A stretch of DNA of 64,000 nucleotides, taken from positions 15,754,775 through 15,818,774 of the forward strand of contig OZ023212.1 of the NCBI GenBank assembly GCA_963995525.1, in the 5' to 3' direction. A program made the translations under genes and the position numbers. Of this stretch, positions 1 to 64,000 are shown piece after piece. The notes beneath the pieces are model-generated. The model searched no databases. It was not told where the DNA came from and worked only from the letters and a program-made list of their open reading frames with translations. Source of the DNA: Escarpia spicata. Taxonomy: Eukaryota; Annelida; Polychaeta; Sabellida; Siboglinidae. Each line of letters starts with the position of its first letter. Within the stretch, counting starts at the first letter, position 1.

Positions 1-195
1 TTGACACAGGCGTTAGCCGTTACACATACGTGATACGACATAGTGTTTATTTTTGTTACACTATTAATGCATATTTTTTTAGTAAAAATTATTGACTAAT
101 AACATAACAGCACATGATCATGATGTGAACTTGTGAGCATATGTAACATATTTAATGTTGTAAGCATCATCGTATTTTAAGAAAAAATAACTAAC

Positions 196-426
196 AAAAT
201 GACTCGGCTAGTGATTTTGCGTCCATGTTGTTTATGGGCGATAACAAGGCGGTTGCTACCATCTCCGATGTGCGCCGAAGTCTATTCTTTTTTACCCTCT
301 CCGCGCTCTGCAAAAGAAATAGGGTGGCTGGTTGTGTGGCAACGAGACGTTACGCTTCGGTGCTCTGAAAGTAACGAACGGTGGCGCCTCGTCGCAGAGT
401 CTGTGTACTGCAATCCGTCAAGGAAG
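196..426 (+). other. possible 5' exon (unassigned)
   Basis: This is a patch with clearly more G+C and CpG than its AT-rich surroundings. An ATG-started open frame of 76 codons runs to a plausible donor, AAG followed by GTAAAT, at 426/427. The encoded peptide resembles nothing I recognise. It could be an untranslated or first coding exon of the caspase gene about 8.7 kb downstream, an exon of another gene, or chance. No acceptor or promoter motif was identified with certainty. Confidence 0.2.
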
Positions 427-554
427 GTAAATATTGATCAACTCAGTGTGTTCTAAAACCATTTTATTTTGTATCTTGCCCATCTGTGAAAATAAGTGGT
501 TAGCGTAGGGTGGTCGGACCAAAATTTTGTTTCGTAAAAAAAAATGTTTTCTCA

Positions 555-1080
555 TTTTTCCCTGATAGTAGTCACTGTAAGAAGTACAATGGTAGTTGTT
601 TCATGTATCTAAGTGAAATATTAAAACAACTACAGCTTGGTAAAGTTTCGAATTTCATGACATTTTCTGACGGTTTTCTGACAGATCTAATTTTGCTTAT
701 AAATCACAAGAATTTTTTTTAAATATTTTCCCCTGATAATAGTCACCAATAGAAGTGCAATGGTGCTTGTTTCATGTATATCAATGAAATATTAAAGAAA
801 CTGCAGTTTTGTAAAGTTTCTAATTTCATGTTTTTTTCCGACAATTTTCCGTTAGATTTGATTTTGCATATAAATCACAAGGACAATTTGTTTAAAATAT
901 TTTCCCACATAGTGGTCACTATAAGAAGTACAATGCTATTCATTTCATGTAGCTAAGTACAACATTAAGAAAACTAGTTTTGCAAAGTTCAAAAATTTCA
1001 TGAATTTTTCCAAATGTTTTCTGACGGAACTGATTGTGTACATAAATCACAAGAAAATTACTTTTTATCATCTTGAGTCT
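555..1080. repeat. three degenerate tandem copies, ~172 bp
   Basis: Three successive blocks start near 555, 726 and 900. Each begins with a TTTTCCC..ATAGT.GTCAC motif, followed by AGAAGT.CAATG, TTTCATGTA, TAAAGTTTC and an ATAAATCACAAG segment. The copies differ by substitutions and small indels, so this is an old short satellite. The small open frames through it reflect the shared repeat. Confidence 0.7.
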
Positions 1081-1146
1081 TTTGTCATCTATAAAGAAGG
1101 CCAATACAAAATTACATGTAACAATAAATACAAACATAAAAAAGTA

Positions 1147-1172
1147 AATACACACACACGCGCACACACACA
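1147..1172. repeat. CA-rich microsatellite
   Basis: This is a short run of CA dinucleotides interrupted by one CGCG. Confidence 0.8.
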
Positions 1173-1335
1173 TCATGTATTACAATAGCATTAAATCATG
1201 AACACGACACAGCAACTGAGCAAAGATGGTCAGTGTGGTTCTATCTTCGTAACATTAAAACAACTGTATGAACTTACAACCACATGAAAGGATTTGTTGA
1301 TTGTGAATTAGAACCACAAACTGACAATACTAGTA

Positions 1336-1530
1336 TCCCATTATACAACACTTGTTTTATTGGGCAAAGCCAATGACTGCTATGACTGACAAGCCAATTA
1401 ACTCGTAATTCACTGTGGCACAAAATGCCAATAATAGTCCCCCAATACACAACACTTGTTACATTGGGCAAATCCCATAACTACTATAATTGCCAAACCA
1501 ATTAACTTGTAATATACTGTGGTTAAACCC
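1336..1530. repeat. two-copy tandem duplication, ~103 bp
   Basis: Two adjacent copies share an ACAACACTTGTT..ATTGGGCAAA core, starting at about 1347 and 1450. Each ends in a CCAATTAACT.GTAAT..ACTGTGG motif. No coding content is evident. Confidence 0.65.
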
Positions 1531-2019
1531 ATTGTTATCATCAACAATAGGGCGTACTATTATACTTACTTGTCTATGATTATATACAATTAATAGATAC
1601 AATAAATCATAATGTTTACTTAATGTATATTATTTTATGTATACTATATAGTGACAAATACAAAGATATAATCTTATTCTGTAATCTTAATATATATATA
1701 AAAAACTGGTATATACATATCAAATACAAAAACAGTAGGCCCTACATCAAAATAATTTATAACGATACAAAATTGTATAAACAAATAATAATACAATAAA
1801 TTAACTGAAACATAAATTATCATAAATTGTAATAATGTAACCAACACACAATATTATGTATATGCTAAATAGCTCAATAGTTGTATAATTAAACTAAAGT
1901 AATACCAATAAATAAACTAATAATATATTAATATAAACATCAATCAGTTACATTAAGCATGGTAGCAATGAATTACTCGGGTGTAGGCATATGTACTTGG
2001 CAGTATTAATCAAAGTCAC
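1531..2019. other. AT-rich DNA, no gene seen
   Basis: This is very AT-rich sequence with short (TA)n and AAT-type runs. I see no splice-flanked open frame and no recognisable repeat family. Confidence 0.6.
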
Positions 2020-2470
2020 CCGCTGTCGATCACATCGCTATCCGAGTCACGAGTGCATTGTATACCATGATGCACTGCGCGCATACAGGGAAGAAGGCAA
2101 AATGGCGATATCATTTTAGACGGGGGTTCCATAAACGGACGTTGTGCATGTTTGTGCTATCAATTGGTAAGCCATCACTGTAATCACGTTATCGTTCACA
2201 CAATTCTTTACCCTCTGGCATATGCTTTCCGCTGAAACCAACTAACTAAATACTCACAAAACATCGTCAAACATAGGCCATTTTAAATCCATAATTACTA
2301 TAATTTGTTATCGACGGATTACAATGATATTTTCAGATTCATTTTCCTCTGAATTTCCTCTTTCTTCATCACATTTCAATATGGATGTACTCATTAACAT
2401 AATCTCGCAAATCAGTTTGATAGGTGGGGCCTGTCAACGTGATCCAAGATGGCCACACGCGTAAATCAAG
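2020..2470. promoter_or_regulatory. possible promoter-like patch
   Basis: CpG-containing sequence includes TGCGCGCATAC near 2078 (NRF1-like) and CAAGATGGCC near 2444 (YY1-like). Both motif types are common in metazoan core promoters. No attached coding exon was found on either strand, so this is a weak suggestion only. Confidence 0.15.
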
Positions 2471-3060
2471 AAAACCAAAATATGACACTGAGAGTAAAAA
2501 AATCATTACCGCTAATAAACACCGGCAAAAAATATTTTTTCAGCACAGGTACACACACTGACATTATTACAACATAAGAAAATTCACAAACCAACAGGTA
2601 GAATGCATGATAATAAACTATGGCCACTAAACTGGGACCCCTGTCTCCCATGTTGTCAGAAGGGGAGGTAAATTGGTCTGACCTCCCTAGTTAGCGTGAA
2701 GGTGTTTAAGGGATCAAAAGCATGTAATTGTGTTAACTGCTGCGCGTATGTGTCCCTCGATCAGTGGACGGGCGTATAACTGTGTAAAGTATGTGTAAAG
2801 TTTAAAGACTAAGTCTAAAGATTACGTCACGTCTACATAGTCATAGTGACATAGGCATAGCCTAGGCCTATATAATGGTTACATATAAAATTATGTTAAC
2901 TTTACATCTTTAACTCGTAACAAAAAACAGCAATATATACGCACATAACAGGAATATGATTAATGTGGGTTAAAACCTACGTGGTTATCTACATGGTTAA
3001 ATAATATTTAGATCAGACGAACATTTGTCCGAATACATTGGGCCTTGTGACTGACGTCGG

Positions 3061-3086
3061 GGTGGGGGGGGGGGGGGGGGTGGGGG
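3061..3086 (+). repeat. poly-G tract
   Basis: About 25 bases are nearly pure G on the plus strand, interrupted by T twice. It could form a G-quadruplex and is prone to sequencing-length error. Confidence 0.85.
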
Positions 3087-3683
3087 CAGATGTAGGTCCA
3101 CTCTAATAAATAAAGTAGAATATATTATTTTAGTAAAACCAATCTATTATATTCCTATTAATTGCATGAAACCTCATCTGCTTATATATATTTGCAACCT
3201 AGATCAATTCAGACAATTAATCTAGGTAGCACCTGTATTATATACAAGTGTGACACACGTACACACACACATAATTATTTTATTATTAAACAATTTTTGT
3301 AATACTAACCACACCGTCTAAAGATAGAGCATTTATACCCTGCTGATGCTTACTGGCAGAACCCTGAGCTTGTTTGCTATAATAATTGAACAAGAATTAA
3401 TGTAGTTGGTAACGGTCATTTAATAATTGTAACCAACAGGAACAAACCAAATACATCACTCGATGAGATAAAGCTTAAGCGCTAAACAACTGATACTATA
3501 ATTGAGGTACTACAAACAATTATTAAATGACAAATCAGATTAGCAAAGGTGGGTGGTAATTTTTCCCCACCCGGCCTCCTGCATTAGAGGCCCAACCCCA
3601 CCCCATATTCATATCTTTCATTTTACATTTTAATACCACGCTGGATTGAAAGACAAAAGTGTCACTGCCAGTTATCTAGTCCA

Positions 3684-3865
3684 GGACCCGTATTCTCGAA
3701 TGACTTACAAATTTCTTAGCGCCATTTTTACATAAAATTGACATCAAAACAGCGTAAGTTACGATTTTTTCACAAGTGCTATTCTTGAAACATTTAAGAT
3801 ACGAACATTCGCAAATACTGCGTATATTTCAATGTAAAGTTACGCCAACGAAAGAGGTCATGTAA
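3684..3865 (+). repeat. dispersed repeat, copy A
   Basis: It begins with CCCGTATTCTCGAA and carries two TATTCT(C/T)GAAA boxes. A related copy lies in the opposite orientation at 8150-8292 and ends TTCGAGAATACGGGCCC. It looks like a non-autonomous element or a SINE fragment. The family is unassigned. Confidence 0.5.
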
Positions 3866-5050
3866 CTTTTTTGTAACTTTTGTGGTACTGTGTTCAGATG
3901 GAGGTTTCTCCGTTATTTGGTGTTTCAACGTCGTCACAACGCATTAGTAAATTGCATGTGATTCAATGACACTGTGATTGTCAATTTTTAATGACCGCTG
4001 TAATTGCATAAATACCGTCTTTGAACGCGGCTCTGCACCTACACTGCTAACCAATGCAAAATTCCATAATAAAAAGTAAACAGGTGGGACTAGCCAACAA
4101 ACGGGACCGATTAGTAATTCACCACAGTAATTTATAGATTGTCTGCGTGTTACATAATTACGATTTGTATAGGCACGTTTAACTACACTTGAAACCACAA
4201 TTTCTATTTCAAAATACCACAGTATTGCAGACATTAATTCAGTGGCATGAAAATCTATTATATTAATGTAAAACAAATGTGTAAAAAGACTATTTCTTTA
4301 TATAAAATGTTATCATTTATTATTTATTATGGCCATGGGACACAGATTTTGCCAAATGTATTTAATTTTTCATATGTACATTGTGTTGTTCCACCACATC
4401 TGCATAAAACTTAATGGGTAAGTAAGATTGGCTGCCACTTTCAGATATATATGCTGCTTGAGAAATCCTATATTAAGTGCATCAATATTATGACAACCTG
4501 TGATAGATTGCATCGTTTATTCAAGCATTGACAATACCATCCAAAACAAATATGTAACTATTATAATGTAAATGACACTTATATATAAATTATATATATA
4601 AAATTAAATGTTTGAATACACCTTTTTTGTGTCAAAATAAGTCACTTGTAAATATAATGTGTGAGTATACCTGTATTGTTGAAATAAGTGTGATGTTGAA
4701 ATAGTGCATATACATTATACAATAAACCTCAGATATAATGTTTTTTTTAAATTGCATTATTTCAATATCATCAAGTTTTTGCATTTAGGCTACTTTATAT
4801 ACACACATGCCAACCTAGCAGTCATAGATATGGAGAAATAAATTATGGAAAAAATTGTTGACTATGACAATTACGGGCTGATATAAAATCATTATTACTG
4901 TACATTTTGGCACATCCTATTTTCCAGGTGCCACTAATTCAATTTCTTTTCTCACCAAACCGACTTACCAACAGAAGATATAATATTTATTTTGACCTTG
5001 TAGTTGTTTTACAAAATGTAACAACTGAATCAGTATAAAGAAGATTGCTA
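3866..5050. other. AT-rich DNA, no gene seen
   Basis: A 110-codon open frame on the minus strand (3944-4276) lacks recognisable domains and is not flanked by convincing splice signals. The rest is AT-rich with short (TA)n runs. I see nothing else to annotate. Confidence 0.5.
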
Positions 5051-5090
5051 ACATACTGCTTTTACAAGTAGATCTTAAAATACCAAGTCA

Positions 5091-5812
5091 TTGAACATAT
5101 ATCTCAAAAATGTCGCTGCTGTTTTTATCATATTCGTGATCTTCACCGTAATCGCCGGTATATGTCATTTTCTGTTGCTAAGACTATTGCAACAGCGCTT
5201 GTTAGCAGCAGACTTGACTATTGCAATTCCCTCCTTTATAATATCGCTAGCAAGGATATCACAAAACTTCAGCGTGTCCAAAATTGTCTAGCAAGAGTAG
5301 TTACAAGATCTCCTCGTTTCTCTCGCTCTGTGCCACTTTTAAAGTCTTTGCATTGGCTTCCTGTACGATATCGTATAATATTTAAGATCTGTACCATTAC
5401 ATACCAGGCACTGTCCAATAAGCAACCATCTTATTTGCATGTATTGCTTACTCCTGTAAGAAAATCTATCCAGCTTCGATCATCTAGTTCTGACCTACTT
5501 TTTGTTCCTAGAGTCAACACTAACATTGGAACTAGGGCTTTTTCTGTTGCTGCACCAACTCTTTGGAATATGCTTCCTCTTAGTGTTAGATCAGTTGAAA
5601 ATATTACAAAATTCCGTCGTCATTTAAAAACGTATCTTTACAACCTTGCTTATCCACCGTAGCTCCCTAGCACCTTGACCCATCTGTTGACAACTGGAAA
5701 ACTACTTATGGATTTTGAGATTGACCAACCCTTTTGTTTTGATGCGCCTCTGAGCTTGGTTTCCAGGGATTTAGGCGCAATAGAAGTTGTCTTATTATTA
5801 TTATTATTATTG
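5091..5812 (+). mobile_element. non-LTR retrotransposon 3' end (CR1/L2-like)
   Basis: An open frame of about 166 residues (5162-5662) carries the conserved C-terminal reverse-transcriptase tail seen in CR1/L2-type elements. Recognisable pieces are VAKTIATALVSSRLDYCNSL, LHWLPVRYRI and [13 protein letters not shown]. The 3' end is a GGCGCAATAGAAGTTGTC segment followed by a (TTA)n microsatellite, typical of the class. The copy is 5'-truncated. Related copies lie at 10808-11790 and 42105-42640 on the minus strand and end in the same tail. Confidence 0.85.
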
Positions 5813-7271
5813 ATTTTACATAGTTTCCAAAGCAATTGATCTGCATCATAGAAATCTTTTATATAATTTATTTTGAAAAATAAATACCCCTCTTAACCAT
5901 TTATGCAAACAATGGATATTAATAAAAAGTATTATAATAATTCCAGATGTCATAGGAAAACAAGAAACGTGTCTGTATAATGAGGTGTTGGTACATGAAT
6001 TAGTATTCAAGGTATCTGATGTAGGATTGATGTAATGTGAATTTATGGTGGTCTTCCTGGTGTTCATGGTATGTTCGAGTTTCAATGTACATGTATCCTT
6101 CAAACATTGCAAAGAGAAGAAATGTGCCACATCCACGCAGAGCATTGCAGAACATGATGTTAATACAATCAAATGTTGATGTCACTGCAGCACCAATACA
6201 TGGAGCAGCACAGGCTATGCATGATTCGTAGATTGTTTAGCCACTTTGGATTTTTCTTTTCTGCAGCTACATTGTCTTCTTAGTGTTGCACCATGTCCAG
6301 TTGTATCTTTTTTTGCATCTTTTAATTTCAAGATGCACAGTCATTCCAGTCCATCAATTGTCTTTCTGAAAACACATATGTAGCACATCATAAATATGAT
6401 ATGTTTCATTTTTAAATACAATCGTATTAGACACACCGTACTTTACTGTGCTACTGGTGATGCCTAAAACATATAATAAATGTAGACATATTATACATAG
6501 TTGAACTCTTTAGTGTCCATAGAATACACAGGCAAAGTAGATACTACCCAGTATTTATAAAATGTTGGCATCAGAAGGCAGTGAATATTTGGGGAGGGGG
6601 CTGAGACTCTCATAAAAAATTAATTGCACCCCACTGAGGCTCCCAAAAACCCTACCATAAATCCATGATCATGAATCGTGTCAAGTTACCCAAATGAGTT
6701 AGGCTAGTGGGGGTACATTCCAAAGGTCTAGGGGGGCATGTGCCCCAAAGGCCCCCCTGGATCCACCTATGATATTTCTGGAGTAGCCCATTTTGTGGCC
6801 CAAACTTTCTTCATTAAAAGAATAAATAACTAAAACATAGTTGTTTTCATGTAACTGCATGAAGCACGCCCTATAATTATCTCTGTTTATTTAGAACCAT
6901 TCAACACATATGCTAAGTCTAAGACCTGAAGCAATTGTAAAGATAATAATATCAAGTAGCAACACAAAATGATGAGAAACATACAGTGGTCTCCCATTTT
7001 TATAGGTTGGGCATCCACAAAATTATAAATCCACAAAACATTTACTGAAAAATCTCCACTTTAATTTCAATATTCACATAGTCATAGTATTTAGGTTTAA
7101 TACGCCAATGTAGCACATAATTAGTTAACAAATACAGGCCCTAGGCCAAGTATTAGGGGCCTGCTAGATGAATATTTAACACAACTGTCACAAGTCACTA
7201 CTATATTAAACCATCTATTTACTACATTACAAGTTACAACAAACCACAAATCCTGATCTGGGACTGGAAGA
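5813..7271. other. no gene seen
   Basis: This is AT-rich sequence with a GGGG/CCCC-bearing stretch near 6590-6770 that looks like a dispersed repeat. Open frames here overlap on both strands and show no domain. No RNA gene or exon could be supported. Confidence 0.4.
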
Positions 7272-7432
7272 CATACGCCTCCTTGGTTCCGGTTACGACT
7301 TATGAAGTTACAACTTTCACTAGAGCACACTGACTTACTGACAGACATATGCCTCCTTGGTCATGCCCCTTGCTTCCGGTTACGTCTTACGAAGTTACAA
7401 CTTTGACTAGAGCAAACTGACTTAGTGACAGA
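7272..7432. repeat. two-copy tandem duplication, ~80 bp
   Basis: The block CCTCCTTGGT..TTCCGGTTACG.CTTA.GAAGTTACAACTTT is repeated, with a second copy starting near 7350. The copies differ at several positions and by a short insertion. Confidence 0.7.
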
Positions 7433-7894
7433 CTAGTGTCGCGGTCACGGAATGATGGCTAGCCGAGCGATAGAAACACTGAGTGATCAAACTAAATCTC
7501 ACCTTCGGTGCGTCGTCTGAATAGTAATCGACATCATACACATACGCAGGTGGTGTCTTGTAACTGTACTATAGTAGGTAATAGTGAAGTCAGTAAGCAT
7601 CAAATTTCCAATTCTTAAATGTAAACATTCATTGACTGGCTTAGCCTTGGCTTGGCTTGGCTTTTTTCTGTCATTTCCATTCAAATGCTTCACTGGCGTT
7701 GAGCCCATTATTACCTATGCATCAACATATTTCAATGGCAATGCTACATTATGTTTTGCATAGTATAGCTATATTGATTAGTCACCAGGTTGAACATTTG
7801 TCTACATTATTCTTTTTCATTCACTGCCAGAAACATGTGAGCAGCTCAAAATATAAGATCAGAAACTTTTGTTTTTTCATATCCAAAGTGTATT

Positions 7895-8140
7895 TTTACC
7901 TGGTAGAGGCTTTTGTCTAACGTCTCACGTTGACTTCTTCAGTACGGATGACGCTGAATGACGTCATCGTACACGTGAGGCAGTTCGTAATTGCCCTCGT
8001 CTCTGTTGATGGGTGTTCTGGTCTTCCTGATCCAGATGGCTTCCTTGATATGCCGGATTCTTCGGTTGGGTTCCTTGTCTACAATTTTCGCTCCCTTCCA
8101 GTTTATGACATATGTCTACCATCAATAAATCCGTCCTTAT
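7895..8140 (-). mobile_element. Penelope-like element C-terminal fragment
   Basis: The minus strand encodes IVDKEPNRRIRHIKEAIWIR followed by TRTPINRDEGNYELPHVYDD. This matches the characteristic C-terminal tail of GIY-YIG-bearing Penelope-like retroelements (HIKEAI.IRK..NRDEG). Only this tail and the following 3' non-coding part are present, so the copy is heavily 5'-truncated. A more decayed copy of the same segment lies at 61865-62110. Family assignment rests on motif memory. Confidence 0.6.
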
Positions 8141-8149
8141 AACCATATC

Positions 8150-8292
8150 ATAGACTGGAATTTCTTAGTTGCGAAAATTCGTAAGCGTTTCGAGAATACC
8201 AACTTACAAAAGTTTGCAACTAAGAAATAATCTGCCATATTTGCGCAACTTCTTACGTATGAAATCTATTTCTTCGAGAATACGGGCCCAGT
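8150..8292 (-). repeat. dispersed repeat, copy B (inverted)
   Basis: On the minus strand it starts GGGCCCGTATTCTCGAA and repeats GGTATTCTCGAAACGCTTACG internally. This mirrors the repeat at 3684-3865 in opposite orientation. Confidence 0.5.
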
Positions 8293-8529
8293 GGATTATA
8301 GTCAGTGTAATAAATTAAACCACATTGCTCAACTGGTGCTTGGTGGACAGTTAGTTATTGGCTCAAGTACAAATACATCAGTATGTTTTTCACACCCGTG
8401 GTAGTTTAGGCTCAATATTGTGCAGACAACCACTAAACCCATATTGGCTTATGTGAAAGGATAATTTGAAGAATTAACTTCATAGCCCCATTGAACCCCT
8501 TTAGGCTTTAGTCATGCAGCAGTTTCACC

Positions 8530-8640
8530 AGCAGTTCTTAACCCCTTGGTTGCGACTCAAAATTGGGTCGCTAAACCATTTTGAGTGGGTCGCCAAGAGT
8601 TTCAGGAAACTCTGAACTTTCCTTTATTTTCCTGCTTGCC
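8530..8640 (+). mobile_element. hAT-like MITE fragment
   Basis: It begins CAGCAGTTCTTAACCCC and contains ACTCAAAATTGGGTCGC and GGGTCGCCAAGAGTTT. The same motifs are in the fuller element at 33797-34018. The other terminal repeat is not recognisable here. Confidence 0.5.
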
Positions 8641-9156
8641 CATACCAGATGCACTCATTAGGTGGTGCCACTGGAGCAATTTTGTTTGCGAAATGTCATG
8701 ACAACCAAACAACCACTAAGCAATATGTAAAAAATGTTTTTGGACTTTGTCAATTTAAAAACAACCACCCATTAAATTGTCTCATATTTCTGCACCAGAT
8801 TGCAGATCTATTGATAATTGAACACTTGTTAATCATCCATTTAAGATTTACACCCATTCTAACAAGCTCTGAGTACCATCCACCTTGTTGCCCCAGCCCA
8901 CCTTACCAGACTATAGATAAAGACAATTTAATCTGCACAAATTTGTGCACTTGTTTTACATAATTATTTGTTTTATTTTTATTTTAAAATTATTTGTCAA
9001 ATTCAGTTTCACGCACCCTTTGCAATGTGCACTGCCCATCTCCTAGGTTGTGGAGAAGTAAAACCTAAGAACCTAAAAACATGATTGTCATTATGACCAA
9101 TATATTTCCAACTAAGTAGATTGATTATGTAATCCATTGACGATTTGTGATTTCAG

Positions 9157-9479
9157 ATGGCTAGCAGAGAGAACGTGGAACAGGATGCCATCGATGCAAA
9201 CGTATACTATCGGAGAATACTTCAGAAGATTAATGATGAACTAGTTTCTGACAACATATCCGCAATGAAGTTTCTATGTCAGGACTTCATACCTGGAGCA
9301 AGGCGTGAGCAAGTCTGTCGTGGCATCGACTTGTTTGACATTTTGCAGACGAAACGATTGCTTGGCAACAACAACACTGCTTTGCTCGTTAAGCTTCTAC
9401 AAACTATTGCTCGCAACGATCTTACAAAATTGTTGGAGCCAAGCACTGGCACATCTGCTGAGTTTCTGTCATCATTCAG
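9157..9479 (+). CDS. CASP8-like: caspase exon: first death effector domain
   Basis: The acceptor TGATTTCAG ends at 9156 and the ATG follows immediately. The exon encodes a death effector domain: YRRILQKINDELVSDN, then AMKFLCQDFIPG, then LFDILQTKRLLG, and an IARNDLTKLL helix-6 motif equivalent to the RxDLL of DEDs. The only boundary that gives the phase needed by the next exon is AG followed by GCATGT at 9479/9480. This is a GC-AG intron in phase 2. A GT a few bases on would put a stop in the next exon. Confidence 0.85.
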
Positions 9480-12400
9480 GCATGTATTCATTTTTTGATG
9501 GCCAGTTTGTTTTCGAAACAAACAATTTAAAACTAATAAAACACACGTGTTACAAACCCATGAAAAATAGACAGTTTGAGTAAAAATAACCTCATTTACC
9601 TGTTAAGCGTAATTTATAGGCGGATATGTATGTATATACTATGCGTTATAAGCTTATGTTTTTATAGATGTATGTATATGTCATATATATGTATACATAT
9701 GGATATTATGCTTATTTGTTTGAAATCAAAATTGATGTAGCACATATTAATTATGTATTTGGCGTGAACCAAATAAACTTCTTCATCTCCCAAAACATTG
9801 CTTTTTTAAAGATTGTTTCAATTTTATCAATAAATAAAAAACTACTGAAGATATTTAAACAAATGAGGTATCACTTTAGAGCTCGCGATCTGTGGAATCC
9901 AAAAAGGCACAAAGCTCCATTTCACAATTTTGCAACTTAATACCCACCTAGCTGTGACAGGTCAGATTTAATGCATATGTTTCACCCGTATTTAATTGCT
10001 TGCATTGTTGTTTGGACCTATGCAGCATATAATTGTTCACAAGAATGTTTAATTTATGCTCCCTTGCTAGCATTGCCCATCTAGCTCATCATCACTACCT
10101 TAGACTCATTACCTGCTTTCTTCCAGGGTAATCCTCTTCAAGGTGTGGCGTGAACTCACTAAAGAAAATGTGAACTCAATGAAGTTCATGTGTGAAGGAC
10201 TCTTGAACAGGAGTCTTCCTGACGTGAAGACATGTGGACATTTGTTTACAACACTCGAGGAAAGTGGACATCTGAGTGCTGTCAAGATAAAAGTGATCTT
10301 AGATTTATTACAAGTCATTGGGAGAGAAGATCTGCATGAATTATTCACTCCTCTACAGCAGCCACAAGGAAGTAAGTTTATTAATCCCGTGTGAATACAT
10401 CTACAATCAGTCACACTCACTGCATATGCTAATTACCTGTTATCTAAATATTTATATGCTAATTTTGGACTGTTTTAACAGTATCTCCCAGCGGGTGCTG
10501 AGATCCACTCGCCTCTTTAATCCACGTTCTTGGACCATGGACCTCTGCTCTGATATACAAGTTGGCAGTGTATTTAAGAAAAAAATAGTTACCAGGTTAT
10601 TTTCTTACATATTGGCAATGTGCATTTCTGGAGGGCCTCTCCACAAGAAACGTGGGAAGAGCGAGTTCTGAGTCACTTTCCACCAGAGGGTGCTACTACA
10701 AGAACGTGTTTTGAATTAAAAAAAATACTTTAATGGTGATAACAGCAGCCTTTGGTTATTACCTTGATTTATTCATGTTAGATTCAAATGAATTATTTCA
10801 CAATTTTTTTATTTAATAATAATAATAAGATAACTTCTATTGCGCCTAAATCCTTGGAAACCAAGCTCAGAGGCACATCAAAACAAAAGGATTGGCCAGT
10901 CTCAAAATCCACAAGTAGTATTCCAGTTGTCAACAGATGGGTCAAGGTGCTAGGGAGCTAAGGTGGATAAGCAAGGTTGTAAAGATAAGTTTTTAAATGA
11001 CGACGGAATTTTGTAATATTTTCAACTGATCTAACATTAAGGGAGAATAGTTAGTTCCAATGTTAGTGTTGACTCTAGGAACAACAAGTAGGTCAGAACT
11101 AGATGATCGAAGCTGGATAGGTTTTCTTACAGGAGTAAGCAGTGAATGTAAATAAGATGGTTACTTATTGGACAGTGCCTGGTATGTAATGGTACAGGTC
11201 TTAAATAGTATACGATATCGTACAGGAAGCCAATGCAAAGACTTCAAAAGTGGTACAGAGTGAGACAAATTAGGAGATCTTGTAACTACTCTTGCTAGAC
11301 AATTTTGGACATGCTGAAGTTTTTTGATATCCTTGCTAGCGATATTACAAAGGAGGGAATTGCAATAGTCAAGTCTGCTGCTAACAAGCGCTGTTGCAAT
11401 AGTTTTAGCAACAGAGGATGACATATACCGGCGAATACGGCGAAGATCACGAATATGAACAAAACAGCAGCGACATGTTTGAGATATGTGTTGTAGGAAA
11501 TTGAAGTTACTATCAAAGATCACTCCTAGATTCCGCACCGAGGTTGCTGGCGTGATATACTTATTCAAAATAAGCATAGGGACAAAACCATCCAGCTTAC
11601 TACGCCACATTAGAGTACCAATAATGATCAATTCAGTTTTATTTGCATTTAATTTCAACTTGCTGTCAGTCATCCAGTGGAAGATATCTTGAAGGCAATC
11701 ACTAAGTAAGTAAGTTGGTTATGCATGGGAGTGATTTGTATCCGGGGTAGCTAACAAAATGTACATCTGAGTATCATCAGCATAAAGATGATGATCCAAG
11801 TTAAGTCTTTATTGCTGGGATATACTCAGTAGTGTTATATAACTAAGCAGCATGTAACTCGCAAGTACACTGAAAACAATTCTTAAAATAAATCGAACAT
11901 TGTGCAATGTATATCTGAATTTAATTTGATATACAGTATGTATACATATATATGTATATATGCTGTAGGTTATTCACAATTCCACCATGCCCACGTCTCT
12001 CAGACTATGCTGAAACAAACACACAGTGAGTTCCAACATTTCCGCATTAGTGAGGAAACTGTGGGTGAACTTGTGGCGCCCTCTACTGGCCATGATGCAG
12101 AAACTGCTGAACTCATGGCGCCCTCTGCTGGCCACACTGCAGAATCTGTTGAATCGACGTCACACTCTACTGGCCATGCTGCAGAATCTGTTGAATTGAT
12201 GTCGCGCTCTACAGGCCATGCTGCAGAATCTGTTGAATCGGTGGCGCCCTCTCCTTGCCATGCTGCAGAATCTGTTGAATCGGTGGCGCCCTCTCTTCGC
12301 CACGCTGCAGAGCCTGTTGAACCGGTTTCGCCCTCTTCTGGACAACATCTGCAACCAACTGTGTCATCCAACAAGTCCCCCGACTGTTGCGATGCGTCTG

Positions 12401-15400
12401 CTGATCCACAAGGTGATGTCTGCTTAACAGTGTTGGCTCATTGCATATGTTTTGGGTAATTGATTTAAAATGTATATAAAAAATAACTTGTAAAGGTGCC
12501 ATTACAAAATGAGAATGTTAGGTACGTATAAATATGCACTACTCAAAATGTACTTTCCAATAGAAATAATTTTTTTCTTACAGAGATATAACCACATATC
12601 ATATCATAAGAAGATCAAGTCCTTCAAATATCATGGTTCTTGATGTGTTTTATTTTTATTTGGATGTTGTAATAAACAGCAAATATGTGGACTACATAAA
12701 TCGGTCTCTATAAACAATATTTCCAATATTTTCCTTGATTGAATGTATATACAGTGTATGTCACAATTTCATGTATTTTGTCAAACACAGACACAAAAAG
12801 GTTCTAAGGCCATGGATAATAGCTAAAATCAGTGGTGTAAAAAGTAGAAAATCATAAGAGACTATTTTTGGGTACTCCTAATTTTTTTAGAGGTTATATC
12901 TCTAAAACTGTTGGACTGTTGAAGTAGCTTGAGCTGGCAACTTACAGATAATTGGACTGCAATTGACCAGCACTTAAAAAGATGGTTGTATGGTAATTTT
13001 TGGAATGTCAAAGCATGTCAAAATCATGAGACACACTTTTTTTACAGTTTGCCAAAATAAACTTACCTATATACCAAATAAATAAGTAATTACAACACCA
13101 TGCATTTTTACTTTAACAGGAATATATTGTGTTGATTAAATCCATATTTTCAAGTGGATATATGTTACAGGTTCTTCTCACTCTCAGTCTGGGATTGGAC
13201 TGGTAAACTCTGCAGGGAATGCAGCCACACAAAATTCTGGATCACATGATCATCTTGCCTACATCTCTGAGACTGCACATGACCAAGATTTCGAGTTGCA
13301 ACGTTCGGGCATCGCAGAGGGACATGTGGGAGAACTGATGGTGCCCTCTGCTGGCCCCTCTGAACCAATTGTCTCGCACAGTGGCTCCGAAGACTGCTAT
13401 GATATGTCGGCAAACCCTCGAGGTAATTTCTTTCTTTTTCGTTTGCAGCAACAACGGTTCATTGCAACTAAACAATGTTGGTAACAGATTTATTCCACTA
13501 ATGCCAGAAACAAAACAATGTGATTTCTAACTGCAGCTCTTTGTGGCATCTGCATGAACTCTGTAGCTCAACTGGTTTAGCCCGGTGTTTAGACTTTAGT
13601 AAAAAGTGCATATTCTGTTGTTTAATAACTTTAATATAATTTGTCTAAAGACTTGATTTTGGTAGATACAGCTTGGCTTTGCTAAAAGAAACGGAGAAAG
13701 TCAATTCCTGGGCCCACATGCAGAACTGTTGGAGATATAAGTACACAAAGAATCGTATTTTTACAATATTGATATTACTAGGTGGTACATTGAGTGATGT
13801 TTGATTTATTAATTCTAGGAATCTGTCTTATCATTGACATTGAATCATTCCGGGACAACGAAGAAAGGACAGGCACCAAAGTTGATTGTGGTAACTATGC
13901 ATTGTTAAGTACTACTGTATAGGCTAAATTCACTCATGTCTATGGTACATTGAGATGTCAAATGCATCATTAAGTACCACTGTATAGGCTAAATTCACTC
14001 ATGTTTATGGTACATTGAGATGTCAAATGCATCGTTAAGTACCACTGTACAGGCTAAATTCACTCATGTTTATGGTACATTGAGATGTCAAATGCATCAT
14101 TAAGTACCACTGTATAGGCTAAATTCACTCATGTTTATGGTACATTGAGATGTCAAATGCATCGTTAAGTACCACTGTACAGGCTAAATTCACTCATGTC
14201 TATGGTACATTGAGATGTCAAATGCATCATTAAGTACCACTGTATAGGCTAAATTCACTCATGTCTATGGTACATTGAGATGTCAAATGCATCATTAAGT
14301 ACCACTGTATAGGCTAAATTCACTCATGTTTATGGTACATTGAGATGTCAAATGCATATTGGCCAGTCGTCTGAGGTAATGCTTTGTGTTCAGTAAGTAT
14401 ACAATTTTCTGTCAACATTTCTGGAAATCATAGACAGAGCCGCTAGTGAATATTACGCGTCTCATCAGTCCTCATGTAAATCATAGAACTAGAGCGAGGA
14501 CTACCTAGTACTGTATGCTAAACATACACACAGATGACAGTGTGGCTGATGGATCTCAATGCTTCAAGCAGTGGTCTGATTTCAACCATTTGCACATCAG
14601 TTGTTAGGGGCTGGATGAGTCCATTGTCTACCATATGTCAAACACCCCCCTTCTTGTGTGCACATCTTTGCTCCCTTCCACAATTTGTAGATGGCCCCAA
14701 ATGCCCCCCGTAAACATATAAAATCCCCAGAATGCCATAATGATATCATGTCGCTGTTGTTTCAGATAAACTGAAGAAGCTGTTTCAGAAGCTCCACTTT
14801 GAAGTTTCGGTAAAACGCAATAAGACAGCATCGGAAATCCTGGATCTGATGAACCAGTATTCCTCGAAAGACCACACCTCATTCAGTTGCTTCATCTGTT
14901 GTATCCTCACCCATGGCATGCTGGATAAAATATATGGGAGTGATTCAGCAACTGTCAATACCAGGGATCTGACATCCAGTTTTAAAGCATCCAAATGTCG
15001 AAGTTTGGTTGGGAAACCCAAACTCTTTTTTCTCCAAGCCTGTCAGAGCATTCCAGAGAAGAAGTCAGGTGAGATTTATTGGCTCTTTGCCAAGGGTCAT
15101 GGTTTATTTGGACCATGTTTTTGTACTGTGGGTTCATTATTTACCCACCAGACACTAAGGATTTATTTGCTGTGGATCTCAGATTTTTGTGTGCACTTTG
15201 GTTCATAATTTATTATTATTTAAGATTATCTCAGAGTATGTCCTGCACCTTCCAACCCCCACCGGCCAGCGTGGAAGGGTAGGCCAACAACACAGGTACA
15301 ATGAAGCCAAGGCCCCCAGTCCACAGCAGCATCGAAAGAGTCTATGACCAAGGAGGCGGTTCGGGTTTGACTACCGCGTATATCCCGACAAGCAGGCCAG

Positions 15401-18400
15401 ACATGGTCACAGACGTAACTGTCATCAACCAAGTCAACATCGGAAGTGACCACAGAATGGTAATGAGCAACATCAAACTGGATGTCAAGGCTGAAAGGAA
15501 GAAGTTGATAAACAATAGACCACCAAGTGGTCCACTTGGTGGAATTGATGGCTAGACATAGCTAGAAATGGCTTAGCAGTGGCCAACTCTTTCTTCCAGA
15601 AGCGAGAGAGCCATAAGATTACATACACAAGTGGACAGCACAAGACGGAACTGGATCTGATATAGTCCAGAGGCAGCAGCTAGGGAAGATTAAGGACTGC
15701 AAAGCTGTAGCTGGAGACCATGTCACGACACAGCACAAGTCAGTGGTGGTCGTTGAGCGTATGCAGAAGAAGAAAGAAACTAAGACCATGGGCTGCAGGA
15801 CTATTAAGTGGTGGAGGTGCAAAGACGATGTCGCTGTTGAATACAAGGAGCGGGTGACAGCTAAATATAAAGAGCTCAGTGAAGAAGTTAGCAATCTGGA
15901 GGAAGAATGGAAAAAGTACAAAGAAGCATTTGTGGGAACTGCAGAGGAGCTATGTGGAAGAACATCGGGAAAGGGAGGAGTGTCTGGAAGTAGTAACCAA
16001 GGATGGTGGACAAAAAAGAAGTTGCAGAAGCAGTGGGCGAAAAAATAGACAGAAATAGAGAAGACCAAGGAGAGGGGACATCAACCGGATGCAAGGCAGA
16101 TACACATATGGACAGAAAAAGAAAGTGGCAAAGAGAACTGTTGATAACTTAACGTAGGTTTCTCAGAATGGGCCAGCTATGAATTATCTAGGAGTATATA
16201 TATACATATATATATGTATATATATATATAAACATATGTATATGTAGCCAGCCTTATATATATATATATATATGTATTGCCATACTTTCTGATGTATTGC
16301 CATAATTTCCATATGGTACTGGCGTATTTGTTGCCTGCACCTAGGGCTAGAAGAGAATAAATCGATGTCGTTTCCTTAAGAAACGGCCATGTTTCAATTA
16401 AAACTCGTGTCTGTTTCCTTTCTTGCTGAAGTGCCATATAAATATATATATATACTCCTAGATAACACATGGCTGGCCCATTCTGAGAATCCCACGTTAA
16501 GCATTGGTTTCTGAATGTCAGGTGGATAATAGCATGGCTAGCTGTTGTATAACGTCAATAATATATTACACTGTTTATGTATGTAATTTCAGTGTTATCT
16601 GCCTATAAATCACTCATGTCTGTGGCACTCCTGAATGTAATTTATCATCTTGGATGTGTTGAAGAGATATTGTTTGAATAGAAAAGAAATTGTAGTTATG
16701 GAAGAGTAGACACAAGTACTTTGATTAATGTCACAAGTTAGCAACAATAACGTGGATAGTTTTTCATTTGCTAAATAACGTTATGAGTTTTGTTGAGTTA
16801 TATAATGTGTCATTTCTCATGCAGGCAGTGGTGTCAAGAAGGACTGCCTCAGTGCAATGATTCCAGAGATGGCAGACTTTCTTTTTGGGTTTGCTACTCC
16901 CCCTGGGTGCGTGGCATACCGGTGCGAAATTAACGGGACATGGTACATCAACAAACTGGTCGAGATGCTAGAGAAATATCACCAGAGGTTCGTAAAGCCT
17001 TTTTCTGCACCACACAATGCAACTTCTGTAAAATATGAGTGTGTTGTTAATGTTAAGTAATTTTAAACTTATTTCTGTTTAAAATGTTTTGATTGCCAAA
17101 AGAACATAAATTAGTACGTTGAGATGCTCGACAAATTTCATAGGAGGTTCATGTAGCCATTTCGACATCACCACAATCAGTATTGTGAAAACTGGTTTTC
17201 TTGTTTGTTAGTGGAGCATTTATTCATTAAAATATTTTATTAAAGTTAATTCTATTCATGGCAATACAAGTCTGAATGAGTTTTTGTTCATTATTTATTT
17301 ATTTTTATTTATACTGCTATATTTTATTGATTAACTTATGCATTGTAATTTATTAATTATATTATATTGTACTGTGTTTATTTTAAGTTAACATCTTACT
17401 ACCTTAATATTTGTATTATTATTGTATGGCACAATTTTTTGGTTTAAATGACAGTGTTAGTACTAATATTTTAGTTTAATGATCATGGCGCATGATGTAT
17501 TGTAAAGTGCCACGAACAATTGTGGATCTGGCGCTATAACAAATTAAATATATTATTATTATTATTAAAGCTTACATATAACAAACTAGCAACACTTAGG
17601 GGATATATCAAACTTGTCAAGTATTGTGCTCATACTTCTCACTGTTGTATGGTGAAGATTGTTTACATGTCATGTTTGATTGTATTATTTAACTATTTTA
17701 ACAAAAATGAAATCACAACGATGTCAAATCTATAAAATGTTACACCCTCGTGTCTTTTGTTTTAACTAAAATATTTTGCATAAAAATTCAAAATTAAACA
17801 CCTCACTATACAGCAGCGAGAAGATTTGGACAGATCTGTAAATGCCTATAGCAGGTATCTACACGAGCACAATATATATCATAGGCGGTGGAACCTGGGG
17901 GCCTCGGAGCTGAGCCCTCCAAAGGGCTCAATATTTAGGAAAGGGGTGGCATTCTATAGTGTAATTGGATTTTTTTTGTGGGTGACTGGAGAAAGGCTTA
18001 GCCCCCCAATATTTAGGGAAGTTGGTGTGAACACAATAAAACTTAAAAGATGCAAAGTTAACACCATCAAACTACAGAGCAATTAGCTTAATGTCTATTC
18101 CTGGTAAAGTATTCTGTACAATGATAGTCACAAGAATAGAAGACACCATTGATAGACACCTGTCAAAACAACAATTTGCTTTCAGGAGAAACAGGAACGA
18201 TAGATGCTATTTTCTAGCGCACCAGATCATAGAAAAGGGTAACGAACACCAGACCCCCCAACATTTCAATTCTGTGGACTTCAAGGCTGCATTTGACACC
18301 ATTTTGAGAGATTCATTATAGAAGATGCCGAGTTCTATTGATGTGAACTCTAGAATAACATCACAGACATTCACAGTTGTATATATTTATATATATATAT

Positions 18401-21400
18401 ATATATATAAAATTATCTACAACACCAGTATTCATTATTATAATTTCATAAATGTCTCCGATGCAGGTACTATACAAATTACTCTGTGGTTCAGGTTTTT
18501 AATTACATTTATGATTAACGTAGCTTTGATGAACTACTTTTCATTACTTCATGGTGTCTGTTCTTCTACTTACTAATTCTATTGCAGCGAGCACCTTCTA
18601 GATACCTTCACTACTTTTCATTACTTCATGGTGTCTGTTCTTCTACTTACTAATTCTATTGCAGCGAGCACCTTCTAGATACCTTCACTACTTTTCATTA
18701 CTTCATGGTGTCTGTTCTTCTACTTACTAATTCTATTACAGCGAGCACCTTCTAGATATCCTCACTACTTTTCATTACTTCATGGTGTCTGTTCTTCTAC
18801 TTACTAATTCTATTACAGCGAGCACCTTCTAGATATCCTCACTACTTTTCATTACTTCATGGAGTCTGTTCTTCTACTTACTAATTCTATTACAGCGAGC
18901 ACCTTCTAGATATCCTCACTACTTTTCATTACTTCATGGAGTCTGTTCTTCTACTTACTAATTCTATTGCAGCGAGCACCTTCTAGATATCCTCACTACT
19001 TTTCATTACTTCATGGAGTCTGTTCTTCTACTTACTAATTCTATTACAGCGAGCACCTTCTAGATATCCTCACTACTTTTCATTACTTCATGGAGTCTGT
19101 TCTTCTACTTACTAATTCTATTACAGCGAGCACCTTCTAGATATCCTCACTACTTTTCATTACTTCATGGTGTCTGTTCTTCTACTTACTAATTCTATTG
19201 CAGCGAGCACCATCTAGATATCCTCACTACTTTTCATTACTTCATGGTGTCTGTTCTTCTACTTACTAATTATATTACAGCGAGCACCTTCTAGATATCC
19301 TCACTACTTTTCATTACTTCATGGAGTCTGTTCTTCTACTTACTAATTCTATTACAGCGAGCACCTTCTAGATATCCTCACTACTTTTCATTACTTCATG
19401 GAGTCTGTTCTTCTACTTACTAATTCTATTACAGCGAGCACCTTCTAGATATCCTCACTACTTTTCATTACTTCATGGAATCTGTTCTTCTACTTACTAA
19501 TTCTATTACAGCGAGCACCTTCTAGATATCCTCACTACTTTTCATTACTTCATGGAGTCTGTTCTTCTACTTACTAATTCTATTGCAGCGAGCACCTTCT
19601 AGATACCTTCACTACTTTTCATTACTTCGTGGTGTCTGTTCTTCTACTTACTAATTCTGTTGCAGCGAGAACCTTCTAGATATCCTCACTACTTTTCATT
19701 ACTTCATGGTGTCTGTTCTTCTACTTACTAATTCTATTACAGCGAGCACCTTCTAGATATCCTCACTACTTTTCATTACTTCATGGAGTCTGTTCTTCTA
19801 CTTACTAATTCTATTACAGCGAGCACCTTCTAGATATCCTCACTACTTTTCATTACTTCATGGAGTCTGTTCTTCTACTTACTAATTCTGTTGCAGTGAG
19901 CACCTTCTAGATATCCTCACTACTTTTCATTACTTCATGGTGTCTGTTCTTCTACTTACTAATTCTATTGCAGCGAGCACCTTCTAGATATCCTCACTAC
20001 TTTTCATTACTTCATGGTGTCTGTTCTTCTACTTACTAATTCTGTTGCAGTGAGCACCTTCTAGATATCCTCACTACTTTTCATTACTTCATGGAGTCTG
20101 TTCTTCTATTTACTAATTCTATTGCAGCGAGCACCTTCTAGATATCCTCACTACTTTTCATTACTTCATGGAGTCTGTTCTTCTACTTACTAATTCTGTT
20201 GCAGTGAGCACCTTCTAGATATCCTCACTACTTTTCATTACTTCGTGGTGTCTGTTCTTCTACTTACTAATTCTATTGCAGCGAGCACCTTCTAGATATC
20301 CTCACTACTTTTCATTACTTCATGGTGTCTGTTCTTCTACTTACTAATTCTATTACAGCGAGCACCTTCTAGATATCCTCACTACTTTTCATTACTTCAT
20401 GGAGTCTGTTCTTCTACTTACTAATTCTGTTGCAGTGAGCACCTTCTAGATATCCTCACTACTTTTCATTACTTCGTGGTGTCTGTTCTTCTACTTACTA
20501 ATTCTATTACAGCGAGCACCTTCTAGATATCCTCACTACTTTTCATTACTTCATGGAGTCTGTTCTTCTACTTACTAATTCTATTACAGCGAGCACCTTC
20601 TAGATATCCTCACTACTTTTCATTACTTCATGGAGTCTGTTCTTCTACTTACTAATTCTATTGCAGCGAGCACCTTCTAGATATCCTCACTACTTTTCAT
20701 TACTTCATGGAGTCTGTTCTTCTACTTACTAATTCTATTACAGCGAGCACCTTCTAGATATCCTCACTACTTTTCATTACTTCATGGAGTCTGTTCTTCT
20801 ACTTACTAATTCTATTACAGCGAGCACCTTCTAGATATCCTCACTACTTTTCATTACTTCATGGTGTCTGTTCTTCTACTTACTAATTCTATTGCAGCGA
20901 GCACCTTCTAGATATCCTCACTACTTTTCATTACTTCATGGTGTCTGTTCTTCTACTTACTAATTATATTACAGCGAGCACCTTCTAGATATCCTCACTA
21001 CTTTTCATTACTTCATGGAGTCTGTTCTTCTACTTACTAATTCTATTGCAGCGAGCACCTTCTAGATATCCTCACTACTTTTCATTACTTCATGGTGTCT
21101 GTTCTTCTACTTACTAATTCTGTTGCAGTGAGCACCTTCTAGATATCCTCACTACTTTTCATTACTTCATGGAGTCTGTTCTTCTATTTACTAATTCTAT
21201 TGCAGCGAGCACCTTCTAGATATCCTCACTACTTTTCATTACTTCATGGAGTCTGTTCTTCTACTTACTAATTCTGTTGCAGTGAGCACCTTCTAGATAT
21301 CCTCACTACTTTTCATTACTTCGTGGTGTCTGTTCTTCTACTTACTAATTCTATTGCAGCGAGCACCTTCTAGATATCCTCACTACTTTTCATTACTTCA

Positions 21401-23420
21401 TGGTGTCTGTTCTTCTACTTACTAATTCTATTACAGCGAGCACCTTCTAGATATCCTCACTACTTTTCATTACTTCATGGAGTCTGTTCTTCTACTTACT
21501 AATTCTGTTGCAGTGAGCACCTTCTAGATATCCTCACTACTTTTCATTACTTCGTGGTGTCTGTTCTTCTACTTACTAATTCTATTACAGCGAGCACCTT
21601 CTAGATATCCTCACTACTTTTCATTACTTCATGGAGTCTGTTCTTCTACTTACTAATTCTATTACAGCGAGCACCTTCTAGATATCCTCACTACTTTTCA
21701 TTACTTCATGGAGTCTGTTCTTCTACTTACTAATTCTATTGCAGCGAGCACCTTCTAGATATCCTCACTACTTTTCATTACTTCATGGAGTCTGTTCTTC
21801 TACTTACTAATTCTATTACAGCGAGCACCTTCTAGATATCCTCACTACTTTTCATTACTTCATGGAGTCTGTTCTTCTACTTACTAATTCTATTACAGCG
21901 AGCACCTTCTAGATATCCTCACTACTTTTCATTACTTCATGGTGTCTGTTCTTCTACTTACTAATTCTATTGCAGCGAGCACCTTCTAGATATCCTCACT
22001 ACTTTTCATTACTTCATGGTGTCTGTTCTTCTACTTACTAATTATATTACAGCGAGCACCTTCTAGATATCCTCACTACTTTTCATTACTTCATGGAGTC
22101 TGTTCTTCTACTTACTAATTCTATTACAGCGAGCACCTTCTAGATATCCTCACTACTTTTCATTACTTCATGGAGTCTGTTCTTCTACTTACTAATTCTA
22201 TTACAGCGAGCACCTTCTAGATATCCTCACTACTTTTCATTACTTCATGGAGTCTGTTCTTCTACTTACTAATTCTATTACAGCGAGCACCTTCTAGATA
22301 TCCTCACTACTTTTCATTACTTCATGGAATCTGTTCTTCTACTTACTAATTCTATTACAGCGAGCACCTTCTAGATATCCTCACTACTTTTCATTACTTC
22401 ATGGAGTCTGTTCTTCTACTTACTAATTCTATTGCAGCGAGCACCTTCTAGATACCTTCACTACTTTTCATTACTTCGTGGTGTCTGTTCTTCTACTTAC
22501 TAATTCTGTTGCAGCGAGAACCTTCTAGATATCCTCACTACTTTTCATTACTTCATGGTGTCTGTTCTTCTACTTACTAATTCTATTACAGCGAGCACCT
22601 TCTAGATATCCTCACTACTTTTCATTACTTCATGGAGTCTGTTCTTCTACTTACTAATTCTATTACAGCGAGCACCTTCTAGATATCCTCACTACTTTTC
22701 ATTACTTCATGGAGTCTGTTCTTCTACTTACTAATTCTGTTGCAGTGAGCACCTTCTAGATATCCTCACTACTTTTCATTACTTCATGGTGTCTGTTCTT
22801 CTACTTACTAATTCTATTGCAGCGAGCACCTTCTAGATATCCTCACTACTTTTCATTACTTCATGGTGTCTGTTCTTCTACTTACTAATTCTGTTGCAGT
22901 GAGCACCTTCTAGATATCCTCACTACTTTTCATTACTTCATGGAGTCTGTTCTTCTATTTACTAATTCTATTGCAGCGAGCACCTTCTAGATATCCTCAC
23001 TACTTTTCATTACTTCATGGAGTCTGTTCTTCTACTTACTAATTCTGTTGCAGTGAGCACCTTCTAGATATCCTCACTACTTTTCATTACTTCGTGGTGT
23101 CTGTTCTTCTACTTACTAATTCTATTGCAGCGAGCACCTTCTAGATATCCTCACTACTTTTCATTACTTCATGGTGTCTGTTCTTCTACTTACTAATTCT
23201 ATTACAGCGAGCACCTTCTAGATATCCTCACTACTTTTCATTACTTCATGGAGTCTGTTCTTCTACTTACTAATTCTGTTGCAGCGAGCACCTTCTAGAT
23301 ATCCTCACTCGAGTGAATAAGGAAGTTTGCAACATCGTTGGACAAACAGAAGATGGAGACGTCTGCAAGCAGGTTCCCTGGCCAACGTATTCTTTGACAA
23401 AGAAAGTCTTCTTCCATTAG
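9157..23420 (+). CDS. CASP8-like: caspase-8/10-like initiator caspase gene, 8 coding exons
   Basis: Joining 9157-9479, 10127-10371, 11969-12412, 13171-13422, 13819-13890, 14766-15068, 16825-16987 and 23285-23420 keeps one frame throughout. The joined frame is 1938 bases, about 645 residues. Order: DED1 (about 10-95), DED2 (about 108-190), a repeat-rich linker (about 190-420), then the caspase large and small subunits. FICCILTHG supplies the catalytic His and FFLQACQS the catalytic Cys. Arg in ESFRDNEER and VAYRCE match the S1-pocket arginines of caspase-8. In the caspase-8 family such proteins bind FADD-type adaptors through the DEDs and start apoptosis in the cytosol. The protein is longer than human caspase-8 (479) because of the linker. 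Start: the ATG follows an acceptor directly, so a non-coding exon should lie upstream. A cFLIP-like regulator is less likely because both catalytic residues are present. Confidence 0.9.
10127..10371 (+). CDS. CASP8-like: caspase exon: second death effector domain
   Basis: The acceptor is CTTTCTTCCAG and the donor is GGAA followed by GTAAGT. The exon encodes ILFKVWRELTKENVNSMKF, MCEGLLNRSL, HLFTTLEESGHLS and a VIGREDLHELF ending, a second DED closely related to the first (SMKF against AMKF). Entry phase 2 and exit phase 1 fit both neighbours. Tandem DEDs are the caspase-8/10/cFLIP arrangement. Confidence 0.88.
10808..11790 (-). mobile_element. non-LTR retrotransposon 3' end (CR1/L2-like) in caspase intron
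   Basis: Antisense to the caspase gene. The open frame at 11161-11673 encodes KLKLNANKTELIIIGT, a LGVIFDSNF reverse-transcriptase thumb motif, SSVAKTIATALVSSRLDYCN and LHWLPVRYRILFK. The plus-strand left end is an (AAT)n tract followed by the reverse complement of the tail seen at 5760-5812. Frameshifts break the rest, so the copy is dead. Confidence 0.85.
11969..12412 (+). CDS. CASP8-like: caspase exon: 14-residue repeat linker
   Basis: The acceptor is TATATGCTGTAG and the donor CAAG followed by GTGATG. The exon is phase 1 on both sides. After a Gln/His-rich start, six 14-residue units follow the pattern GHAAESVESVAPSP with variation, about 42 bases each. It ends CCDASADPQG. The region is polar, acidic and probably disordered. 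It joins DED2 to the protease, much longer than in vertebrate caspase-8. Its start and end resemble those of the next exon. No function is assigned to the repeat. Confidence 0.75.
13171..13422 (+). CDS. CASP8-like: caspase exon: second linker exon, related to the previous one
   Basis: The acceptor is TATGTTACAG and the donor CGAG followed by GTAATT, phase 1 on both sides. It encodes 83 polar residues including AEGHVGELMVPSAG, which parallels ETVGELVAPSTG in the preceding exon. It ends CYDMSANPRG, which parallels CCDASADPQG. This suggests an ancestral exon duplication followed by repeat growth in the first copy. Being symmetrical, either exon could be skipped without a frame change. Confidence 0.75.
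13819..13890 (+). CDS. CASP8-like: caspase exon: start of protease domain
   Basis: The acceptor is TTAATTCTAG and the donor TGTG followed by GTAACT. This 72-base exon encodes GICLIIDIESFRDNEERTGT and KVDC. It matches the caspase beta-1 strand and the Arg of the S1 pocket (CLIINN...IRDRNGT in human caspase-8). It is phase 1 on both sides. A 65-bp minisatellite starts six bases into the following intron. Confidence 0.85.
13897..14362 (+). repeat. 65-bp minisatellite at a 5' splice site (~7 copies)
   Basis: The unit runs ATGCATCATTAAGTACCA, then CTGTATAGGCTAAATTCACT, then CATGTTTATGGTACATTGAG, then ATGTCAA. The first copy starts six bases after the donor of the 13819-13890 exon. The unit junction GTCAAATGCAT aligns with the intron start GTAACTATGCAT. 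Copies are over 95% alike, so the array is young. Alternate units carry linked variants (ATC/GTT, TAT/TAC). Confidence 0.9.
14766..15068 (+). CDS. CASP8-like: caspase exon: catalytic large subunit
   Basis: The acceptor is GTTGTTTCAG and the donor TCAG followed by GTGAGA. It encodes KLKKLFQKLHFEVSVKRNKT, then FSCFICCILTHG with the catalytic His, DKIYGSDSATVN, and LVGKPKLFFLQACQS with the catalytic Cys. Human caspase-8 has CFICCILSHG and QACQG, so the match is close. The Gly after QACQ is Ser here. The exon ends in a short IPEKKSG stretch that begins the inter-subunit linker. Confidence 0.92.
15260..16130 (+). mobile_element. non-LTR retrotransposon endonuclease fragment
   Basis: Broken plus-strand frames encode a Thr-rich stretch, TSRPDMVTDVTVINQVNIGS and DHRMVMSNIKLD. 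The GSDHRMV motif is the end of an AP-endonuclease domain of a LINE. Lys-rich linker sequence then follows (KEETKT.GC, KYKELSEEVS). Internal stops and frame changes show it is dead. It lies within a caspase intron, in sense orientation. Confidence 0.75.
16149..16500. mobile_element. piggyBac-type MITE with TTAA flanks
   Basis: The left end reads TTAA then CGTAGGTTTCTCAGAATGGG. The reverse complement of the right end reads TTAA then CGTGGGATTCTCAGAATGGG. Terminal inverted repeats extend about 55 bases, into a TTATCTAGGAGTATATATAT segment on both sides. TTAA on both flanks is the target-site signature of piggyBac elements. The 350-base interior has (TA)n runs and no transposase. Confidence 0.8.
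16825..16987 (+). CDS. CASP8-like: caspase exon: small subunit
   Basis: The acceptor is TTTCTCATGCAG and the donor AGAG followed by GTTCGT, a weak site chosen because it alone gives phase 2 for the last exon. It encodes KKDCLSAMIPEMADFLFGFA, then CVAYRCEINGTWYINKL and VEMLEKYHQ. This matches human [20 protein letters not shown] and GTWYIQSL. The only Asp in the linker between the catalytic Cys and ADFLFG is the KKDC one, so the usual pair of inter-subunit cleavage sites is not obvious. Confidence 0.9.
17488..17572 (+). mobile_element. possible retroelement 3' tail
   Basis: TTGTAAAGTGCCACGAACAA and GGCGCTATAACAAATTAAAT are followed by (TTA)n. GGCGCTATA..AAATAAA next to a trinucleotide tail resembles other retroelement 3' ends in this window (38450, 41730). 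Only the tail is visible. Confidence 0.35.
18030..18321 (+). mobile_element. non-LTR reverse transcriptase fragment
   Basis: This plus-strand frame encodes NYRAISLMSIPGKVFCTMIV, HLSKQQFAFRRNR and VDFKAAFDTI. These are the first reverse-transcriptase motifs of a LINE (PSNYR..SL, Q.GFR, D..KAFD). It stops at 18321, just upstream of the 77-bp array in the last caspase intron. Confidence 0.8.
18533..23309 (+). repeat. 77-bp minisatellite carrying the 3' splice site and exon start (62 acceptor copies)
   Basis: The first CAG acceptor ends at 18587 and the authentic one at 23284. The distance is 4697 bases, exactly 61 units of 77 with no net length change. Each unit reads ACTTTTCATTACTTCATGG, then (A/T)GTCTGTTCTTCTACTTAC, then TAATTCT(A/G)TT(A/G)CAG, then CGAGCACCTTCTAGATATCC and TCACT. 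The last 25 bases equal the first 25 of the final caspase exon. Linked variants recur at 1078 bases (14 units), 1771 (23 units) and 2849 bases (37 units), showing block duplications. Substitutions are few. Confidence 0.97.
23285..23420 (+). CDS. CASP8-like: caspase last exon
   Basis: The acceptor is the final array unit, TCTGTTGCAG. With the split codon AG|C the exon encodes EHLLDILTRVNKEVCNIVGQ, then TEDGDVCKQVPWPTYSLTKK and VFFH, then TAG at 23418-23420. This matches the caspase C-terminus (ILTEVNYEVS..FTLRKKLVF in human caspase-8). Splicing to any upstream array copy would give EHLLDILTTFHYFM and a stop in the next unit, losing the last beta strand. Confidence 0.9.
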
Positions 23421-24190
23421 ACGGCATCATTGGGCAGGCAAACATCAACATGTTTCCAGAAACATGGACATACCAAGAGATGTCTACAAAAGTAAACATC
23501 TAATCACTAGATATTTGCTCAATAATTACATGACAGTGCTTAAATGTGACTGAACTACTGCTGGATAATGTTTTTTTAACGTAGGGCGTAACAGAAATAA
23601 TATGTGCCTGTCTACTTAAAATCTTGTCCATCCAAAATGATTACTTCCTATCTACGGGTAAAACTATTGGCCAAAGCATGTGGAATATTACCTTGCTGTG
23701 GCATTTATTTTAAATTATTTTAAAAGTGTTCACACAGGTAACATTTAATTATAATACAAATGTGTTATACTGTATATTGGTGCTAGTCGTAGGAATAGTT
23801 CCATGCATCTGTGAGATTGTGATAACATATTTAAATAATTATATTTTTACATCATGCCACTTTGGTAATTCTCCTGTAATGTAAGACTATTATGTTGTGT
23901 AATGTTTTGTGAATAATTATTTTAAATATATGGTTATCTTTGTTGCTGTAATATGGGTATCGCATGTTATGTATATCATATGCTATCTTGAGAAAGTGCC
24001 TCTCTGTGAAGCAGATCATTATACACGTAAAGAAAATATCACTGATCTGTCATTTCAGGAACAGTCACTCTATTTAAGGTTTAGTAATTGTTAAATCTTT
24101 CAGTTATTTATAATTAAGTGCCGGTAGTCTCCCCATAATTAAACTGGTATACTTCAATGTGTATGGCTTGCCCTTATAATTGTTGTTGGT
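23421..24190 (+). other. caspase 3' flank, no further gene seen
   Basis: This is AT-rich sequence after the caspase stop, presumably 3' UTR for an unknown length. No convincing AATAAA appears close by. An ATTAAA lies near 24137, but its use is uncertain. Confidence 0.35.
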
Positions 24191-24373
24191 CAGTCTCACT
24201 TTACAGACATCTTCGTAATACAGCCATCTCTCAATTAAGGTCACCCTGACAGTCTCAAATTATTTTTGTAACTGTAAAGTATGAGAAATTATTTCCGTGA
24301 AGTATAAGAAATAAGTCCCGCTAATATGATCACCCCGCCATTTTGGATAAACATAGCGAGGTTCCACCGTATA
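24191..24373. mobile_element. MITE, degraded copy of the 37264-37451 family
   Basis: It shares GTAATACAGCCATCTCTCAA, TTAAGGTCACCCTGA, AAATTATTT and the closing GCGAGGTTCCACCGTA with the better copy at 37264-37451. The left terminus is damaged. Confidence 0.6.
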
Positions 24374-25724
24374 TAGACAAACATCAACATTTCCAAAATA
24401 TAACAATGCACACAAATCTCTCGGTTGCTTCAAACACAATAGTTAATGATCTGCTGTTATGTACACGTTTTCTCAAAATAATGTGTAAATTTGTTAATTC
24501 GTTATTCCATCCGTGGATCGTTGTTTTCCTGTTCTGTAGTTGTTGCCTGACTTTGGGCATCTACAATCTGGTAATGTGGAATGGATGTGTCTTTGTTTCC
24601 ATATCACTAACTTTTATCTACACGTAGATAAAAGGGTTGGACTCTCGATAATCCAAAGGGCTTCCTTGTCCACCTGCCATCTAGTTATTTTTCTGGGTGG
24701 CAATTTTTTTAAATCTTGTTAAACTGATATTGATACTCTGTGGTACAAATATGAGCATTGAGGGAGTTATGGATCAGGTTTTTGAACTTTTCTCCATTCC
24801 ATGGCACTTGTAGCCACTAGAAACCACATTCGCACATGGATAACTACTGTATAAGATATGTGAGAAATGTATATATTATGTTTTATGTATAGCACACCCC
24901 ACATTTTTTTACTTGAAGTTCAGTGTAAGCCACTTTGCACTATTAAAGCAGCCTACAACAAGCATATTCTGAGCAAGTTTCGCAATCTGTTGAACTACAA
25001 AATTATGCGTATATCAGATGAAATAAAATTTGTGTTGAATTTGCCTTGCATCAAAAACATTTCCTTTTCAACTGCTACGTCACTCAATAGTATACTGGTT
25101 ATGAACACAAGAAAATATTTACTTTACAATTTTTATAGTTGATTCAAATCCATATTAAATGCTGTTACGAAACATTTGTGTCAACACATCCGTTAGTCAC
25201 CTGAGGCAAGGCAAAAACCTGACCTATGTGTTAGTTGTGTATGTACAAGTTTTGTTTGCACTAAAATGGATATTATTTTACGGTATTTTAAGATATTTCT
25301 AAATTGGCATCAGTCAATCTGCTATGTACTTACATCATATGGAAACAAACCGCAATAAAACATTGCACCATGGGTTTTTATTGTGTGATGAATTAATTAA
25401 TGGGATGGATATTTTTTATTTTGTAATAGCGCCTCGTTGTTCTGGCATGACAAAAAGTATTAAATCACTATTGAGTAATGTTCTTGTGTCAAACAAATTA
25501 ATTAAGGCTAATTAGATCTTGTTGATAAAGTTTTTATTTTTGGTCTCATCATTTGCTGTTGTCTCCTGAATGAACCGACATTGATAGAAACGTGTCAGAT
25601 GTGACGAACAGAATACTTAATACACATAATGTCACACGTACATTGTCACAGTACATCAAAAGACAACATAAAACAAATCATTTCAACTATCTGTTCAAAG
25701 TATAAGTTGCTTGTATTCCATGTG

Positions 25725-26140
25725 TCAGGTATCTAAGTTTCAGCATGTGGTACATGTCAGATATCTAAGTTTCTGCATGTGGTACATGTCAGATATCTAA
25801 GTTTCTGCATGTGGTACACCACAGATATCTTAGTTTCAGCATATGGTACATGTCAGATATCTAAGTTTCAGCATGTGGTACATGTCAGATATCTTAGTTT
25901 CAGCATATGGTACACGTCAGATATCTAAGTTTCAGCATGTGGTACATGTCAGATATCTAAGTTCCTGCATGTGGTACACCACAGATATCTTAGTTTCAGC
26001 ATATGTTACATGTCAGATATCTAAGTTTCAACATGTGGTACATGTCAGATATCTTAGTTTCAGCATATGGTACACGTCAGATATCTAAGTTTCAGCATGT
26101 GGTACTTGTCAGATATCTTAAGTTTCAGCATGTGATACTA
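25725..26140. repeat. 32-bp minisatellite (~13 copies)
   Basis: The unit is GTCAGATATCTAAGTTTCAG then CATGTGGTACAT, with variants CACCACAG and CATATGGTACACG. It lies in the interval between the two convergent genes, not at an exon edge. The 81-residue open frame through it is an artefact of the repeat. Confidence 0.88.
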
Positions 26141-28241
26141 ACATTACAAGTTTGCCATTTATGAAAACATTGTCATCACAATTAACAGCGAGCCCCCGCA
26201 AACATCTGACATAAGCACCTAACATTTCCACCCAGAGATCCTCTGTATGTTTTGCAATCAGACTATAAAGATGTTGCATTATATCAAGACATGCACACTT
26301 CACCATTTCTTGATTTCATGTTCAAGCTCCACCCACTTTTAAACCGATGTGAAACTGATGTGCTTTGATCGCAGCGAAACCGATATATCTCTGTCAGCGT
26401 GACATCACAATAACGTATGCCAGATAACGGGTCAAAATTTGTTGCATTGGTTGGTTGATATATGTGATCGTGACGTCACGCCTACTTCAGGTCTGTATTT
26501 TTTGCAGCTGTTTCAAAAGTCGATATCAGATAGTGGTGCCTCAATCGGTAGATTGGTGACGAACCAATATCGTTCACAGTGTCTAAGACACCGGAATGGG
26601 CACAGTTGTAGGGTCGTTTACACTTTATTTTAGGAATGATTATCAGGAAGCCATTTAATGTTTGAATAACAGAAAGTGTAAGCTTCAAAATGATATAAAG
26701 ATTGTTGGGATCTGACAAACCGTAACGGTACTAGCAATCGTTCAAACAAGCATTTTTGGGACGAGTTTTGATTTGTTCATTTTTCGCTGACATATCTATT
26801 TTTTTATATGCAAGATGAGTCTCAAAGGATCGTCATAAGGTACATCCCCAGAAAATGAAGAAGCCTGCAGGATTTTGTGGATGATGAACATTATTAAATA
26901 TGGTTTCATTGCATGCCCAAGAGGTATAAGTGTAAATGTCAAGAAACAATTTTTCTTAGAGCAATACATTTAAAAAAGGAATCCTCTTTAACTTACTCTT
27001 TCCAAACACACACTGGAACAAAATTACAATGAACATTTCTACTGTAGTTTGCAAATTGTTTGCATTAATTCACGTTTATGTTGAAAATCTGATAAATAGT
27101 GTAATGTTCTTCAGAAAAATATCAACAAGTCATTTTTTAAATGACAACTGCAAACGCAGCAGAGTTGTTTATAAATTGCATAGACGGCCTTGTATTGTGT
27201 TGACGTATACTTTGTACACTCTGTTGACATATATTTCATAATCCATGTCGACATATAGTACCTATAAAAAGCTACTTATTGCACAATTTGTGTTTTATAA
27301 AAATATTGCAGCTGTGCATGATAAAAATATCAGTCGCTAACAATACTAACAGTTTGCCACGGTAAGAAAAAAACTGCATTCTACTTTGTGGCACGGAACA
27401 AGGGCTACAAAAAGCAGTTCGTCGAAAGTCAACAAATAGTCAAATGGCCTCGGCAACTATACATCACCTGCCATCCAGCATTGACACAAGCACATTAAAA
27501 TGGCAGCACAGCCCAAGAGACATCCACAATATCAAAAACGTATTAAATATAATATTTTAACATACATAAGCACATCTCTGCACACATACACGCATCAACT
27601 TTACACAGACACATAGTATTGTCATGCTCCACTGACAAACAGCTAAGCTGTTGTTCTGTTTTTGAGTGGCAATGCAAGAAACGATGTAAGCGTTCTGTCT
27701 AGTTCGGCGCGGCTTGAACTGCGTTGTCCTAGCAACTGTTGAAGCATAATACACGGCTGGCAGCCAAACGTGAACTCAAATGTCGTGACATAATTGCGGT
27801 AGCCATAATCACAACACGTACGACTTAATTTCTTATTCTACAATTTTCAGTCGTACAAAATTCAGCTCAATGGAAACAGTCGATGCATTTATGTAGGAAG
27901 ACGGCAAATAAAGTAGTTCGACAATTCAGATGTATACAGATGACAAATACACTTAAAACTGCAGCATTAACAAGAGGAAGAACTACAAATGAGGCAGCAT
28001 TCAACACACACACGGTCACATTTGTACAACGGAGGCACTGGACATTAGTATCTTGACAAATGACTTATTTCTTCCACAGGTTCTGTGTTCTGGTCTCACG
28101 CACAGAAAGGTCACATCGCGACATTTCACGGTTCTCCATTTTGGTCACCGTGAGGCGCCACTCAAAGCATCTGCGTATAATACAACTATTTTTATATCAC
28201 AATATGGTCGGTAGGAACATCAAAATAGAAGACAGACGCGA
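26141..28241. other. intergenic region and probable collagen 3' UTR
   Basis: No supported gene was found. A GTGACGTCAC palindrome near 26470 is a perfect CRE-like site. The last several hundred bases, which lie downstream of the collagen stop on the minus strand, are less AT-rich and are likely 3' UTR. I did not find a canonical polyadenylation signal there. Confidence 0.35.
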
Positions 28242-28455
28242 CTATTTCTTCACATCTTCCCGACTCGTGATTTCTATGCACAGCAGAATGAAGACGTTAT
28301 TGCAGCTGTATTTCTCCAGGTCTAATAGTTTGTTTTTGAGCAGTGAACTGCCAAAGCCCGTCTGTTCGATCGAGTTGCTGTCCCACGCGTCACAGTACGA
28401 CTCGGGCTTGCGCTGACCGAACGCATCGGAACCATGCCAGATTATCTTCTGCGGC
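28242..28455 (-). CDS. COL15/18-like: collagen exon 22: endostatin C-terminal part
   Basis: The acceptor TTTGTTTGCAG is followed by G completing the Trp codon, then [39 protein letters not shown] and [13 protein letters not shown]. Human endostatin has [20 protein letters not shown] and the C..AYIVLCIE ending. It supplies three of the four conserved cysteines. The chain ends EDVKK with TAG at 28242-28244. Confidence 0.95.
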
Positions 28456-31400
28456 CTGCAAACAAATGAATCATTTACCAATAGATGAATAATATTTTGT
28501 AATAAATGTATTTAATGTAAATGGAAGAAATTTACCAAGTGGAAAGAAATTAAAACGCCTAATTATTCACAGAATTTATTTAAATAAAGAAATGTTCCCA
28601 AATAGAAGGAGATTGTTACCTGTGTTAGAATATATCGGATACACTCTAGTAGCTTTTTCTTTTTATTTCCACTACAAGCACATGTTTCTTCCATATTTGG
28701 AAAGATGAGAAATTGTTTCTGGATGGGTATTTACCATTTCAAATACAAAACTTTACTAAGGTGGTTAATATGAGCGTCTGTTCTATGTTCTACTTCAAAT
28801 TCTTTGGTGGCTTGGACACTACAAGGTACACACTGACACCGTGTGTGGTAACTTTGACTTCCCCTGACATGGATACCACAGAAAACATTATGGAGGTTTT
28901 TAGGACAAATGCCCAAAAAGCCAATTCTGTAAAATTTTTGGCTGGGCGATTTTTCATAACTGAAAATGTACAAAAAGTATTTCGGCTCTTGTAGCGCTAC
29001 CTGTAACTATGATTTTGCATTCTGAAGATATTCTAATGCCACATAGGGGAACGGTGTTCACAATGGGCCACCACCAATTTCGCGTTACTGTATTATATAT
29101 AGTAAAATTTGTGTTGTTACTTCGTAGTCACTCACAAGGAGGCACTACTGAACATTGGTCGAAAGCGCAAAATGGAAATTCAAACAGGTGAGCTCAAAAT
29201 TACAATTTTTACACTTCTTACAATATTAGCACCGTTTCCCAAATGTCATTTCTATTTGTGTGTGGTGAAAAAATTGAAAATTGTATATGTCAGCCCATTG
29301 TGTCTGCTCTGATATGTGCAGTTTTCATTACAAGAGCTTGCAAGGGTTGTATTCATAATGGCAATCTACCGCAGGTCGTGGAGTGGGGCCAAAATGGGCC
29401 CTTGAGAGGTCAGGTCACAGGAGCCCGTTTTGGTAGGCATCTCATTACTACAGTCTACATGCAATTCATGACACTGTTATTACTATTAGAGGTATGTAAT
29501 GTAATTTACATGCATATTGTATAGTATATTACCCAGTTACAAAATAATATAAGTAATAATCACAATAAAACAAATATTAAACCCTACACACAATTTAGAC
29601 ATAGCGATATTGTCAAAGGGCGCTCATAAAGTTGTACAACACAAGCACAGACTGGTAATCTTGGCGTTTTGTTACAGATTGATCAGGTTCCTCAACATAT
29701 AATGACATACAAGTACCAAATGGAGTGACAGAGTTGGTTTGCAAATAGTATGGAACGGGCGATCGAGGCAGTATGGAAAAAAGAGATGGGCCTGAAGTGC
29801 ACAAGTCAGCAGTATGGTGTAACACGCACAACCCTTCAAAGACGCTGTCACAGAGATGTTGATGTTAGGCACGCAGCTGTAAAGAAGCTCGGGCGTTTTA
29901 GAATGACGTTCACACCAGCCATGGAGAAGGAACTTGTCAGACACATTAAAGATATGGAAGCGATGCTTTTCAGCTTCACCTGTGCCCGTTTGAGACATAT
30001 CGCTTACGAATATGCAGAGGCGAACAATATCGAACATCAACCGAGGAGGAAGAAGCTGGAAAACAGTGGCTGCTTCGCTTCATGTCTCGTCACAGCAACG
30101 AACTGTCATTAAGAATGACAGAGGCCACATCTGCAGCGAGGGCAATGGGTTTTAACCAGGTGGCGGTAAAACCCTTTTTCAACCTACTAGAACACGAACA
30201 GGATGCGAAGAAATTCTCTTCTGATAGAATATACAACGTTGACGAAATGGGCATTTCGACAGTGCCAAACAGACCATCCCGGGTAATGCCCAACGAGGAA
30301 AAAAGCAGGTCGGGTCACTCACGTCGGCTGAAAGAGGGCACCTTGTTGCAGTGAAGATTTGTATGAGTGCCTTGGGATCGTTCATCCCTCCCATGTTCAT
30401 CTTCCCGCGGAAAAGTATGAAACCAGAGCTTATGACAACGCGCCACCAGGATCCATTGTCGAACCACAAGAGTCTCGATGGGTGCAGAGCGATTTGTTTG
30501 TGAGGTGGTTTGAAAATGTTATCAAGCATGCCAACCCAAAGAAGCAGAGACCGGTCTTGTTGATACTGGATGGTCACAAGACTCGTACAAAAAACATGCC
30601 ATTCATTGAAATGGCCCGCGCTAACTTCGTGATGGTCATTTGCTTTCCACCGCATGGCAATCACCACATGCAACTGCTGAGCATTAGCTTTATGAAGACA
30701 ACCCAGTGACAATTCGGTACCGCAAGCACCTCGTGACGACACGGCCGTGCAAGTATTCCCGATGATGATAACAACTCCCATAATGGTTGTTTTGCCTATT
30801 CTGAAGATAGACCAATCAAATCAGCGAAAGTCGAACAACAAAGGGAAGACGTGCATTATCACCCTAAGTCCATAGACGGCAACTTCAGAAAAAAATAAAT
30901 CCCAGGATAAAATGTCTGTCACGAAAGTGTTAAAACACAGCATGAGTGAAATCGCACAGAGAATGAAGAGAACACCAGTCAAGCCACTCAAACGTCTTAA
31001 CACAAAAGCTTCTAAAAAAGAGAAACAAACGAAGAGAATGAAGAAAAATTAAAGGGAATAAAAACATCTATGGCTTGAAATCATATATTACATCCTGCTA
31101 TCTATTTCCATGTCCACCAAGCCAAAAAAATAATAAAAAATTCAATCAATTAGAAATTCCACATTTTATGCTGTGCATCCGGACATTTTTTAATATGCAT
31201 ATTTTTGGCGCGCTTTTCGGGATGCCGAGATGTGACGTCACATATGACCCCTAGTCGCATTCAGAGCATGTTTACAAAGATAGCTATCGGATCGAAATGA
31301 ACGTCAAAATGAGTTATTATGCGATATTCCAATGTAATACAAACACTAGTCATCATAGAGGAACAAGCAGTTATCCTACCATTCCACATGAATCCACAAA

Positions 31401-34400
31401 CAAGCACCACACAACTCCTGCGTTAGCTCAAGTTTGGGCTGTTTGGAGTAAATCACCTAAGACCTTTATTAAAAACAATGAATGCGAATGGGCCTACAAG
31501 TCGACTAGGTTTTGCCGAGCTTGGGCTTGTTTTTAGAATAATTATATCGGATGCAATCAACGGAAGACAATCTACACCAATAAACATGCTGCGAGTGTGA
31601 GTCATATGTGACGTTAAGATACCATGTGATCGCCTACCGGTAGCTCATAAAATTTTTGTTTTCCGCGGGGATCGCTACACAGATGGGTTTAAAATCGAAT
31701 TTATGCTAAAAATGTATTTTTTTTATGTTCTTGAATGTTACATACAATGTTAAACTTTGTGTACACATGGAAAACGGATTTTAGCTAATGCCATTGTTTT
31801 TATTTCCTTTAAGAAAATGACAAAGCACCATGTCTTTACTGCTGCGAACTGTTTTCAGCCAGTAAGGAGGGGGAAGAATAGATAAAATGTGGACAACGTA
31901 AGGCGTGGACACACCAGGACTGTGCAGGCTACGAGGGCTGATATAATTTGTTTGCGAAATATGTGGTGGTTGTTGATTTATCCTTGTTGATGTGCAGGGG
32001 GCCCGTTTGAGCACTCGTTTTTAAAGGAACAAAAATCAGGGGGGTTGAAACACCTTTTAAAAATAGTAATTTTGACAGTAGGGCACCTTATTTAAGCACA
32101 GCCGCAGTCAGATAACCGGATAAGATAATCACGTTGAAAAAAGTATGTTTCAATCAAAAATGTAAATTGTATGACAAATCTTGCTTAAGGGGCCCGTTTT
32201 GCACACCGTTCCCCTACAAGTTTTCATTGATGCTCCAAGGATCAAACACAAGTGAGGTTTTGAAAAAAATTGATATATCACAATTTGCTCTGAAACCATT
32301 CATTTTCAAACTGATTTTGTACTTGTACAGGAAACAGATTTTACAAAAAAATTTCCTAACCAGTTTAACACTTTGGATCGAAAAAAAATCGCAGGTTCCA
32401 CTCTACATATTTGGTGGAGGGAGAGAGTTTGAACAAATGCTCAACGAGTAAAAGTTTTTTGACTTTGCACACTGATGAGACGATTCCTAAGGTATCTGTT
32501 GTAACTGACATACTTTGGCCCTGTAAAGACAGAACACCCGCTGTGCCCTCGTCCTCAGACTCACCAGTTAGGATCATACAATACGTCTCTGCCATCGAAG
32601 GAATAGATGGGAACTTTGGTGTTGAAGTATGCGCCAGCACCGTTGAACAGGTCATTCCATGAGTTGAAAAGTTTTTGTTGCTACAATGACAGATCACATA
32701 GACTCGTTACTGCAGATAAGCACTAGAGGAAATATCCTTTAATTCAGATCTTTTACCCATTTCCATATGTTCTTTGGCTAGAAACAATGACGCTAATATA
32801 CAGAAATTTAACAGAGATTTAAGCCAAAATGTGCACAATGACATCGCTGATTTATTGAAAGTCCACCCATTTTTTCATCTATGTATAACCAACCCTTCTG
32901 AGATATTTGTTTGTAAACATATCTACAACATTCAGAAGTTTTCATTTTCTGTGAGAATACTTTTTATATCCACTCTGTTTATAATTTTGTGATGAAAACA
33001 ACTTATTCATGTGTTCAAACACCAAATTCTAGCTACTCTCTATGAATACGTTACCTTGATGTTGACTATAGGAATTGTCTTGTCAAACTGACGATGCACG
33101 ATGGAGACGAGATTCTGCACTCGTGATGTCAGGAATGCCCTGTAGGTGCCTCTCATGCCCGCCTTCTTCGCTTCCCGATAACACGTGTAGTCGGCACCAC
33201 TGATGCCATGCATCGCACCCGAGAACGGTTCGTTGGCAGCCACTATGTGGAGCTACAAGTTAACACCACAGATTAAGGCATTTCCCCATAAGGACTGACA
33301 TGTGATATAATAAGGGATAACCGTATGGACGGAACTACCGGGGTAGTACAAGAGCCATTGTGGACTTAGAATGTACCAGATTAATTGTGAATCAGACGTA
33401 ACACTCCATTATATAGATGTGTCAACATTGCGCATTTCATATTACTGTCTTTAAAACCTCAAAGAATGTGACATTTCACCAACAATTTTTAGGCAAGTCG
33501 TAATATATAAATTTGGCTGGAAATATTGTTGTCTAGTTTTAAATTCTCCTACTTCAAAATGGCACTCGCAACAAGAATAATTGAGTTTCATTGTGTATTT
33601 TGGGACAAATAAATATTTCTTGTTCACTTTTGACATTCAACCATCTGGGAAAAAGTATTTTCTGGGTACCAATGCTCACCCTGTTAAACTTCAGCAACAG
33701 CGCAACAAAATAACCGTTAGATGTGAGCTCACTCCAACTCAACTGAATCAAGTTTACATCTACTACCAGACCAAATCTTGAACACAGCAAATAACTAAAC
33801 AGTTGTTCTTAACCAATGGGGATGAGACCCAAAACTGGGTCGCCAAGAGTCTACAGTGACTCTTCCAATTGTTCTTTGTTGTCCCTATTGCCCTCTATTT
33901 ATTAATTATGTTATCGTTATGTATTTTATCATTAAGTTAACCAATTGAAGGTGTGGGATGCCAAGTATGTTGTGCGACTAGCATTTGAATTGTAGCCCAA
34001 GAAGGTTAAGAACCTCTGTAATAGAACTAAGTACTTTCAGTTTGACGTACCATGTTTCCAGCAATCTTGCCGGTGTCTCGAGGTGGCAGGATGATTTCAG
34101 GTGGAGGTTGTGTCGGCTGCTTCGATCAAACAACACAGAAATATAGAAACACAGACAGAATTTGACATATTATTATTTACCTCTCAAACAATGCCGACGT
34201 GTAGAAACACAGACAACATTGGACATATTATTTAGGTCTTGAGAAACTTGCTCAAATTGTTTATATATTTTGGCTAATTCACATGACCTTCGTTGGCTGA
34301 TGTATCACATGACAGATATGAGTCTACAACACAGGTTAAGTGAATCGCCTGAAATATTCAGAAAATAAAATCAATTTTCCCGAGTGGGAAATAGCATGTG

Positions 34401-37400
34401 AAATGCAGGAGTCCAATAATCAAAAAAGTCTATTCAAGGAACATCCATCTATTCTAGCAGGGTAAACGTGACATTTCACACCTAAGTTGAGAATCTGTTT
34501 TTGATAACACCCACTACACTCTGAGAAAAGAAAGAATAGAGAGTACATCAAAAAATAAGAAAAACCTTAGGGGCATTACAAATGAGTGTCTTTAATACAA
34601 GTTATATCCTGCTTTACGAGAATGCTTAAATACGTCACAACGACGACCAGTAATGTTGGGGACAATGTATTAGAACGGGATTAGTGAATAAGAATCAATT
34701 CATGCATGAACACAACCATGATGAATCTCACTGTTCTACCTATATTCAGCAGTGGATTAGATACAAAGGCAACAAGCTGCTACACTTCATGCTTCATTTC
34801 ATTACCAGCATTTTGTTAAACAAATATAGCCAGGGAAGTTAATTACACAACCAAATGGCGTAGCACGCAGCATCATTAGCTGGATGCAGATAAAGTCTAC
34901 TGAATGCGACACTTCTCTTATGGACAGGCAAGAAACAACTGATCTTCACAACAGAAAAGTTCCGTCTGAACACACCTGGAAATTACAACATTTCTTCATT
35001 TTCTCTTGGCAAACATTTAAAATGTCAATTAATGTAAAACTTTCCATCTACTCTGTATTGTTTGTTTTATTATTTTTACATGTTGTAAATGGTCTTGTAT
35101 TATGTAATGATAGAATTTGTACTGTTGGTTGTGGGAAATAAATTATTGATTGATAACTGATTTATAAAATATGAGCAAACAAATTCAAGAGAAATTAACA
35201 TTTAGATCTTGGTTGTTTAGGACAAATCTAATTATATTTGAGCCTTTACAATATAAACATGATTTATAAAATGTAATCTATCATGTGAGCCTCATAAACA
35301 AACTATCAAAATATGCAGCAAGATTTAACACTTACTTTGGAGCGTTTAGTGGAAACTTGCAACGTTTCGATCGACCACCTGTGGATCTTAATCATGCATT
35401 GATGTCATGTGAAACGTTGCAAGTTTCCACTAAACGCTCCAAAGTAAGTGTTAATTCTTGCTGCCCATTCAAATCTTGGAGCCATGAACATATTTTCCAT
35501 ATCAAACCATATTTTATAGCATCAACAAGCATACAGTGAAAGTCCAACTGGCTCTGTGTGAAAAGGGATAAAGAACTGGCACAGTCTGCCAAAGTAAAAA
35601 CTTTTCAAAACATCCAGGTCATCAAAATAAAATTGATGAAATAGAAATCCGCTGGTTCAGCAGGAAGCCTGATTAAAACCATGCCTTGTCATGGCAACCA
35701 AACACCAAACCAGTAACCTACTCCACAAACTGGTCACCATGGAAATCTACTCCACAAACCAGTAACCATGGAAACGAACTCAACAAACCGGCAGGAATGA
35801 AACAATGAATTAAACACTGAATCCCTCCCTAACTTATCTGGTAATATTTGAAGCACTTGCATGCAGGGTGGGGGGGTTAATAAAACACTGTTAAACAAGC
35901 TTCCCACCCGGGGGTGTAACCAGAGGCTTTGTACTCATGCATCTTTAAATAACTTGAGTTTATAATAATGAATCACAACATACTTTTCAAATATGGTAAA
36001 TAGATTTTTGTGCAGCAAAACCGTGATATATATGTTACTATTTTACCGTTGAACACAATTTATAAATTTGTCATTCAATTTTACACTGGTGTGATGGACA
36101 TAAGATTGATAATTTAGTAACATATTTTCCATTTGAAGCAAACTGTACTGAACTGAGAACCATATTATTTATGGGAAATCCATACAGTGTGTGAGGTATG
36201 TCAAGGATATGCAATGAGCCATTACATTAAATGTAGAGGAATTTATATTGAATTATTAATAATTTATTTGAATTGACTACCGGTAATCCTGAAACTGACA
36301 AAACAGTCAGATTAAAGTTGTGCATGTATCTTCCATCAACTTTTGTCTTAGCAACAATCTTTACATCGGCGCAGTATATTATTAGGTCGGCATGATTTCT
36401 TCCAGATAAACCTTTCCCGCATACAGTTCCCACTTTAATGACATTTCCCTGTTTTTTTTTCGCAAAAGAAAAATCATCTGAGGCCAGAATTTCTACAAAA
36501 CATATAAAACAAATTGTCTGACAGATTCACCTGTGCAGCAGCCATTTTATAAGCTTGACAACCGCCTGTTGCTAGGCAACTGCTCACATGATGGATCCTT
36601 AAAATACAGCAAACTTATTTAATTGTAAGACAAACAAAAATCCTGATGTTTTCTCGTGAAATAGCAGTAAATGTGTCAATGTTTAAAGCCTCTGGTGACG
36701 TGGTAGCACACCCTCTGTCAACTACGGTTGCCGCCAGCAAAACAAATCTCAGTTCCAGCAATCCTAACTTACCGCAGCATGGCGTATGGGCTGCCGGGGG
36801 GTGTGGATGGGTTGTCGGGGGGTGCGGATGGGTTGCCGGGGGGTGCGGGTTGGTTGCCGGGGTATGCGATTAGACTGTCGGGCAGTGCGGAAGGGTTGGC
36901 GGGGGGCACTGGTGGGACGGGTGGGAGGCACCCAACGTGGGGGTTGAGTGCGGTGGGCTCTGTATGGTGAGCGGGTGCGGGGGGGTCTATAGGAGGCTTG
37001 GGTGGGGCGCATCCAATAGGGTGTGACTCGCAGCCAGTGAAGGGCGGGGGTGGGTGTAGGGCGTGTGGGTCTGGTTACCAAGTAGGGCAAGGGGGGTACT
37101 TGGTGGGGTGGACGGTGCTCCTCTCGGGACAGTAAGTCAGCAAAATCAGGGAAGTGTGTTGGAGACTGAGAGAGAGAAGAAAGACGAGAGACGATTTTAA
37201 ACAAGTGTCACACTAAAGATGTTTGTATACAAAGTCACAGCAGTATATAAAGAACAAAAAGTACAGTCGAACCTCGCTTCACAGTCACCTCGGTAATGCA
37301 GCCACCTCACAATTAAGGTCACTCTGAGACAGCCCCAAATTATTTCCATAACAGCAAAGTATAGGAAATGAATTCCATTAATAAGGTCACCTCGTTATTC

Positions 37401-40400
37401 AGGTCATTTTCGCCCAGTGCCGAGGGTGACCTTAATAGAGAGGTTTCACTGTACATTTACCATGTAGTGCCTTGCTAAGTCACATAGAGTGATATATGAA
37501 CACAAACAATATTCTGATTTTTTTCTAATTGACATTAATTTATATTACTCATCCTGTGAAGTGAATGCATTGATTAGACAGTAGAATTCAAATATTGTTT
37601 TTAAAACTATAAAATAATATAATAATCATATTTGTTTTGAGGCTCTTTTCTGAAAACAATGTCTTCAAAATGCAATGCAAATACAACATTTTTTATATTT
37701 AGTTTACTATGGCATGCTAAGCCAAACCTACCAAGAATCCATACAAATTCAGGAGCCAATGTAGGTATTAGTTCCATGGATAATTTTACAGTGATTTACA
37801 AAACAGGTGAATAATTATAATAGTGACAGTTCTTATAAAATATTTTGTTAATATAAAACTAAGCAAAAATTCTAAAATGGTCTTAACGAGAGACGGAGTG
37901 CATCAGTTACTCTGCTAGATTCCACACATTACGAATGTCCTAACATTTAGTTACCAAGAAATATCAACATATGTCTATGCCATACACACCGTGATCTAAT
38001 CCTTCATGGCTTATCCTCCTACGATTACAGTTAAAAACTACTGCTACTCTTCAGTTGTAAGATGAATTAGACACCTAAATTTGTAATAAATGCAAATGTT
38101 TATAATAAAATAACAAAAGTGACACAAAAGTTAATCGTAACGTGCGATACTCACCGCTGGAGTGGTTGGTTCAGCATTCACCACACGTCCGAGCTGAAAG
38201 AGTCATCACCAAACACTTACAGGCTAACAACTCATTTTGCATGGAACAACAAGTCAGTGTTTGGCAAGTTTGAAGTCAGGATTCTGAACATTCCACTGCA
38301 CAAAAATGATGGCAGACATAAGTGAATAATGTACGAAATCGAGGAATAATGAGGATTGCATAGATAAATAAATGTCACATCAGAGGACACTCAAAATTGT
38401 GTGATCCCAGAAAGGTGGTGACATTTGTCCAATAATAATAATAATAATAATAATCTTTATTTTATATAGCGCCATATCCATAGCGTTCATAGCGCTTTAC
38501 ATAAAACTAAAATATCAATAGTAAACATTAAACAAATTAAATATAAAAGTAAAAACAATTAAGATAGTAATGCCGTGTAAACATCAATAGATTAAAAAGA
38601 AAACAATTATCATGGTAAAGTAAGTAGTTAAAACGTTCTTTCTGCTGTTAAGAAGATCAAGATAAAAATATGAATAACTTAGAATAAAAATGTTTCTGTG
38701 GTCTTTCAAGCAGAATACGCCATAATGAAAAGGTAAGTTTTTAAGGCTGCCTTGAAGGATTGCAGGGAGGCTTTGGAAGTAACAGTAGTTGGTAGATTAT
38801 TCCATACTGTAGCGGCAGCGTGAACGAATGAGCATTCACCAGCTTTGGTTTGGGCTCTTTCAACAACAATGTTATTACCATCAGCAGAACGGAGATGTCT
38901 GGCTGGTTTGTAAGGTGACACAAGTGACTGCATATAAGGTGGCGATAGTTCAGCATTTAACGCCTTCTACGTGAGTTCAGCTATTTTAGTGATAGTAGTC
39001 CAAGTGATACAGAACATTATACAAATGTTATATAACACTATTTGTGTTCTGATGTCTGCTCAGCTTTACAATGACACTGTGATGGGGGGAGTTGGATGTT
39101 AAACGTTATTTCGATAGACTTTCCCTCCAGCATTACATCACACTTTCAGGGGGTGGGATGTGTCAAATATTCTAGATAAATAGTGGTAAGTAATTTTGAA
39201 AGGCCGTCTTATCAGGTGAGCTTTGCAGAGAAATTGTAACTGAATAAAGAGTGTCATAGAGCGAGACAACACTAGCGCCACCTACCAAGACTAGTCTCCA
39301 GCCTTGACTCGCCCGCACAAACATCTCGTCCGTGCTGATGATGTAAACCATCGAACCAACTGGGAGGGCATAGGTAAGCTTCACCATCTCAATCTCTGTC
39401 CGGAATGTAATCGCCTGCAAACAAGTAGAAAAAAAACATAAAATTTATTTCATGATTGTAAAAGTAAAGGTAAGTTCTTATATAGCGCAGTATCCAGTCC
39501 TCAGGACTGCTCAAAGCACTTTACATTTTTATATTGTTAATGGTATCACAAAGAATTCGCAATCTATAATTTGTAATATGCTAACTTGGAGTTTGGTAAG
39601 TGTAAACTGGTATATGAATATTTTGTCAAAGAAAATATAAGGCAATTATTTCATCATAGAATAATTAACAATATTATGATCGGCGGCCAACATATGATGC
39701 ATTTTACAATGGAATTCTTAATAATATAAATAAATCAATTAAATTAATCAAATTACCCTTTATGCAACACACAAGCAAAACAGAAAAGGTGGCATTGTTC
39801 AAATTGTCCTTACAAATCAAATCACCATTCATTTTTAAACTAAAAAAGTTAAATTAAAAATATACGTAAAATAACAACTCACTCCAACTGGTTGGCTCTG
39901 CCCGTCGATGCTGTTTCCCGGCCGACCCGACTCTCCGGGGGGTCCAGGGGGCCCGGGTGGACCAGGGGGGCCATAAACTGGTTTCTCTATATTGTTAGGG
40001 TAGCTAGACTGGGAGAAACCTGGTAGTCCGGGGGGTCCAGGGAGTCCAGGGATACTTGGACCGGGGGGACCGGGTGGCCCGGGGGGACCCTAGGAGGTAC
40101 AGAAATGATACAATGCGATACATTTCTATCACATCAAAATCCATGGAATCCTGAGTTCAGTGCAACAAGTAAAAATGAGACCAGAGACCAGGTTTGCATC
40201 TCTTGAATATTACTTCATCTCGGACATTATTTTATGTAGTAAATATTTAGATATTTAATCATTTATTATATTTTATTATACTTATTTATTTGTATTTTTA
40301 ACTTATTTAATTTCACTGCATATCTGTGTCAGTACAAGTTTGTTTTTAACTTGAAAGGAAAACATATTTGTATAAAATTACACAGTGTCAATATGTAAAT

Positions 40401-43400
40401 GTCATACATTTGTTTGTATTTTGTTGCTATAGATTGCAAAGTGGGATTGCTTATTCTCAAATTTGTATTTAACATGATTTAATCAGATTGAACCTAGATG
40501 GCATATGGACAACAAAGTCATTGTCTTCTCAAGAGTCATACAATTATTGGAATAAAGACATCCTTACGAGAATCATTTACACTACATTTTAGAGAAAAGT
40601 ACCTCATAGTTTAAAATGCAAGGAACAAAAAAATGGATAGCTGTCTTTATTCACTGCTTCAACCATCTTTGCCAAGAAAGGATTATTACATGGCTTCCTT
40701 CGAGCATCTGTGAGTTAGCAGTGATATACTCACCCGCACCGGATGGGCGTACGGATCCTGTATATCCTCCCATATTCTGCCTGGGGGTGTTGGGGGTCCA
40801 GGCAACCCCATCTCACCCTTCTGTCCATGTTCACCCTGGACAGAAACAATAACCACTATAAGTGCAGCTAAGCAACAATTTTACACACCAGTTTTTGACT
40901 GACAATACTATTTTCACTCGCGTATGTTTCACATGCTTAGTTTACATTATTTCATGCATAATTTACAGACAAAAAAACAAAGTACATTTAAAATGGTGAT
41001 TTCGCACTCAAATATTTGTGTAGGGACTTCTTGAAGGTAGTAACAGAAGGGCTGTTTTGAAGTGTGTAAGACAGGCATCACCTGAACTACCTGTGGACAT
41101 CTGACAGGAGACGACATACTGATATGTAGACAAATATGTAAGAGGCTATATTAAATTTGATAAACTCACCTTGGTTCCTGGTAGGCCGTCCTTTCCATCT
41201 CTCCCTGCCACCCCGTCACGCCCTGACCCTCCACTGCCATCCCCCGGCTCACCCTTCTGACCCCGTGAAGCTGTCAGATATGCATACCGGTGGTCAACAA
41301 CCAGCTTTATGTCACATACACACAACAATGCCAACACGTTTATAAAACTTAAAAAGTCACTCGTATTTACTCAAACATGAAACCCAATTCCCATCAACAT
41401 CCTTGTATTAGCTGCAACTTCTGTCTGTATTCAGAGCAATGTCTGTTTCATGGCAGAAGCCACTATAACAGTGGAGCGCAGTGGTGCAGTGGCTAGAGCC
41501 TCGGACTGTTGACTGAGAGACGTCTACGTTGCTCCAGTTCACTCAGCTGTATGAATGAGTACCTGGCTATAGACACTGGTAGATATTTTGTATGAATAGT
41601 CTTTGCACATTAATTGCAGCATGGTTGGATGTTTCCCAGAGAAGTTGCGAGGGTGTTCGATTGAACAGGTCTGCCAGGGAGTAAAGTGTTAAGCTCTTTG
41701 AACAGACCCGAGGACTGGATACTGCGCTATATAAGAACTGCCATTTTGCTTAATTATGCCACAGGCTGAAAAGAGATGTATTTAATGTGAAGTAGTGTTT
41801 CCTGCGTAGCTATATGACCGGAGTGATGGGTGTGTCAGGGCAGCCAAATTACTCTTGTGTAATGAGACACATTGCGGTAGTTCTATATTGAAACCAATCA
41901 GCGAACCAGGAATGGGCCCTATTTAAACAATAGTGGAGTATTTGGTAATATGCATCAGTAAAAAAGGAAGCTGAACCCTTACCAGCAAACCCTGGAGGCC
42001 CCCGGGGTCCCATGGTTCCTGACTCTCCTTTCTCTCCCGTCAGGCCTGTCAGACCCTGAAACACATCAAACAAGGGTTACCAACTCCAGATGGCAGTCGG
42101 ACAATAATAATAATAAGGTAACTTCTCTTGTGCCTAAATCCTCGGAAACTAAGCTCTGTGGCGCGATCAATACAAAAGGATTAATCAATATCAGAATCGA
42201 TAAGCCATATTAAAGTCACCAACGGATCGATACACCAGGAAGCTAAGATGGATATGCAAGGTTACAAAGGTTTTAAGTTTTTAAATGACGGCAAAATTGT
42301 ATATTTTCAACTGATCTAACACTAAGAGGGAGCATATGCCAGAGAGTTGGTGCAGCAACAGAAAATGCCCTAGTTCCAATGTTAGTGTTGACTCTAGGAA
42401 CAAAAAATAAATCAGAACTAGATAATCGAAGCTGGATAGGCTTTTTTTATAGGAGTATGTAATGAATATAAATATGCTGGTTGCTTACATGAAAGTGCCC
42501 GGTAGGTAATGGTACATATCTTTAAAATAATATGATATTGGACAGGAAGCCAGTGCAGACTTCAGAAAAGGCACTTAGAGAGAAAAACCACGGAGACCAA
42601 GTCACAACCGTAGCTAAGCAATTCTGTACACATTGTTAACTAGTGAAAAGGGGAATTGCAATAAGTAATTGATAGATCCACTATGTCACATTCTCCTTCC
42701 AACCAGCTCCATCACCCTTAACTAAAATGTCACCATCAACGTGAAGTATTGTGCATTCACCCCTCCTATCTACACTTTCATTCTCCTTCACATTCACCCT
42801 TCCTATCTACCCTTTCGTTCTCCTTCATTCACCCCCTCCTATCTACCCATTCATTCTCCTTCATTCACACCTCCTATCTACCCTTTCATTCTCCTTCACA
42901 TTCACCCATCCTATCTACCCTTTCATTATTGTTCACATTCACCCCTCCTATCTACCCTTTCATTTTCCTGCACATTCACCCTTACCATTCACTCCTTCCA
43001 TGTACCCCTCACCCTATGCACCTACTTGTTCTCCTTTCTCTCCAGGGACCACGATCCTGCCGTCAATGTGGAGGACCTTGCCGACGGGACCCGGTGGTCC
43101 AGGAGGACCTGGGTCTCCCTTCCTGCCCACGCCCGGGGGTCCAGGCACTCCGGGGGGACCACGGAACCCTGGCTGGCCCTGTCAACACATCCACGGTGAC
43201 ATGACATTCCTCAGGTACCAGATGGTCAACACAGCAATACCACTGCAACTTCTAGTTTACATGCTACTAGCTGCCAGTTGTTAAAGTAGCAGTAAATGTA
43301 TATTTTGTAGCTAAAAGCAGTGCCTGAAATTAGCCAAAAATGGGCCAATACGTCTATATGTGACCCCGGCTGACCAAATGAGTGGTAAGTCGAAAAAATT

Positions 43401-46400
43401 GTAACATTGTTTTCTTACATCCTTGTAAAGGTTTGGTAGGGTGCTTTACTCGGTTTCAAAAAATATGACTGCTACACAAATTTGCAAAGTTATGGAGCAT
43501 TGAACATGGTAGGGATCAAAAAGTGAAAATTAAGAAAACGGCTGTTGAAGTTTTACATTATATATGCAAATGGATTGCGTGGAAATATTACATGCACGAC
43601 ATTCAAATGTGGCACACAGTATGTAATATGTATGTTATGTTGTAATGATACACTGGAAGTACAAATGTGCTGCTACAAAGACTTATCAAGTTATGCCAGA
43701 TTATGTCTTCATGTGTAAAACTAAGAGGACAGATTATTTGAGAGCAAAAGGTAGACTCACTGTTTGACACAGTTTAAAACCTACAGGCAACTGTCCAGTT
43801 TAACAGGAGTCTAGTGGCTTAATGATGTCTGTTGACACAAGCTATTGCCAGTGACCAATTACACATTAGTCACAGTTTCCATCAAACAATAGCAGGCAGA
43901 GAATCTTAGCTCCACAGCTGGGTGTAATACACAACCAGAGCCACCACTGATTCATGGTCAAGTAGATTAGCTCAATGCACCAACTAAGGCAATACACAAC
44001 ACTGTGAGTGACAGTGTCCAGAGTGAGGCCTAAGCAGTGTCCTCATTGCTAAACAGATCAATTAAACCTGCCAAGTGGGTGACATTCTGCACAAGTGTTC
44101 ATTAATCCTTAGTGATTGTTCAGAACACCAGACTGACCACATACCTAAACAAAGCGAATGTAATAGGTGAAGAACAGGCAGTGTTCAAATGGGGTATTGG
44201 TTGAATTGTATTTGTCTCGACGCAAAAGGCTTTATTGTGCCTTCATCGATTATAAGAAAGCATTTGATTTAGTAGACCGGTCCTCCCTGTGGCCTAAGAT
44301 AATTTCATGCGGTATTAATGGTATTGTGTTGAAAGATGTATACAACATGTAAAAAAATGCTAAATCATGTATAAATCAGGGCCAGGCTGTGTCAGCCTTC
44401 TTCTCATGTGATGTATAGGTATGGCAAGGAGAAAACTTGTGTCTTTTGTTATTTGCTATTTACCTGAATCATTTTGAACACTGTTAGTCACAATTATAAC
44501 GGACTTGACATGGCAGCTGGTGAAATTTACAACAACCTTAGGGATGATGATGTAGAAAATGTATGTTCTACTATATGTTGATGACACTAGAATGATTCAA
44601 TCAAATACAGTTTTCTTGCTTGTGTATAGCGGAACTATGTCAACTCTTCTAATGGTTGACATTTGGTTGTTTTAGGTGTCAACTATATTGTGAATCTGTA
44701 ATTATTAGTCTATATTGATACAATTGATTTACACAGTACCATGTCTACACAAGGCATGGCAAGCATAAACAGAACAGTAGAATGCATTTGATATCAATAA
44801 AGTGTAGGATATTTTACTCCAGTTGTCCAGAATATAAATTTTCTATGTTTGTCACCTTCAGGTGACAGAATATTAATTTTCTATGTTTGTCACCTACATG
44901 TTTCTACAGACAATACATCTTTAACCAATAGACACCACAGTCACACCATTTTATAATAATTAAATGAACATCAAAATAAACAGAACTTGCAATTATAGAA
45001 AATCAATAGTTTTGAAGATAAAAAGTGTTAGGCAACTGTTCAGTCTAACAGGGGTTAAGTGTGTCTACTCTGCCTGGGCTCTGTGACCAATTAAAGATTA
45101 GTCAAGGTCTCAATGGAACAGTAGCACTAGGCTGCAGAGCTTAGTCATGGTGCTGACTTTGTGGCACATTAAACAAAATCTACTGTTGGGGGTGGTCTCA
45201 AGGGCCCTTCTCAAAACCACATCACTAGATAATGTAAAACTTTTACACTTTGGGGGTCCCTTAGAATGATTCAATCAAATACAGATTTCTTGTATATAGT
45301 GGCAGCACCCTAAGATACATCTAAGCAAAATTAGAAAAAAAAGTTGCTGAACAGTTTTTGAAAAAATAGGCCAAATGTTACATTTTTACCAGTTTTGGGG
45401 TTCTTGGAGGCCCTAGGGAGCCCTTAAAATGATTCAATTAAATACAGATTTCTCGGGCATAGTGGCAGTGCCCTAAGATATGTCTATGCAAAATTAGAGA
45501 AGTTGCTGAACGGTTTCTGAGATACAGCAGCTAACGGCGGACAGCGGACGCAGAGTGATGGCAATAGTCCCAAAGGACAAAAAATTAACTGGCCCAGATA
45601 TGTTTAACTGATCAATTTTGAACTGGCCCTGTTGAATTTGAACTGGTGTGACTAATTTACAATCCACATTTCCATTTTTCCACATTCTTTAATCACACAC
45701 GTGAATGTCTATCATTTGAATTTTACATGTAAATACATAAGATATTAAACAGTAATAATTTTAACATTAACTATATTTACATTAACATACATTAACATAA
45801 TATAACTTTGCATTGCATATATATATATATATATATATGCATAAATAAATAATTTAAATTAGACTTGAAAATGTAGAAACATGTATGTAGGCACACTATA
45901 ATAATAAAGTGCAAATTATAAAATAATATTTTAAATTACCAAATTAGCCTATAATAATAATAAATATTGTTCCAAATGTATGTCCTGATTGTTCAAACTC
46001 TGCCCAAAGCTAGTACTTGTATTTAACTGTATTACTGTTGCACTCAGATGCATGTGTACAGTACATTTGTCACTTCTTTTTAGGTGTTTCCAGGTATATT
46101 TGCTAAGTGACACCACCAAACTACGTGGCCTTCACCTTGCCGATGTTGGTCATGTTACGAAATACATTTTTGTAACCAGTCAAATTTGAATTTAGGCCAT
46201 ATTTAGTTGTAGATAAAGAACAAAAGGTATGGGTAACTCTGACCTACAACCGAGACAACTTCCAAAACACTGTAAACTTGAGTCCAAAGAACACAGCAAA
46301 ACTATGAAAAATGGCATCCAGTCTGACTCTTGGCTATGGCACCAATGTTTAGACTTGGCGTTCTTTGGCTTTGCTATTGAATGCAACCATTCGCATGATA

Positions 46401-49400
46401 AGTTTTGATGAACTATTGTTGAATTATTACCAAAGTTGCGTTTACCGTCTCCTATAACTGTGTCGGGTCTAAGAATTCTAACGAACTGTACATCGGATGC
46501 AGCCTAGCCGTGTCCACCGAGATAAACCGGTGGCGTTGGTGAACCGGCGGTGTCGGGCCGATAACTTGAGCATTTTGGTGAATTGATTCAGCATGACAGA
46601 TTTTTAATCAGCAGTCGCCGATTCAAAGGCCTTAATTTCGAACACTGCTTAAAGCAGTCGAACTCGTACACAACACAACAGATGAGAATAATAATAAAAT
46701 AGCCCACAATAAGTAGTATGAGAGGAATTAATAAAATATTAAAAGGAAAAATGAGAAGATCTAGAAGTTTTGTTACTTTACTATGCAACAGTACGTCCAT
46801 GGTGAAGAATTCAGCCACAATCTAATTACTGCAGAAAAGCTGTATATTCATTTGAGTGACTCACACATCCCTTCAATGGCTACACAGACAATCTGTGTTG
46901 AATATAGCACCACAGTAACTCACACGTCCCTTCAGTGGCTACACAGACAATCTGTGTTGAATATAGCACCACAGTAACTCACACGTCCCTTCAGTGGCTA
47001 CACAGACAATCTGTGTTGAATATAGCACCACAGTAACTCACACGTCCCTTCAGTGGCTACACAGACAATCTGTGTTGAATATAGCACCACAGTAACTCAC
47101 ACGTCCCTTCAGTGGCTACACACACACAATCTGTGTTGAATATAGCACCACAGTAACTCACACGTCCCTTCAGTGGCTACACACACACAATCTGTGTTGA
47201 ATATAGCACCACAGTAACTCACACGTCCCTTCAGTGGCTACACAGACAATCTGTGTTGAATACAGCACCACAGTAACTCACACATCCCTTCAGTGGCTAC
47301 ACAGACAATCTGTGTTGAATATAGCACCACAGTAACTCACACGTCCCTTCAGTGGCTACACAGACAATCTGTGTTGAATATAGCACCACAGTAACTCACA
47401 CGTCCCTTCAGTGGCTACACACACAATCTGTGTTGAATATAGCACCACAGTAACTCACACGTCCCTTCAGTGGCTACATACACAATCTGTGTTGAATATA
47501 GCACCACAGTAACTCACACGTCCCTTCAGTGGCTACACAGACAATCTGTGTTGAATATAGCACCACAGTAACTCACACGTCCCTTCAGTGGCTACATACA
47601 CAATCTGTGTTGAATATAGCACCACAGTAACTCACACGTCCCTTCAGTGGCTACACACACACAATCTGTGTTGAATATAGCACCACAGTAACTCACACGT
47701 CCCTTCAGTGGCTACACACACAATCTGTGTTGAATATAGCACCACAGTAACTCACACGTCCCTTCAGTGGCTACACACACACAATCTGTGTTGAATACAG
47801 CACCACAGTAACTCACACGTCCCTTCAGTGGCTACACAGACAATCTGTGTTGAATATAGCACCACAGTAACTCACACGTCCCTTCAGTGGCTACACACAC
47901 ACAATCTGTGTTGAATATAGCACCACAGTAACTCACACGTCCCTTCAGTGGCTACACAGACAATCTGTGTTGAATACAGCACCACAGTAACTCACACGTC
48001 CCTTCAGTGGCTACACAGACAATCTGTGTTGAATATAGCACCACAGTAACTCACACGTCCCTTCAGTGGCTACACACACACAATCTGTGTTGAATATAGC
48101 ACCACAGTAACTCACACGTCCCTTCAGTGGCTACACAGACAAACTGTGTTGAATACAGCACCACAGTAACTCACACATCCCTTCAGTGGCTACACAGACA
48201 ATCTGTGTTGAATATAGCACCACAGTAACTCACACGTCCCTTCAGTGGCTACACACACACAATCTGTGTTGACTATAGTACCACAGTAACTCTCACGTCC
48301 CTTCAATGGCTACACAGACAATCTGTGTTGAATACAGCACCACAGTAACTCACACATCCCTTCAGTGGCTACACAGACAATCTGTGTTGAATATAGCACC
48401 ACAGTAACTCACACGTCCCTTCAGTGGCTACACACACAATCTGTGTTGAATATAGCACCACAGTAACTCACACGTCCCTTCAGTGGCTACACACACACAA
48501 TCTGTGTTGAATATAGCACCACAGTAACTCACACGTCCCTTCAGTGGCTACACACACACAATCTGTGTTGAATACAGCACCACAGTAACTCACACGTCCC
48601 TTCAGTGGCTACACAGACAATCTGTGTTGAATATAGCACCACAGTAACTCACACGTCCCTTCAGTGGCTACACACACACAATCTGTGTTGAATATAGCAC
48701 CACAGTAACTCACACGTCCCTTCAGTGGCTACACAGACAATCTGTGTTGAATACAGCACCACAGTAACTCACACGTCCCTTCAGTGGCTACACAGACAAT
48801 CTGTGTTGAATATAGCACCACAGTAACTCACACGTCCCTTCAGTGGCTACACACACACAATCTGTGTTGAATATAGCACCACAGTAACTCACACGTCCCT
48901 TCAGTGGCTACACAAACAAACTGTGTTGAATACAGCACCACAGTAACTCACACACCCCTTCAGTGGCTACACAGACAATCTGTGTTGAATATAGCACCAC
49001 AGTAACTCACACGTCCCTTCAGTGGCTACACACACACAATCTGTGTTGACTATAGTACCACAGTAACTCTCACGTCCCTTCAATGGCTACACAGACAATC
49101 TGTGTTGAATACAGCACCACAGTAACTCACACATCCCTTCAGTGGCTACACAGACAATCTGTGTTGAATATAGCACCACAGTAACTCACACGTCCCTTCA
49201 GTGGCTACACAGACAATCTGTGTTGAATATAGCACCACAGTAACTCACACGTCCCTTCAGTGGCTACATACACAATCTGTGTTGAATATAGCACCACAGT
49301 AACTCACACATCCCTTCAGTGGCTACACAGACAATCTGTGTTGAGTACAGCACCACAGTAACTCACACGTCCCTTCAGTGGCTACACAGATAATCTGTGT

Positions 49401-52400
49401 TGAATATAGCACCACAGTAACTCACACGTCCCTTCAGTGGCTACATACACAATCTGTGTTGAATATAGCACCACAGTAACTCACACGTCCCTTCAGTGGC
49501 TACACAGACAATCTGTGTTGAATACAGCACCACAGTAACTCACACGTCCCTTCAGTGGCTACACAGACAATCTGTGTTGAATATAGCACCACAGTAACTC
49601 ACACGTCCCTTCAGTGGCTACATACACAATCTGTGTTGAATATAGCACCACAGTAACTCACACGTCCCTTCAGTGGCTACACACACACAATCTGTGTTGA
49701 ATATAGCACCACAGTAACTCACATGTCCTTTCAGTGGCTACACACACAATCTGTGTTGAATATAGCACCACAGTAACTCACACGTCCCTTCAGTGGCTAC
49801 ACACACACAATCTGTGTTGAATATAGCACCACAGTAACTCACACGTCCCTTCAGTGGCTACACACACACAATCTGTGTTGAATACAGCACCACAGTAACT
49901 CACACGTCCCTTCAGTGGCTACACAGACAATCTGCGTTGAATACAGCACCACAGTAACTCACAAGTCCCTTCAATGGCTACACAGACAATCTGTGTTGAA
50001 TATAGCACCACAGTAACTCACACGTCCCTTCAGTGGCTACACACACACAATCTGTGTTGAATATAGCACCACAGTAACTCCCACGTCCCTTCAGTGGCTA
50101 CACAGACAATCTGTGTTGAATACAGCACCACAGTAACTCACACGTCCCTTCAGTGGCTACACACACACAATCTGTGTTGAATATAGCACCACAGTAACTC
50201 ACACGTCCCTTCAGTGGCTACACAGACAAACTGTGTTGAATACAGCACCACAGTAACTCACACATCCCTTCAGTGGCTACACAGACAATCTGTGTTGAGT
50301 ATAGCACCACAGTAACTCACACGTCCCTTCAGTGGCTACACACACACAATCTGTGTTGAATATAGCACCACAGTAACTCACACGTCCCTTCAGTGGCTAC
50401 ACAGACAATCTGTGTTGAATACAGCACCACAGTAACTCACACATCCCTTCAGTGGCTACACAGACAATCTGTGTTGAATATAGCACCACAGTAACTCACA
50501 CATCCCTTCAGTCGCTACACAGACAATCTGTGTTGAATATAGCACCACAGTAACTCACACGTCCCTTCAGTGGCTACATACACAATCTGTGTTGAATATA
50601 GCACCACAGTAACTCACACGTCCCTTCAGTGGCTACACAGACAATCTGTGTTGAGTACAGCACCACAGTAACTCACACGTCCCTTCAGTGGCTACACAGA
50701 CAATCTGTGTTGAATATAGCACCACAGTAACTCACACGTCCCTTCAGTGGCTACATACACAATCTGTGTTGAATATAGCACCACAGTAACTCACACGTCC
50801 CTTCAGTGGCTACACAGACAATCTGTGTTGAATACAGCACCACAGTAACTCACACGTCCCTTCAGTGGCTACACAGACAATCTGTGTTGAATATAGCACC
50901 ACAGTAACTCACACGTCCCTTCAGTGGCTACACACACACAATCTGTGTTGAATATAGCACCACAGTAACTCACACGTCCCTTCAGTGGCTACACACACAC
51001 AATCTGTGTTGAATATAGCACCACAGTAACTCACACGTCCCTTCAGTGGCTACACACACAATCTGTGTTGAATATAGCACCACAGTAACTCACACGTCCC
51101 TTCAGTGGCTACACACATACAATCTGTGTTGAATATAGCACCACAGTAACTCACACGTCCCTTCAGTGGCTACACAGACAATCTGTGTTGAATATAGCAC
51201 CACAGTAACTCACACGTCCCTTCAGTGGCTACATACACAATCTGTGTTGAATATAGCACCACAGTAACTCATACGTCCCTTCAGTGGCTACACACACAAT
51301 CTGTGTTGAATATAGCACCACAGTAACTCACACATCCCTTCAGTGGCTACACACACACAATCTGTGTTGAATATAGCACCACAGTAACTCACACGTCCCT
51401 TCAGTGGCTACACACACACAATCTGTGTTGAATATAGCACCACAGTAACTCACACGTCCCTTCAGTGGCTACACAGACAATCTGTGTTGAATATAGCACC
51501 ACAGTAACTCACACGTCCCTTCAGTGGCTACACAGACAATCTGTGTTGAATATAGCACCACAGTAACTCACACGTCCCTTCAGTGGCTACACACACACAA
51601 TCTGTGTTGAATATAGCACCACAGTAACTCACACGTCCCTTCAGTGGCTACACAGACAATCTGCGTTGAATACAGCACCACAGTAACTCACAAGTCCCTT
51701 CAATGGCTACACAGACAATCTGTGTTGAATATAGCACCTCAGTAACTCACACGTCCCTTCAGTGGCTACACAGACAATCTGTGTTGACTATAGCACCACA
51801 GTAACTCACACGTCCCTTCAGTGGCTACACAGACAATCTGTGTTGAATATAGCACCACAGTAACTCACACGTCCCTTCAGTGGCTACACACACACAATCT
51901 GTGTTGAATACAGCACCACAGTAACTCACACGTCCCTTCAGTGGCTACACAGACTATCTGTGTTGAATATAGCACCACAGTAACTCACACGTCCCTTCAG
52001 TGGCTACACAGACAATCTGTGTTGAATATAGCACCACAGTAACTCACACGTCCCTTCAGTGGCTACACACACACAATCTGTGTTGAATACAGCACCACAG
52101 TAACTCACACGTCCCTTCAGTGGCTACACAGACTATCTGTGTTGAATATAGCACCACAGTAACTCACACGTCCCTTCAATGGCTACACAGACAATCTGTG
52201 TTGAATATAGCACCACAGTAACTGACACATCCCTTCAGTGGCTACACACACAATCTGTGTTGAATATAGCACCACAGTAACTCACACGTCCCTTCAGTGG
52301 CTACACACACACAATCTGTGTTGAATATAGCACCACAGTAACTCACACGTCCCTTCAGTGGCTACACAGACAATCTGTGTTGAATATAGCACCACAGTAA

Positions 52401-55400
52401 CTCACACGTCCCTTCAGTGGCTACACAGACAATCTGTGTTGAATATAACACCACAGTAACTCACACGTCCCTTCAGTGGCTACACAGACAATCTGTGTTG
52501 ACTATAGCACCACAGTAACTCACACGTCCCTTCAGTGGCTACACAGACAATCTGTGTTGAATATAGCACCTCAGTAACTCACACGTCCCTTCAGTGGCTA
52601 CACAGACAATCTGTGTTGACTATAGCACCACAGTAACTCACACGTCCCTTCAGTGGCTACACAGACAATCTGTGTTGAATACAGCACCACAGTAACTCAC
52701 ACATCCCTTCAGTGGCTACACAGACAATCTGTGTTGAATATAGCACCACAGTAACTCACACGTCCCTTCAGTGGCTACACACACACAATCTGTGTTGAAT
52801 ATAGCACCACAGTAACTCACACGTCCCTTCAGTGGCTACACACACACAATCTGTGTTGAATACAGCACCACAGTAACTCACACGTCCCTTCAGTGGCTAC
52901 ACAGACAATCTGTGTTGAATACAGCACCACAGTAACTCACACGTCCCTTCAGTGGCTACACAGACTATCTGTGTTGAATATAGCACCACAGTAACTCACA
53001 CGTCCCTTCAGTGGCTACACAGACAATCTGTGTTGAATATAGCACCACAGTAACTCACACGTCCCTTCAGTGGCTACACAGACAATCTGTGTTGAATACA
53101 GCACCACAGTAACTCACACGTCCCTTCAATGGCTACACAGACAATCTGTGTTGAATATAGCACCACAGTAACTCACACGTCCCTTCAATGGCTACACAGA
53201 CAATCTGTGTTGAATATAGCACCACAGTAACTCACACGTCCCTTCAGTGGCTACAAACACAATCTGTGTTGAATATAGCACCACAGTAACTCACACGTCC
53301 CTTCAGTGGCTACACAGACAATCTGTGTTGAATATAGCACCACAGTAACTCACACGTCCCTTCAGTGGCTACATACACAATCTGTGTTGAATATAGCACC
53401 ACAGTAACTCACACGTCCCTTCAGTGGCTACACAGACAATCTGTGTTAAATATAGCACCACAGTAACTCACACGTCCCTTCAGTGGCTACATACACAATC
53501 TGTGTTGAATATAGCACCACAGTAACTCACGGGGAATCCTGGCAGCCCTATCTCTCCCATGATGCCTGAAGGTCCCCTTTTCCCCGGTCGACCCAGTATC
53601 CCAGGTTTTCCCGGCAGTCCCGGGTAGCCGGGCTCTCCCTTGGCTGCACTGCAGTTGCGACACACTCCCGGCTCCCCTTTCTCCCCCTGCAAGGGCTGTG
53701 GGAAAAGATATGAACGACATCAACATCATGTTCACATTACAACATCCTAACTGCATATCTATATTATTATTTGTTATTATTATTACTAGCATTTCTATAG
53801 CGCCATATCTCCGGGACCAGCCTGTTCATAGGTGCGTACACATATCCACGTTCAGCCAATCAGCACCGCTGTGCTGCACATGCTGCTACGCGGAACGATG
53901 GCGCACGCTGTATGAATATTTTTGATAACAAAATCATGTTTTGCACAACAAATATTTCAGAGTTTGCCACCAATCTCTGATTTTTGATTCTAAATATATA
54001 TCAACGTAATTTCAAAGTTGTGTTATTTAAACTTTGAAGATGAAGCACAAAAGTGACTTTTTCTCAAAACAAAGAATATGGATATATTGCGTTTTGCCCT
54101 AAAACCCTTCTTCATACAATTACACTTTACGCAGTAATAAAACACTCACATTTAAAATTGTGTGCCTTTTTTGCGTCACACTTGCACATTATTTGAGTTA
54201 TACTTGTCGAGCGTACCATCGTAACACAGAGAATGAAATCTATTACCTGGATGTTTCTCGGAATAACTGGTAGTGCATTGCCATCAGCATCTGTGTACAC
54301 GTTTGCTGGTGGTCCAGGGGGCCCTCGGGGTCCAGCAATTCCTGATTTCCCATCCTTGCCTGGTAACCCCTAGGGTCAACAACAACCAACATTTCAAAAG
54401 AGGAAAACAACAAGCTGTGTGTAATACGGTAATACACAACATTTTGACACTTTTATAGGACTGACGCATATTTACGGATATTGATCAAAAGTATATGTAT
54501 TATAAAAAAGTTGCATGTAAAAACACATTTAATCACCCTGGAATGGACTAATGATCCAGCTTTATCACCTTTTCCAATATTCGAATGCACATATCTAACT
54601 TATTTCAAGGACGATCTTTCCCTTTCACGCTGTTGTGTGAAATTATATCACTCCTTGATAGTGAATCAAACATTTCTACTTGTGTACTAAGAACATTTTT
54701 GTCATTTAACTCCTTGAAAGCATCTTCTGCCTCTGTACGTGGGTTCCGTCTGCGGGATGGGCATTTTTATTATTATAATTAACACACTGTTAATTTTATA
54801 TAACAGTTTGAGTGAGTGAAAACAATCCTGCACTAGGTCGACACAACCATAAAACAATTGGGTAAGTGAAGGTTCTGACACAGGAAGCACGCACAGTAGA
54901 TGTGGAAGAAGATTCAAGATTCAATAACTTTATTGTCCGTTTAAAACATTGCAGGAAAAACATAAATTTTCCTTTAGATACACATTGAAATGGCAGTAAT
55001 AAAATTGGTAATAAAACGCATTATGGTCAGCACTAAAAATTTATATAAAAAATAAAAATAATAATAAATAAATAAAACACTCATACCACAAGATTTCATA
55101 CTTGTTCTGCTGTAAACAGTTTACTTAAAACTAGCATTTAAGATTAAAATGGCACAGGGAATAAACAATATCTTAAGCAAGAACTCACAATGGGCCCAGT
55201 CAATCCTGGTTCTCCCATGTCTCCGGGGATACCCTGGGAGCCGACTGCCCCAGGCACACCGGGAAGGCCTGGGGTGCCACTGGGCCCTCTCTCTCCCTGG
55301 TTCCCCGTGTCCCCCTTCGCACCCTGAAACATCAAACAGAACCACTAGTAACACCTTCCAACAAGCCTCACATCATGTCTTCTTCATGTTGTATTTCATA

Positions 55401-58400
55401 GTTACTGTTGTAAGTGTAATAAAATACAATATGAGACGCCATACTACTATTGTAACTTTTTATTGTAATCACTCATTTAAGTATTAATCGTATCCACCAA
55501 TGTCAGGGCATAACTGTCTGACTTGTAATCTAGCATGGACAGTCAAAATATACTCCATCATAAAAAGAAGGTATTTTGAAATTTGACATATTTTTCCGAG
55601 ATGACAAATGTTCGAATTTTTTCACAGTAAAAATACTAAGATGTGGATGAGATTTTGAACTGTCTCTTCTGACCTTTCCTGCAGCAACAGAAAGTTGTAA
55701 ATCCTCAGACTGCTAAACAATTGTTGTAACAGATATAGTACACTTACCAGGTCACATAGTACACTTACCAGGTCACAGGGTACACTTATTGGGGTAGGGT
55801 ACACTTTCTGGGTCACAGAGTACACTCACTGGGTCCAATGGTACACTATGTCACATGGTACTGTGTCACAGAGTACACGTACTGTGTCACAGAGTACACT
55901 TACCGTGTCACAGAGTACACTTACCGAGACACAGAGTACACTTACCGTGTTACAGAGTACACTTACTAGATCACAGAGTACACTTAGTGGGTCACAGAGT
56001 ACACTTACTGGGTCACAGAGTACACTTACTGGGACACAGACTACACTTACTGGGACACAGACTACACTTACTGGGTCACAGACTACACTGACTGGGTCAC
56101 AGAGTACACTTACCGAGACAGAGAGTACACTTACCGTGTTACAGAGTACACTTACTAGATCACAGAGTACACTTAGTGGGTCACAGAGTACACTTACTGG
56201 GTCACAGAGTACACTTACTGGGACACAGACTACACTTACTGGGACACAGACTACACTGACTGGGTCACAGACTACACTGACTGGGTCACAGAGAACACTT
56301 ACCGAGACACAGAGTACACTTACCGTGTTACAGAGTACACTTACTAGATCACAGAGTACACTTAGTGGGTCACAGAGTACACTTACTGGGTCACAGAGTA
56401 CACTTACTGGGACACAGACTACACTTACTGGGACACAGACTACACTGACTGGGTCACAGACTACACTGACTGGGTCACAGAGAACACTTACCGAGACACA
56501 GAGTACACTTACCGTGTTACAGAGTACACTTACTAGATCACAGAGTACACTTAGTGGGTCACAGAGTACACTTACTGGGTCACAGAGTACACTTACTGGG
56601 ACACAGACTACACTTACTGGGACACAGACTACACTGACTGGGTCACAGACTACACTGACTGGGTCACAGAGAACACTTACCGAGACACAGAGTACATTTA
56701 CCGGGTTACAGAGTATATTTACCAGATCACAGAATACACTTACTGGGTCACAGAGTACACTTACTGGGTCAGAGTACAATTACAGGTCACTGAGTGCACA
56801 TACCGGGTCTCCGGCTGGACCGTTGGTGACCTTGCCGTCCAGTGTTTTTACAATCCCTGGCAGTCCTCTGGGTCCAGGCTCTCCCTGTTTTCCCGGAGCT
56901 CCTGGCTTCCCAACGCCGGGTGGCCCGATATCACCCTGTCAGTAACATGTCAATTGCAACATTATGGCATCTCTTCTCAACTCAAAGGGGTCTAATATCA
57001 CCATATCAATAATATCTTTATTCTACTTTTATTGCTTGATTCCCAACTTTAACTGGACCATTATCACCCAATTACAAAGAAAATAGATTACAATTTGATT
57101 ACATACTTCCCAACTCGAAGTAGAACAATGACACTACCACTAAAACAATATTATGATTACATCATACTATCTGTCTAGATAATTTCTTTCTTTCTTCTGC
57201 TTCAGCAAGTAGAATACATAGACATAATAATAATACATTATTTTATATAAATAAGCTTACTGATAGAAACTATTTTAATATTATAATAATATATAAATAT
57301 CCTAAATAAACAATCAAAGCCCAGTATCAGTGCCACCCCCCAGACTTCATCCACATGGTGGTGACCAGGTCCAATGTGACAGAAACAGACACAAGGTGGA
57401 GACCAGGACCCAGACCAGGTCCATGGTGACAGTGACAGACACAAGGTGGAGACCAGGACCCAGACCAGGTCCATGGTGAGTGACAGATACAAGGTGGAGA
57501 CCAGGACCCAGACCAGGTCCATGGTGACATTGACAGACACAAGGTGGAGACCAGGACCCAGACCAGGTCCATGGTGACAGTGACAGACACAAGGTGGAGA
57601 CCAGGACCCAGACCAGGTCCATGGTAACAGTGAGACACAAGGTGGAGACCAGGACCCAGGCCAGATCCATGGTGACAGTGAGACACAAGATGGAGACCAG
57701 GACCCAGACCAGGTCCATGATGACAGTGACAGATACAAAGTGGAGACCAGGTCCAAGGTGACAGTGACATACACAAGGTGGATACCAGGACCCAGACCAG
57801 GTCCATGGTGACAGTGACTGACACAAGGTGGAGACCAGGACCCAGATCAGGTCCATGGTGACAGTGACAGACACAAGGTGGAGACCAGGACCCAGACCAG
57901 GTCCATGGTGACAGTGACAGACACAAGGTGGAGACCAGGACCCAGACCAGGTCCATGGTGACAGTGACAGACACAAGGTGGAGACCAGGACCCAGACCAG
58001 GTCCATGATGACAGTGAGACACAAGGTGGAGACCAGGACCCAGGCCAGATCCATGGTGACAGTGAGACACAAGATGGAGACCAGGACCCAGACCAGGTCC
58101 ATGGTGATAGTAACAGACACAAGGTGGAGACCAGGACCCAGACCAGGTCCATGGTGAGTGACAGACACAAGGTGGAGACCTGGACCCAGACCAGGTCCAT
58201 GGTGAGTGACAGATACAAGGTGGAGACCAGGACCCAGGCCAGGTCCATGGTGACAGTGACATACACAAGGTGGAGACCAGTACCCAGACCAGGTCCATGG
58301 TGACAGTGAGACACAAGATGGAGACCAGGACCCAGACCAGGTCCGTGGTGAGTGACAGATACAAGGTGGATACCAGGACCCAGACCAGGTCCATGGTGAC

Positions 58401-61400
58401 AGTGACAGACACAAGGTGGAGACCAGGACCCAGATTAGGTCCATGGTGACAGTGACAGACACAAGGTGGAGACTAGGACCCAGACCAGGTCCATGGTGAC
58501 AGTGACAGACACAAGGTGGACACCAGGACCCAGACCAGGTCCATGATGACAGTGAGACACAAGGTGGAGACCAGGACCCAGGCCAGATCCATGGTGACAG
58601 TGAGACACAAGATGGAGACCAGGACCCAGACCAGGTCGATGGTGATAGTAACAGACACAAGGTGGAGACCAGGACCCAGACCAGGTCCATGGTGACAGTG
58701 ACAGACACAAGGTGGAGACCAGGACCCAGACCAGGTTCATGGTGAGTGACAGATACAAGGTGGAGACCAGGACCCAGACCAGGTCCATGGTGACAGTGAC
58801 AGACACAAGGTGGAGACCAGGACCCAGACCAGGTCGATGGTGATAGTAACAGACACAAGGTGGAGACCAGGACCCAGACCAGGTCCATGGTGACAGTGAC
58901 AGACACAAGGTGGAGACCAGGACCCAGACCAGGTCCATGGTGAGTGACAGATACAAGGTGGAGACCAGGACCCAGACCAGGTCCATGGTGACAGTGACAG
59001 ACACAAGGTGGAGACCAGGACCCAGACCAGGTCCATGGTGACAGACACAAAGTGGAAACCAGGACCCAGACCAAGTCCATGGTGACAGACACATGGTGGA
59101 GACCAGGACCCAGATCAGGTCCATGGTGACAGTGACAGACACAAGGTGGAGATCAGGTCCCAGACCAGGTCCATGGTGACAGTGACAGATTGTCATACCT
59201 GGTCTCCTTTCAGCCCTCGCTGGCCAACAGCTCCCACAACCCCAGGAAGACCAGTGGCACCATCTGCGCCCTGTTCACCTATGAAGCCCTGCGGCCCTTC
59301 AGCGCCCTGGAAACCCTGCAACATGACAGACAGGTCCACACGTTGCAGTAAAAACAGTAAGGACAGTATTCAAAACAATATCAAATTGTCCTGCATCAGC
59401 TGCTGAGGGACCGGACAGCATGTTTTCTGATATTTGGGGGATCAAACCAGTGAATCTGTCAATATTTTCAAAGAGAATGCTCCAGAACAACACTGACTAT
59501 TAAGACTAAATGATTGTTTGACTTATTTGTGCTATAACACATTAAATGAAATATGTATATTTTTTTAATATTCCAAATAACAAAATATCTGCCTTGGGGA
59601 AATGTCCGGCCATCATCTCCTGACAGAACATGATTTACAGTGTAAGAAAAACATTTTCTGCACTGTACGGATAATCTAATCCAAACCACGCATCAACGAA
59701 AACATTTATTATTCTTATCTGACAGCTATTACATTCAATATGCATTTTTCTTCTATAACATTCCGTCATATGACGTGATTTCCCAGAGCCTCACCCGTTC
59801 CCCCTTGCTCCCCTTCTCTCCTGTGTATCCGCGTTCTCCCATATCTCCTGGTCTTCCTCGAGGCCCTGTCTTTCCCGGTGCTCCTGGCAACCCGGGCTTT
59901 CCAGCCCTAACTGGGTTCCCAATCATGGGCAGGTCCGCTTCTCCAGAGCCTGTTCCCTGGAACACGGAAAGGGACAAGGAATTAAATTAAACATAATCAA
60001 ACAGAACTAAACCTGATTATTAATAAATTATAATTTTGTATATTGCTTTGAGCTGTATTTATTTTAAAATGGTAATGATTAGCATTTATATATATATTTT
60101 AAGAAATTCTAGACCATATTTTAATATGTTGAGAACCAATGTGAATAATCTGGCGCTACGTGTAACACATTATTATTGTATATTCTTGTTGACCAATTCG
60201 AAAAACCTTCAAAACGTCAATCTTAAATAAAAAAGCATCATCCCGCTAATAAATAAATTATAATAAACAAATTCACTCCTTTAACCTTTAATAACTGGCT
60301 AGATTGCTACATAATAATAACTGTTATTACTAAAATGCTTAAAACTGGCTAAATACACACAAAAATAACATAATTCAGTCAACCAAGTAAAGAATGGTTG
60401 TCATTCTTACCTCCTCCGTTTCAGGGTACCCTACGGTGGATCCGGGGGGCCCTGGGGGTCCAGAAAGGCCTCGTGGCCCTACACTTCCTGGCAGACCATC
60501 ATTCCCTGCATCCCCCTTCAGGCCGGGGAGACCATGTAGACCGGACTTACCGGGGTCACCCTGAAACACCCCCTGGTTGTTACAGGTAGGTCCTTACAGC
60601 TCACCTGGGTTACGCACTGCGCATAGACAGTGCAAGGCTAACTGTATCTGCAGAAAGTTGTGAGACAATGACCCACGTAGGTAATTAATCACAATATAAA
60701 GTAACATTGACATACGTACCTAGGGCTATGTGTCCTAGTCTATTTGGCTGGTTCTTTTATTTATTCAATTTTTTACTATAAAATACGGCAATTTAAATCA
60801 GGAGTTACAATTTTTAATACTAATAATACAAATAATTTTGACTCATATCCAGAGTACAGCTCTGTTCAAGGGTGTTGACAATGTGTCTAAAATATTAATA
60901 CTTATATAATGATTAATACCGCTACTGAAAATAGGGTTAATAAAATAAAACGTGTTCCAAAAAATTTGTTACAACAAATTTATCTCTCTTAAAGCATTTG
61001 ATTTATATAATGCTCCTCCAACGTTTGTTGCTAACAATGCATTGCACCGTGGCTTGAGCAGAACATGTTCACACAAACATCACATCAACTTCCATTGAAA
61101 CTCTCAGCCACTCTACAACTGCTACACAAAACCTGTCCATTCTTATAATTCCACAAGTGGCTATTGTCAGGTATTCACAGTTAACTGAGCTAGGGCAAAC
61201 TGGGGTTAACAAAATTCCCATGTTTTAAAATATCTCCACGTGGACTACAGTCACCTCAATTGATTTTCCAGTGGTCAAACCACATTGCTACCCAACAAGT
61301 CCACGACCTTCTCTAGTGAGTTACACAGAGACAGACACATCTCCATCATTACAGCTTCGTCCAAAATAAAACTTTCATGTGTCCAGACACCGCTGTGGCT

Positions 61401-63445
61401 GACGTGATTCCAGCTGAAACAGAAATAACTTACCCTATCTCCCTTTGGACCCAAAATGCCAGCAGGTCCTCTTAGTCCAGACTTCCCTGGCAAACCCTGA
61501 ATCACAACAAATCATATATAGCACGGATAATAAACATCTCTACAAGCATATGTGTGAATTTTCATGTCATTGATCATTATCCTAGATAATCATCAAGAAT
61601 TCATAAAACTGTCATAACATCACCAACAAATTTCACTTAATGTACAAAAATTTAATTAGTAATACTACACCTTATTATAAGACACATGTAGATCAAAGTT
61701 AAAGGGCAATGAATCAATGCACAACTTACACCTTCCATGCCAGATTATCGGCACATTAAATACATTTTTTTAAGTTACGTTTTTAAGAAACACAGCAATT
61801 CTTTAAAAAATTTAAAATGTTAGAGTGACTATTGTTCGCTGAACATTCGTCAGGATAGTTCGAGAATTTGTACCTCGTAGAGGCTTTCGTTGACGTGACA
61901 CACCAACTTCTTCAGTACAGGTGACGTGTGACGCCATCGTACATTTTAGATAGTTTGTAACTCCTCTTATCTCTGTTGATTAGTGTCCTAACTTTCTGAT
62001 CCATCTTTTATGTGTCGTGTTCTTTTGTTGGTTCCTTGTCCACTGTTTTCGTTCCCTCCCAGTGTAAGATATGTATTTTTATTGTTGCGTGGTCTGTGAA
62101 GGCGGATTTTTTGATAGTCACATGTACTGAAGTAGTTGGTGTGTTATATCAATGAAAACCTCTACAAGGTAAAAATTAACGTATTGGACATGTCTAAAAG
62201 AACTAATTTGGTTAGTGTGTCTAGTTCTTGGATTACTCACTGGGTGTCCGGGCGGTCCTTCGGGACCGTCCTGCCCTGGGTCCCCTGGCGAACCGGGGAC
62301 AGATATCACATCCCTGCTGTCTGCTGCAACCAACAGAAACTAGTGTTGGTCTGATTTAAAACGATCATCAGCTTGGCCATACTGACTGATAACAGATTAT
62401 AGATTGTATTGTCAGTTTGTGGGTGGCCATTCTAAGAAAGGTTTGATCACTAGATGGCAGTACTAAACTATTAATCAGACCTGCCTACCCCAAAACTTCC
62501 TGTCAGTAATCCTTCTTTCCATTTACACTGATTTTCAGGAATATAGGCTTGCTGTCAGTAATAGTTCAGAACCATGTCAGATATTGTCACGAAAAGAACA
62601 CCACTGTCAGTAATACTTTAATACTGTGACTATGACAATAGGTGCACCCAAAACATAATTGTCTCTAATAAACTATGAGGTGTTTTGAAGCGTTCAATTA
62701 ACAAGGTAAGGTAGATGTTCATAACCAGCATTGATGGAAATCAAACGTGAAGAAGCGTAACTGTAATGTAAATGAGTCTATACACATTGTAATTCTGATT
62801 TTATGTAAATTTAAAAAACAGCATGCTGACTACAAAAACTTGACAAATTATAACAATGCATCATGTCATTGTCTATTGGTGGTGTCATTAGGATTAATAT
62901 TAGTAGCCAGTATATCTAGGGCCAGGCTAAAGACTACCCAGTATAGTAGCTTGACAAGATCAAAGACAAAGTCATGCCAGGGGACGGCAAAACATTACGT
63001 TACGCTAGTCATCGACATCGTTTAGACTGTAGTCTACTCAACTCTAGTATATAAGCCTATCCCTGTATTATAGGGTGTAAATGATAGACTAAACTCAATA
63101 AATACACTAACTTAGTCTTAGTAGTCAGTTGGCCTAACACTACAAGTACAACACCCACTACTCTGTCACTAGTACTAGTCTAACGACGTAGTCAGTACCT
63201 GCAATTATCACGGTCACCGGCACCAGTGTCAGTGACCATGTGAAATAGGAAAATAAATTTCGCGTATCCGGCAGTATGTAAAGCCCACCCCCTTCTTTAA
63301 ACTTGACAATACGGGCCGTGTCTGCGTGCATGCTGTTATAAACGTTTGCAGCACACGTTTCTTCTTGGCTGGTAGTGGTGCCGTTTCGATCCCCGGCATC
63401 ATTCCATGCCGCGTGAGTCGTGACTTCGTTTTGTTTGAGCGACAT
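28242..63445 (-). CDS. COL15/18-like: collagen XV/XVIII-like (multiplexin) gene with C-terminal endostatin, 22 exons
   Basis: Twenty-two exons, all with GT-AG borders, join in one frame of 3159 bases (about 1052 residues). In order: a 63-residue hydrophilic N-terminus, a hydrophobic segment (64-82), an interrupted Gly-X-Y region (about 91-668), an NC1 trimerisation exon (669-711), a hinge (712-877) and endostatin (878-1052). Multiplexins are basement-membrane proteins whose endostatin fragment is released by cleavage in the hinge and acts on cell migration and axon or vessel growth. The usual N-terminal thrombospondin/laminin-G domain is absent from this chain. Either this is a short isoform with other exons beyond the right edge, or the N-terminus is membrane-anchored. 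Most exons are phase 0 and begin with a Gly codon. Phase-0 exons hidden in introns cannot be excluded. Confidence 0.9.
29735..30900 (+). pseudogene. pogo/Tigger-type (DDE) transposase relic
   Basis: Three overlapping, frame-shifted plus-strand segments form a decayed transposase. The first has a helix-turn-helix part ([14 protein letters not shown]). The second has [19 protein letters not shown], the first catalytic-Asp motif of pogo/jerky-type DDE domains. The third has [11 protein letters not shown] and [13 protein letters not shown] with the second Asp. The third acidic region (PPH.NH..QLL) is degraded. Frameshifts near 30060 and 30330 mean it is dead. It lies in the last collagen intron on the opposite strand. 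Terminal repeats were not identified. Confidence 0.85.
31228..31625. repeat. possible MITE with short inverted repeats
   Basis: ACGTCACATATGA near 31235 is matched in inverse by TCATATGTGACGT near 31602. The 79-codon open frame between them is not recognisable. Target-site duplication is not clear. Confidence 0.25.
32565..32680 (-). CDS. COL15/18-like: collagen exon 21: endostatin middle part
   Basis: The acceptor is CATTGTAG and the donor ACTG followed by GTGAGT. It encodes [20 protein letters not shown], then [19 protein letters not shown] with the Trp codon split. Human endostatin has LFPSWEALFSG...ARIFSFDGKDVLRHPTWP. It is phase 0 in and phase 2 out. Confidence 0.94.
33055..33252 (-). 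CDS. COL15/18-like: collagen exon 20: endostatin N-terminal part
   Basis: The acceptor is AACTTGTAG and the donor ATCAAG followed by GTAACG. It encodes [20 protein letters not shown], then [34 protein letters not shown] and TIPIVNIK. This aligns along its length with human [20 protein letters not shown] and onward. The first conserved cysteine is in DYTC. Confidence 0.95.
33797..34018. mobile_element. hAT-like MITE
   Basis: The left end is CAGTTGTTCTTAACC. The right end is GGTTAAGAACCTCTG, its imperfect inverse. CAG.GGTTCT.AACC termini are typical of hAT (Charlie-type) non-autonomous elements. Internal GACCCAAAACTGGGTCGCCA is shared with the fragment at 8530-8640. It lies in the collagen intron between exons 19 and 20. 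Confidence 0.7.
34051..34116 (-). CDS. COL15/18-like: collagen exon 19: end of hinge
   Basis: The acceptor is GATCGAAGCAG and the donor AACATG followed by GTACGT. The 66 bases encode [20 protein letters not shown] then NM, a Pro-rich stretch leading straight into endostatin. It is phase 0 on both sides. Endostatin-releasing cleavage in this family occurs in such a hinge. Confidence 0.85.
35319..35461. repeat. near-perfect 50-bp-arm inverted repeat (hairpin)
   Basis: The left arm includes AACACTTACTTTGGAGCGTT followed by TAGTGGAAACTTGCAACGTT. The right arm (35411-35461) is its exact inverse apart from one base near the outer end. The loop is about 43 bases. It lies in the collagen intron between exons 18 and 19. 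No coding content is present. Confidence 0.9.
36773..37165 (-). CDS. COL15/18-like: collagen exon 18: Arg/Pro-rich hinge with heptad repeats
   Basis: A long pyrimidine tract (CTCGTCTTTCTTCTCTCTCT) ends in CAG as acceptor, and GCTGCG followed by GTAAGT is the donor. The exon is 393 bases, phase 0 on both sides, and entirely open. It starts [20 protein letters not shown] and becomes dominated by Arg, Pro, Thr and Gln. About five 21-base units follow near the end, such as [14 protein letters not shown] and IPRQPTR. Vertebrate multiplexins also have a Pro-rich hinge here, but this one is longer and strongly basic. Transcript evidence is missing, so the exon call rests on splice signals, phase and position. 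Confidence 0.75.
37264..37451. mobile_element. pogo-like MITE with TA flanks
   Basis: The left end reads TA then CAGTCGAACCTCGC. The reverse complement of the right end reads TA then CAGTGAAACCTCTC. CAG termini and a TA target site fit the pogo/Tigger group, for which a transposase relic lies at 29735-30900. The interior has no coding capacity. A degraded copy lies at 24191-24373. Confidence 0.7.
38155..38193 (-). CDS. COL15/18-like: collagen exon 17: short post-NC1 exon
   Basis: The acceptor is CTTTCAG and the donor CCAGCG followed by GTGAGT. The 39 bases encode [13 protein letters not shown] in phase 0. It continues the final strand of the trimerisation domain and opens the hinge. Confidence 0.75.
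38425..38960 (-). mobile_element. non-LTR retrotransposon 3' end, second family
   Basis: The minus-strand frame at 38706-38933 encodes [20 protein letters not shown], then [16 protein letters not shown] and [11 protein letters not shown]. This is the C-terminal signature of LINE ORF2 proteins (LRSA..., A..WN.LP, FK..LKTYLF). The 3' end on the plus strand is (AAT)n followed by TCTTTATTTTATATAGCGCC. It sits in a collagen intron in the gene's orientation. Confidence 0.8.
39286..39414 (-). CDS. COL15/18-like: collagen exon 16: NC1 trimerisation domain
   Basis: The acceptor is TTGTTTGCAG and the donor GTCTTG followed by GTAGGT. It encodes [20 protein letters not shown], then [20 protein letters not shown] and LVL. 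Collagen XVIII has the equivalent TMLASSHLVPEGSLIFVAER and EELFVRVRNGFRKVQL. This domain nucleates the trimer before triple-helix folding. Confidence 0.93.
39455..39530 (-). mobile_element. retroelement 3' tail fragment
   Basis: The reverse complement reads GAGGACTGGATACTGCGCTA then TATAAGAACT. It is identical in sequence to the tail of the SINE at 41465-41760, in opposite orientation. Confidence 0.55.
39883..40089 (-). CDS. COL15/18-like: collagen exon 15: last collagenous exon
   Basis: The acceptor is CTCCTAG and the donor GTTGGA followed by GTGAGT. A run of (GPP)n is interrupted by [15 protein letters not shown], then (GPP)n continues to [18 protein letters not shown] before NC1. It is phase 0 and 69 codons. 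The GPP-rich C-terminal end is where triple-helix folding starts in collagens. Confidence 0.93.
40734..40835 (-). CDS. COL15/18-like: collagen exon 14
   Basis: The acceptor is TTCTGTCCAG and the donor GTGCGG followed by GTGAGT. It encodes [20 protein letters not shown] then a non-collagenous [14 protein letters not shown]. It is phase 0 and 34 codons. Confidence 0.9.
41170..41270 (-). CDS. COL15/18-like: collagen exon 13
   Basis: The acceptor is ATCTGACAG and the donor ACCAAG followed by GTGAGT. It enters in phase 1. With the preceding G it encodes [20 protein letters not shown] and [14 protein letters not shown]. The split codon gives Ala where Gly would continue the triplet, a natural imperfection. 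Confidence 0.88.
41465..41760 (+). mobile_element. tRNA-derived SINE
   Basis: It begins AGCGCAGTGGTGCAGTGGCT, with an A-box-like GTGGTGCAGTGGCTAGAGCC resembling tRNA-Ser/Leu. A weak B-box (AGTTCACTCAG) lies at the usual distance. The body contains TGAATGAGTACCTGGC. The 3' end reads GAGGACTGGATACTGCGCTA then TATAAGAACTGCC and has lost most of its tail. It lies in a collagen intron, antisense to the gene. Confidence 0.7.
41983..42055 (-). CDS. COL15/18-like: collagen exon 12
   Basis: The acceptor is TGTGTTTCAG and the donor TTTGCTG followed by GTAAGG. It encodes [20 protein letters not shown] then PGFA plus one base, so it exits in phase 1, unlike its phase-0 neighbours. Confidence 0.9.
42105..42640 (-). 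mobile_element. non-LTR retrotransposon 3' end (CR1/L2-like), decayed
   Basis: The plus strand starts (AAT)n then GGTAACTTCTCTTGTGCCTA, the inverse of the tail at 5760-5812. It continues with AACATTGGAACTAG-type and GATCGAAGCTGG-type sequence in inverse order. Internal frames are broken. Confidence 0.8.
42751..43005 (-). repeat. 37-bp minisatellite near a 5' splice site (~7 copies)
   Basis: On the gene strand the unit is GGTAGATAGGAGGGGTGAAT, then GTGAAGGAGAATGAAAG. It begins within about 20-30 bases of the exon 11 donor. The exon end and donor read AAAGGAGAACAA then GTAGGTGCATAGGG, which the unit resembles (AAGGAGAATGAA..GTAGATAGG). Copies vary from 31 to 38 bases. Confidence 0.85.
43026..43178 (-). 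CDS. COL15/18-like: collagen exon 11
   Basis: The acceptor is GTGTTGACAG and the donor GAACAA followed by GTAGGT. It encodes [20 protein letters not shown], then [14 protein letters not shown], a [12 protein letters not shown] interruption and GEKGEQ. It is phase 0 and 51 codons. Confidence 0.92.
43790..44060. repeat. dispersed repeat, copy 1
   Basis: CAGGCAACTGTCCAGTTTAA, GTGACCAATTACACATTAGT and CAGAGAATCTTAGCTC recur in diverged form at 45010-45180. It lies in the collagen intron between exons 10 and 11. Confidence 0.5.
44165..44350 (+). mobile_element. non-LTR reverse transcriptase fragment
   Basis: It encodes [20 protein letters not shown] and [13 protein letters not shown], the reverse-transcriptase D..KAFD motif. 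It is isolated and truncated, and antisense within the collagen intron. Confidence 0.75.
45010..45180. repeat. dispersed repeat, copy 2
   Basis: TAGGCAACTGTTCAGTCTAA, TGTGACCAATTAAAGATTAG and GCAGAGCTTAGTCATGG parallel the 43790-44060 copy in the same order. Confidence 0.5.
45215..45560. repeat. two-copy duplication, ~175 bp
   Basis: Both copies contain AATGATTCAAT.AAATACAGAT, CATAGTGGCAGTGCCCTAAG (or a variant), GCAAAATTAGA and AAGTTGCTGAAC.GTTT. A further partial copy lies near 44585-44635. The block ends GGACAGCGGACGCAGAGTGA then TGGCAATAG. The family is unassigned. Confidence 0.6.
46855..53530 (-). repeat. 59-bp minisatellite starting exactly at a 5' splice site (~110 copies)
   Basis: On the gene strand each unit begins GTGAGTTACTGTGGTGCTAT, then ATTCAACACAGATTGTCTGT, then GTAGCCACTGAAGGGACGT. 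The first unit's GTGAGT is the authentic donor of collagen exon 10, at 53530/53531. Unit length varies from 57 to 61 through CA-dinucleotide gain. CACAGA.TTG.TCTGTG inside each unit is a small hairpin. Linked rare variants (GACTATAGTACC with ACTCTCACG) recur about 777 bases apart, showing block duplication. At 6.7 kb it is the largest repeat in the window. Confidence 0.97.
53531..53686 (-). CDS. COL15/18-like: collagen exon 10 with a Cys-x-x-Cys interruption
   Basis: The acceptor is CAGCCCTTGCAG and the donor TTCCCC followed by GTGAGT. It encodes [20 protein letters not shown], then [20 protein letters not shown] and [16 protein letters not shown] could make interchain disulfides and NCS is an N-glycosylation sequon. 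It is phase 0 and 52 codons. Confidence 0.94.
54247..54369 (-). CDS. COL15/18-like: collagen exon 9
   Basis: The acceptor is TTGACCCTAG and the donor ATCCAG followed by GTAATA. It encodes [20 protein letters not shown] then a 20-residue non-collagenous [20 protein letters not shown] with a final Q. It is phase 0. Confidence 0.92.
55189..55323 (-). CDS. COL15/18-like: collagen exon 8
   Basis: The acceptor is TGTTTCAG and the donor CCCATT followed by GTGAGT. It encodes 15 uninterrupted Gly-X-Y triplets, from [19 protein letters not shown] to [12 protein letters not shown]. It is phase 0. Confidence 0.94.
55740..56803 (-). repeat. 21-bp minisatellite spanning a 5' splice site (~48 copies)
   Basis: On the gene strand the unit is GTAAGTGTACTCTGTGACCC plus A. 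The exon 7 junction reads GACCCG then GTATGTGCACTCAGTGACC, so the unit matches both the last exon bases and the intron start. Nearly every copy offers (C)CA followed by GTAAGT. A nine-unit block of 189 bases is repeated about four times, with GAGAACA at 56291, 56480 and 56669. As 21 is divisible by three, the array gives long artefactual frames on both strands. Confidence 0.95.
56804..56935 (-). CDS. COL15/18-like: collagen exon 7
   Basis: The acceptor is TTACTGACAG and the donor GACCCG followed by GTATGT. It encodes [20 protein letters not shown], then [20 protein letters not shown] and AGDP. It is phase 0 and 44 codons, with an interruption around [11 protein letters not shown]. Confidence 0.92.
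57355..59190 (-). repeat. ~50-bp minisatellite next to a 5' splice site (~37 copies)
   Basis: On the plus strand the unit is AGACACAAGGTGGAGACCAG, then GACCCAGACCAGGTCCATGG, then TGACAGTGAC. Shorter variants lack a few bases (GGTGAGTGACAGAT). On the gene strand the array enters about ten bases after the exon 6 donor (GTATGACAAT then CTGTCACTGTCACC). It is nearly stop-free in all three minus frames, so long open frames of 361 and 581 codons are artefacts. Confidence 0.94.
59199..59315 (-). CDS. COL15/18-like: collagen exon 6
   Basis: The acceptor is CATGTTGCAG and the donor GACCAG followed by GTATGA. It encodes 13 perfect Gly-X-Y triplets, [20 protein letters not shown] then [19 protein letters not shown]. 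It is phase 0. Confidence 0.92.
59795..59956 (-). CDS. COL15/18-like: collagen exon 5
   Basis: The acceptor is CGTGTTCCAG and the donor GAACGG followed by GTGAGG. A non-helical start [18 protein letters not shown] is followed by [20 protein letters not shown] and [16 protein letters not shown]. It is phase 0 and 54 codons. Confidence 0.93.
60411..60560 (-). CDS. COL15/18-like: collagen exon 4
   Basis: The acceptor is GGTGTTTCAG and the donor GAGGAG followed by GTAAGA. It encodes [20 protein letters not shown], then [20 protein letters not shown] and [10 protein letters not shown]. It is phase 0 and 50 codons. Confidence 0.93.
61434..61496 (-). CDS. COL15/18-like: collagen exon 3
   Basis: The acceptor is GTGATTCAG and the donor GATAGG followed by GTAAGT. 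The 63 bases encode [20 protein letters not shown] plus R in phase 0. Confidence 0.92.
61865..62110 (-). mobile_element. Penelope-like element C-terminal fragment, decayed copy
   Basis: It is the same segment as 7895-8140 in the same orientation, with more damage. [11 protein letters not shown], then a stop, then [15 protein letters not shown] can be traced on the minus strand. It lies in the collagen intron between exons 2 and 3. Confidence 0.55.
62241..62323 (-). CDS. COL15/18-like: collagen exon 2: start of triple helix
   Basis: The acceptor is GTTGGTTGCAG followed by a second CAG (a NAGNAG site), and the donor is CACCCA followed by GTGAGT. It enters in phase 1 and encodes [20 protein letters not shown] then EGPPGHP. 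Using the second AG would remove a single Ala without changing frame. Confidence 0.88.
63199..63445 (-). CDS. COL15/18-like: collagen exon 1: hydrophilic N-terminus and hydrophobic segment
   Basis: The ATG at 63445-63443 is the first in frame after a TGA 24 bases upstream, so this looks like a true start. The donor is TTGCAG followed by GTACTG, phase 1, matching exon 2. About 63 hydrophilic residues ([20 protein letters not shown] onward) contain basic residues just before a 19-residue hydrophobic run [19 protein letters not shown]. The Gly-X-Y region starts soon after. This is the layout of a type II membrane collagen. A signal sequence from a downstream Met (residue 39) is an alternative. 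No laminin-G domain is present. Confidence 0.75.
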
Positions 63446-63477
63446 GAGCACGGAAATGCGAATTTGTCATAACGCTG

Positions 63478-63560
63478 TTTCCTATTGGTCAGATTACGAC
63501 CAGAAGCAGCAAATGAAAAAACATGTCACAACAAGCAGCGTATATATGCTGCCACCTGTT
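63478..63560 (-). promoter_or_regulatory. possible collagen proximal promoter
   Basis: On the gene strand a CATATATAC TATA-like box lies near 63540-63550 and GACCAATAGG (a CCAAT box) near 63481-63490, both upstream of the ATG. The CCAAT box lies downstream of the TATA-like box, which is not the usual order, so at most one of them is likely functional. Confidence 0.25.
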
Positions 63561-63839
63561 GACTAAAGTGAAGCTAAATTTGAGGACTACAGAAGTGATT
63601 GACGATCATTGTGACAATGAAAGAATCCGTAATATTTTCATCCCTCGCCGTAATACCGTAATTTTAGGTGTATTTCCGGAATGATTCCGGACAATCCGGA
63701 ATGGTAGGCAGGTCTGTACTAATGCAACAGATCAGTGGCTGTTGATGTAAACATACAATATATTTCACAAAGATGTATGTTGGCAACCAGTGTTGTGCAA
63801 TATCAGCTGCATTAGTCTGATTAAGACCACATTTACAAA

Positions 63840-64000
63840 CTCAAGCAAATCCAAAACATGGCAGCCAAAATCATGACGTTCACACCTCGCTATGACCACA
63901 TAACACCGATTCTAAAATAATTACACTGGCTGCCAATCAAGTGCCGAATGAAGTTTAGAATAATTCATGTATTCCATTGTCTGAACAGGACGGCGCCGCT
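63840..64000 (+). mobile_element. non-LTR retrotransposon fragment, cut by window edge
   Basis: It encodes TPRYDHITPIL, a stop, then LHWLPIKCRMKFRIIHVFHC. This is the conserved YDHITP.L..LHWLP motif near the C-terminus of LINE ORF2. It continues past the right edge. Confidence 0.65.

What the first reader, a model, noticed from the sequence alone, without database searches (positions are those of the whole stretch)
13819..59315. Minisatellites anchored at splice sites in two neighbouring genes on opposite strands
Six tandem arrays with unrelated units (65, 77, 37, 59, 21 and ~50 bp) each sit at an exon edge. Five start at or within about 30 bases of a 5' splice site (caspase exon at 13890; collagen exons at 43026, 53531, 56804 and 59199). 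One ends at a 3' splice site (23284). In three the unit contains the splice site itself, and in two of those exon bases as well. Random insertion of minisatellites into introns of this size would not place all six on exon borders. This points to a process that starts tandem duplication at exon/intron junctions. I recall similar 5'-junction minisatellites in amphioxus Adh (not verified); an acceptor-end array may be new.
Basis: partly seen in the sequence, partly recalled or inferred. Interest (0 to 1): 0.92.

Follow-up and report, generated by a model that had tools for sequence, protein, structure and literature searches.

The report
Tandem repeats sitting on exon edges
In this animal's genome, long runs of repeated DNA tend to sit at or beside the places where genes are spliced, a known oddity of amphioxus genes that is seen here at larger scale in what is probably a different kind of animal.

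Summary
The window holds a DED-caspase gene (+) and a multiplexin (collagen XV/XVIII) gene (-); I rebuilt 28 exons with open frames. All six named arrays lie at the stated splice junctions, with gaps of -25 to 44 bp. Of 7 intronic arrays with TRF score >=100, 6 sit there (combined P 4e-7). Weaker repeats add one old acceptor-side and one old donor duplication. Three more junction arrays of the same collagen gene lie just outside the window. In 18 stretches of other genes (104 EGF exons), 13 of 41 arrays fell within 45 bp of a called splice site against 4.6 expected (P 1.4e-4). The tendency is therefore not confined to the window, but most arrays elsewhere are not at called junctions, and 3 other collagen stretches gave 0 of 4.

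This is the "mirage" phenomenon of amphioxus (PMC3087553, PMC3902484; passages read). Acceptor-end arrays are already published, so that novelty claim fails. The animal is unnamed: 1.06 Gb genome, invertebrate mitochondrial code, no Branchiostoma among the named protein hits. It is probably a protostome, which would be new territory. Why junctions would seed duplication remains unexplained.

The parts
9157..23420 (+). DED-DED caspase-8-like gene, 8 coding exons: 9157-9479, 10127-10371, 11969-12412, 13171-13422, 13819-13890, 14766-15068, 16825-16987, 23285-23420
   Evidence: open frame, 645 residues plus stop; Pfam DED 2.1e-34, Peptidase_C14 2.2e-56; caspase-8 best in PDB. The 532-aa relative P0001 aligns across borders 1/2, 5/6 and 7/8 without extra residues at them.
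28242..62320 (-). Multiplexin (collagen XV/XVIII-like) gene, 20 exons in the window, 958-aa open frame, ending in trimerization domain and endostatin; continues upstream outside the window
   Evidence: Endostatin 2.4e-66, Collagen_trimer 1.6e-7; 19 introns, each GT-AG in the model.
13897..14357 (+). Array A: 65 bp x 7.1, begins 6 nt after the end of caspase exon 5 (13890)
18533..23309 (+). Array B: 77 bp x 62, ends 25 nt inside caspase exon 8 (first base 23285); the unit carries a pyrimidine tract, AG and 25 exon bases; 62 acceptor copies
42754..42981 (-). Array C: 37 bp x 6.2, 44 nt after the end of collagen exon 10 (43026); degenerate copies reach the donor and probably 11 exon bases
46855..53530 (-). 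Array D: 59 bp x 112, begins exactly at the donor of collagen exon 9 (exon ends 53531); 108 copies of GTGAGT
55737..56809 (-). Array E: 21 bp x 51.8 with 189-bp higher order, begins 6 nt inside collagen exon 6 (exon ends 56804); unit = exon end GACCC plus donor-like GTAAGT
57363..59189 (-). Array F: 50 bp x 37.5, begins 9 nt after the end of collagen exon 5 (59199)
16945..17204 (+). Old two-copy duplication of the exon 7 end plus donor of the caspase gene (16945-17047 and 17104-17204): 43 exon bases plus 60 intron bases, decayed
   Evidence: score 62 against shuffle mean 26.8, sd 3.9, 0 of 1000 shuffles as high
34126..34232 (-). Old 58-bp tandem duplication ending 9 nt before collagen exon 17 (first base 34116)
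   Evidence: (0 of 1000 shuffles as high)
36782..36906 (-). Coding 21-bp array (7 codons) in collagen exon 16 that ends 9 nt before the exon's donor

Best explanation
These are 'mirages': short tandem duplications that arise on or beside an exon-intron junction and then grow by slippage or unequal exchange into minisatellites. Splicing goes on using the outermost copy, the one that touches the intact exon, so the array is carried as intron. The enrichment is mainly mutational: junctions are places where small tandem duplications start more often than elsewhere in introns. Shown: position, enrichment here and in other genes, units that copy exon end plus splice site, and a spread of ages from decayed two-copy forms to about 112 copies at 92-100% identity. 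Inferred: the mutational bias, growth by slippage or exchange, and use of the outermost site.
For: Junction positions. Other genes: 13 of 41 arrays within 45 bp, 4.58 expected, P 1.4e-4; for score >=300, 9 of 22 against 1.8, P 1.8e-5. Of eight thresholds tried, seven give P below 0.02 (at 10 bp, 3 of 41, P 0.09), and period and score filters keep it. Units that copy exon end plus donor: L038 at two donors, an exon upstream of the window, array E; exon start plus acceptor: array B. Ages differ: decayed pairs, 95-100% copies in B. The six units are unrelated: 0 of 30 pairs and strands at P<0.05. Reading on from the exon meets a stop within 3-48 nt in all 5 donor arrays, and 61 of 61 inner acceptor copies of B lead to a stop after 30 residues, so inner sites would give truncated products.
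Against: 28 of 41 arrays in the sample are farther than 45 bp from a called exon (some may lie by exons that are not EGF exons). The replication half alone is weak (4 of 20, P 0.08; Fisher 0.02). Three collagen stretches gave 0 of 4. In A and F no copy in the array is as strong a donor as the true one. No cause of a junction bias was found: DNA folding of the units is ordinary. No transcripts or polymorphism of this animal were seen.
Confidence: 0.68

Rival explanations
1. Selection keeps the arrays: extra copies of donor or acceptor signals beside an exon help it to be recognised, or the long introns tune splicing.
For: In D, 96 sites score at least as high as the true donor, and in E 28, with none on the opposite strand. 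Several units carry GTAAGT or GTGAGT.
Against: A and F hold no donor copy as strong as the true one and C holds one. Acceptor-side arrays in other genes stop 3-45 nt short of the exon in all nine cases. Shuffles of D's own bases also give many donors above its weak true site (mean 63).
Confidence: 0.17
2. The arrays are traces of intron birth: tandem duplication of exon sequence containing a splice-like site made the intron.
For: Proposed for amphioxus globins (PMC3087553, passages read); some units here include exon plus splice site.
Against: 31 of 33 EGF hits inspected begin at the same phase-1 acceptor (the other two lie inside exons with two EGF units), which suggests old, shared introns (that such borders are ancient is recalled). 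Arrays sit at one end of introns that also hold unrelated sequence.
Confidence: 0.08
3. Chance plus selection of the window: a minisatellite-rich genome in which some window must show arrays at junctions.
For: The genome is rich in arrays (22 with score over 200 in 80 kb of flanks) and the window was chosen for this feature.
Against: Stretches chosen only by EGF exon hits show an excess too.
Confidence: 0.05

Closest known systems
Mirages of amphioxus (Adh3, globins BflGb6 and BflGb9, PGBD5, troponin C)
   Same: Minisatellite-like tandem repeats spanning or abutting exon-intron borders, at both donor and acceptor ends, with units that repeat exon plus splice site; described as not disturbing splicing (PMC3087553 passages; PMC3902484 passages).
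   Different: The globin cases in those passages have few copies (3 or 6 units in BflGb6 haplotypes). Here there are up to 112 copies, 9 junctions touched in two genes within the window, and a distance test in other genes. The animal is probably not an amphioxus.
Intron gain by tandem duplication of AGGT-containing exon sequence
   Same: Tandem duplication across splice-like sites in genes.
   Different: No evidence here that any of these introns is new.
Introner elements
   Same: Repeated sequence with splice signals in introns.
   Different: Introners are related copies in many introns (recalled); the six units here are unrelated to one another.

Membership tests
Mirages (amphioxus type) | Minisatellite-like tandem repeats in genes | tested here: met
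Mirages (amphioxus type) | Repeats span or abut an exon-intron boundary | tested here: met
Mirages (amphioxus type) | Both 5' and 3' boundaries affected | tested here: met
   Array B and collagen exon 17 acceptor; L045, L048, L049, L050
Mirages (amphioxus type) | Regular splicing continues | tested here: inconclusive
   A relative protein, P0001, is collinear across two affected borders; no transcript of this animal was seen
Mirages (amphioxus type) | Repeat number varies between haplotypes or cells | not testable with these tools
   One assembly only
Mirages (amphioxus type) | Reported host group is Cephalochordata | tested here: inconclusive
Introner elements | Homologous copies in several introns | tested here: not met
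   The six units are unrelated; the 77-bp unit matched only its own array in the genome, 62 places listed. The other five units were not searched genome-wide.
Intron gain by tandem duplication | Intron absent from relatives | not tested
   No orthologous gene structure was available

The most novel reading that the evidence does not exclude
Splice junctions, donor and acceptor alike, are genome-wide mutational hot spots for tandem duplication in an animal outside the cephalochordates, so that something tied to exon edges (splicing, transcription or a base-composition step) seeds minisatellites and can multiply splice sites by the dozen.
Probability: 0.4. Interest if true: 0.82.

Novelty: new member of a known kind. 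Interest (0 to 1): 0.62.

Why it matters
Minisatellites are often treated as landing at random in introns. An excess at splice sites in unrelated genes makes the origin of such arrays testable in one assembly, and bears on how introns lengthen, how new exon borders could arise, and how the spliceosome picks one true site among 62 acceptor or 108 donor-like copies. If the animal is not an amphioxus, the trait is not a chordate curiosity.

Tried and rejected
Species: the caspase-domain search gave the unnamed P0001 (55%), then molluscs (40-46%) and mammals (43-45%). The multiplexin tree places the window with P0003 and protostomes at only 87/87, and the caspase tree leaves it unresolved beyond P0001. 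Rfam (gathering threshold) and tRNA scans were empty. COX1 reads in the invertebrate code (that AGA and AAA fall at conserved Ser and Lys positions is my recall of COX1). Amphioxus genome size of about 0.5 Gb is recalled.

Hairpin-forming units as the cause: no unit folds clearly better than its shuffles (C could not be scored, C and E were folded as two and three copies). A shared seed motif: none (which replaces the unit comparison; that one had a faulty null for the reverse strand). Collagen exons as the wider sample: 17 of the 20 stretches fetched were simple repeats mimicking Gly-X-Y; the 3 real ones (L024, L035, L036) showed 0 of 4 arrays near the exon. This set was given up for the EGF set before any EGF result was known. 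A local-alignment scan of 52 splice sites gave ten with score above 27 and p below 0.04: the six arrays, casp_d7, col_a17, and two where coding repeats explain the score (col_a14, col_d16); the random positions there excluded arrays.

Literature: searches. Beyond amphioxus I saw no report of minisatellites concentrated at splice sites; the library holds open-licence papers only. Passages of an amphioxus huntingtin and a VCBP paper mention tandem repeats but no mirages. Earthworm metallothionein and abalone TSSK1 papers report intronic minisatellites, but the passages do not place them at junctions. Canestro 2002 was not held (one search used a wrong DOI) and is known to me only through the two papers read in part.
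Full report
WHAT IS THERE. The window is G000:C9:15754775-15818774 of a 1,060,511,957-base assembly in 1097 contigs. It holds two convergent animal genes. On the + strand is a gene with two death effector domains and a caspase domain (Pfam DED 2.1e-34, Peptidase_C14 2.2e-56; best solved structures caspase-8), with eight coding exons from 9157 to 23420 and an open frame of 645 residues (one search had exon 7 one base short, and one search checks the frame with exon 7 ending at 16987). On the - strand is a multiplexin, the collagen XV/XVIII type, with 20 exons from 62320 down to 28242 giving one open frame of 958 residues across 19 GT-AG introns and ending in an endostatin domain (2.4e-66). The relative P0001, a 532-residue protein, aligns across the exon 5/6 and 7/8 borders of the caspase gene, where two of the arrays lie, without extra residues (query with the linker left out). 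It supports those borders, but its DNA was not seen.

THE ARRAYS. TRF finds the six arrays with the stated units. Distances from array edge to junction are 6, -25, 44, 0, -6 and 9 bp for units of 65, 77, 37, 59, 21 and 50 bp (negative means the array runs into the exon). The 26 introns total 43,526 bp. Seven intronic arrays have score >=100 and period >=10; six are these, and the seventh (35715-35789) is 983 bp from a splice site. Placing each array at random in its own intron gives a Fisher P of 4.4e-7 for all seven. A self-comparison listed 11 duplication events (the two large arrays B and D were entered as given); with one low-complexity event dropped, 7 of 10 lie within 45 bp of a splice site (P 6e-7 own-intron, 5e-8 any-intron). 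The seventh near event is an old 58-bp duplication just before the acceptor of collagen exon 17. A gapped comparison adds a decayed copy of the end of caspase exon 7 plus its donor, 157-159 bp downstream. These P values come from a window chosen because of the arrays.

ANATOMY. The 77-bp unit of array B holds a pyrimidine tract, AG and 25 bases of exon 8. The array has 62 acceptor copies; the last leads to the full protein, and all 61 inner copies run into a stop 30 residues on. Array D starts exactly at the donor; it has 108 copies of GTGAGT, and 96 sites score at least as high as the true donor on a matrix made from the window's other donors, against a mean of 63 in base shuffles and 0 on the other strand. 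In E the unit is the end of exon 6 plus its donor, and 28 copies score at least as high as the true site against 0.7 in shuffles. In A and F no copy does, and in C one does. Reading from the exon into each of the five donor arrays meets a stop after 3 to 48 bases. Copies in B are 95-100% and in D 92-100% like the consensus; E is most worn near its two ends. The six units are unrelated (0 of 30 pairs and strands at P<0.05).

JUST OUTSIDE THE WINDOW. I fetched 80 kb of flanks. In the upstream part of the multiplexin gene three more arrays touch junctions: a 20-bp array starting at a donor, a 21-bp array ending about 13 bases before an acceptor, and a 35/47-bp array whose unit repeats the end of an exon plus its donor (exon borders there read by eye, not modelled). 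Other arrays in the flanks were not scored, as exons there are unknown.

OTHER GENES. To leave the chosen window I took places hit by the EGF_CA family (150 scored hits of 4183 candidates, a capped list). I picked stretches by how many hits they held, without seeing arrays, and fetched 10 and then 8 stretches on seven large contigs. Exons were called by an EGF pattern; the acceptor was the AG at the expected phase-1 position and the donor the first in-phase GT within 40 bases of the last cysteine, which is loose and can miss the true donor by a few bases. This gave 104 exons (76 and 28); in the first set 147 of 152 edges carried the expected signal. The threshold of 45 bp came from the window. 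First set: 9 of 21 arrays (score >=80), 2.8 expected, P 4e-4. Second set: 4 of 20, 1.8 expected, P 0.08, Fisher 0.02. Pooled: 13 of 41, 4.6 expected, P 1.4e-4; with score >=300, 9 of 22, 1.8 expected, P 1.8e-5. Only introns bounded by called exons: 12 of 30, 3.6 expected, P 3e-5. At a 10-bp threshold the excess is not significant (3 of 41, P 0.09). Of the nine near arrays of the first set, four are at donors and five at acceptors; the four of the second set are all at acceptors. In L038 two donors show textbook cases, where exon end plus GTAAGT is repeated again and again. Against this, three real collagen stretches showed 0 of 4 arrays near their exons, and 28 of 41 arrays in the EGF set are farther than 45 bp from a called exon.

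WHAT IT IS. This matches the 'mirages' of amphioxus: minisatellite-like duplications of intron-exon boundaries in Adh3, globin genes, PGBD5 and troponin C. I read passages of PMC3087553 and PMC3902484. The first states that both 5' and 3' boundaries are affected and that the mechanism is unclear; BflGb6 is an acceptor-end case, so such arrays are not new. New here, as far as my nine literature searches show (open-licence library only), are the size (up to 112 copies), the number in two neighbouring genes, and a distance test in other genes.

WHICH ANIMAL. Unnamed. Mitochondrial COX1 reads with AGA as serine and AAA as lysine, which excludes the vertebrate, tunicate and echinoderm/flatworm codes and leaves protostomes, cephalochordates and a few others (code knowledge recalled). 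The closest named caspases are molluscan. The multiplexin tree groups the window with P0003 and protostomes at 87/87, which is not strong. I think a protostome is likely and a cephalochordate possible.

HOW IT PROBABLY WORKS. Small tandem duplications arise near exon edges more often than elsewhere in introns, some grow into arrays, and splicing keeps using the copy that touches the whole exon. The spread of ages and the unrelated units favour a recurring mutational process over one inserted element. The start point is not fixed: among the near cases it ranges from 45 bases inside an exon to 45 bases into the intron. I found no cause: unit folding is ordinary and no motif is shared.

Noticed in passing
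9479: The first caspase coding intron appears to use a GC donor (CAG|gcatgt); P0001 is collinear across it.
   Followed up: partly
12074-12341: Coding 42-bp array (14 codons) in caspase exon 3, in the linker between the DED and caspase domains; P0001 has a different, shorter linker.
   Followed up: partly
13783-13794: A 12-base word of array A (TGGTACATTGAG) also occurs just upstream of the acceptor of the same exon (exon 5), on the other side of the exon from the array.
   Followed up: partly
59198-59207 and array F: The exon end GGAGACCAGG is matched in reverse complement by the unit of the array that follows it (CCTGGTCTCC).
   Followed up: no
29729-30109: Transposase-like open frame with a Psq-type helix-turn-helix (1.9e-7) in the last multiplexin intron; a further open frame follows to about 30700.
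   Followed up: partly
35315-35464: Inverted repeat with arms of about 60 bp (35315-35374 and about 35405-35464) in multiplexin intron 16.
   Followed up: partly
5072-5659 and 11164-11718: Open frames that look like fragments of a non-LTR retrotransposon (recalled resemblance; no Pfam match for the first; the second not scanned).
   Followed up: partly
G000:C9 flanks, L009-L016: The genome is rich in tandem arrays: 22 with score over 200 in 80 kb; at least one of them may be coding (84-bp unit that looks like zinc fingers, not scanned).
   Followed up: partly
25723-26138: 32-bp array x13 between the two convergent genes, not at a known exon.
   Followed up: no
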